DNA of 34,197 nucleotides from a virus. Positions within the stretch are counted from its first letter, which is position 1; every line of letters begins with the position of its first letter. Where the stretch lies: positions 1 through 34,197 of IMG/VR virus record IMGVR_UViG_3300028590_000063; one strand, 5' to 3'. Below, piece by piece: positions 1 through 34,197 of this stretch. Position numbers and translations under genes: made by a program. The notes under the pieces are model-generated. The model was not told the origin of the DNA. It made no database searches and saw only the letters and a list, made by a program, of their open reading frames with translations.

Positions 1-1
1 C

Positions 2-118
2 AGCTTTCTCGATTTCCTGGGCGAATACGTGCCCGTGTGCGGCAAGCTGCAGCGCCGCGAGGGGGCGTCCCGGCTGCAGCCCGCCCCGTACAATGCGGGC
101 TCCTTTTCGCCGCCATAG
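2..118 (+). CDS. 3' end of a host gene, unidentified (partial)
   Basis: An open frame enters from the window edge and ends at TAG 116-118, giving a 38-residue C-terminus that begins with SFLDFLGEYVPVCGKLQRRE. Third codon positions are strongly G/C, unlike the phage genes that follow, so this looks like host chromosome. The stop overlaps the first bases of the host tRNA. I do not recognise the family and too little is visible to name it. Confidence 0.35.
   Translation, partial: SFLDFLGEYVPVCGKLQRREGASRLQPAPYNAGSFSPP
89..94 (+). promoter_or_regulatory. Probable -10 box of the host tRNA-Arg promoter
   Basis: TACAAT lies 15 bp before the first base of the tRNA (109) and is followed by a GC-rich discriminator, as is common for stable RNA promoters. 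No good -35 box is visible. After integration this promoter no longer drives a complete tRNA. Confidence 0.4.
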
Positions 119-127
119 TTCAATGGA
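109..127 (+). pseudogene. 5' fragment of host tRNA-Arg(CCT), split by integration
   Basis: The fragment holds the acceptor 5' strand GCCGCCA, TA, the D-stem strand GTTC and the start of the D-loop, and ends at the core CAATGGA. Joined to 34110-34165 it makes a complete cloverleaf. Acceptor GCCGCCA pairs with TGGTGGT (two G-T wobbles), D stem GTTC with GAAC, and anticodon stem AGCGC with GCGCT around CTCCTAA. The prophage therefore interrupts the gene in the D-loop and leaves the promoter and 5' quarter on this side. Confidence 0.85.
121..127 (+). other. attL: attL core (left attachment site)
   Basis: CAATGGA occurs here and at 34103-34109. It is the only sequence shared at the two junctions: the flanks read gttCAATGGAcac on the left and ctaCAATGGAtag on the right. 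Joining host flanks restores a tRNA-Arg gene, which defines the ends. The implied element length is 33,982 bp with one core copy. A 7-bp core is a usual overlap length for tyrosine recombinases. Confidence 0.8.
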
Positions 128-279
128 CACTACTGCGGCATAAAAAACTAATTAAAAATCAAGTAGATAGCACAACTTTTTTGCCAATGCGTAAAATTTG
201 TACGGCATGCGGCATTTAATCGCCGCGTTGCAACTTGCCACGCACACCGCAGTCTTTGGAACTCTTTTGCGGTTACTTG

Positions 280-675
280 TTAGCGTCGGGGCAGTAGTCG
301 AAGCAACGCTTTTGAGGTCCGCTCAATCTCCGGCTCGTTCAAGTAGTGAAGCTCGCCTGTGCGGTCTTGTTCGACTGCCGCATTCAACGTGGCATGGTGA
401 CTGTCGATTGCACGGTGCAACTGCCGGTGTTTCCAGAAACTCATAAGCGGCTTCAGTCTGTCCACATCAAGTGCGCTTAGCGAGTTATGCGTAGACGTCA
501 GCATTTGTTTGCGTAGCCTATCGACGATCTCGTTGTACTCCTTGCGCTTGTCTCGATGTAGTGCGACCCAATGTCCAAACAACACGCCTAAGAGGAACGT
601 GAGGACACTCCAGACAGCTGGATTCACTGTTGAAAGGTACTCAGTAAACGCGGGCATAGAGATCTGTCTACTCAA
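280..675 (-). CDS. Small membrane-anchored protein of the Pycsar operon, function unknown
   Basis: This 131-residue protein has one hydrophobic segment near residues 17-36 (around the tract AVWSVLTFLLGVLFGHWV), followed by a charged, mostly helical region, so it is probably a membrane-anchored cytoplasmic protein. The start could be TTG 675, which overlaps the cyclase stop by 8 nt, or ATG 657; neither has a strong ribosome binding site. Its place as third gene after effector and cyclase, with an overlap that suggests coupled translation, implies a role with them. I know of no such third gene as a fixed part of Pycsar, so this is inference from position. Confidence 0.65.
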   Translation of the reverse strand: MSRQISMPAFTEYLSTVNPAVWSVLTFLLGVLFGHWVALHRDKRKEYNEIVDRLRKQMLTSTHNSLSALDVDRLKPLMSFWKHRQLHRAIDSHHATLNAAVEQDRTGELHYLNEPEIERTSKALLRLLPRR

Positions 676-1363
676 ACGACCACCAGTATGTGGAACCGTA
701 GATTTCTCGATCGTCGAACGTGTTCCACTTGTATTTCACCCACATGTCTGTGCCAGATGAGTACTTTGCTTCATCGGCCATCATGTTGTAGACCTCTGCG
801 GTGATGTAGGTGGGGCGAGCGTGACTGAGCGCACTTAGCTTCGCTGCATAGTTTGCTGCTCGTCCCACCCACACAAGGTCGTTACTGCCACGAATGCCAG
901 TTCTGGCAACGAGCACTTTGCTGGTATCGATCCCACAAACGTGATTGACGACGAAGGTGGAGTTTGGATACTGCGCACTCATCTTCACCCGCACAATGTT
1001 TTTCACAGCCCAGTTGAGTTGAAGGGCTGTCTTCACTGCTCTTGTGCACTTCTTATCTCCAACGTACACCGCCATTACACGATCCCCGTCGTACGAGGTA
1101 ATCTCGCCACCGTTGGCACGGATGATTCTTGCCGCACAGTACAAGAAGGCTTTGTAAATCTCGGCAGCAAACGAAGCAAGTTTTGTATCCACCATCACAG
1201 TTGAATCGGCCAGGTCTGCATACAAGACAGCAACGTCTAGGTTACGCCCTGAGTTGCCGAGCGCGATGTCGGCTGTGTCTGGAACAACTGTGCCGTCAGT
1301 TATGTTCCATGCAGTTTTGAAGGTTGCTGCACATGCTGCTTCGAGATCAGTCTTAAGAGTCAT
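668..1363 (-). CDS. pycC: Pycsar-type nucleotide cyclase (putative PycC)
   Basis: This 231-residue protein is a stand-alone class III adenylate/guanylate cyclase-like domain. The first metal Asp is D50 in YADLADST and the second is D94 in YDGDRVMAVY. The block DLVWVGRAANYAAKL (161-175) carries the Asn and Lys/Arg positions of the catalytic pocket. In characterised Pycsar systems such cyclases sense phage and make cCMP or cUMP from CTP or UTP. It has no sensor or membrane domain, which fits PycC. It lies 7 nt after the putative membrane effector and overlaps the next gene. Whether the product is cCMP or cUMP cannot be told by eye. Confidence 0.85.
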   Translation of the reverse strand: MTLKTDLEAACAATFKTAWNITDGTVVPDTADIALGNSGRNLDVAVLYADLADSTVMVDTKLASFAAEIYKAFLYCAARIIRANGGEITSYDGDRVMAVYVGDKKCTRAVKTALQLNWAVKNIVRVKMSAQYPNSTFVVNHVCGIDTSKVLVARTGIRGSNDLVWVGRAANYAAKLSALSHARPTYITAEVYNMMADEAKYSSGTDMWVKYKWNTFDDREIYGSTYWWSFE

Positions 1364-1370
1364 TGTCTAC

Positions 1371-1856
1371 TCAGCTCTTTACAAGCAATGCAATGGAAGG
1401 AACCCAAAAGGCTCCCGCTGCGAAAGACCACATCACAGCGCTGCGCACCCACCCGTGTTTCTCGCAAGCAATCTCTGCGTTTCGATGTATCTGATCTGTT
1501 AAATCGCTTAGAAACCCTGAAGCAGATACCTTCGCAAAGTCGTCAGTGAAGATCACACGATCTCTCTTCACCACTTTGCCAAAGAAGATGAATGAACTAT
1601 CCGGCCCACCAATCCGAGGCTTCACGACCATGAAGGAGCACACGAAAGCGCCTAAGAACACAAGCCCACAAAGGACTGATAAGGCAATTGTCTCGACTGT
1701 TTTTGAGGCAGCACTCGTGTAGGCTGCTGCCAGGGCAGTAAGCATCGCAGCGTCAAGAGAGATGATGACCGCAACCTTCACCTCTGCTTGAGCGATCCAC
1801 CCGATGTTGCGTTCGAGAATCCACCGCGCATGCTCAATGCGATCCGTGTCGTTCAT
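1371..1856 (-). CDS. pycTM: Pycsar-type transmembrane effector (putative PycTM)
   Basis: This 161-residue protein has hydrophobic segments near 29-49, 55-77 and 140-158, with a soluble stretch of about 60 residues between the second and third. Size, topology and the adjacent cyclase match PycTM effectors (DUF5706 family), which bind the cyclic pyrimidine nucleotide and damage the inner membrane so that the infected cell dies or stops growing. The ATG at 1856 follows a purine-rich AAGGGGGG ribosome binding site. It is the first gene of the minus-strand operon. I assigned the family from composition and context, not a search. Confidence 0.75.
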   Translation of the reverse strand: MNDTDRIEHARWILERNIGWIAQAEVKVAVIISLDAAMLTALAAAYTSAASKTVETIALSVLCGLVFLGAFVCSFMVVKPRIGGPDSSFIFFGKVVKRDRVIFTDDFAKVSASGFLSDLTDQIHRNAEIACEKHGWVRSAVMWSFAAGAFWVPSIALLVKS

Positions 1857-1960
1857 GTCGCCCCCCTTGTTACGTTGTGCAACACTTTAGCCGATGAGTG
1901 CTTAGGGCAGGACGATGCGCAGATGGCTCCGTTGTCAGCGGGTAAACTGCTGCCCCTAGT

Positions 1961-2035
1961 GCGGCCATAGTTCAACGGATCGAACGGGCCCCTCCTAAGG
2001 GTCAGATGGGGGTTCGATTCCCTCTGGCCGCACCA
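1961..2035 (+). tRNA. Phage-borne tRNA-Arg(CCT), complete with CCA
   Basis: The cloverleaf is complete. Acceptor GCGGCCA/TGGCCGC gives 7 Watson-Crick pairs; D stem is GTTC/GAAC; anticodon stem GGCCC/GGGTC closes the loop CTCCTAA with anticodon CCT at 1994-1996; T stem GGGGG/CCCTC closes TTCGATT; then discriminator A and encoded CCA. It has the same anticodon as the host gene split by the prophage but very different stems, so it is not a recent copy. Its D-loop reads CAACGGA, one base from the attachment core CAATGGA. A weak -10-like TAAACT is at 1943-1948. It lies between the defence operon and the phage genes. Confidence 0.95.
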
Positions 2036-2060
2036 CCCTGACCTTGAGCCCAGAAGACCA

Positions 2061-2465
2061 CTAGTTGCGTGAAACAGCTTGGTCTGACGCTTGCCTCTGA
2101 TCGAGAACCCAAAGCGGTCGCAACCGACCCGTAGTTATCCATCGCACCACGAAGAACAAGAGCAGGATCGCGATTGGAGAGCCCAGCGCCCATGGGAAGA
2201 GAGTGCGGGCTTGTTGACGATAGCCAGCCGCCTCCTGCATGCCTTGTAGTTGACCCAACACATACTCTTCATCACTGATGCACCCAGGGAAGGTCGGGGA
2301 TGCTCTGCACTGCTTCTCCATCGTCCGCTGATACGTTTGACGGCTTTCACGGTAGCTCTCAACGTCTGCGGCTTCTCTTAGGTGCCATCCCCATGCGCCC
2401 CAGGTGCCAAGCGCAACCAGCAATGCCACCACTAGAGTGAGGCGAAACCAAGCTTGCTCATTCAT
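2061..2465 (-). CDS. Two-transmembrane protein, function unknown
   Basis: This 134-residue protein has an N-terminal hydrophobic segment (about residues 8-26) and a second near 90-109, separated by a charged loop with two cysteines. The topology suggests an inner-membrane protein with the loop on one side. It starts at ATG 2465. It faces the tRNA and is not in an obvious operon. A holin or superinfection-exclusion role would suit a two-segment phage membrane protein, but nothing in the sequence proves it. Confidence 0.55.
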   Translation of the reverse strand: MNEQAWFRLTLVVALLVALGTWGAWGWHLREAADVESYRESRQTYQRTMEKQCRASPTFPGCISDEEYVLGQLQGMQEAAGYRQQARTLFPWALGSPIAILLLFFVVRWITTGRLRPLWVLDQRQASDQAVSRN

Positions 2466-2653
2466 GGGATTGCTCAGGGGTTAGCTGTGATCTCTTCATG
2501 ATATCGGGCAGCACGTCATCAAGTCTTGTAGTGACAAACCCACGAATAGAAACCCGACAGTTTGGACGGGCTCAAGACACAGGTAGACCATTTCACAATA
2601 TGAAAATGTAATTGAGGTACGGCAACAACGCCGTGTCACTCAAGGACTCAATC

Positions 2654-3103
2654 ATGGCTACCCAACAAATGTCTTTCTTCGCTTCCGTGCAGTCGTTCGC
2701 CAAGCCGTTCGTCAAAGCAGATGCTGCCAAGCAAGACCCTGTCATCGTTGCTCGCACGCGCTTCGCTGCTGCTGCGGATGAAGCGGTGAAAGAGATTTCC
2801 GCAGGAAAGGACAAAGGCTTCTGGTTCAAGAAGTTGGACAGCGGCTACACAGTGCAGCTGAAAAACGGGGCGAAGGTGCTGGAGAACTGCTCCTTCGCAG
2901 TGGGCAATCAGAAGGACGCACTGAAGCTGCTTGAAGCTGCCAAAGCTTCATGTGCAAAGGGGGAGTTTGATGAGCAGTTCAAAGCCACTGCACGTCCTCC
3001 ACGCGCTCCTAAAGTGGATGCTGTTGCTCCAACTGCTGCGGATGCAAGTGCCGCTCCTGCCGCCCCAGCTGTGCCCCCTGCTCCTGCAAGCAAACGCAAG
3101 TAA
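2654..3103 (+). CDS. Small basic phage protein with Ala/Pro-rich tail, function unknown
   Basis: I choose ATG 2654 because AAGGA lies 7 nt before it; an in-frame ATG at 2612 lacks such a site. The 149-residue product has a compact region to about residue 110 and then a low-complexity Ala/Pro tail ending in KRK. The pattern of aromatic-Lys-Lys, Gly-Tyr-Thr-Val and a C-terminal helix loosely resembles the protein at 10781-11242 (about 45 residues, low identity), so the two may be distant relatives. A strong terminator follows directly. Function not recognised. Confidence 0.7.
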   Translation: MATQQMSFFASVQSFAKPFVKADAAKQDPVIVARTRFAAAADEAVKEISAGKDKGFWFKKLDSGYTVQLKNGAKVLENCSFAVGNQKDALKLLEAAKASCAKGEFDEQFKATARPPRAPKVDAVAPTAADASAAPAAPAVPPAPASKRK

Positions 3104-3123
3104 GCCGCTCACGCGCCAAACAC

Positions 3124-3146
3124 AAGCGCCCTTCGGGGCGCTTTCT
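3124..3146 (+). terminator. Rho-independent terminator after 2654-3103
   Basis: AAGCGCCC and GGGCGCTT pair around a TTCG-type loop and are followed by the T-rich run TCTCTTT. It sits 21 nt after the stop of the upstream gene. Confidence 0.8.
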
Positions 3147-3258
3147 CTTTGTCCAAAAGCTCTGCAAATTGCCGCCCGTACAGCGCGCGCACATTGTTCC
3201 AGCTACCCTGCCCTTCGGGCATTGCTTTGAACGTGCTGTAGCGCCTTGTGCCAGCGAG

Positions 3259-3552
3259 CTAGTGCATCCCTTTCGCGGACTGCAGCGCTTGAAGTCCTTC
3301 TGGTGTGATGCAGACGAACTCCAAGACCTCGTTGTCATGCTCGTCCAACGACATGCTGCATTCGACCAAGCCCTTCATCGCTAGGCTGTTGTAGACGTTT
3401 AGCTGAGCATGCCTATCTGCAAACGGGTTCACCGCATCAACCGATACGTCATGAAACACCGGGTCGCCATCATCCTCTTCTTTGCTCTTAACGACGGCGA
3501 CGTCCAAGATGGACTCAAGCGCTTGCACTTCACTGTTGGTAAGGGTATGCAC
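3259..3552 (-). CDS. Hypothetical protein, 97 residues
   Basis: I place the start at GTG 3552, which has AGGA 8 nt upstream and leaves a 16-nt gap to the preceding gene. A start at 3600 would overlap that gene by 32 nt without a ribosome binding site. The acidic product contains no motif I recognise. It is the second gene of a two-gene minus-strand unit with 3569-4009. Confidence 0.6.
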   Translation of the reverse strand: MHTLTNSEVQALESILDVAVVKSKEEDDGDPVFHDVSVDAVNPFADRHAQLNVYNSLAMKGLVECSMSLDEHDNEVLEFVCITPEGLQALQSAKGMH

Positions 3553-3568
3553 GTTGAGTCCTTTCCTT

Positions 3569-4009
3569 CTATGCAACTGGTGAAGTCTGGATGATGGCAA
3601 GAAGATCGTGCTTCAATGCAGGACAGTTCGTGGCCTGAGCTACTTCGCGAAGCTCTGGAGTTACCGCCCCTCGAAGCCAATGCTGGGCTATGTCTTCAAC
3701 TGATACATCGGTTGCCTTTGGCACCTGAAAAGTTTCCACTATCCCTCTCGCCTCGCAATACTCGTATTCGATGCTGAAGACCTTCGCCATTCCCAGTCGG
3801 TCAAGCTCACTCAAGGTCTTCTGCATATCAAACCCAGCACCTGTATCGGCGCGACCTTGGAATAGCTTGCTGTCCATCTTTGGATAGATCACGAACCACT
3901 CACCACGATACCCACCGGAACTCAACGACCACGCAGCCGATATCAACACCGGAGGCATCACAGTTCTATGAACCTCAAGTAGCGCAATCCGGTATTCACC
4001 ATTCAACAT
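3569..4009 (-). CDS. Hypothetical protein, 146 residues
   Basis: ATG 4009 is preferred over the upstream TTG 4021 because GAGAG lies 7 nt before it. The product looks like a soluble alpha/beta protein, with a run of hydrophobic strands in its first third, and I see no catalytic signature. It shares a minus-strand unit with 3259-3552. Confidence 0.55.
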   Translation of the reverse strand: MLNGEYRIALLEVHRTVMPPVLISAAWSLSSGGYRGEWFVIYPKMDSKLFQGRADTGAGFDMQKTLSELDRLGMAKVFSIEYEYCEARGIVETFQVPKATDVSVEDIAQHWLRGAVTPELREVAQATNCPALKHDLLAIIQTSPVA

Positions 4010-4105
4010 AGCGACTCTCAAAAAAGTACGGCCAAAGACAATATCAGCGCGTGGAGGCTATGTGTATGATGGTTTGTCCCCTCTTGAAAATCAGGAAATC
4101 GCCCC

Positions 4106-4510
4106 TTGAAACACACGTCTTCAATGACTGCTGCGCAACTTTTTGCTGAAGCTCAGAAGCTGATCAAAGAGGCTGAAGCACTCTCACAGAAGGAGCTTGA
4201 CAGCACCATCAACTTCCTGAACGACAAGCTTCGTGTAATGGGTAAGACGAAGAAGGATGCTGTGCTTGCTCTTTGTATGTTGATGAAGCCTGCTGAGCTT
4301 GTAGACACAGTCGAAGCCATCACTGGCACACGTCCTCAGAAGTCTTCAAAGGGTGCTACTGCTGCTGACTCTCAAGGCGATCGCCCTGTTCCTGGCGTCA
4401 CATACAGACTGCCTGACGGTCGCACTTGGACAAAGAAGCCGACTGGTGCAGCAAACAAGGACTTCGTTGCTCACGCTCAGACCACGACTTGGGAGTCAAT
4501 GAAGGTGTGA
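4106..4510 (+). CDS. Possible H-NS-like DNA-binding protein
   Basis: The likely start is TTG 4106, with AGGAAA about 8 nt upstream; ATG 4124 is the alternative. The 134-residue product has a charged helical N-terminal half that could form a coiled coil. A linker follows, then YRLPDGRTWTK near residue 101, which recalls the Tyr...Gly...Thr-Trp DNA-binding loop of H-NS family proteins. Phage-borne H-NS homologues can modulate host or phage promoters. The match is partial (the usual Gly-Arg-Gly-Pro stretch is not clear), so the call is tentative. Confidence 0.4.
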   Translation: MKHTSSMTAAQLFAEAQKLIKEAEALSQKELDSTINFLNDKLRVMGKTKKDAVLALCMLMKPAELVDTVEAITGTRPQKSSKGATAADSQGDRPVPGVTYRLPDGRTWTKKPTGAANKDFVAHAQTTTWESMKV

Positions 4511-4540
4511 TGAATTTGAGGCGTTGAATCGCCCTCAAGT

Positions 4541-4548
4541 GATAAATA
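4541..4548 (+). promoter_or_regulatory. GATAAATA motif, site 1
   Basis: An exact GATAAATA just after the gene ending at 4510, with an imperfect hairpin on its left (4517-4540) and a perfect one on its right (4550-4575). No convincing gene starts 29-35 nt downstream, so this copy may be a relic or may drive a non-coding RNA. Confidence 0.4.
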
Positions 4549-4549
4549 A

Positions 4550-4575
4550 AAGTGCCGGTGTTGTGACCGGCACTT
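4550..4575 (+). other. Perfect 10-bp hairpin
   Basis: AAGTGCCGGT and ACCGGCACTT pair perfectly around a 6-nt loop. No T-run follows, so it is not a canonical terminator. It begins 2 nt after GATAAATA site 1. Confidence 0.6.
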
Positions 4576-4623
4576 GATTGATTCAAGTAGCTCCTAGATA
4601 GTTAAATTTCTAAAAACGCCATT

Positions 4624-4654
4624 AGCCCCGGGCCTCAAAACTCGGGGCTTTTTT
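4624..4654 (+). terminator. Rho-independent terminator
   Basis: AGCCCCG (4624-4630) pairs with CGGGGCT (4643-4649) and is followed by TTTTTT. It ends the unit containing the gene at 4106-4510. Confidence 0.8.
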
Positions 4655-4691
4655 GTGCGCGCGGATTTTGGCCGGATTTTGCGGCGCAGAT

Positions 4692-4699
4692 GATAAATA
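4692..4699 (+). promoter_or_regulatory. GATAAATA motif, site 2
   Basis: An exact GATAAATA placed 29 nt before the ATG of a 32-codon frame at 4721 and just after the terminator at 4624-4654. Flanking GCGG and CCGC give only a weak stem. Confidence 0.5.
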
Positions 4700-4720
4700 C
4701 TTTTGACCGCTGTAAGTGCG

Positions 4721-4819
4721 ATGAGCGCAATGCCCATCCCAAGCCTGCAACGTAGCATCAACCCAATCCTCATTGACCAGTTGATGGCTTACAGCTTCGT
4801 CACTTCATTGGTCATATGA
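4721..4819 (+). CDS. Possible 32-residue microprotein
   Basis: The frame begins MSAMPIPSLQRS and ends in a hydrophobic stretch rich in Ile, Leu and Val. It has no clear ribosome binding site, but its ATG lies 29 nt after GATAAATA site 2, the spacing seen for the better-supported genes of this phage. That spacing is the main reason for listing it. It may be a small membrane peptide or may not be translated. Confidence 0.3.
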   Translation: MSAMPIPSLQRSINPILIDQLMAYSFVTSLVI

Positions 4820-5265
4820 GGGCTAACACACCCCTGAATCGTGTCTGAATGAAGCTACAGAGAAGTAGCCGCTCATCAAGAAGCTGCAAAGCTTTCATCC
4901 CGTGAGCCAACGCGGGGCATAACGCAAACACTCACCTAGAGTGAAGGGCCGTGAATCACGGCTTTTGAGGACGACTAGATCTATATCTCACTTATGCGTT
5001 AGAGAAGCAGTTGATGAACTGCATGCAAGAAAAAATGTGTTGGGGGTATGTAAAAGTAAGGTATTGGCCCCCAAGCTACGCAGCGAGTGATTGAAGACGA
5101 GCTGCACACGTAGTGTCCGCACCAGCGTCTATTCAAGTCCTGTTTAGATGCGCGGCCCATCCAAGGACGGCTTCCAAGTCATGTTGCGCCAGGAGTAGAT
5201 ATAAGCAAACCACGCTCCGAGATAGTTCTGTTTCAATCTCATCAGACCACACTGTCGTCGTGAGC

Positions 5266-5316
5266 AAGGGTATCGTGAATCAAGCAATTTTTTGTTTGTG
5301 GTTCCACGATACCCTT
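5266..5316. repeat. Perfect 12-bp inverted repeat with 27-nt spacer
   Basis: AAGGGTATCGTG (5266-5277) and CACGATACCCTT (5305-5316) are exact inverted copies; the spacer contains a T6 run. It could fold as a long RNA hairpin or serve as a pair of protein-binding half sites. No gene is convincingly attached. Confidence 0.6.
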
Positions 5317-5559
5317 TCTATCTCCCTCCTGTCAGCCATAAAACATTCAAGACAATCTGTTCTCTACATGTGAACAGCAAAATCAAAGACGAAGTCGATC
5401 ACATAGCGAATGAGTGAGCGGAGCATGCGAAGCGAAGGGAATGAGCGTGTGTGTATGTGGCAGAGCGAAGCGATGACGCATAGCTAAGGGTGCCGCAACA
5501 CAAATGGACAGCCACGACTTGAGCACTCCATTTGAGCCGGATTCTCCAGTCAAAGAGAT

Positions 5560-5593
5560 AAGTAGTTAGTCACGATAAATTGACTAACCACTT
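5560..5593 (+). promoter_or_regulatory. GATAAAT motif, site 3, inside a 13-bp inverted repeat
   Basis: Arms AAGTAGTTAGTCA (5560-5572) and TGACTAACCACTT (5581-5593) pair at 12 of 13 positions and leave the 8-nt loop CGATAAAT. The motif (GATAAATT from 5574) lies 34 nt before ATG 5608. The ribosome binding site CAGGAG begins directly after the right arm. Confidence 0.65.
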
Positions 5594-5607
5594 CAGGAGA
5601 CATAAAT

Positions 5608-6030
5608 ATGGCGACAACAACAGAACTGTTCGACTGGCAGCTACAAGTGCTTCAGCCAAAACAGCTACCCAGCTTGACCGACAAAGACCAACTCACCCCC
5701 ATCACTTTTACCCTGTACCCCATCGAGGTCCTGACAGCAGCACAGCAGGCACTTGGGTCCAAAACACTCACGCCCTACGCAGTTGAACTCTACGAGTTCG
5801 CCGTGCAATGCAAAGACAAGGGCAGTCTCATCAAAGCGTCACAGCTCTCAGGCGTCCTCTACACGCAAGCCAAGCTAGACAAATGGCTTGCATCGGTGAG
5901 CCACAAGACACTACTCAGCACTGGAGTATCAGAAGCAGTGTTCATGGCCTATGCGCAGTTCCACAAAGCACGCGTCGACGAGAGCGAAGCAGTGCTACAG
6001 AAGCTTCGCAAGCTCGCCGGCGTGCAGTAG
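5608..6030 (+). CDS. Hypothetical phage protein, 140 residues
   Basis: The start ATG has AGGAG about 10 nt upstream and lies 34 nt after GATAAAT site 3. The product appears soluble and mainly helical, with no recognised motif. It opens a plus-strand unit of three genes with the NUMOD3-like microprotein and a small membrane peptide. Confidence 0.65.
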   Translation: MATTTELFDWQLQVLQPKQLPSLTDKDQLTPITFTLYPIEVLTAAQQALGSKTLTPYAVELYEFAVQCKDKGSLIKASQLSGVLYTQAKLDKWLASVSHKTLLSTGVSEAVFMAYAQFHKARVDESEAVLQKLRKLAGVQ

Positions 6031-6042
6031 GGAGGACTCGGT

Positions 6043-6219
6043 ATGCAACAAGGAACTCAACACACTGAAGAGACGAAGGCAAAGATGCGTGCCGCACATG
6101 CACAGCGTCGCCCCATGTCCGAAGACACCAAGCGCAGGATCAGTGCCGCGAGGACCGGCACGAAGCACAGTGAAGAAACCAAGCGCAAGATAAGCGCGCG
6201 GTTCAAGGAGTCAACATGA
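6043..6219 (+). CDS. NUMOD3-like repeat microprotein, 58 residues
   Basis: The start ATG has GGAGG 7 nt upstream, a strong ribosome binding site. The product consists of three tandem units of the type HTEETKAKMRAAH, SEDTKRRISAAR and HSEETKRKISAR. This is the NUMOD3 pattern, a short DNA-binding helix module normally attached to GIY-YIG or HNH homing endonucleases. No nuclease domain is present here or in an adjoining frame. Its TGA overlaps the ATG of the next gene (ATGA). It may bind DNA alone, act with another protein in trans, or be a remnant of a homing endonuclease. Confidence 0.7.
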   Translation: MQQGTQHTEETKAKMRAAHAQRRPMSEDTKRRISAARTGTKHSEETKRKISARFKEST

Positions 6220-6353
6220 ACCCACTCGTCACAGCCGCAGTCGTGGCCACAGCGGTCTTGGTACTGCCTTCAGTTGTTCTTCAAGTCATCTTGTGCAGCG
6301 CGATGCTTGGTCTACTGGCAGTCGCAAGCGCTAAGCTTTTCGGCAAACTCTGA
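6216..6353 (+). CDS. Small hydrophobic membrane peptide, 45 residues
   Basis: ATG 6216 has AAGGAG 5 nt upstream and overlaps the stop of the NUMOD3-like gene by 4 nt, so translation is probably coupled. Nearly the whole product is hydrophobic, with one or two membrane-spanning segments and a Lys near the end. It converges with the metallopeptidase gene 2 bp away. A holin-like or lysis-peptide role is possible but unproven. Confidence 0.6.
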   Translation: MNPLVTAAVVATAVLVLPSVVLQVILCSAMLGLLAVASAKLFGKL

Positions 6354-6354
6354 G

Positions 6355-6915
6355 TTACACAGGATCACGCGGCTTGCATTTGCTCGCGAGACGCTGAAGC
6401 TTTTCAATCGAATGATCAGGAGCATATTCTCGAAGATGCTCAAGCTGCACCGCACCTAGAGAACCGGCGATTGCACGCAGCGATCGAGCAGCAGCAAACG
6501 CCCCACCTGGCAACTCGCGCACCAGCTGCAGCGCTTCTGCATATGCATCGGGAGCCACCGACATCGGCTCGCACCCGTATTGTCTAAGTGCAAGAAGAGA
6601 AAATTCGACTGCGATCCCTTCTTCTAGAAAGTTTGTGTGATCCGGCATCGGATTGAGCATGTGGACAGTTTCATGAGCCAACTCATACACGGTGCTCGGC
6701 CAATGATCGCGCGCGATATCGCTCAACCTTGCGACAATGCACTTGCCACCTGGAAGAGTCACCATCATAGGTATGTCACCACCAAAGAATGGCTTAAGCA
6801 GCTCTTTGCTCATATCGCGCTCCCCAACCAATTCAGCCAAAAATCCGAGCAATTCGTTTTGCAAATTACAGACTGAATCAAGATCATCAGAGGGGCGCGT
6901 GGTAGGAAGATTCAT
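6355..6915 (-). CDS. Predicted zinc metallopeptidase (HExxH)
   Basis: This 186-residue protein contains YELAHETVHML, where H81-E82-xx-H85 is a zinc-binding HExxH motif, followed 13 residues later by FLEEGIAVEF, whose Glu (E98 or E99) is well placed as a third zinc ligand. That arrangement is typical of gluzincin-type peptidases, which include small ImmA/IrrE-like proteins. It has no signal peptide, so it probably acts in the cytoplasm. It is transcribed alone on the minus strand. No repressor gene sits next to it, so an ImmA-like role in induction is speculation. Confidence 0.65.
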   Translation of the reverse strand: MNLPTTRPSDDLDSVCNLQNELLGFLAELVGERDMSKELLKPFFGGDIPMMVTLPGGKCIVARLSDIARDHWPSTVYELAHETVHMLNPMPDHTNFLEEGIAVEFSLLALRQYGCEPMSVAPDAYAEALQLVRELPGGAFAAARSLRAIAGSLGAVQLEHLREYAPDHSIEKLQRLASKCKPRDPV

Positions 6916-6987
6916 GCGGTTTTGCTCATGTTTTAGCCATAACTGTCGCCGTCAATTGTAGGTCACTGACATCCATCAAGAATCCAC

Positions 6988-7025
6988 CCGATTCCGATAA
7001 ATATCTGCATAACAGTAGGAATCGG
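6988..7025 (+). promoter_or_regulatory. GATAAATA motif, site 4, flanked by an 8-bp inverted repeat
   Basis: CCGATTCC (6988-6995) and GGAATCGG (7018-7025) are exact inverted copies around GATAAATA (6996-7003). The right arm contains part of the ribosome binding site TAGGA of the gene starting at 7027. Distance from motif to ATG is 31 nt. Confidence 0.65.
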
Positions 7026-7026
7026 A

Positions 7027-7464
7027 ATGAGCATTGAAAAGATAGACAACGAGCAGCTACGAGGTTGGGCAGCATTCATCAACAACCTCACACTGAGAAA
7101 AGTTCTTCTCACCTTCGTGTTCGTTGTCGGCCTTGTGTTCGCTTACAGCATGTACGAGAACAAGCACAGCATTCCTGACCTAGTGAAAGAAAACCCAGCA
7201 CTGCTATACGGGTTCTTAGGCGTCGTTGCACTCCTTGCTGTCGGGAACATGATTGGCAACATCCACAACAGAGTGGACGAGAGCAGAGCGGCACTGCTAT
7301 CTGAAGTCCGGGATCGCATGAAAGATCAATCGGACTCACACAAGGACTCAATGAACAGCTTGCAGCTGCAGATTCAAGACCTAAGGCAGCGTGAGAAGGA
7401 CTGCGATGACAGATACAACGCGCTCGTCTTGGACCTTGCTAAACGCGGCGTCTACAAGGACTAG
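7027..7464 (+). CDS. Two-transmembrane coiled-coil protein, function unknown
   Basis: This 145-residue protein has hydrophobic segments near 27-43 and 62-78 and a long charged C-terminal coiled coil (about 85-140). TAGGA lies 7 nt before ATG. The design is an inner-membrane hairpin with a cytoplasmic or periplasmic coiled-coil tail, which would suit a lysis, superinfection-exclusion or membrane-tethering protein. It stands alone after GATAAATA site 4, suggesting expression together with the virion genes. Confidence 0.6.
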   Translation: MSIEKIDNEQLRGWAAFINNLTLRKVLLTFVFVVGLVFAYSMYENKHSIPDLVKENPALLYGFLGVVALLAVGNMIGNIHNRVDESRAALLSEVRDRMKDQSDSHKDSMNSLQLQIQDLRQREKDCDDRYNALVLDLAKRGVYKD

Positions 7465-7746
7465 CCCCCACCCTCAGTCTCCTTTCCCAGCTCTTGGTTG
7501 CAGACTGGCAACCAAGAAATGTACCGCTCGTCGGAAAGTTCAAGTCAGCCAATTTCACGGATTTTCTTGTGGAGTAACGGAAACGCACGCGGAGTCACGC
7601 TGGATCACTTTTATCCACAGGCATGTTCAGTGACACAGCGTTCCAAGCATCGGACAATTTAGCCTGTTAGGACAGATCAGCAGCTCTACATATAAAGCCG
7701 CTAGCTGCACTGAGTACCGAAACAACAAGTCTCACGGACTCGCATC

Positions 7747-7914
7747 ATGGCTACAAACGACAAATCTCAACGCTACGACTGGCACAAAGACCGCCCAGCA
7801 GTGAAACTGACGGCCTTGTTCATCGACCGCGCATTCACTACTGTCGAGCGCGTGCTTGTGGCCATTGCAGCCGCTGGCACTGTTGGGTATGTGGTTGTGA
7901 AGCACATCCTTTGA
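7747..7914 (+). CDS. Small single-span membrane protein with DWHKD motif, 55 residues
   Basis: The frame from ATG 7747 encodes a charged N-terminus containing YDWHKDRPAVKLTA and then one hydrophobic segment (about residues 35-53). The motif aromatic-DW-aromatic-KD-x-P-x-x-KL recurs in the 38-residue product at 9194-9310, so the two look related. The ribosome binding site is weak (CGGA). It converges with the endonuclease VII-like gene. Confidence 0.55.
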   Translation: MATNDKSQRYDWHKDRPAVKLTALFIDRAFTTVERVLVAIAAAGTVGYVVVKHIL

Positions 7915-7918
7915 GCAC

Positions 7919-8305
7919 TCACGGACGGTCCACCTTGTCAGCCCTTTTCTTCCTTGCCCGTTTTGCACGCACCTTGCGCAGTGCAGCCTTCTCGTCTGGA
8001 GTCTTGTGCAACGGGTGCAGCAGGCCCGTTTGATTCACGCTGTGCGTGTCCACGTAGCTTGCGGCAGCACGTAGAAAGTCACCTAGCTCGTCACGCTGCA
8101 CCTGGTGCCTTGCAGCGTTGTTCTCGATGCGGCCCAAGTACGCATTGCACTGACGGTGCAGCACAGCTCGTATAGCACCTGTCTTATGGCAGTGGTCCAG
8201 CACAGGGTCAGCACTGCAATCCTCCTTGCATATAGCGCACAGCATGCCTTGCCGTTGTAGCAAGTCCGCCCTGATAGTCGCAATGTCCTTTGTCCTAATC
8301 CGCAT
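7919..8305 (-). CDS. Endonuclease VII-like (HNH/ββα-metal) nuclease
   Basis: This 128-residue protein contains CAICKEDC (C23, C26), then LDHCHKTG (D37, H38, H40) and LHRQCNAYLG (C53, N54). This is the zinc-ribbon plus DHxH and CN pattern of recombination endonuclease VII family proteins (T4 gp49 type). Such enzymes cut branched DNA such as Holliday junctions before packaging, and related copies act as HNH nucleases. The C-terminus is strongly basic and may bind DNA. It has no clear ribosome binding site. The family call is firm; the substrate is inferred. Confidence 0.8.
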   Translation of the reverse strand: MRIRTKDIATIRADLLQRQGMLCAICKEDCSADPVLDHCHKTGAIRAVLHRQCNAYLGRIENNAARHQVQRDELGDFLRAAASYVDTHSVNQTGLLHPLHKTPDEKAALRKVRAKRARKKRADKVDRP

Positions 8306-8369
8306 CTGATATTTAGCTCAGATACAGCGGGTACTTCTTTCTATTTGACAGCCATTTGGCACCGGCTTC

Positions 8370-8377
8370 GATAAATA
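8370..8377 (+). promoter_or_regulatory. GATAAATA motif, site 5
   Basis: An exact GATAAATA lying 34 nt before ATG 8404. Unlike sites 3 and 4 it has no obvious flanking inverted repeat. Confidence 0.55.
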
Positions 8378-8403
8378 ACTGCATCCATAAGGAGAGCAGA
8401 ACA

Positions 8404-8589
8404 ATGAAAAACGAACCCATTAGGGCCAACTTTGAAAAAGCAGTAGTTGAGCCTATCGAGAACGGCTATCTAGCAACAATCAGCACAGAAGATGAAGACC
8501 GTGTGGCCTTCTTCCGTAGCTTCCCACGCGCCTTGCAGTACCTGAAGACTGCAAACTCTGAACTCGAAGCCAACAGGGCGGAGCAATGA
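8404..8589 (+). CDS. Hypothetical protein, 61 residues
   Basis: ATG 8404 has AAGGAG about 9 nt upstream. The small, acidic, probably soluble product shows no known motif. It opens a two-gene unit behind GATAAATA site 5. Its stop TGA is followed by a run of eight C before the next gene. Confidence 0.6.
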   Translation: MKNEPIRANFEKAVVEPIENGYLATISTEDEDRVAFFRSFPRALQYLKTANSELEANRAEQ

Positions 8590-8598
8590 CCCCCCCCG

Positions 8599-8814
8599 AT
8601 GAGTTCAGAGACTGGTGAACTCATCCGACGGCTTGCTGAGTTGAACTTGCTGTACCTGCGTCTCCCCACGCTCAAGCAAGAGTTCAGCAAGCGCAAAGCA
8701 GATCTGAACGAAGCCGAAGAGAGCATTGCAAAGCTACGCGAAGAGATTCCAGCGGAAGTGCTCAGCAGCTTCGACCAGCTGCGCGTCATCGACAAGCTAA
8801 AGGGCATCGAGTAA
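8599..8814 (+). CDS. Small coiled-coil protein, 71 residues
   Basis: The product is almost entirely charged helix with heptad-like Leu spacing (LNLLYLRLPTLKQEF onward), so it probably forms a coiled coil. No ribosome binding site precedes ATG 8599, because the upstream bases are C8. With one C fewer, an upstream ATG at 8586, overlapping the previous stop, would be in frame and would allow coupled translation. Function unknown. Confidence 0.5.
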   Translation: MSSETGELIRRLAELNLLYLRLPTLKQEFSKRKADLNEAEESIAKLREEIPAEVLSSFDQLRVIDKLKGIE

Positions 8815-9193
8815 CACCCTCGACGACCTCCTGGCTACATCAGGATGATCATGGCCGCTACAACCAGAACCTGCGCGAAGAACATGGTGGACCTCATCTT
8901 CACCAACAACTTCACCGCGACTACACGGAGCAGCTACAAGATCAAGGTCACTCACGCGGTCAGTTCTAGACCCCACCTACGGCTCAAGGGGCGTAGTGCA
9001 CGGTTTCACCATAGAGAACGTGCAGGACAAGGATGGCTAGCACCGGAATTTTTCCGATGCTTCTTTAGACTCACTGTAGTTTTCCCGCTTGTAGCACCTG
9101 ATTTGACAGGGTTATCCACAGACTCCACGCCTGCTTCCGACCCTCCACGTTCTAAGGTGGGTTCACAATTTGGGCATGCGATGGAGAAACCCT
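8815..9193. other. 379-bp stretch without a confident gene
   Basis: All three plus frames contain protein-like patches that break off: one reads on from 8845, and another holds ...HGFTIENVQDKDG before a stop near 9030. No frame keeps a start, a ribosome binding site and plausible composition throughout. It may be a decayed small gene. The segment 9110-9120 (TTATCCACAG) resembles a DnaA-box consensus by itself, which proves little. Confidence 0.4.
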
Positions 9194-9310
9194 ATGCCAA
9201 AGTTCGATTGGTACAAAGACCCGCCAAAGTGGAAGCTTGCGGCGTGGGCAATCATGCTCTTGCCTACGACACTGTTTGCGATAGCAGAAATCTTGAAGGC
9301 CTTGAAGTGA
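9194..9310 (+). CDS. Small single-span membrane protein with DWYKD motif, 38 residues
   Basis: ATG 9194 has GGAG 7 nt upstream. The product starts MPKFDWYKDPPKWKLAA and continues into one hydrophobic segment. It shares the N-terminal motif and architecture of the 55-residue protein at 7747-7914, which suggests two diverged copies of a small phage membrane protein family. It ends 27 bp from a convergent minus-strand gene. Confidence 0.55.
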   Translation: MPKFDWYKDPPKWKLAAWAIMLLPTTLFAIAEILKALK

Positions 9311-9337
9311 TCGATCCCACGTGCGGTACAGGCGGAT

Positions 9338-9757
9338 TCAAGGACCAGCGCTACGCTTCTGAAGTGCAGCCATCTCGACAATGTTCTCAAGCGGGTCGTC
9401 GCCGTCATAGAAGTCGATCGCCTGTTGAGTCCACACGAAGACCCACCAGCACTGCGGACACTCTCGCACGTTCGACTTTGACCCTCCACGTACAAGAACC
9501 TCTGTTCCGTGGATCACCATGCCATGGTCACTGATCACGCTCACACGCGCCTTGATCAACTCAGGCAGCCTATCTAGCTTCCCATCGGTCAACTTCGCTG
9601 TAAGCCACTTCTGATCCCCTCTGCCTCCCTTCACGAGCAGCAGGTTGCCATGGATCTTTTCCTTAGGTCTTGGAAGCTTCACCCCGCCTTCCATGGTGCG
9701 ATAAACCGATGCCATCATGATACTGTACAAGCATACAGCTACTGCCGCGCAAACCAT
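9338..9757 (-). CDS. Hypothetical protein with N-terminal hydrophobic segment, 139 residues
   Basis: The first 17 residues are hydrophobic and could be a signal or anchor sequence. The rest looks soluble, with a CPQC pair near residues 100-103 that could bind metal or form a disulfide. The ribosome binding site is weak and a start at the internal MASVYRT is possible. It stands alone on the minus strand. Not recognised. Confidence 0.45.
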   Translation of the reverse strand: MVCAAVAVCLYSIMMASVYRTMEGGVKLPRPKEKIHGNLLLVKGGRGDQKWLTAKLTDGKLDRLPELIKARVSVISDHGMVIHGTEVLVRGGSKSNVRECPQCWWVFVWTQQAIDFYDGDDPLENIVEMAALQKRSAGP

Positions 9758-9821
9758 GTAGGACGGGCCTCGCAGAAGTGACCGCTCATCGGCTACATGC
9801 TGCGGGACGCGCTGGGATCAC

Positions 9822-9902
9822 GCGAATTTCGTGGAAAGAAAGCAGGTGGGTCGTGGCGGGCGAACTATTTGCGGTCGATTGCCGTTTTTGCACGAAATTC
9901 GC
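9822..9902. repeat. Perfect 12-bp inverted repeat in a divergent promoter region
   Basis: GCGAATTTCGTG (9822-9833) and CACGAAATTCGC (9891-9902) are exact inverted copies with a 57-nt spacer. Each arm is itself nearly palindromic (CGAA-N-TTCG), as expected of a repressor operator. The pair lies between the divergent genes 9338-9757 and 10036-10323. A copy differing by one base (GCGAATTTTGTG) lies at 33964-33975 upstream of the integrase. Confidence 0.55.
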
Positions 9903-10035
9903 ATCAACTGCAAGGCCCCGAAATTTGACGAATGCATAGTCAGAATGGCACAGTAGCTCACCCCGCACGTAAGCCCCTATGCGTATGTCTGATTAGCAGC
10001 TACGCAGAATGGAGCGTGCGCGGACGGAGAAATAA

Positions 10036-10323
10036 ATGAGCTACAACACAAAAATCACTATTCAGTCTTGCCACGAGATTGAAGATCACGAGATCGCAGA
10101 GTCATTAGAACTATTGCAGTGCGGGATGTATGTTGTCCAACAACACGGCTACATCGTGGACGAAGCAGACGGCTGCGGCACTTGCATCTGCGTTGCTTAC
10201 GCAAACTTGCAAGACAAGCTGTCGCTACATGTGACGCAAGCTAGCGTCATTACCGTGGAGCAAGGTACCTTTGAAGCTTTCTGCAACTGCGGCACCGTAG
10301 GGTGCAGCGACAACAACGCGTAG
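10036..10323 (+). CDS. Cysteine-rich hypothetical protein, 95 residues
   Basis: The acidic product carries clusters GCGTCIC (about residues 56-62) and CNCGTVGC (about 83-90), which could form a metal site. GGAG lies about 8 nt before ATG. It is followed by a terminator at 10332-10361 and appears to be a single-gene unit downstream of the inverted repeat at 9822-9902. Not recognised. Confidence 0.55.
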   Translation: MSYNTKITIQSCHEIEDHEIAESLELLQCGMYVVQQHGYIVDEADGCGTCICVAYANLQDKLSLHVTQASVITVEQGTFEAFCNCGTVGCSDNNA

Positions 10324-10331
10324 TCGTAGAA

Positions 10332-10361
10332 AAAGCCCCGGCGTGTAAACGCAGGGGCTTT
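10332..10361 (+). terminator. Terminator-like hairpin after 10036-10323
   Basis: AAAGCCCC (10332-10339) pairs with GGGGCTTT (10354-10361) around a 14-nt loop. The T-run is short on the plus strand, while the A-rich left side would give a T-run on the minus strand, so it may act in both directions between convergent genes. Confidence 0.65.
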
Positions 10362-10391
10362 GCGGCAAGCATTGAACTCAACTCACAAACA

Positions 10392-10661
10392 TCAATACTC
10401 TTGGACAAGCATGATGCAAGTACTGGATCGATCCGCTTCAGTGATGACGTACAAGTGCTCCTTACCCACCTTGTACTTGCTCAGGATTCGATCCCCATAA
10501 GCAACAGCATCCTCATTGGACTTAACGTCATCAGAACTCAAGATTCCATAGTCTCCATACGCATGCTTTGCCAGCAAAGACAGCGGATTCACTTCGGCTA
10601 ACTCGCAAACTCTTATTGCAGCTGGCGTAGCTACAACTTGACCAACTTTAAACAACGGCAT
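10392..10661 (-). CDS. Small conserved protein of plasmid/integrative-element type
   Basis: The 89-residue product has the recurring layout LFKVGQVVATPAA ... YGDYGILSSDDVKSNEDA ... HLYVITEADRSSTCI. I recognise this from a small protein common on plasmids and integrative elements and often mislabelled as a restriction subunit. AGGAAG precedes the ATG. No biochemical role is established to my knowledge. Its presence suggests exchange with plasmids or integrative elements. Confidence 0.6.
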   Translation of the reverse strand: MPLFKVGQVVATPAAIRVCELAEVNPLSLLAKHAYGDYGILSSDDVKSNEDAVAYGDRILSKYKVGKEHLYVITEADRSSTCIMLVQEY

Positions 10662-10780
10662 AGCACTACTTCCTGCGTAATTGAACAGAAAGTAATGCTA
10701 TGGAAATCGCCCGTTTTGGACGACCTGTTTTAAGTCGATAGCAAGAGAGTGCGCATTACACGCACCCCTTGCATCAATGC

Positions 10781-11242
10781 TTACTGCTTGTTCCGGCGAC
10801 GCGTTTCAGCAGCGTCTTGATTGCTTTCGCGGAGCTTTTGCAGCGCATGGTCAGCGTGCCCAGCTGCGATAAGTGTTTTAAGGGCTTCGAGCTTATCGAG
10901 CACAGCAGCTGGTGCGCATGTGATGAACTTGCCGTAGCCGCCGGCAGTCTTTGGCATGCACACGACCCACGCGTTGCCGTACTTAACGCCGATAGAGGTA
11001 CTTTGGTCGTTGACACGCTTGTACAGCAGCTTTGAAGCTGCGACAGCAGGGCCGCCGTTGACAGCAGCGATATTGGCTTCGATGTTTGCGATGCACTTTG
11101 CGCGTGCTTCTTCGAGCGTGTCGCCCTGTGCAGCACGTGCAGCGGTGTTGCGGTCAGTGACGGTGAATTCGCCTGCGCCGAGCAGTGCATTGAATGCGTC
11201 GAGTGCGGAGGTAGCGGCTTGGCTATTGATTGCTTGAGACAT
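10781..11242 (-). CDS. Hypothetical phage protein, 153 residues
   Basis: AAAGGAAA lies about 8 nt before ATG 11242. The Ala-rich N-terminal half is helical and the C-terminal half has the alternating pattern LLYKRVND ... IGVKYGNAWVV followed by a helix and a basic tail. It loosely resembles the protein at 2654-3103. Another long frame on the same strand (10774-11325) is an out-of-phase shadow with poor composition. Function not recognised. Confidence 0.6.
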   Translation of the reverse strand: MSQAINSQAATSALDAFNALLGAGEFTVTDRNTAARAAQGDTLEEARAKCIANIEANIAAVNGGPAVAASKLLYKRVNDQSTSIGVKYGNAWVVCMPKTAGGYGKFITCAPAAVLDKLEALKTLIAAGHADHALQKLRESNQDAAETRRRNKQ

Positions 11243-11358
11243 GTGTGTTTCCTTTCAGTTTGTTTGCACCGCAGAAGCCGAATTGCTTGCTGCGATGGAG
11301 TGAACTTTAGGGACGCACACCGCACCGGGTAAGGGAGAAACTTGCGCTGAAGTCTCTC

Positions 11359-12165
11359 CTACTGCATCTCGAAGTGGTCGATCACAGCGCTCGTGTCAAC
11401 TAGACTCAAGTCAGGGAACCGCCCGTGCATCGCGTTCGCAGAGAGTAGTTTGAAGTCACTCCTGGCTTGGTTGATCAATCGGCGGAAGGTCACGAACTCA
11501 GCTTCGTGCATCGTCCCTTGCTCGTTGAGTTCCTTCCAGACTGCGTTCGGCATGTTCCAGTTGAGCGCGATGAACTCCTGCTTCAAGAACTCAAGCATCA
11601 TCGCCTTCGTTGTATCCCGCAGCTCGAAGTCCTCATCTAGCCCGTGATAGCGATACGAAGTCATCAAAGCTGTCTTGACCTGCTTGTAGCCCACGGCAAC
11701 GACTTTGCCAGCACCTTTACCCGCCGCCTTGCTGTGCAGCTTGTACTTAGGGGCAGCAGCGTATTCATCGACTCCAGCTGCATACGCATCAACTAGGAAC
11801 AGTTCAACGAGCTTGCGTGTGTCCTCATAGGACTCAAGCAGAGGAACAACAACCCGCACATGTCCTGGCTGCACATCACGACTAGACAGTTCCTGAACGT
11901 CTTGAATGAACAAGTGTCTGCGAGGAAGAAACCACTCTCTCCAGCTTTCATGTTGTATGCCGCTATCTGGCCATCCGAACAACGTCCCTAAGTCGTTGTA
12001 AAGATCCGCGACATGCGGGTACTTGCTTTCAAGAAGCTTTGACTGCTTTGTGTTGCCCGTCTCCCTAGCAGTGCAATAAGTGCTGTAGTCGAGATTCTCA
12101 GACAAGCATTGATAGAAGAAACTAACCCACTCTTCATCAAACAAGTTGTCATTCTTTTGTGCCAT
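11359..12165 (-). CDS. Hypothetical protein, 268 residues
   Basis: A well-formed soluble protein with many aromatic residues and no signal peptide, repeat or catalytic motif I can identify. A Gly/Lys-rich segment near 145-155 could be a flexible linker between two domains. It is the largest unassigned gene in the element and sits in the middle part where early or replication genes might be expected. Nothing seen supports calling it a replication protein. Confidence 0.65.
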   Translation of the reverse strand: MAQKNDNLFDEEWVSFFYQCLSENLDYSTYCTARETGNTKQSKLLESKYPHVADLYNDLGTLFGWPDSGIQHESWREWFLPRRHLFIQDVQELSSRDVQPGHVRVVVPLLESYEDTRKLVELFLVDAYAAGVDEYAAAPKYKLHSKAAGKGAGKVVAVGYKQVKTALMTSYRYHGLDEDFELRDTTKAMMLEFLKQEFIALNWNMPNAVWKELNEQGTMHEAEFVTFRRLINQARSDFKLLSANAMHGRFPDLSLVDTSAVIDHFEMQ

Positions 12166-12683
12166 AGCGTGTATGTTGATGAGTCAATGTGTAGAAAGAA
12201 AGGGAAGAAACTGATCAGCGGTGTATCACGGTTTATGAGCTGTGTGCAGTAGGTTTTCAGTCAAAAACGTCGTGAAAGTGCGGGTTTTGAGTGCAAAGAG
12301 CACGGTGATTGCATATGAATACAAGGTGAATGCACGCTGAACAGCATTGAGTGGGGCCACTAGTTCCATTGAATCACCACATCCAACATAGACAATCTCT
12401 ATTGTCACCGACATTCACCATAGACAAATCCTGATAGACCTGCATCACCAACATAGGTCAACCAACACGAATACTCTACAACAGTACTCTGGGTAAAACT
12501 GTGGCCGTTTAGAGCATTGATCTATATAGAGATTTCGCACCCTACCGGATGTTGCGCAACATTTGCCACAGCCGAACGCATGCTGCTGCACAGTCTGCCA
12601 AGGTGAAGCACAGATCGAATCGGCCTGTCAACGGCTAGAAGGCGGTAGGCGCATTCAGATTCAAGGTCTCTCTTTGTATTGCT

Positions 12684-12730
12684 GCGAAGCACTGATTTGA
12701 AAAATGTTGAGCACATGCGAAGCACTGATT
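12684..12730. repeat. 14-bp direct repeat
   Basis: GCGAAGCACTGATT occurs at 12684-12697 and again at 12717-12730, a 33-bp period (about three helical turns). It could be a binding site pair; no associated protein is known. Confidence 0.5.
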
Positions 12731-12848
12731 AAAAAACACATGGTGTAGCAAGTAGGAAGTGAAGCTGAGAATATATATACACGCTCGCTACCGCATCGGT
12801 TTTTAAATCACCCCTGAACTCTGCGCAACGTATCAGCACCACACCACC

Positions 12849-12911
12849 CCGATTCTTATAAATAGTGCGAAGGCACTGTGCCTATAAGAATTCAAACAAT
12901 AAGGGGATCGG
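12849..12911 (+). promoter_or_regulatory. TATAAATA motif, site 6, with two alternative hairpins
   Basis: TATAAATA (12857-12864) is an exact match to the T4 late promoter core and lies 57 nt before ATG 12914. ATTCTTATA (12852-12860) can pair with TATAAGAAT (12883-12891), enclosing AGGCAC-T-GTGCCT. Alternatively CCGAT plus CTTAT (12849-12859) can pair with ATAAG plus ATCGG (12899-12911), which covers the AAGGGG ribosome binding site. The two folds exclude each other. Confidence 0.55.
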
Positions 12912-12913
12912 AT

Positions 12914-13231
12914 ATGTGCGGAGGCGGACCAAAAGGACCATCAAGCGAAGAACTCATTGCTCAAGAACAAGCTGCTCAAGCAAGAGCCAAGGCTGAAATT
13001 GACAAGATGAATGCGGAGCGTGAGCTTGAGAAAGAGGCAGAGAACGCGAAGATGGTTGCTGAGCAAGCAGCCCAGGCGAACACTGATGCGGCAAGACGTG
13101 CGAGCAACAGGACGCTGTTAGCGGGACTGGCGGCGGAGGAAGGGGAAGACGAACTAGAGCTTGAAGACCCTAAGTCCCAGAGCACAGCTAAGCGCAAGCG
13201 CGCAACGCTCATCAGTACCGGCGGCGAATAA
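12914..13231 (+). CDS. Small charged virion-assembly protein upstream of portal (possibly T7 gp7.3-like)
   Basis: ATG 12914 is preceded by AAGGGG. The 105-residue product starts MCGGGPKGPS, then has a long charged helix (about 14-75) and ends in a basic segment followed by LISTGGE. Podovirus genomes often have a small protein in this slot, and in T7 gp7.3 (tail assembly/host range) precedes the portal gene. The resemblance is in position, size and tail end, not a clear match. Its stop is adjacent to the portal ATG. Confidence 0.6.
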   Translation: MCGGGPKGPSSEELIAQEQAAQARAKAEIDKMNAERELEKEAENAKMVAEQAAQANTDAARRASNRTLLAGLAAEEGEDELELEDPKSQSTAKRKRATLISTGGE

Positions 13232-14881
13232 ATGGCCGGCAACAACGAAAAAGGAAAGGCGGTACTCGCTCAGTTCGCAAAGCTCAAGGAAATCCGCACT
13301 CCCCTTGATCAAGAGTACAAGGAGTGCTACGACTACACGAAGCCCAGCCTAGGCGTCGGCTTCCAAGACACAGAAGTTGGCATCACGGGGGCGCAGAACA
13401 GCAAGGCCAAGCAAGCTCAGCTGTTCACCACCACTGCGACAGAAGCAGTGCGCATGCTCTCAAGCTCGGTGTTGTCTTCGATGACACCTTCCAACAACCG
13501 TTGGTTTGACCTGGCTGCGCCGCTCTTCGACGGCGAAGAACTTCCGCAAGACGCCAAGGAGTGGTTGGAGAACGCAGCGGCGTACATCCACACAATGATT
13601 CACGCTTCCAACTACGACAGTGAAGCGATTGAGTTCATGAACCACTTGATGATCGCTGGCATGGCGGGCATCTACGTGGAGATCAAGAACGGTAAATACC
13701 ACTTCCAGACTTGGCCGCTCAATCACCTCTACTGCCAGGAGACGCTGAATCAGGGCTACATCGATACGGTGTACAGACAGTTCCAGTTCACGGCGCAGCA
13801 AGCGGTGGTGGAGTTCGGCTTGGACAAGCTCCCGCAGAACATTCAGGACTGCTACAGGAACAATGAGAACGATCCAAAAAAGTTCGTCTTCGTCGTAGCC
13901 ATCCGCCCTCGCATCGTCAAAGGCAAGCAGGCTGCTGGCAGCACGCAGAAGAACCTACCTTGGGAATCTCTGTGGGTGGCGCAGTGCGGCAGCATCGTGC
14001 GGGAGTCAGGCTTCAATGAAATGCCTGTCATCGTGCCACGCTGGGAGAAGATTCCAGACACGGACTACGCGCGCGGCCCGGTAAGTGCGGTGCTGCCTGA
14101 TATCAAGTCACTGAACAAGATCAACGAGAACGTCTTGCTCAACATGGACATGCACATCACTGGCATGTTCAAGATCAAAGACGATGGAACGATCAACCCG
14201 AACACCATCAAGTTCGGGGCACGCCGTGTCTTCCCTGTAAACAACATGGAGGACATTCAGCCGTTGAAGGCTGGGGGCGATATCAACTTCGCCACTGAGC
14301 AGATTTCAAGACTAGAAGCCAGCATTCGTAGTGGACTACTTGCGGATCAGCTTGGGCCTACCGAGAAGGCGATCAGCACAGCAACTGAAGTTCACACGCG
14401 CAATGCCAGCGTGAGACAGATTCTTGGCCCGATCTTCGCCCGCTTGCAGTCTGAACTCACTACGCACCTCGTCACTCGCTGCTTTGGCTTGGCGGCAAGA
14501 GCGAACCTGCTTGCACCTATGCCGGACTCCTTGATTGACGCACTGCGTTCTGGCACCCAAGAGCTTGAGATTGGCTACAGCAGCCCGCTCGCACGCGCAC
14601 AGAAGGCTCAGGAACTACAAGCTGTTGAGGACGTGACTAAGAGGGTTCTAGAGCTTTCGACTGTAAAGCCCGAAGTGCTGGACTTCTTGAACCTCGACAA
14701 GGTGGCACAGAAGTTCGGGGACCTAGTGGGCATCGACCCTGGTTTGATGAACGACGAATCGGCTGTCAAAAAGATCCGTCTGCAGCGCCAAAAGCAGCAG
14801 GAAGCAGGGGCGGCCGCGCAGGCTCAACTAGCCATCCAGCAAGCACAAGCTGCGCAGCCAGTGCCCGAAGCAACGATGTAG
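13232..14881 (+). CDS. Portal protein (head-tail connector, T7 gp8-like)
   Basis: The 549-residue product matches the podovirus head-to-tail connector family in length and pattern. It has a helical N-terminus with a YKECYDYTKP segment, RMLSSSVLSSMTPSNNRWF near residue 70, the conserved MPVIVPRWEK ... YARGPVSAVLPDIKSLN block (about 265-300), and a Gln/Ala-rich helical C-terminus. Portals form the dodecameric ring at one capsid vertex through which DNA is packaged and ejected. It begins directly after the stop of the preceding gene and ends before GATAAATA site 7. Confidence 0.93.
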   Translation: MAGNNEKGKAVLAQFAKLKEIRTPLDQEYKECYDYTKPSLGVGFQDTEVGITGAQNSKAKQAQLFTTTATEAVRMLSSSVLSSMTPSNNRWFDLAAPLFDGEELPQDAKEWLENAAAYIHTMIHASNYDSEAIEFMNHLMIAGMAGIYVEIKNGKYHFQTWPLNHLYCQETLNQGYIDTVYRQFQFTAQQAVVEFGLDKLPQNIQDCYRNNENDPKKFVFVVAIRPRIVKGKQAAGSTQKNLPWESLWVAQCGSIVRESGFNEMPVIVPRWEKIPDTDYARGPVSAVLPDIKSLNKINENVLLNMDMHITGMFKIKDDGTINPNTIKFGARRVFPVNNMEDIQPLKAGGDINFATEQISRLEASIRSGLLADQLGPTEKAISTATEVHTRNASVRQILGPIFARLQSELTTHLVTRCFGLAARANLLAPMPDSLIDALRSGTQELEIGYSSPLARAQKAQELQAVEDVTKRVLELSTVKPEVLDFLNLDKVAQKFGDLVGIDPGLMNDESAVKKIRLQRQKQQEAGAAAQAQLAIQQAQAAQPVPEATM

Positions 14882-14905
14882 CCTCGGATGCGTCGCATCT
14901 CCCGG

Positions 14906-14927
14906 TGATTTCGATAAATAGAAGTCA
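14906..14927 (+). promoter_or_regulatory. GATAAATA motif, site 7, as the exact loop of a hairpin
   Basis: TGATTTC (14906-14912) and GAAGTCA (14921-14927) pair over 7 positions (one G-U) and leave exactly GATAAATA (14913-14920) as the loop. The motif lies 35 nt before ATG 14948. The ribosome binding site AAAGGAG lies just outside the hairpin. Confidence 0.65.
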
Positions 14928-14947
14928 ACAACAAAGGAGATGCCCGC

Positions 14948-15193
14948 ATGCCGGACAACATCGAAAGACAAAAACTCCCCTACCTCTACCACGACGTGTT
15001 CAACAAGAACGCTGCAGGCATTGCCGTGCTTGATCACCTGTGGTCGCAGTTCATGGATCAACCCGCAAGACACCCACTTGATGCGCTCAATCTAGCGTAC
15101 CGAGAGGGACAGCGATCGGTCATCACCTTCATACAACTGCAACGCGATCGCCTAGAACGCGAAGCACAACAACAAGAAGGAAATGAAGAATGA
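14948..15193 (+). CDS. Hypothetical protein between portal and scaffold, 81 residues
   Basis: A small charged protein with a helical second half, starting MPDNIERQKLPYLYHDVF. AAAGGAG lies upstream. Its stop overlaps the ATG of the scaffold gene by 4 nt. The location in the head-assembly cluster suggests a minor head or assembly role. No family recognised. Confidence 0.65.
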   Translation: MPDNIERQKLPYLYHDVFNKNAAGIAVLDHLWSQFMDQPARHPLDALNLAYREGQRSVITFIQLQRDRLEREAQQQEGNEE

Positions 15194-15948
15194 GCGATCA
15201 AGCAACCACACCAGAAACCAGTGCCCCAGCAGAGGACACGAGCGTTGACACCACCTCAGCGCCTGCGCAAGAGAACGCAGCCAAGGACGCCGCTGCACCA
15301 GAAGCTCCGAAGACTGAAGCGAAGCCTGACAAGGACTCCATGGCCAAGTTCCGAAACGCGGATGGGTCACTCAACGCAGAACGGTTAGCGAAGAGCTACG
15401 AGAACCTAGAGAAGCGGTTTGGCAGCAAGCCCAACATTCCAGCAGCATCGGCAGAAGAGTACGAGTGGCAGGCTCCTGAAAACGGCGTTGAACTCGACGA
15501 TGAAGGCCTAGCAGCATTCAAGACCGAAGCCCTTGAGCAGGGATTCACCACAAAGCAATACCAGTTCCTCATGAATCGCTACAACGACGTTGTTGTAGGC
15601 ATCAGAGACGCTGGGCCGACCGCTGACAAGGCTGAAAAGGTGCTCAAAGCTGAATGGGGTAACGCCTACGCGCAGCAGCTCAAGAACGCTTCGACGGGCT
15701 TTGACGTGTTCGCGCCGTCAGATGCCAACCGCGACGATCCGGTATGGAATCACCCAGCAGTGCTGAAGCTCCTTGCACGCATAGGTTCAGAGGTCACTGA
15801 AGACAGCATCGAACCCAAGGGCAACGCAGCAGGAGGGGGAGGCGAAAGCGTGCAGGCTCAAATCGATGCACTTCGTGGCAGCGCCGACTACTGGAAGCCA
15901 GAGAACCAGGCCAAGGTACTCAAACTCTACGAGAAGCTGTCTAAATGA
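15190..15948 (+). CDS. Capsid scaffolding protein
   Basis: The 252-residue, strongly acidic product has a low-complexity Ala/Glu/Pro N-terminus (1-50), then FRNADGSLNAERLAKSYENLEKRFG and a helical C-terminal half ending in ALRGSADYWKPENQAKVLKLYEKL. This is the layout of podovirus scaffolds, which sit inside the procapsid and leave on maturation. It lies between the portal and major capsid genes, as expected. It overlaps its upstream neighbour, and its stop overlaps the next ATG. Confidence 0.85.
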   Translation: MSDQATTPETSAPAEDTSVDTTSAPAQENAAKDAAAPEAPKTEAKPDKDSMAKFRNADGSLNAERLAKSYENLEKRFGSKPNIPAASAEEYEWQAPENGVELDDEGLAAFKTEALEQGFTTKQYQFLMNRYNDVVVGIRDAGPTADKAEKVLKAEWGNAYAQQLKNASTGFDVFAPSDANRDDPVWNHPAVLKLLARIGSEVTEDSIEPKGNAAGGGGESVQAQIDALRGSADYWKPENQAKVLKLYEKLSK

Positions 15949-16124
15949 AAGCTCCTCAAGATACTTCCAAGTCCGACATTGAGCTAGCAGTAGACGAAGG
16001 CGAGCGACGCTACGTAGAGCGCGTCATGAATGCCTACAGTGAGATCGGCTCCATCACCCGCACTGCTCAGCTCATGCGATTGAGCGCAGAGGATGTGAAA
16101 GCCGTTGTGGAGGCGCATTCATGA
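15945..16124 (+). CDS. Small helix-turn-helix-like protein, 59 residues
   Basis: The ATG overlaps the scaffold stop (ATGA) and the TGA overlaps the next ATG, so it is tightly coupled on both sides. The C-terminal half (ERVMNAYSEIGSITRTAQLM then SAEDVKAVV) looks like a helix-turn-helix of the kind in small phage DNA-binding or terminase-small-like proteins. No fuller assignment is possible. Confidence 0.6.
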   Translation: MKAPQDTSKSDIELAVDEGERRYVERVMNAYSEIGSITRTAQLMRLSAEDVKAVVEAHS

Positions 16125-16288
16125 GCAAGCGCACTCCAATTCGCAACGTGCACACAGGTGACTGGCTCAAGTCCAAAGCACCTACCGACGACTACCGAGA
16201 AGGATGGGACCGCATCTTCGGGCAGAAGCCACTCCAAGAGAGACAGCGGCCATCACCCGGACCAAACATACCCACCAAACCGACGTAA
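16121..16288 (+). CDS. Hypothetical protein, 55 residues
   Basis: The product begins MSKRTPIRNVHTGDWLKSKAP and ends in a Pro-rich tail. It is basic and probably unstructured at the C-terminus. It is the last gene of the scaffold unit and is followed at once by a strong terminator, which isolates the capsid gene as its own unit. Not recognised. Confidence 0.55.
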   Translation: MSKRTPIRNVHTGDWLKSKAPTDDYREGWDRIFGQKPLQERQRPSPGPNIPTKPT

Positions 16289-16293
16289 CCAAC

Positions 16294-16319
16294 AAAGCGC
16301 CTTTTCAGGCGCTTTTTTT
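16294..16319 (+). terminator. Rho-independent terminator before the capsid unit
   Basis: AAAGCGCC (16294-16301) pairs with GGCGCTTT (16308-16315), and T7 (16313-16319) ends the run. A new GATAAATA motif begins 9 nt later, so transcription probably ends and restarts here. Confidence 0.9.
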
Positions 16320-16327
16320 GTGCCTTT

Positions 16328-16335
16328 GATAAATA
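16328..16335 (+). promoter_or_regulatory. GATAAATA motif, site 8 (capsid unit)
   Basis: An exact GATAAATA directly after the terminator at 16294-16319. The capsid ATG is 147 nt downstream, an exception to the usual 29-35 nt, so the capsid mRNA would have a long leader with the palindrome CTGAAGTTCAG (16340-16350). Only a weak flanking stem (TGCCT/AGGCA) is seen. Confidence 0.6.
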
Positions 16336-16474
16336 TTTTCTGAAGTTCAGGCAGACCCCGGACAAGTCGTCAGACCCCACTCAGTTTGCACCTGATATCA
16401 GGCCCTCCGTTCGAGAGACAAGCACCAAGAAAGGATTTCAAAACAACAAAAAGACCCGGGGAGGGAACAAAAAA

Positions 16475-17290
16475 ATGTCCGCATCACTAACAGCAGCATT
16501 TAACAAGAAGTATTCAGACGATGTAACTCACCTAGCATCACAAAAGCAGTCCAAGTTCATGGACAACGTCCGCGTTCATCGCGGCGTCGAAGGAAGCACA
16601 TATGACTTCCACAAGATGGCAGGCCTAGCGGCTGCCACACGCGCGTCCGGTTCATCCGCAGAAGTTACAGGACTCGACGCAACATCTACAGTGGCAACAG
16701 CAACGCTAGCCGACTTCGAAGTGCCGATCTACGCACAGAAGTTCGACATGCTCAAGACCAACATTGATGCCATCAAGGAGTATCAGGTCGAGACAGTAGC
16801 AGCCATGAACCGCAAGCTCGATGACGTGATCATCGCAGCCATGGCGGCTGGCGCAACAACAACTCTCGCGACTACAGCTGGTGGTCTCACATACGCCAAG
16901 CTCCTTGAAGCAGCCACATTCTTCAATACAAACGACGTTGACGAAGAAGACCGCATCTTCGCGGTGTCGGCCAAGGGCTTGTCTGAGGCACTGAACATTA
17001 CACAGCTGACTTCGAGCGACTACGTTCAGATTCAGTCAATCATGTCTGGCAAGGTTGGTTCTGCCCTTGGCATGAAGTGGGTGCTCAGTACACGTCTTCC
17101 ATTGGCAACATTGGCGCGTACCTGCTTCGCTTACAACAAGAAGGCAGTGGGCTTAGCTGTCGGAAAGGACCTCTCAACAGAGATCAACTACGTCCCGACT
17201 CGCGTGAGCACATTGATCAACACAATCGCGTCCGCTGGCGCAGTTGTTATTGATCCCTTGCAAATCGCCAAGATGACAACAAACGAGTAA
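16475..17290 (+). CDS. Major capsid protein
   Basis: The 271-residue product follows the scaffold and precedes the tail tubular genes. Its start MSASLTAAFNKKYSDDVTHL and the block VPIYAQKFDMLKTNIDAIKE are typical of podovirus-type major capsid proteins, probably with the HK97 fold, although the length is short for T7 gp10. It forms the icosahedral shell. It is a monocistronic unit bounded by a terminator and GATAAATA motif on the left and a terminator on the right, as expected for a very highly expressed gene. GGGAGGG lies about 9 nt before ATG. Confidence 0.88.
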   Translation: MSASLTAAFNKKYSDDVTHLASQKQSKFMDNVRVHRGVEGSTYDFHKMAGLAAATRASGSSAEVTGLDATSTVATATLADFEVPIYAQKFDMLKTNIDAIKEYQVETVAAMNRKLDDVIIAAMAAGATTTLATTAGGLTYAKLLEAATFFNTNDVDEEDRIFAVSAKGLSEALNITQLTSSDYVQIQSIMSGKVGSALGMKWVLSTRLPLATLARTCFAYNKKAVGLAVGKDLSTEINYVPTRVSTLINTIASAGAVVIDPLQIAKMTTNE

Positions 17291-17307
17291 GCACAGCTAC
17301 TCAAGAA

Positions 17308-17331
17308 AAGGCTCCTTCGGGAGCCTTTTTT
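17308..17331 (+). terminator. Rho-independent terminator after the capsid gene
   Basis: AAGGCTCC (17308-17315) pairs with GGAGCCTT (17320-17327) around a TTCG loop, followed by a T-run to 17331. Confidence 0.9.
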
Positions 17332-17352
17332 GTTTGTGCAGCGATACGCCTC

Positions 17353-17393
17353 TCCCCCTGGTTCTCGATAAATACAAAAACGAAACAGGAGGG
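17353..17393 (+). promoter_or_regulatory. GATAAATA motif, site 9, with imperfect hairpin over the ribosome binding site
   Basis: GATAAATA at 17367-17374 lies 34 nt before the ATC start at 17401. CCTGGTTCTCG (17357-17367) can pair with CGAAACAGG (17381-17389) with two single-base bulges, and the outer bases 17353-17355 can pair with 17391-17393. The 3' arm contains AGGAGG (17387-17392), the ribosome binding site. Confidence 0.6.
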
Positions 17394-17400
17394 ACGAGAA

Positions 17401-17961
17401 ATCGCATCACAAGTCCAAATCATAAATTTAGCCCTTGGAAGACTGGGAGCGAATGAAATCACGTCGCTCGTTGAGAACACCGCGGAGCAGCGCTTAGCAG
17501 TCAACGCATGGGACATTGCGCGCCGCGCTTGCCTACGCGATCACACATGGAACTTCGCCACAACGGATGTAGAGCTGAACAAGATTGAGAGCTACACGTC
17601 ATTCGAATACTCCTACGCCTACCAGCTCCCATCAAACAACATTCGGCTCCTCCAGGTCTACGGAAACCCCGTCTACAAGGTCCAAGGGCGCAAGGTTTTA
17701 ACAAACCAGCCGACTTGCAAGATCAAGTACATCGCGGACGCAACGGACACGTCTGAGTGGGACGCCTCGTTCACAGACCTTGTCGCGCAACGCCTCGCAG
17801 CAGACATGGCGTTCGCACTGACCAAGTCGCAGTCAACTGCTGACTCAAATTACTCGATCTATACGCAGAAGCTGAGAACAGCAAAGCACGTTGACTCCAC
17901 TGAGGACGTGCAAGACATGCTGGGCGGAAGCGAGTCCATCTACATCGGCGCTAGGGGCTGA
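17401..17961 (+). CDS. Tail tubular protein A (T7 gp11-like), apparent ATC start
   Basis: The frame from 17401 encodes 186 residues beginning with (I)ASQVQIINLALGRLGANEI, the usual opening of podovirus tail tubular A proteins except that their Met is here an ATC codon. A consensus AGGAGG lies 8 nt upstream, and GATAAATA lies 34 nt upstream as for other genes. The next in-frame ATG is deep inside the gene (the Met of LAADMAF) and no in-frame GTG or TTG precedes it. The frame otherwise is intact to TGA 17959-17961. Explanations are a rare ATC start, a start-loss mutation or a sequence error. The protein forms the gatekeeper ring between portal and tail nozzle. Confidence 0.85.
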   Translation: MASQVQIINLALGRLGANEITSLVENTAEQRLAVNAWDIARRACLRDHTWNFATTDVELNKIESYTSFEYSYAYQLPSNNIRLLQVYGNPVYKVQGRKVLTNQPTCKIKYIADATDTSEWDASFTDLVAQRLAADMAFALTKSQSTADSNYSIYTQKLRTAKHVDSTEDVQDMLGGSESIYIGARG

Positions 17962-17963
17962 GC

Positions 17964-19967
17964 ATGCCCAAGTTAACGCGCTTTCAAACCTCATTTGAGT
18001 TCGGCGAAATCTCCCCTCGCCTACAAGCCCGCGTAGACCTAGCCGCCTACGGCAAGGCTACAAAGACGATGGACAACTGCTACGCCTTCATCCACGGCGG
18101 AGCCACCAAGCGAAGAGGAACGCTGTTCATAGGTCCCTTGTTCAACGAAGCCCAAGCAGGCCGCTTCATCCCCTTCGTGTACAGCAACACCAGAACTTTC
18201 ATGCTGGTGTTCAACGGTGGCAAGTTGGAATTTCTAAGGCAACAGCAGTTCGTTGAGGCATCACCAGGGATTCGCTACCAGCTGACCGTGCCTTACACAG
18301 AGGCTGAGCTGCCATATGTGCAGTACGCGCAGTCCGGCAACACGATGTACCTCGTTCACCCGAACCACAAACCCAAGCTGCTACAACGCATCACAGACGC
18401 GAACTGGACGCTAACCGACATTCCGTTCACCTACAACGCTGTTAGCGATGTGACATTCTCGAATGCGTTCATCACGTTCAAGGTGATCAACGGAAGCAAC
18501 AAGTTCAACGTCGGCGACAAGTTCGTCATCACCACCACAGCGGGCGCAATCACTTCCATTGTTGGTCCGACTTTAGGTGGTGGAACGCCAGCGGCAAACG
18601 GCCAAATATCGGGCGTGGCCTCAATGCCTGGATCAACAACTACTGAGACTTGGACGATCACATGTACGCAGCGCACTGACGCTCGTCAAGAATGGTCTGT
18701 CGTTGGCTCAGTGTCGGGGTCACCAGCCGCCTACTGGAAGACTGGCAACTACCCACAGACAGTCTCGTTCTTTGAACAGCGCTTGTTCTTCGGTGGCTCA
18801 ACACAGTTCCCGCAACACATATGGGGTTCGGGCGCAGGCGACTACCTGAATTTCACTGTGGGCAATCGTGACAACGACGGCGTCATAGTGCAGATCGCGG
18901 GCAACGACTACAACGCGCTCACTCACCTCGTTTCTGCGCGAAGCTTGATGCCGCTGACGAGTTCGACCGAGTTCAGCATGTCCGGTCCATCGAACTACGC
19001 GATCTCGGGTATCAGCTCCAACATCATCAAAGACCACACACGCAACGGCTCCAACCACGTCAAGCCACTTCGCATCGGAAAAGAGGTTGTGTTCCTACAG
19101 CGTGACGCCAAGAAGGTGCGCGCGATCAGCTACTCCGTAACCGAAGACGCGAACATCGCTCCCGACATCACGCTATTTGCAGAGCACCTCACGCGCAAGG
19201 CCAAGTTCACGGACATGGCGTTTGCGGCTGATCCTGACTACATAGCGTGGTTTGTGCGTGCAGACGGCGCACTCTGCTCTCTGACTTTGTCACGCGAGCA
19301 GGACAGCTTGACCGCCTGGGCACAGCACCATACAGACGGAGGATTTGAGTCAGTTGGCACAGTGCCTGATGACACCGCAGACAGCGTCTACTTCATCGTC
19401 AGACGCACAATTGACGGTGTTCAACGTCGTTACGTCGAATACTTCGACTACATCGACAACGGCACCACCACTGATACCTGCTTCTCTGACAGCGCAGTCA
19501 TCTACGACGGCACAGCAACAACGAGCATCACTGGTTTAGATCACCTCGAAGGCAAGACTGTCACAGCAATCGCAGACGGCGTAGTCGTCCCGGACATGGT
19601 TGTCCTCGGCGGCAGCGTTGAACTGGAGTACGAGGCCTCCTACGTCACTTTGGGGCTCCCATACACAGCCACTATTGAGCTACTCGATCCCGAGTTCGGG
19701 GACTCTTCTCAATCCACAGCAGCCAGCGCCAAGGCCGTCGAGGACATTGTTGTTGAGTTTCAAGACACAGTAGGCGCAAACGTCAACGGTGTCGTGATTC
19801 CATTCCGGAGACTAGGCGATCCGCTAGACACAAACATCGCGCCCTACTCCGGCAAGAAGAGCATCAAGGGACTTGGCTGGAGGTCGCCAAACAACATCCT
19901 GATCACGTCCACCACACCAACGCCGTTCACGGTTCTCGGTGTAGTCATTAAGGCGCTAGTGAACTGA
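17964..19967 (+). CDS. Tail tubular protein B (T7 gp12-like nozzle)
   Basis: The 667-residue product opens with FQTSFEFGEISPRLQARVDL and has the GGATKRRGTLFIG segment near residue 47, both hallmark features of the tail-nozzle family found in T7-like phages and prophages. The rest is beta-rich, as expected for the distal tail tube. The start lies 2 nt after the tail tubular A stop. Its TGA overlaps the ATG of the acetyltransferase gene by one base, so they share a message. Confidence 0.92.
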   Translation: MPKLTRFQTSFEFGEISPRLQARVDLAAYGKATKTMDNCYAFIHGGATKRRGTLFIGPLFNEAQAGRFIPFVYSNTRTFMLVFNGGKLEFLRQQQFVEASPGIRYQLTVPYTEAELPYVQYAQSGNTMYLVHPNHKPKLLQRITDANWTLTDIPFTYNAVSDVTFSNAFITFKVINGSNKFNVGDKFVITTTAGAITSIVGPTLGGGTPAANGQISGVASMPGSTTTETWTITCTQRTDARQEWSVVGSVSGSPAAYWKTGNYPQTVSFFEQRLFFGGSTQFPQHIWGSGAGDYLNFTVGNRDNDGVIVQIAGNDYNALTHLVSARSLMPLTSSTEFSMSGPSNYAISGISSNIIKDHTRNGSNHVKPLRIGKEVVFLQRDAKKVRAISYSVTEDANIAPDITLFAEHLTRKAKFTDMAFAADPDYIAWFVRADGALCSLTLSREQDSLTAWAQHHTDGGFESVGTVPDDTADSVYFIVRRTIDGVQRRYVEYFDYIDNGTTTDTCFSDSAVIYDGTATTSITGLDHLEGKTVTAIADGVVVPDMVVLGGSVELEYEASYVTLGLPYTATIELLDPEFGDSSQSTAASAKAVEDIVVEFQDTVGANVNGVVIPFRRLGDPLDTNIAPYSGKKSIKGLGWRSPNNILITSTTPTPFTVLGVVIKALVN

Positions 19968-20422
19968 TGGTGCGCAACGCTGTTTTGGAGGATGTACCTG
20001 CCATGGTGGCTCTTGGCGCGAGGATGCATGGAGAAAGCATCTATGCACCTTTTGACTACTGCGTCGACAAGACGACCAAGCTGTTTGAAACGCTCATTGC
20101 CTGCCCGAGCGTTGGGATTGCACTCGTCTATGAAGTGAAGGGAATTGTTGTCGGCGGCTTCATCGGTACTGTTTCTGAGCACTACTTTGGCTGCGACCTT
20201 CAAGCGTCTGACCTCGCTCTGTTCATTGAACCCGAGCAGCGCAAAGGCAGCGCAGCGGTTCGACTGCTCAAGGCATACATCGAAGAAGCAAAGCTGAGAG
20301 GCGCTGCACAGATCATGCTCGGCAACAGCACTGGCGTCGAGTTTGAGCGTGTTTCCGCACTATTTGAGTCGGTTGGATTCGTGAAGAGGGGCTACGTTTT
20401 CGAGCTTGCGAATGGTGTTTGA
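19967..20422 (+). CDS. GNAT-family N-acetyltransferase
   Basis: This 151-residue single-domain protein shows the GNAT core. A strand VGIALVYEVKGIVVGGFIG is followed by LALFIEPEQRKGSAAVRLL, where Q91-R-K-G-S-A is the acetyl-CoA pyrophosphate loop (Q/R-x-x-G-x-G/A). The C-terminal VSALFESVGFVKRGYVFE is the usual last strand. The substrate is unknown; phage copies may modify a virion or host protein or a small molecule. It is embedded in the tail operon, overlapping the tail tubular B stop and the following cupin-like gene. Confidence 0.9.
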   Translation: MVRNAVLEDVPAMVALGARMHGESIYAPFDYCVDKTTKLFETLIACPSVGIALVYEVKGIVVGGFIGTVSEHYFGCDLQASDLALFIEPEQRKGSAAVRLLKAYIEEAKLRGAAQIMLGNSTGVEFERVSALFESVGFVKRGYVFELANGV

Positions 20423-20942
20423 TCTCACGCTCTTCCAACCAACAAGCAACTTAGCACTCACGGGACCAAGAAGACTGACGCTTGAGCAGTTCCATGCCCT
20501 TCCAGTTCCCTATGAAGTTTCACGCGCACGGTCATTGATCTACGGGCTTGAAGCTTTCATCAACAGCACGATTGACGAAGGTCGAATCAATGAGCACTCC
20601 ATAACCCCTGTGCACCGCTTCGCCAACGGCGTCTACACGCGCGAGCTGACGATGCCAGCGGGAACAATCATCGTAGGGAAGAGGCACGCACAGGAGCACC
20701 TTGTGACCATGATCAAGGGCTTTTGCACCTGCTACACGGAACGCGGCCAAGAAGACCTGTACGGCTTCAACTCCTTCCACTCTCCTGCCGGAGAAAAGCG
20801 CGTTCTCTTCATCCACGAAGAGACAACATGGATCACAACCCACAGAACTAACGCGACAGACCTCGAAGCAGTCGAGAACGATTTGATATTGAAGGAGCAA
20901 TCCCTGATTCCACATAAATACACAAAACAAATTGTGGAGTAA
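20412..20942 (+). CDS. Cupin-like beta-barrel protein in the tail operon
   Basis: The likely start is ATG 20412 inside the end of the acetyltransferase gene; TTG 20406 is an alternative. The 176-residue product has TRELTMPAGTIIVGKRHAQEHLVTMIKGFCTCY, here split for reading as TRELTMPAGTIIVG then KRHAQEHLVTMIKG. The HxxxH with following strand recalls a cupin metal site. Such proteins often follow an acetyltransferase in podovirus-like prophages, and their role in the virion or host takeover is not known to me. GATAAATA-type site 10 lies within its last codons. Confidence 0.65.
   Translation: MVFDLTLFQPTSNLALTGPRRLTLEQFHALPVPYEVSRARSLIYGLEAFINSTIDEGRINEHSITPVHRFANGVYTRELTMPAGTIIVGKRHAQEHLVTMIKGFCTCYTERGQEDLYGFNSFHSPAGEKRVLFIHEETTWITTHRTNATDLEAVENDLILKEQSLIPHKYTKQIVE
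20907..20940 (+). promoter_or_regulatory. CATAAATA motif, site 10, with 8-bp inverted repeat over the ribosome binding site
   Basis: ATTCCACA (20907-20914) pairs with TGTGGAGT (20933-20940) at all 8 positions (one G-U). The motif CATAAATA (20913-20920) straddles the stem-loop boundary, and the 3' arm contains GGAG, the ribosome binding site of the gene at 20946. Distance from motif to ATG is 33 nt. The site lies inside the coding sequence of the cupin-like gene. Confidence 0.6.
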
Positions 20943-20945
20943 GGG

Positions 20946-21476
20946 ATGACATGGATCGCAACAGGAATAACAGTCGCTGGGACGTTGTATGGAGCAGCCT
21001 CGGCAAATTCTTCTGCTAAGGCAGGCGCTGCGCAGTCACGCGTCTCTGGCTTTGCAGCGCAAAAAGAATCCGCGTTAAACGACGCCACAGCGCAGCAGGA
21101 AGCGCTAGACATAAGGCAAGCCGCGCGCGATCAAGCAGACCAGATCAAGCGTTCCGCCATGCAGCGACGCGGTCAAATTCTCGTCGCTCAGTCTGCCTCC
21201 GGTACGGTCCTTGGGGAAGGGTCTGCACAAGCGGCTATGGATCAACTGGAAACGCTCTCTAGCGCAGACGCACTCGTTGCGCTCTACAGCGGGGTAAACG
21301 CGGCTGCATCAAGACGCCACCAAGGCCGTCTCGGTCTACAAGCAGGGAGCGAAAAAGCCTCGGCATTCGGTATGGAAGCGGCTTCTCAGGAAGCCGCTGG
21401 CCAGCGCGCACTTGTCGGCGGGCTCCTTACAGCTGGTGCTCAAGTTGCTGGCGGCTATGTCAAGAGCAAGAAATAA
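20946..21476 (+). CDS. Internal virion protein, T7 gp14-like
   Basis: The 176-residue product begins with a hydrophobic segment (MTWIATGITVAGTLYGAAS), then is Ala/Gln-rich and helical with the conserved-looking RGQILVAQSASGTVLGEGSA, and ends in a glycine-rich segment. Small internal virion proteins of this type are ejected first and insert in the outer membrane during infection. It opens the ejection-protein unit, followed by the two large internal proteins in T7 order. Confidence 0.82.
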   Translation: MTWIATGITVAGTLYGAASANSSAKAGAAQSRVSGFAAQKESALNDATAQQEALDIRQAARDQADQIKRSAMQRRGQILVAQSASGTVLGEGSAQAAMDQLETLSSADALVALYSGVNAAASRRHQGRLGLQAGSEKASAFGMEAASQEAAGQRALVGGLLTAGAQVAGGYVKSKK

Positions 21477-21488
21477 GAAGGAGCCAAC

Positions 21489-23750
21489 ATGGCAATCAAG
21501 ATAACCGACAACCTACTGAGCAAGCCTTTGTACCCTGGTGGACAGGGCGACGGCACAGAAGGCGTCACGCGCCAGTTTGGCAATCAAACCGAACAGTATT
21601 CCAAGCTCCCCGGAGCGCCTGACGGCTGGGGTGGTCAAGCGAACCGCTACGCTGGCGCGGAAGACAGGGCAACTGCCCAAGCATTCCAGGCGATTTCAGC
21701 GAGCGTGCAGGACACCGTGCAGTACATGGACAACCTACGCACGGCAGAAGAGGACAGCCGATCGAAGCGCATGTTCCTAGAAATCGACAAGAAGGACGCC
21801 GAAGTTCGCTCAAGGCTAGAAGCAGACCCCGAGTACGTCAAGCGCACCACGACAGAGCAACAGTCCATCTACGAAACAGAGCGCGACCTTGAAATTGACA
21901 AGATTCACCAAGGGTACGGCTTCACACAACCGAAAGTGGCCCGCAACGTCGATGACAGCCTGGCGGTCTTCAGAGCGCGCTCCAGCGAACACTACCGCGA
22001 TCAAGTCGTAAAGCCGCGTGTCATTGCGCAAAGCAAGCTCGACGACGCCGCATCTGATGGACTTGTCATTGATAAAGTCATAGTGGAGCCAACCGCCGAG
22101 AACGTAACTAGCGCGGCTCGGAACATCACGGAGCGCTATGAGGCTCCAACCGCATCAGCCCTTTACGGTGCAGCTGCGGCAAACGCTCTCAAGCTACAGG
22201 CGATTGCCAAGCTTCAAAACGCGGTCGTAAACGGCTTTCAAGAAACACTCGACACGTCACCGCTCGCAACACTCTCGGGCTCTGCAATCGACATGGAGAA
22301 CCTGACTTCGGGTCCGGTCTCTCTCTTGGTTGCTGATCAGAAGCTACGCGCCGCCGCAATGATCGGCCAACTTCCAGTCCCTGAGAGCGAGCGCTTAGTC
22401 CTAAAGAACAAGGTTGAGAAGTACATCGACCAGTTTGCCAAGGCGTCTGTCGCGGACCACAACAAGATTCTCAAAGAGACAGAACTTGCAGAGAAGGAGC
22501 GTCGCCAAGACACGCTCAACACGTGGCAAGTGTCGCTCTCGATGCAAGCGCGCAACGGCTCACTCAACAGCAAACAGCTTCATTCTGCGTACTCGAAGCT
22601 CATTGAATCTCCAGGCTTCAAGGACAACCCTACCGCGCTCAAGCAAGCGTACATCGCTATGGACCGTGTTGACGCAGAGCGCATCAGCCACGAACGCGAA
22701 CAGCGCCGCCTTGCCTCAGACCGAAAGACTCGCGAGACCATTGCGGAGATGCGAATGGACAACGGTATCGCTATATCCGGTGCCAGTACTGATGCAGTGT
22801 GGAAGAAGACAGGCGTCATGAAGTCGTTCTTTGCAGCTGGCAACATCGTTGGCGTTACCCACTTGCAAGAGATCGACAAGGCTGGTGCAGTCCCGACAAC
22901 CGTTATGGCATCCATACAGACTGACTTGCGCTCGTCGAATCCTGCAAATCAGCAGCGTGGCGTCAACAACTTGCGCGCCATTAAAGGCTTCTCGTCTAAG
23001 ACACAAAACGCGTTGCTCCGCGATCTGCCCGACGAGTACTCGGGCGTGATCAACCGCCTTGAATCGGGGTGGACGCCACAGGAGGCTCTTGGTTTCCTAA
23101 CACGTCAACGCCCTACCCCGGATGTTGAAAGGAAGCTCAAAACAGAGGCCGGCAAGAAAGAGTCCATCGCCACTGCGGACGCAGTTCTGAAGGACAAGCA
23201 GTGGGAGCCAAAGAACATGAGCTTAGCAATGCGTGAACGGTTCCACGCGCAATGGGAGGACGCCTATGCGCGTGCAAACGGAGATGTGAAGCTCGCAGGC
23301 GACCTCTTCCGCCAGGACCTCGCCAAGAACCGTACTGTGGGCAAGTCTGCTTTCAACGGGAAGGTCGAGCAGTACCCGGCAACGAACTTTGCCAGCAAGG
23401 ATGTTGTTACGTCGATCATCAACCGTGACTTGCCAGAGACGAAGGGAAAGGAAGTTCTACCGGTATTCAACGGCTTGATCATTGTCAACGGCAAAGAAGT
23501 TCCCACGTACCGCGTCTTCACAAACGATGACGGGTTGTTGACTGAGGTCACATCTGACGCAAAGCCTTTCTACATGACGCATGAGGACACAGCAGCGCAT
23601 GTTGAGAAGGAGCAGTCCGCACGACTTGATGCGAGCGTCAAGGAAGCGGAGAAACGCAAGCAAAAGGATCGAGATGCGGAGCTGAGAGGAAAGCAAAACG
23701 CAGACGCCCTCAAGAGTCGCCCACTCGTAGACAAACTAGGAGGTAGCTAA
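21489..23750 (+). CDS. Internal virion protein, T7 gp15-like
   Basis: The 753-residue, highly charged helical product sits between the small and the very large ejection proteins, the position and size of T7 gp15 (747 residues). AAGGAG precedes the ATG by about 6 nt. Such proteins form part of the inner core and the periplasmic tunnel for DNA entry. No enzymatic motif is visible. Its last base overlaps the next ATG. Confidence 0.82.
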   Translation: MAIKITDNLLSKPLYPGGQGDGTEGVTRQFGNQTEQYSKLPGAPDGWGGQANRYAGAEDRATAQAFQAISASVQDTVQYMDNLRTAEEDSRSKRMFLEIDKKDAEVRSRLEADPEYVKRTTTEQQSIYETERDLEIDKIHQGYGFTQPKVARNVDDSLAVFRARSSEHYRDQVVKPRVIAQSKLDDAASDGLVIDKVIVEPTAENVTSAARNITERYEAPTASALYGAAAANALKLQAIAKLQNAVVNGFQETLDTSPLATLSGSAIDMENLTSGPVSLLVADQKLRAAAMIGQLPVPESERLVLKNKVEKYIDQFAKASVADHNKILKETELAEKERRQDTLNTWQVSLSMQARNGSLNSKQLHSAYSKLIESPGFKDNPTALKQAYIAMDRVDAERISHEREQRRLASDRKTRETIAEMRMDNGIAISGASTDAVWKKTGVMKSFFAAGNIVGVTHLQEIDKAGAVPTTVMASIQTDLRSSNPANQQRGVNNLRAIKGFSSKTQNALLRDLPDEYSGVINRLESGWTPQEALGFLTRQRPTPDVERKLKTEAGKKESIATADAVLKDKQWEPKNMSLAMRERFHAQWEDAYARANGDVKLAGDLFRQDLAKNRTVGKSAFNGKVEQYPATNFASKDVVTSIINRDLPETKGKEVLPVFNGLIIVNGKEVPTYRVFTNDDGLLTEVTSDAKPFYMTHEDTAAHVEKEQSARLDASVKEAEKRKQKDRDAELRGKQNADALKSRPLVDKLGGS

Positions 23751-26700
23751 TGCCCATTCTTGACACCACACAGTGGGGGGTGGAAGCAACAGCAGACGCT
23801 CCTGATTTGAACAAACCCACGCCCAAAACAGGCTTCGTTGATGGCGTCAAAGCAACGTGGCAGCAGGAAAGCATCTGGGTACCCAGCAAGGTTCGCTCAG
23901 TCACCGAGTATCCCAACGACTCGTCATTTGACTTCAAGTCCTACGAAAAGAAGTATTGGCCGCTTGTTGCCGAGGCCCGCAACAAGGAGCATGCCGAGGA
24001 CATGGTTGCTCAGTTCGAGAAGGAGCAAGAGAACAAGAACATCATGGACAACCAAAGCTTCGCGCTAGGGTTGACCACCAACATCACCGTGGGCCTCACA
24101 AACCCGCTGAACTACATCGGGTTGGGAAAGGCAGCAACGATCGCTGGCGCGGCAGCTAAAGGCGCTGCCGGCGCAGTAGCTGGTACGGCAGCTACCGAAG
24201 TCGTGCTTCAAGGACGCCAAGTAGACCGTAGCACGTCAGACAGTCTGTACAACATCGCAGGAGCAGCCGTCTTGGGCGCGCCTCTAGGCGCCGGCTCAAA
24301 GCTGATCGGCAACAAGCTCGGGCGTGGTTCTTTCCTTTCGAACGAAGTTGCTGCCGCAGAGCCAAACCCAATTGCCAAGGAACTTGCCTTCGGTGGTCGT
24401 GATTCCATTGGTGCAGCTCGCGCCACGGAAAGAACAATGACGGACTCCAAGCTGGTCTCGATTCCATTCCTTCCGAAAAGCTGGGCTGAGCCTGTTGCGC
24501 GTATGGCATTGCCATTCGCCCGTTCGGCGAACCAACGTCTTCAAACCTCTACGCTCTCAAGCGTTCGGAACGCACAGAACATCCTTCTAAGAACAAGCCT
24601 AGCGACAGAGGAAAACGCACTCGGTGTGGCGAATCAAGTACCTATCGAGGTGGCTGTGGGCCAGCGTTCGGGAACGATGCTCACCGCACTCAAGGAAACC
24701 GATTTCAATCTGCGTGAAGCGTGGTGGAAGAAGGTCGAAGGCGGCACCTACGACAAGCAGGAGCTTCTAGATGCGCTGCGCGCACAAGACCCGACTCTAG
24801 GCGACAACTACCAGCTCAACCGTACTTCGTTCGACAAGGTTCTCAAGCTCTACATGGCCGACGACACCAGTGTCGATTCTCGCATGCACGAGGTAGTTGA
24901 GCGCGTGAAGCGTGCCGCAGAGCAGCGTGCAGCGCTGGACGCCGACAAGATCGACTTCGGTCTAGCCAGGAAGGAAGACCTCATCGACATTGCAACTGGC
25001 GAGAGACTAGGCAATCCAGATGACAGCATCCATGTTGTTCTTCTCCGTGAGCTTCGGGAACAACGCGCTGCATTGGTAGCAGAACGCGAGACTCTGAAGG
25101 CGACACGGACAAGGAAAGGGCCTCTCACAGCAGACGAGAAGGCAGCCCGCAAGACCTTGGATGACAAGATTGCTGGCCACGATGAGGCCGTGAGGGCCAA
25201 GAGCGCAGAGGTAGACAAGCTCCGAGCCGAATTTGATTCGATCATTCCAAGCTCAAAGACTCACAAGTTCGCCTATGAGGATGGTGCGCACTACCTGCAT
25301 CGCGTCTTTGACAAGGGTCGAATCATGGGCAATCGCAAAGGCTTCATCGACGCGCTAGTTCAAGGCTGGGCAGCGAGAAACCCCGAGCTGAACATATCCG
25401 ATATGGACGTGGTCTACGACCTCCGGCACGCAGCCGAAACCGCCACAAACAAGCTGATGAATGAAGAGGACTTGGTGAGCCTGGGCGACCTAGTGAAGAA
25501 CCTCGACTTACCCGGCAAGTACACAAAGGGAAGAACGCTGAATGTGGATGACAGGTACCTCACAAACTGGACGCATGACGACGTAACAGCAACCGAGGCA
25601 TTCCACATCACGCAGGCCACTGTTGATGTTGAGCTAGCCCGACAAGGCGTGAAGTTCAACGAACTCTTGAACAACATCAAGACGGAAAAGAGTGCCCGAG
25701 TCGAGGCCATCAATGAGGAACACGGCGTAGGAACGAAGAAGGCCGCAAACCTGATCGCGAAAGTCAACAGCGAAGCCGAGAAGGACATTGCTGAACTTGA
25801 GTACGCCATGCGCCGTTTGAAGAGGCAGAGCCCTCTAGGTCAAACAGCGACTATGAGGTCCGCCAACAGCTGGCTTGATCGTGCAAACCGCCTTGCCGGC
25901 ATGGCGCAGCTCGGGTCGTCCGCGCTTCCGAACTCCTTGGGTGATGTGGCTTCCGTAGCTAGGACGATGGGGTCAGGGCCAACGTACAGGCTGATTGCCA
26001 AGATGTTCACAAGCGAAGCACGCGCCGACATGACGGCAAACGCCAAGCAGCTTGGTGTTCTCTCCAGCTTGGTTGACAAGACAGTACGCGAAGCACACTT
26101 AGGCGACCAACTTGCTGAGTCAATGAATCCCAACAAAGGATTCAAGAGCACGTCCCTGCAGACACTCGACCGAGGACTAGATCACGTCGGAAACGCCTAC
26201 GCAAAGTACTCGCTCATCGATGGGTGGTCACGAGTTGGCCGCACTGTTGCGTCCGCCGCGAGCGTGCAGCACATCCTTGAAGCAGGTGAAAAGGGCTGGG
26301 GAAAGCTGTCCGGCACCACTCGCACAGACCTTGCCAAGTTCTACATTGACGAGCACATGCTGAACCGAATCGCAGTTCAGGCCAAAAAGCATGGCGATGA
26401 CAAGAGCGGCGTCAAGTTTGCCGGCGTCGAAAAGTGGGACGACGCAGAAGCCGCGCGTGTTTTCCAAGCGTCTGTATACGCACACACGGAGCATGCGCTG
26501 AACATTCCTTCAATCGGTACCGGCTCGCAGTTCATGACTGAGACATTCTTCGGGCGCATGTTGACCCGATTCAAGACCTTCAACAACGCGTCGCATGAAA
26601 GCTCGCTGCTGTCATCGATGCAGAACAGGGAGTACTCACGAATCATCACCGGCACGCTCAACTACGCGTTCTGGGGGTTCGCTGGCACCTATGCGTATGA

Positions 26701-27154
26701 CGTTGTCTCCGGGAGACCACATGAGTTTGACACGTACTTCGGCAGCAAGGACGCGATGATCATGACTGCCTGGAAGACGCTTGCCAAGGGCGGATACGTG
26801 GCTGCAGCATCCGACGCTTTCGTCACTGTCTCCAAGCTAGCAGGGCACAAGAGCCTAGGTCCTATCAGCGAAGCGTGGCGCGCAGTTATTCCGGAAGCCA
26901 TTGAAGAAGAGATCTTTCCAAAGTTCGACAGGCTCAGCGCGCCAGAGAAGGCGCTGGGTCCGACCTACGGCTATGCGTCCCAAGCGTTTAAGACCATCAC
27001 AGGGTTTATGGATGGCGACATAAGCGAGAAGGACATTCACGGCGTCCGCACGATGCTGCCAGGTCAAAACATTGGCTGGCTACGCCGTGGCATCGACTAC
27101 GTTGAAGAGTACCTTGGAGGATATGCGGCAGATCGCAAGCTAGTTGATAAATAG
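23750..27154 (+). CDS. Large internal virion/ejection protein, T7 gp16-like
   Basis: The 1134-residue product matches the largest ejection protein of T7-like phages by order and size (T7 gp16 is about 1318). It contains Gly/Ala-rich, membrane-active-looking segments near 115-160 (for example AATIAGAAAKGAAGAVAGTA), then long coiled-coil stretches. I see no lytic transglycosylase signature at the N-terminus, which T7 gp16 has, so peptidoglycan cutting may lie elsewhere or be absent. The start overlaps the previous gene. GATAAATA site 11 overlaps its last codons. Confidence 0.82.
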   Translation: MPILDTTQWGVEATADAPDLNKPTPKTGFVDGVKATWQQESIWVPSKVRSVTEYPNDSSFDFKSYEKKYWPLVAEARNKEHAEDMVAQFEKEQENKNIMDNQSFALGLTTNITVGLTNPLNYIGLGKAATIAGAAAKGAAGAVAGTAATEVVLQGRQVDRSTSDSLYNIAGAAVLGAPLGAGSKLIGNKLGRGSFLSNEVAAAEPNPIAKELAFGGRDSIGAARATERTMTDSKLVSIPFLPKSWAEPVARMALPFARSANQRLQTSTLSSVRNAQNILLRTSLATEENALGVANQVPIEVAVGQRSGTMLTALKETDFNLREAWWKKVEGGTYDKQELLDALRAQDPTLGDNYQLNRTSFDKVLKLYMADDTSVDSRMHEVVERVKRAAEQRAALDADKIDFGLARKEDLIDIATGERLGNPDDSIHVVLLRELREQRAALVAERETLKATRTRKGPLTADEKAARKTLDDKIAGHDEAVRAKSAEVDKLRAEFDSIIPSSKTHKFAYEDGAHYLHRVFDKGRIMGNRKGFIDALVQGWAARNPELNISDMDVVYDLRHAAETATNKLMNEEDLVSLGDLVKNLDLPGKYTKGRTLNVDDRYLTNWTHDDVTATEAFHITQATVDVELARQGVKFNELLNNIKTEKSARVEAINEEHGVGTKKAANLIAKVNSEAEKDIAELEYAMRRLKRQSPLGQTATMRSANSWLDRANRLAGMAQLGSSALPNSLGDVASVARTMGSGPTYRLIAKMFTSEARADMTANAKQLGVLSSLVDKTVREAHLGDQLAESMNPNKGFKSTSLQTLDRGLDHVGNAYAKYSLIDGWSRVGRTVASAASVQHILEAGEKGWGKLSGTTRTDLAKFYIDEHMLNRIAVQAKKHGDDKSGVKFAGVEKWDDAEAARVFQASVYAHTEHALNIPSIGTGSQFMTETFFGRMLTRFKTFNNASHESSLLSSMQNREYSRIITGTLNYAFWGFAGTYAYDVVSGRPHEFDTYFGSKDAMIMTAWKTLAKGGYVAAASDAFVTVSKLAGHKSLGPISEAWRAVIPEAIEEEIFPKFDRLSAPEKALGPTYGYASQAFKTITGFMDGDISEKDIHGVRTMLPGQNIGWLRRGIDYVEEYLGGYAADRKLVDK
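27146..27153 (+). promoter_or_regulatory. GATAAATA motif, site 11 (terminase unit)
   Basis: An exact GATAAATA 31 nt before ATG 27177, overlapping the stop of the ejection gene. Only a 4-bp flanking stem (GTTG/CAAC) is seen; a small separate hairpin AAGGG/CCCTT surrounds the ribosome binding site. Confidence 0.6.
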
Positions 27155-27176
27155 AAGGGACAACAAAAGGCCCTTA

Positions 27177-27884
27177 ATGGATAACCAAGAACAAAAACAA
27201 GAAAAGAGACTTCAAGGAAGACCAACAAAGCCAGATGAAGAACTGGTATGGAGTCGCAAGAGCACACCACCCGTGAGCCACTTGCTCGGCAGGAAGCAGA
27301 TACCAAAGAGATTTCAAGCCATCCTGTGCTTGATGCAGGACGACAGAAGCGCGACAGGCAGGGTGCTCACCCGAGAGCACTTGGATGAATTGCCCTCCAC
27401 GAAGGCGCTCCCAAAGCAGGAGAAGGACTTGCTGTACGGCTACTGGCCGCACTGGCAAACGGACGTAGCTCAGATGACTGCGATTGCTCTTCTACGAAAG
27501 GAGCAAGCAGACCTAGCAGCCAAATCGCAGAAGGTCGCCGAAATCATCGAGCGACGTGAAGGGTTTGACAACCTGTCTCTCCCCGAGCAAATGAAGATCA
27601 CTGCGAAGGTTCTGGACAAGCAGTTCCAGCACGCAGCGCTGATCGCCGCTTCAACCTCCATAGAAGACCTATCTGAAGAGAACGCGAAGCTGGCAAGTGA
27701 CCTCTTCAAGACACGAATCTCGTACCTCAAAGACGTGGCTTGGGTGCGCGAGAAGGTGTGGGATTTGAGCGAGCGACTTGAGCAGAAGGCCCGCGAGGAC
27801 TTTCTGAATGGACAGGACGATGACGAACTGCAAGCAATTTTGCTTTCCGCAGATGAAGTCATCCAGAGAAAGGCTCCTCGATAA
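27177..27884 (+). CDS. Probable small terminase subunit (DNA maturase A-like)
   Basis: I choose ATG 27177 (AAAGG about 6 nt upstream, motif 31 nt upstream) over the upstream in-frame TTG. The 235-residue product is charged and helical, with a basic N-terminus that includes RLQGRPTKPDEELVWSRKS. It directly precedes the large terminase with no gap, the usual place of the small subunit, which recognises phage DNA. It is longer than T7 gp18 (about 89 residues), and I assign it mainly from position. Confidence 0.6.
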   Translation: MDNQEQKQEKRLQGRPTKPDEELVWSRKSTPPVSHLLGRKQIPKRFQAILCLMQDDRSATGRVLTREHLDELPSTKALPKQEKDLLYGYWPHWQTDVAQMTAIALLRKEQADLAAKSQKVAEIIERREGFDNLSLPEQMKITAKVLDKQFQHAALIAASTSIEDLSEENAKLASDLFKTRISYLKDVAWVREKVWDLSERLEQKAREDFLNGQDDDELQAILLSADEVIQRKAPR

Positions 27885-29468
27885 GTGTCTTCTGTAAGCG
27901 GCACCAAGTCGTATCAGAAGCGTGCAGACGGCAATTCACTACCTCCACTAAACGGCAAAGCATCACCCAAGGCAAAGCGCGTCGATTGCACCTTTCACCA
28001 GTTCTTCGGTGTGTGGTGCGTACAGCCATTCAACAACTGGCAGGTACCAGAGTTTCACCACCAGCTGCTGGACTTCCTGTCCGACTACAAGAGCTGGGAG
28101 AACAACACTGGGCTGGTCCAGATTTTCCGCGGTGCCGGCAAGTCCACGATGCTAGGCCTGTGGATCACTTGGATGCTTACGCAAGACCCGACCTTGCGCT
28201 TTCTGATCATTTCGGCGGACCACAGCCTTGCGCAGAAGATCACAACTGACATTCAAAGCATCATCCGAAGCCATCCGCTCGCAAAGCACCTGCACGGAGC
28301 AGAAGGCACATGGCGGACTGACTCCCTCGTCGTCGCAGGAAGCACTGACGGTCGAAACCTAAGCGTCAGCTCTCGAAGCATTGAATCGAACATCACCGGT
28401 GCGCGTGCTGACGTAATCGTCTACGACGACGTTGAAGTCCGAGAGAACAGCGCAACGGACTACAAGCGAGATCAGCTGCGTATCAAGCTTGACGAACCAA
28501 CGCACATCTTGGTTCCTGGCGGCTATGAACTCTTCGTAGGAACGCCGCATAGCTTTGACTCGATCTACACGGAGCTAGAAGGAACCAGCGGCAAGGAAGA
28601 CCCATTCCGCACAGGATGCTCGTCTCTGAAGATTCCTGTGATGACAGAGGTTCAGGGGGAGTTTCCGAACTTCACCGGAACGCCTACATGGCCTGAGCGC
28701 TTCACAGCTGCTGATATCAAGAAGAGGCAAGACGGTTCAAAGACCAAAGGGCATTTCCTATCTCAGTACTTGCTCCAGCCGTACAACCCGAGCGAGACAG
28801 TTCTTGATCCGACGCTGATTTCAACCTACAGCTTTGAGCTGGAGGTTCACACGGCCAATGGCAGCACGCTGGCCCGTCTCAAGGACTACAGGGTTATGGG
28901 AGTCTCTGCGTACTGGGACCCCTCATCGGCAACGCTGCAGACCGATGACAGCGTGCTGGCCATCGTCTTCACAACCGAGGACGGGAACTACTTCATTCAT
29001 CGAGCGATAAAACTGGATGGTGGTGCTGAGGAACAGTGCCACCAAGTCATTCAGACCATGCTTGACAACCACGTCTCCCATGTCTTCATCGAAACCAACG
29101 GCATCGGCAACTTCCTGCCTGCGATCTTCAAGAAGATCGCAGAGGGTAAAGGGGTCACATGCGAAGGCAAGCACACCAGCCAAAACAAGCTGGAGAAGAT
29201 CATGCACGCCTACGAGACCCGACTTTCAGCTGGGTTCCTGCATGCGCACAAGTCTGTAATGGAGACTCCATTTCGAACTCAGCTAAGGGACTTCAACCAT
29301 CGCAGTGTCGGAAGAGGAAAGGACGACTTCATCGACGCTGTAGCAATGGCGATCCTGGCGCAGCCCATTCGCATCAAGGCTGGTCACTACGGCGTGCGAT
29401 CAAGCACGTGGCAAGCGGCAGCAGGCGGTGGCTCCATTGAGTGTGAATCGGATGGAGTTTGCTTCTAG
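27885..29468 (+). CDS. Large terminase subunit (DNA packaging ATPase/nuclease, T7 gp19-like)
   Basis: The start is GTG 27885 immediately after the TAA of the previous gene. The 527-residue product has Walker A FRGAGKST (R82, G85-K86-S87-T88), Walker B VIVYDD (D181-D182), and a C-terminal nuclease part ending in GKDDFIDAVAMAI with paired aspartates. It drives ATP-dependent DNA packaging through the portal and cuts concatemers. The placement near the end of the late block follows the T7 order. Its stop lies in the left arm of the hairpin at site 12. Confidence 0.95.
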   Translation: MSSVSGTKSYQKRADGNSLPPLNGKASPKAKRVDCTFHQFFGVWCVQPFNNWQVPEFHHQLLDFLSDYKSWENNTGLVQIFRGAGKSTMLGLWITWMLTQDPTLRFLIISADHSLAQKITTDIQSIIRSHPLAKHLHGAEGTWRTDSLVVAGSTDGRNLSVSSRSIESNITGARADVIVYDDVEVRENSATDYKRDQLRIKLDEPTHILVPGGYELFVGTPHSFDSIYTELEGTSGKEDPFRTGCSSLKIPVMTEVQGEFPNFTGTPTWPERFTAADIKKRQDGSKTKGHFLSQYLLQPYNPSETVLDPTLISTYSFELEVHTANGSTLARLKDYRVMGVSAYWDPSSATLQTDDSVLAIVFTTEDGNYFIHRAIKLDGGAEEQCHQVIQTMLDNHVSHVFIETNGIGNFLPAIFKKIAEGKGVTCEGKHTSQNKLEKIMHAYETRLSAGFLHAHKSVMETPFRTQLRDFNHRSVGRGKDDFIDAVAMAILAQPIRIKAGHYGVRSSTWQAAAGGGSIECESDGVCF

Positions 29469-29494
29469 AGAGATAAATATTTCTAAAGAGGCAA
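29459..29494 (+). promoter_or_regulatory. GATAAATA motif, site 12, as the exact loop of a long hairpin over the ribosome binding site
   Basis: TTGCTTCT (29459-29466) pairs with AGAGGCAA (29487-29494) and AGAGA (29467-29471) with TTTCT (29480-29484), giving 13 pairs (two G-U) with a 2-nt bulge. The loop is exactly GATAAATA (29472-29479). The 3' arm holds AAAGAGG, the ribosome binding site of the tail fibre gene whose ATG is 29 nt after the motif start. Confidence 0.7.
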
Positions 29495-29500
29495 GCATCA

Positions 29501-30346
29501 ATGACAGTAAGCGCACAGTCACCAGTTATCACCTACACCGCAAATGGATCAGCAACGGATTTCGCATATCCGTTCCTCGTCATTCTTCCAACTGACCTGA
29601 AGGTCTACTTCAACAACATCGAAGTGACAACGGGCTTCGTTGTCTCGGGGACAGGCGTTGAAGCTGGTGGCACCGTCACATTTACATCACCGCCAGCGAA
29701 CGGGACTTTGATCAAGCTCCTGCGTTCACTTTCATTAGACCGAACAACGGACTATGTAGAGGGCGGCGCGCTACGAGCAGCAGTGCTAGATGCCGACATT
29801 GATCGTGTCGTGATGATGCTCCAAGACGTTCGCGCTGACTCGGCCTCGCTTGTTGAATTCGCTGCACTGCTAGACGAGACACGCGAGAACATCGACAACA
29901 TCGAAGCCAATGCCGCAGCGGCAGCGGCATCCGCAGCAGCAGCGCTTGTCTCGGAGAACAATGCTGCCGCTTCTGAAGCGGGCGCAGCAGAGGCAAGTGC
30001 CATTGCTGCTGAAGGACGTGTGCCAAGGACCAGCAACACTGGATCAGCGGTGATGCCCGTTGGAACAACCGCTCAACGCGATGCAGTTCCAGTCAGCGGC
30101 TACACGCGCTTCAACACAACTCTGCAATCCCTTGAGGTCTACAACGACGCAGCACTTGCGTGGGTTCCTGCTGGACAAGGAGCTACTGGCGCTGTCGGCA
30201 ATCCAGTGTTCTACGAGAACGACAAGACCGTCACAGGCGACTACACCATCGCATCCGGCAAGAACGCCGGTTCCTTTGGACCAATAACAATCAACACCGG
30301 AGTGACTGTGACTGTCTCGAATGGTGCGACCTGGAGCATCGTATGA
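29501..30346 (+). CDS. Tail fibre protein with T7-type N-terminal attachment domain
   Basis: Of 281 residues, the first 110 or so (SPVITYTANGSATDFAYPF, then FNNIEVTTGFVVSG and LDRTTDYVEGGALRAAVLDA) match the N-terminal tail-binding domain of T7-like fibres. Next comes an Ala-rich coiled-coil neck (about 125-170) and a C-terminal region with a short repeat-like beta segment. It is much shorter than T7 gp17 (553), so receptor binding is probably completed by the following small proteins. Its TGA overlaps the next ATG. Confidence 0.9.
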   Translation: MTVSAQSPVITYTANGSATDFAYPFLVILPTDLKVYFNNIEVTTGFVVSGTGVEAGGTVTFTSPPANGTLIKLLRSLSLDRTTDYVEGGALRAAVLDADIDRVVMMLQDVRADSASLVEFAALLDETRENIDNIEANAAAAAASAAAALVSENNAAASEAGAAEASAIAAEGRVPRTSNTGSAVMPVGTTAQRDAVPVSGYTRFNTTLQSLEVYNDAALAWVPAGQGATGAVGNPVFYENDKTVTGDYTIASGKNAGSFGPITINTGVTVTVSNGATWSIV

Positions 30347-30807
30347 CGACAGTTCTTCGAGGATCAGACAACTTTGACACGTCGCCATCGCAGCGCAGCA
30401 TGATTCAAGTGCGCTTTGGTAATGGCTTTGGATCGACAAACACCACTGTTCGCCGTTGGTCCATTGGGGTTCGCGCTCTAGGCACGGACATTTACTCCAC
30501 CGATAGCGCCACGCTAGGCGGCTCGTTCACCATCGTCAATGACGGTGTTTACGCAATCTCCTACAGCGATCAGTTCAACACAGCCGGTTCAGTCGTAATC
30601 ACAAACACGAACACGAATCTCGCTGGTGCGGCTGCATACACGGACGTCCTGGCTATTCAGACTACCGGTGGTGCAAACGAAGCTGCCACTGCGTCATGGA
30701 CGGGGTTTCTACCAGCTGGCACGGTGATAAGAGCGCGGGTATTCAACGTCGTGGCGGCGGGGACGCTCACCGCAGCAGAACAGTTCACCATCGTGAGGGT
30801 CGGTTAA
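30343..30807 (+). CDS. Tail fibre-associated protein, probable C-terminal/receptor-binding partner
   Basis: I place the start at ATG 30343, which overlaps the tail fibre stop (ATGA); the frame is open further upstream but that would overlap the fibre gene. The 154-residue product is beta-rich, with Thr/Asn/Gly-rich segments such as GSVVITNTNTNLAGAA, typical of a trimeric fibre head domain. It probably sits at the fibre tip. Its stop overlaps the next ATG. No specific family recognised. Confidence 0.65.
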   Translation: MTTVLRGSDNFDTSPSQRSMIQVRFGNGFGSTNTTVRRWSIGVRALGTDIYSTDSATLGGSFTIVNDGVYAISYSDQFNTAGSVVITNTNTNLAGAAAYTDVLAIQTTGGANEAATASWTGFLPAGTVIRARVFNVVAAGTLTAAEQFTIVRVG

Positions 30808-31160
30808 TGAGTACCGCCAAATTCAACACATGGCTGAACACCGATGGCACCGAGAACTTCAAGGTGCGTGCATGGGTGAACTTCAACGGCACAGGCAGTG
30901 TTGCCATTCGTGCCGCAGGGAACGTGTCTTCCATCACCGACAACGGCACGGGCGACTACAGCGTGAACTTCACCAACGCACTGCCCGATGCGAACTACTC
31001 CGTGCATGTGACTGGTGACAACAGCGGCGCATCTGCATTTATACCGTTCCTCCGCACGAACGCTTCAGTTCCAGCCTTGGGCTCAATTCGTGTCGGATTC
31101 ACAAACTCGTCGTTCTCATCCACTGATGTGACGTACGCAAACGTCACCGTCATTCGATAA
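30807..31160 (+). CDS. Small tail/fibre protein, paralogue 1
   Basis: The 117-residue product has a block from residue 22 (AWVNFNGTGSVAIRAAGNVS, then SITDNGTGDYSVNFTNAL) that is a known-looking beta module found in many phage tail and receptor-binding proteins. The next gene carries the same block, so they are tandem paralogues. The start overlaps the upstream stop (TAATG). Role: probably part of the fibre tip or a base decoration. Confidence 0.75.
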   Translation: MSTAKFNTWLNTDGTENFKVRAWVNFNGTGSVAIRAAGNVSSITDNGTGDYSVNFTNALPDANYSVHVTGDNSGASAFIPFLRTNASVPALGSIRVGFTNSSFSSTDVTYANVTVIR

Positions 31161-31168
31161 GGATCAGC

Positions 31169-31555
31169 ATGAGCACTATACGAACAAACACATTGTCAAA
31201 CGTCGCAGGTACCAAGACAGTTCCAACCGACACGGTCGTCGATGGGTCTGCAAAGGCTTGGGTGAACTTCAATGGCACCGGGACAGTTTCCATTCGGGGC
31301 GCGTTCAACGTGTCGAGCGTCACTGACCTTGGCCCTGGTGAGTACGTCATCAATTTCACCAACAACATGGCTGATGGGAACTACGTGATTGCGTCCGGTA
31401 TGGATGTCATATCCGGTGGGGGTTGGTCCCTCCCCGCTATACATCACACGATCAAGCCTACGGCAACCGGCTTCAGGACTTACATCGCAGCACTCCTGGG
31501 TGGAACGAACACCCTCACAGACTTCCCTTACATCATGTACGCGGTATTCAGATAA
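31169..31555 (+). CDS. Small tail/fibre protein, paralogue 2
   Basis: The 128-residue product repeats the module of its neighbour from residue 30 (AWVNFNGTGTVSIRGAFNVS, then SVTDLGPGEYVINFTNNM) but has a different C-terminal half with an insertion around GGGWSLPAIHH. The shared block is well over half identical, while the ends differ. Such tandem divergence fits switching or widening of receptor recognition. AAGGAT lies upstream of ATG. Confidence 0.75.
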   Translation: MSTIRTNTLSNVAGTKTVPTDTVVDGSAKAWVNFNGTGTVSIRGAFNVSSVTDLGPGEYVINFTNNMADGNYVIASGMDVISGGGWSLPAIHHTIKPTATGFRTYIAALLGGTNTLTDFPYIMYAVFR

Positions 31556-31579
31556 CAACAATAAGAAGCGGAGAAAGAA

Positions 31580-31996
31580 ATGAGCGATCAAAGAATCGTA
31601 TTCACAAACCCAGATGGCACTGTAGGTGTCATCATCCCTGCCCCTGGCATCAGCCTAGCGCGTGCAGTTCAAGACGTGCCAGCAACGGCAACAGCGGAGG
31701 TCATCGTTGATGCAGAAGCTCTGCCTGCTGACAGACTGTTTAGAGCAGCTTGGACACTTCAAGACGAAGCGCTTGTTGAATGTCCTGTGAAGAGCAAAGT
31801 GGTGGCGCATGAGCTACGCCGTGCCAAGCGCGCTGCTGAGTTCGCGCCGTTCGATGAAGTCATCGCCAAGAGGCTTCCAGGCGAAGAGGAAGCCGAAGCA
31901 GAGCGTGTGCTGATCCGCGCTAAGTACGCGACTATGCAAGAGGAGATCGATTCAAGCGAGTCCGTCACTGACATTCGCACGGTGTTGGGCGCTTGA
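31580..31996 (+). CDS. Putative tail fibre assembly/chaperone-like protein
   Basis: The 138-residue product starts MSDQRIVFTNPDGTVGVIIP, has a middle segment with FRAAWTLQDEALVECPV, and a charged helical C-terminus. Small proteins of this layout at the end of fibre clusters often assist fibre folding or attachment. The call is by position and pattern. GGAG lies about 7 nt before ATG. It is the last gene of the plus-strand late block and converges with the minus-strand gene at 32057. Confidence 0.55.
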   Translation: MSDQRIVFTNPDGTVGVIIPAPGISLARAVQDVPATATAEVIVDAEALPADRLFRAAWTLQDEALVECPVKSKVVAHELRRAKRAAEFAPFDEVIAKRLPGEEEAEAERVLIRAKYATMQEEIDSSESVTDIRTVLGA

Positions 31997-32056
31997 GCGT
32001 GATCACCGGAACGCACGGCCCATCAAGCACAAGAACATGGAGCCGACTGAGTTCGA

Positions 32057-32626
32057 CTAACGCCTGTCGAGTCTGTGAAGGGCGGCGTAGTTCCGCCCGT
32101 CTTGCTTAAACGAAACAGTGTTGCCGCTCGCATAAGCGCCGGAAGTAGCCACGAAGAACTTTGATCGAAGGCTGCCAAGTGCGCGGTCAAATCGAAAGTC
32201 AGAAAGGTTTACTGCCCTTCGCAACTTGCTTTCTTCTGCATGCGGCGAAAATTTGGTAAGGGCGGCCAGTATCGCCTCTTCATCTTCGTCGAGCTCAGCT
32301 GCTTCTACTTTTTGCGGTGGCATCGTGTCGTGTCCACCGACCTTTACCTTCCTAATCATCGTTGGTGGCGTGTAGTCCGCAGTGCGGCGAGCGGTGGCTT
32401 CCTGCTTCTTTCTAGCTCGGTAGGTAAACCAGAAGTCGAAGAGCAGGAATCCGAACAGCAGTGCAATGATCCAAGTCGTCACTCGTGGAAAAGCCACCGG
32501 TGCCCACAAATAGTCGAAGAACGATTCGGCCCACTTAGGGAATAGCTCTTTGTAAGGCTCAAGCATCCACAGAATCACACCGCCACCCACAGTGCCGATT
32601 AGTCCGGTCACGATCTCTTTGCGCAT
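32057..32626 (-). CDS. Membrane protein with winged-helix-like C-terminal domain
   Basis: ATG 32626 has AAGGAG 7 nt upstream; the frame is open further up but lacks a ribosome binding site. The 189-residue product has two hydrophobic segments (about 5-22 and 49-67), a charged linker, then a C-terminal part (EEAILAALTKF ... LRRAVNLSDFRFDRALGSL ... RNYAALHRLD) that resembles a winged helix. It may be a lysogenic-conversion or superinfection-exclusion protein. It lies downstream of the integrase on the same strand, separated by a terminator-like hairpin. Confidence 0.6.
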   Translation of the reverse strand: MRKEIVTGLIGTVGGGVILWMLEPYKELFPKWAESFFDYLWAPVAFPRVTTWIIALLFGFLLFDFWFTYRARKKQEATARRTADYTPPTMIRKVKVGGHDTMPPQKVEAAELDEDEEAILAALTKFSPHAEESKLRRAVNLSDFRFDRALGSLRSKFFVATSGAYASGNTVSFKQDGRNYAALHRLDRR

Positions 32627-32685
32627 GCCTCGTCTCCTTGTTGAAACGAATGGTAGCAACTCCCAGCAAGCAGAAGCCAACAGAA

Positions 32686-32704
32686 AGCCCGCACGCAGCG
32701 GGCT
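32686..32704 (-). terminator. Terminator-like hairpin after the integrase gene
   Basis: AGCCCGC (32686-32692) and GCGGGCT (32698-32704) pair around a 5-nt loop; on the minus strand the stem is followed by TTCTGTTGG, a weak T-run. It lies 32 bp beyond the integrase stop. Confidence 0.6.
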
Positions 32705-32735
32705 CTGCAAAGGGTCAAAACAGCCCTACAGCAGC

Positions 32736-33842
32736 TTAAACAACAAGCCGCAAGGGTGTGGGCGCTGGGACAGGCGTTGCAGGCTGCGCGGGCGCCTGCT
32801 CCCCATCCGTCAGCCGCACCGCTTTCCGCATCACATCTTCTTCAATGACGTGTGCGTAGACCATCGTGCTTTGAATGGTCTTATGTCCCAAGAACTTCTG
32901 CAGTTCCAGCAAGTTCAAGCCTGCTTGGAGCAGATGCACAGCCCGCGTATGCCGCAGTGTGTGAAGCGTGACCCCGCCATCAGTCTCGTCCAGATTGGCA
33001 CGTTTGACAGCACCTTTCACCCAGCGACCTTCGTTCAGCCGGCCCTCTTTGGAGCCGAAGACGAAATCACCCTTGTCGAGTTCACGACGGCGGTTGAAGA
33101 TTTCCTTCATGGTGTCCGTCATGAAAAGGGTTCCATCCACGCTGCCCTTTAAGCGCTTGATGAAGACAGTGCCCTTCTTGAGATCCACTTGCGTCCAACG
33201 CATCGTCGATATCTCCTTGTAGCGGCACCCTGTCTCGTACAGCAGCTTTACAAGGTCGAAGTTCTCCTGCTTCTGCGCTTTCACCCACTTGTCAGCAACG
33301 TCCACGGGATCAAGCACGGACAGCAAGGATGCGTATTCACCCTTTGTGAGCCAACGAAGACGACCGCTGTCATGTTTGATGCGCTTCATCTTCTTGCGCA
33401 CCGTGTACCCCATTTCACCCACATGCGAGATCATCGCGTTGAAGTACGACACACTGACTTTGAGTGTGCTTTCCGCATAACCCTCATCGCGCTTGTCTTG
33501 AAGCACCTTCTGCAGATCAGCGTCAGTGATCCTGTCGAGGTAGTGATCTGGAGCAGCGCGGAAGTACCGCAAGTGGATTTCACAGCTCTGATGACTGGGG
33601 AGGTGCGAACGGCTCGCAATGAAGGTATCAAGAGCAGCATGGAGCCTGATCGGCTTCTTGCCAGCTAAGACTACCTCTTGCACAAGCTCGGACTTGCGCT
33701 TGGCCATGATGCGCTCTGCTTCACGTCGGACGCTTGTGTGCGTGCTCTCGGCAACCTTTTGCCCCTTCACACTAAAGCGCATGTGCCACGTCTGCCCGCG
33801 CAGCAAAAGCCCCCCGTAGTTCGTCGTAGATTTGCCCGCCAT
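32736..33842 (-). CDS. int: Tyrosine-type phage integrase
   Basis: I use ATG 33842, which has AAAGGA about 6 nt upstream; an upstream GTG at 33878 lacks a site. The 368-residue enzyme has an N-terminal arm-binding region, a SAM-like core-binding domain (about 66-150) and the catalytic domain with the full set: R207 in TGCRYKE, K232, H294-x-x-R297 in LHTLRHT, H320 in FLGHKT and Y329 in MVYAH. The C-terminus is a Pro/Ala tail. It should recombine the 7-bp core in the D-loop of the host tRNA-Arg. It reads away from the right attachment site, as usual. Confidence 0.95.
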   Translation of the reverse strand: MAGKSTTNYGGLLLRGQTWHMRFSVKGQKVAESTHTSVRREAERIMAKRKSELVQEVVLAGKKPIRLHAALDTFIASRSHLPSHQSCEIHLRYFRAAPDHYLDRITDADLQKVLQDKRDEGYAESTLKVSVSYFNAMISHVGEMGYTVRKKMKRIKHDSGRLRWLTKGEYASLLSVLDPVDVADKWVKAQKQENFDLVKLLYETGCRYKEISTMRWTQVDLKKGTVFIKRLKGSVDGTLFMTDTMKEIFNRRRELDKGDFVFGSKEGRLNEGRWVKGAVKRANLDETDGGVTLHTLRHTRAVHLLQAGLNLLELQKFLGHKTIQSTMVYAHVIEEDVMRKAVRLTDGEQAPAQPATPVPAPTPLRLVV

Positions 33843-33963
33843 TTTTTTCCTTTGTAGCTGCCGCAGCAACGCTTCCACGACTGTGCAGATTTTGTCACTG
33901 CGGCTACATTTAATGCTATGGGGCAGTTCTACTTTTTACGACCTATTTTTGGCACGAAAAAAG

Positions 33964-33975
33964 GCGAATTTTGTG
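33964..33975. promoter_or_regulatory. Operator-like sequence upstream of the integrase
   Basis: GCGAATTTTGTG differs by one base from GCGAATTTCGTG at 9822-9833 and its inverted copy at 9891-9902. It lies about 120 bp upstream of the integrase start in an AT-rich stretch that is likely to contain the promoter and arm sites. Confidence 0.35.
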
Positions 33976-34102
33976 CATCAAAAATGCGCGGAGGGGTAAC
34001 ATAGGTGTTTGAAGGCAGTCAACGATTTTTGCGCTGTTTTAAAACCTAGCAAATACGCCGCATACAACGCAAGTAACAACTAACTTTTGTACCACTTTCC
34101 TA

Positions 34103-34109
34103 CAATGGA
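34103..34109 (+). other. attR: attR core (right attachment site)
   Basis: CAATGGA, identical to 121-127. To its right the host tRNA-Arg continues as TAGAACGAGCGCC; to its left the phage sequence GTACCACTTTCCTA replaces the tRNA 5' end. Confidence 0.8.
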
Positions 34110-34165
34110 TAGAACGAGCGCCTCCTAAGCGCTAGATACAGGTTCGATTCCTGTTGGTGGTACCA
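34103..34165 (+). pseudogene. 3' fragment of host tRNA-Arg(CCT)
   Basis: From the D-loop core onward the fragment holds the D-stem strand GAAC, anticodon arm AGCGC-CTCCTAA-GCGCT, variable loop AGAT, T arm ACAGG-TTCGATT-CCTGT, acceptor strand TGGTGGT, A and encoded CCA (34163-34165). The phage DNA to its left supplies ACCACTT (34091-34097), which could pair with six of seven acceptor positions, but the D stem would be CTAC/GAAC with two mismatches and no promoter is evident. A functional tRNA from this copy is unlikely. Confidence 0.85.
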
Positions 34166-34177
34166 CCTCGAGCCACC

Positions 34178-34197
34178 ATGTCCGAACCGCTGCCCGG
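34178..34197 (+). CDS. Possible start of a host gene (partial)
   Basis: ATG 34178 opens a frame (MSEPLP...) that runs off the window 13 nt after the tRNA end. No strong ribosome binding site is seen, and too little sequence remains to judge. Confidence 0.2.

Follow-up and report, generated by a model that had tools for sequence, protein, structure and literature searches.

A TAAATA-core motif resembling T4-type late promoters at the heads of late transcription units in a clade of temperate podoviruses

Examination of a 34,197-base IMG/VR virus record, analysed over its whole length and referred to here as the window, reveals a short motif, GATAAATA, that recurs on one strand at a near-constant distance from gene starts, recurs at orthologous places in related genomes, and varies in its first two bases from genome to genome. 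From these features we infer that the sites are very likely promoters of the late genes, and that they are probably used by host RNA polymerase together with a putative specificity factor that reads a -10 element only.

Exact copies of GATAAATA number nine on the plus strand and zero on the minus strand, compared with a mean of 0.17 and a maximum of 2 in 100 shuffled sequences of the same dinucleotide composition. The motif is also the most over-represented 8-mer on the plus strand of the window relative to a Markov expectation (p ~3e-15), and when one mismatch is allowed there are 20 matches in the window versus 7.9 expected. A preliminary description of this DNA had located twelve copies by eye, reported none on the minus strand and proposed counting both strands against shuffled sequence; the counts bear it out, and all twelve of its coordinates are correct. 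Three of the twelve are one-base variants (5574, 12857 and 20913). A further CATAAATA at 5601, overlapping a start codon, and GGTAAATA at 13691, within the portal gene, are probably incidental. At eight of the twelve sites a gene starts 27-37 nt downstream, as would be true of ~1% of window positions (p = 3.6e-14), which agrees with the earlier proposal that the motif opens late units at a fixed distance. The sites and their immediate surroundings are as follows; handles such as G003 denote related contigs that are introduced below.

4541..4548, plus strand: GATAAATA; no protein gene, strong hairpin directly behind; orthologous site in G003.
4549..4656, plus strand: putative small RNA with a 10-bp 5′ hairpin, a linker with GCTCCT and an intrinsic terminator at 4624-4649.
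4692..4699, plus strand: GATAAATA directly behind a terminator, then ~870 bp of non-coding DNA (4700-5570), where G003 has a 440-aa ORF.
5574..5581, plus strand: variant GATAAATT within a GTTAGTCA...TGACTAAC palindrome, 34 nt before gene 5608-6030; GGTAAATA in G003.
6996..7003, plus strand: GATAAATA, 31 nt before gene 7027-7464 (weak Rz-like spanin match); CATAAATA in G003.
8370..8377, plus strand: GATAAATA, 34 nt before gene 8404-8589; GGTAAATA in G003.
12857..12864, plus strand: TATAAATA, 57 nt before gene 12914-13231, the head of the portal operon; equivalent TAAATA in G001, G002, G003, G004, G008 and G009.
14913..14920, plus strand: GATAAATA, 35 nt before gene 14948-15193, after which comes a scaffold-like gene (15190-15948); conserved in relatives.
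16294..16315, plus strand: intrinsic terminator immediately preceding the capsid promoter site; found at the corresponding place in G003, G010, G002 and G004.
16328..16335, plus strand: GATAAATA behind that terminator, then a 139-nt leader and the major capsid gene 16475-17290 (site to start, 147 nt).
17367..17374, plus strand: GATAAATA, preceded by a terminator-like stem; the tail tubular A-type gene 17401-17961 follows at 34 nt.
20913..20920, plus strand: CATAAATA, 33 nt before the internal-virion-type gene 20946-21476; equivalents are GATAAATA in G002, CGTAAATA in G004 and GGTAAATA in G001.
27146..27153, plus strand: GATAAATA, 31 nt before the putative small terminase (TerS) gene 27177-27884; equivalents are CATAAATA in G002 and CGTAAATA in G004.
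29472..29479, plus strand: GATAAATA, 29 nt before the tail-fiber-like gene 29501-30346; equivalents are CATAAATA in G002, CGTAAATA in G004 and GATAAATA in G001.

The units headed by these sites include the portal operon, capsid, tail, TerS and fiber genes, and thus the motif is placed at late morphogenesis genes. The previously listed distances to start codons check out, except that the 29 nt assigned to 4692 leads to a 32-codon ORF; no convincing protein gene lies behind either 4541 or 4692. The distance of 34 nt to 17401 likewise stands, the codon there being ATC rather than ATG. This ATC start of the tail tubular A-type gene lies behind AGGAGG, with no ATG, GTG or TTG in reach, and is kept in G003 and in two near-identical fragments found among the relatives (L011 and L012), other relatives having ATG, GTG or TTG. 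Strong terminators had been noted before two sites: that preceding 16328 is indeed a strong intrinsic terminator, and the stem preceding 17367 was read by eye only. The location of sites directly behind terminators, positions that call for a fresh promoter, supports their reading as promoters.

The first site, 4541, is the putative start of a small-RNA unit of ~100 nt. The segment 4549-4656 has a fold z of -3.95, and G003 has an equivalent unit. The single-stranded GCUCCU of the predicted RNA could pair with ribosome-binding sites; a search of the window with Rfam returned two tRNAs only. Within the capsid-gene leader (16336-16474), GGACAAG-like and (hairpin)GACAAGCA blocks are conserved in seven relatives, and this leader is possibly a regulatory RNA.

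The structural genes of the window, namely those for portal, capsid, tail tubular B-type protein, internal virion proteins and terminase, have matches in T7-like podovirus families. A temperate lifestyle is indicated by the following gene:

32736..33878, minus strand: tyrosine integrase (PHROG integrase, E 1.7e-50).

Together, the T7-like portal, tail and internal virion proteins and the integrase place the element among temperate podoviruses of the YeP4/HTVC010P structural group. Judged from portal and tail proteins, which are about 28-39% identical, its nearest named relatives are Yersinia YeP4-6, Alcaligenes Piluca, Acinetobacter phages and HTVC010P-type pelagiphages. The window proteins that were scanned included no recognisable RNA polymerase, DNA polymerase, repressor or sigma factor, and window 2000-12800 showed no recognisable replication gene or repressor. 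G004 has a putative SF3/D5-like primase-helicase (identified by eye) and G003 an AAA ATPase; the left arm is thus swapped between relatives. The element lies between two distinct tRNA-Arg(CCT) genes (1961-2035 and 34091-34165). No 15-mer is common to both ends, and the attachment site must therefore be something other than a simple long repeat. At the left end, outside the left tRNA, lies a complete Pycsar-type defence pair (671-1856, minus strand) consisting of a PycC cyclase (E 1.7e-101) and a PycTM effector. A protein encoded at 6355-6915 on the minus strand contains an HExxH motif (ELAHETVHML) with no family match, and may be a metalloprotease. Among 369 genomes searched for the host, all from the class to which an enterobacterial relative belongs, there was no clade member.

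Relatives were found through portal, tail, terminase and capsid protein searches of viral contigs. The close ones are G001 (L009), G002 (L010), G003 (L022), G004 (L023), G008 (L125), G009 (L127) and G010 (L109), as well as the near-identical fragments L011 and L012, and in all of these the TAAATA core stands on the gene strand at the heads of orthologous units whose flanks have diverged. The orthologous places, shared by these seven contigs and by two held-out ones, are the heads of the portal operon, gp14948, capsid, tail, gp20946, TerS and fiber units, and the capsid site lies behind its terminator in relatives as well. Gene-strand copies of TAAATA exceed expectation in the window (13 versus 1.7), G002 (8 versus 0.8), G003 (11 versus 1.4), G004 (9 versus 1.0), G008 (6 versus 0.5), G009 (8 versus 0.8) and G010 (5 versus 0.5), with p from 3e-8 to 2e-4. 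The AT-richer G001 (8 versus 5.1) is not significantly enriched alone, and its sites are at orthologous places. Over the eight contigs the core occurs 68 times on the gene strand versus 14 on the other. The held-out contigs, L172 and L175, were found later and had no part in defining the motif; they contain seven plus-strand sites versus 0.7 expected, and none on the minus strand. In the scan of related prophages that had been suggested, the core thus recurs at orthologous units.

These data also bear on whether the motif is a product of chance, codon usage or base composition, which we consider next to impossible. Shuffles and the Markov expectation reject it, as do the strand counts of nine and zero where 0.17 were expected, the occupation of different reading frames and of non-coding positions, the conservation of orthologous places despite diverged flanks, and the positive result in the held-out contigs.

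Beyond these genomes, the motif is not enriched in relatives with a capsid identity of 42% or less, among them some at 36%, nor is the gene strand enriched in enterobacterial prophages (~40% portal identity). In YeP4 and the HTVC010P-type group GATAAATA is not strikingly enriched, pelagiphage DNA being too AT-rich to judge. The system is therefore restricted to a narrow clade. CGGTACCG, which is over-represented in the enterobacterial relatives, lies within genes and was set aside. A literature search found no description of the motif in such phages.

The shape of the motif was derived from 60 curated sites, chosen by a TAAATA core at the heads of transcription units. The last A is kept in 59 of the 60; position 2 is A (42) or G (15) in 57, and position 1 is mostly G or C, yielding a clade consensus of [G/C/A][A/G]TAAATA. 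The sites thus carry a T4-type element, that is, an 8-bp TATAAATA-type sequence with a TAAATA core, whose placement is independent of the manner of site selection. The first two bases differ by genome: GA predominates in the window, G003 and G010, CA is found in G002, CG in G004 and partly in G009, and AA in G008. No upstream position exceeds 0.36 bits across the curated sites, confirming the earlier remark that no -35 box is conserved. There are weak A/T steps at -25/-24 and -14/-13 from the first base of the motif, approximately one helical turn apart, which are present in 85/104 cases in the window, G003 and G010 (p 9e-12) and replicated at 61/80 in G004, G008 and G009 (p 2e-8), sites from related genomes being not fully independent. 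The steps are absent from group B (G001 and G002). They would favour a large multi-subunit polymerase or a protein bound upstream.

A different reading holds that the motif is an RNA processing or translation element at mRNA 5′ ends and not a promoter. The fixed distance to the start codon is compatible with this, as are the short stem-loops that stand directly behind many sites (mean z -1.0 over 68 sites) and behind nearly all in G008 and G009. We nevertheless regard such a role as very unlikely, as stem-loops are only occasional in the window, where many sites lack a hairpin, sites occur right behind terminators, 147 nt separate the capsid site from its start codon, and one unit codes for no protein. 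The stem-loops of G008 (L131/L132) and G009 (L133/L134) are strong, end a few bases before the start codon, and belong in part to units without a visible ribosome-binding site; they may protect the mRNA 5′ end or tune translation.

Taking the sites as promoters, a close parallel is with the T4 family. The T4 late promoter is TATAAATA, with a similar consensus in KVP40 and S-PM2 (PMC2988020); the S-PM2 late motif is NATAAATA (PMC2984593), and in Aeh1 (a/g)C replaces TA at -13/-12, giving (a/g)CTAAATA (PMC2988020). The two bases that precede the core thus differ between members of the family, and our clade varies in a manner known within it. The clade further resembles T4-family late promoters in its invariant TAAATA with two variable leading bases, the lack of a -35 element, and the association with late morphogenesis genes; it differs in that the bearer is a temperate podovirus of ~32 kb with T7-like virion genes, and in that the sites are on one strand only. 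The assertion that the motif equals TATAAATA holds at 12857 alone, most other sites fitting NATAAATA. The more general assertion of a T4-style late promoter draws support from the core, the pattern of variation, the late units and the conservation, and falls short as to exact identity with T4 beyond that one site.

The clade also departs from T4 with respect to the gp55/gp33/gp45 system. The T4 gp55 models phrog_234 and phrog_12791 have no match at E<=10 in the window and six relatives, some of whose records may be incomplete, while T4 itself was matched at 2.5e-70. For sigma region 2 (PF04542) nothing exceeded the cut-off in the same seven records, in a search whose control finds bacterial sigma factors; a single sub-threshold match of 20 residues in G009 was the only trace from the sigma and gp55 models. 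Neither the gp45 clamp nor gp33 had a PHROG match among the window proteins covered by a general scan. As searches for the defining sigma came up empty, we do not assign the sites to the gp55 system, and propose only that the motif would work like a T4 late promoter.

Nor does comparison of the genomes single out a factor. No non-structural protein common to all clade members was found, and the left arms, related between the window and G003 and different in G004 and G009, have almost nothing in common, so that no conserved early gene stands out. An 89-aa gene (window 10392-10661), the sole non-structural gene common to four members, is common on plasmids and was discarded as a candidate. The factor could be a strongly diverged phage protein or one supplied by the host or by a co-resident phage; it could also be a conserved late-region protein with a second role.

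The -10 box of sigma70 promoters (TATAAT-type) needs an A at position 2 and a T at position 6. No register of NRTAAATA provides both, and the change from A to G at position 2 in G004 and G009, together with the invariant TAAATA, does not fit such a box. The -10 boxes of RpoH, FliA, RpoS and RpoE also differ from the motif; FliA (GCCGATAA) was dropped since the CA and CG variants occur without GATAA. These observations make it unlikely that a host sigma, or sigma70 with an activator, reads the motif with no factor brought by the phage. This could account for the failure to detect a phage factor or a conserved early gene, and the weak, phased A/T steps could be contacts of an activator, but no TATAAT-like hexamer is available, sigma70-like promoters are not enriched, and the two leading bases change from one genome to the next.

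Plant and yeast organelle promoters (CRTA-type, ATATAAGTA) resemble the motif, which raises the prospect that a single-subunit RNA polymerase of the T7, N4 RNAPII or mitochondrial type, either very divergent or encoded elsewhere, recognises it. N4 RNAPII uses a minimal AT-rich promoter spanning -7 to +2, and its middle promoters are, like our sites, AT-rich, minimal, close to the start site and found in a podovirus (PMC4496689). Behind the second left-arm site of G003, moreover, lies the 440-aa ORF (L104:3187-4506), in which polymerase-like motifs (YDIQSC, HDGW) can be discerned by eye. On the other hand, N4 has gp15/gp16 of the T7 RNA polymerase family, of which none was found here: the T7-type polymerase model (PF00940) has no match in seven records, with the T7 control at 9.9e-110. 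We rejected the G003 ORF as a polymerase, as it matches no relative or family anywhere searched, its single-sequence model is meaningless (pLDDT 33), and the window, non-coding at 4700-5570, has no counterpart. The A/T steps, which extend further upstream than the contacts of T7-type polymerases, would also argue against this type of enzyme, whose involvement we judge quite unlikely. Skadi-1, of the HTVC010P-type group, does not encode an RNA polymerase (PMC10504331).

We therefore return to host RNA polymerase with a -10-only factor, for which phiEco32 offers a precedent. In that podovirus, middle and late promoters (tAATGTAtA) depend on gp36, with transcription starting 6-8 bp downstream, and a phage sigma acts with host RNA polymerase on a single -10-like element with no -35 (PMC8948821). 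The parallel is incomplete in that the motif differs and phiEco32 encodes a recognised sigma, none having been found in this clade. By analogy, ordinary host polymerase would transcribe the early genes of the minus strand and the left arm, and a factor made or supplied during lytic growth, perhaps a very divergent phage protein, would direct the host core polymerase to TAAATA, reading the -10 element alone as T4 gp55 and phiEco32 gp36 do. As in T4 (PMC2988020) and phiEco32 (PMC8948821), opening at TAAATA would take place approximately one helical turn ahead of the start. With the core at the -10 place, and judging from these two phages, transcription is expected to start ~5-8 nt downstream and to leave a 5′ leader of ~15-22 nt. 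The terminators before the capsid and tail genes would separate the units, and each strongly expressed virion gene would thereby receive its own promoter.

Descriptions of T4-type late promoters come from large lytic phages of the T4 family and go hand in hand with gp55 and its partners. Here a T4-type core, with the same tolerance at the leading bases, occurs in a clade of small temperate podoviruses. A TAAATA core in genomes with no detectable gp55 means convergent promoter recognition, an unrecognised factor, or the factor of another phage. A more specific version, in which the core is read by a new, unrelated fold or by the late sigma of a co-infecting T4-like phage, strikes us as rather unlikely; if the wiring to a T4-like late sigma were true, the late genes of the prophage would fire when a T4-like phage arrives. 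The natural variants GA, CA, CG and AA within the clade make the rules of recognition directly testable.
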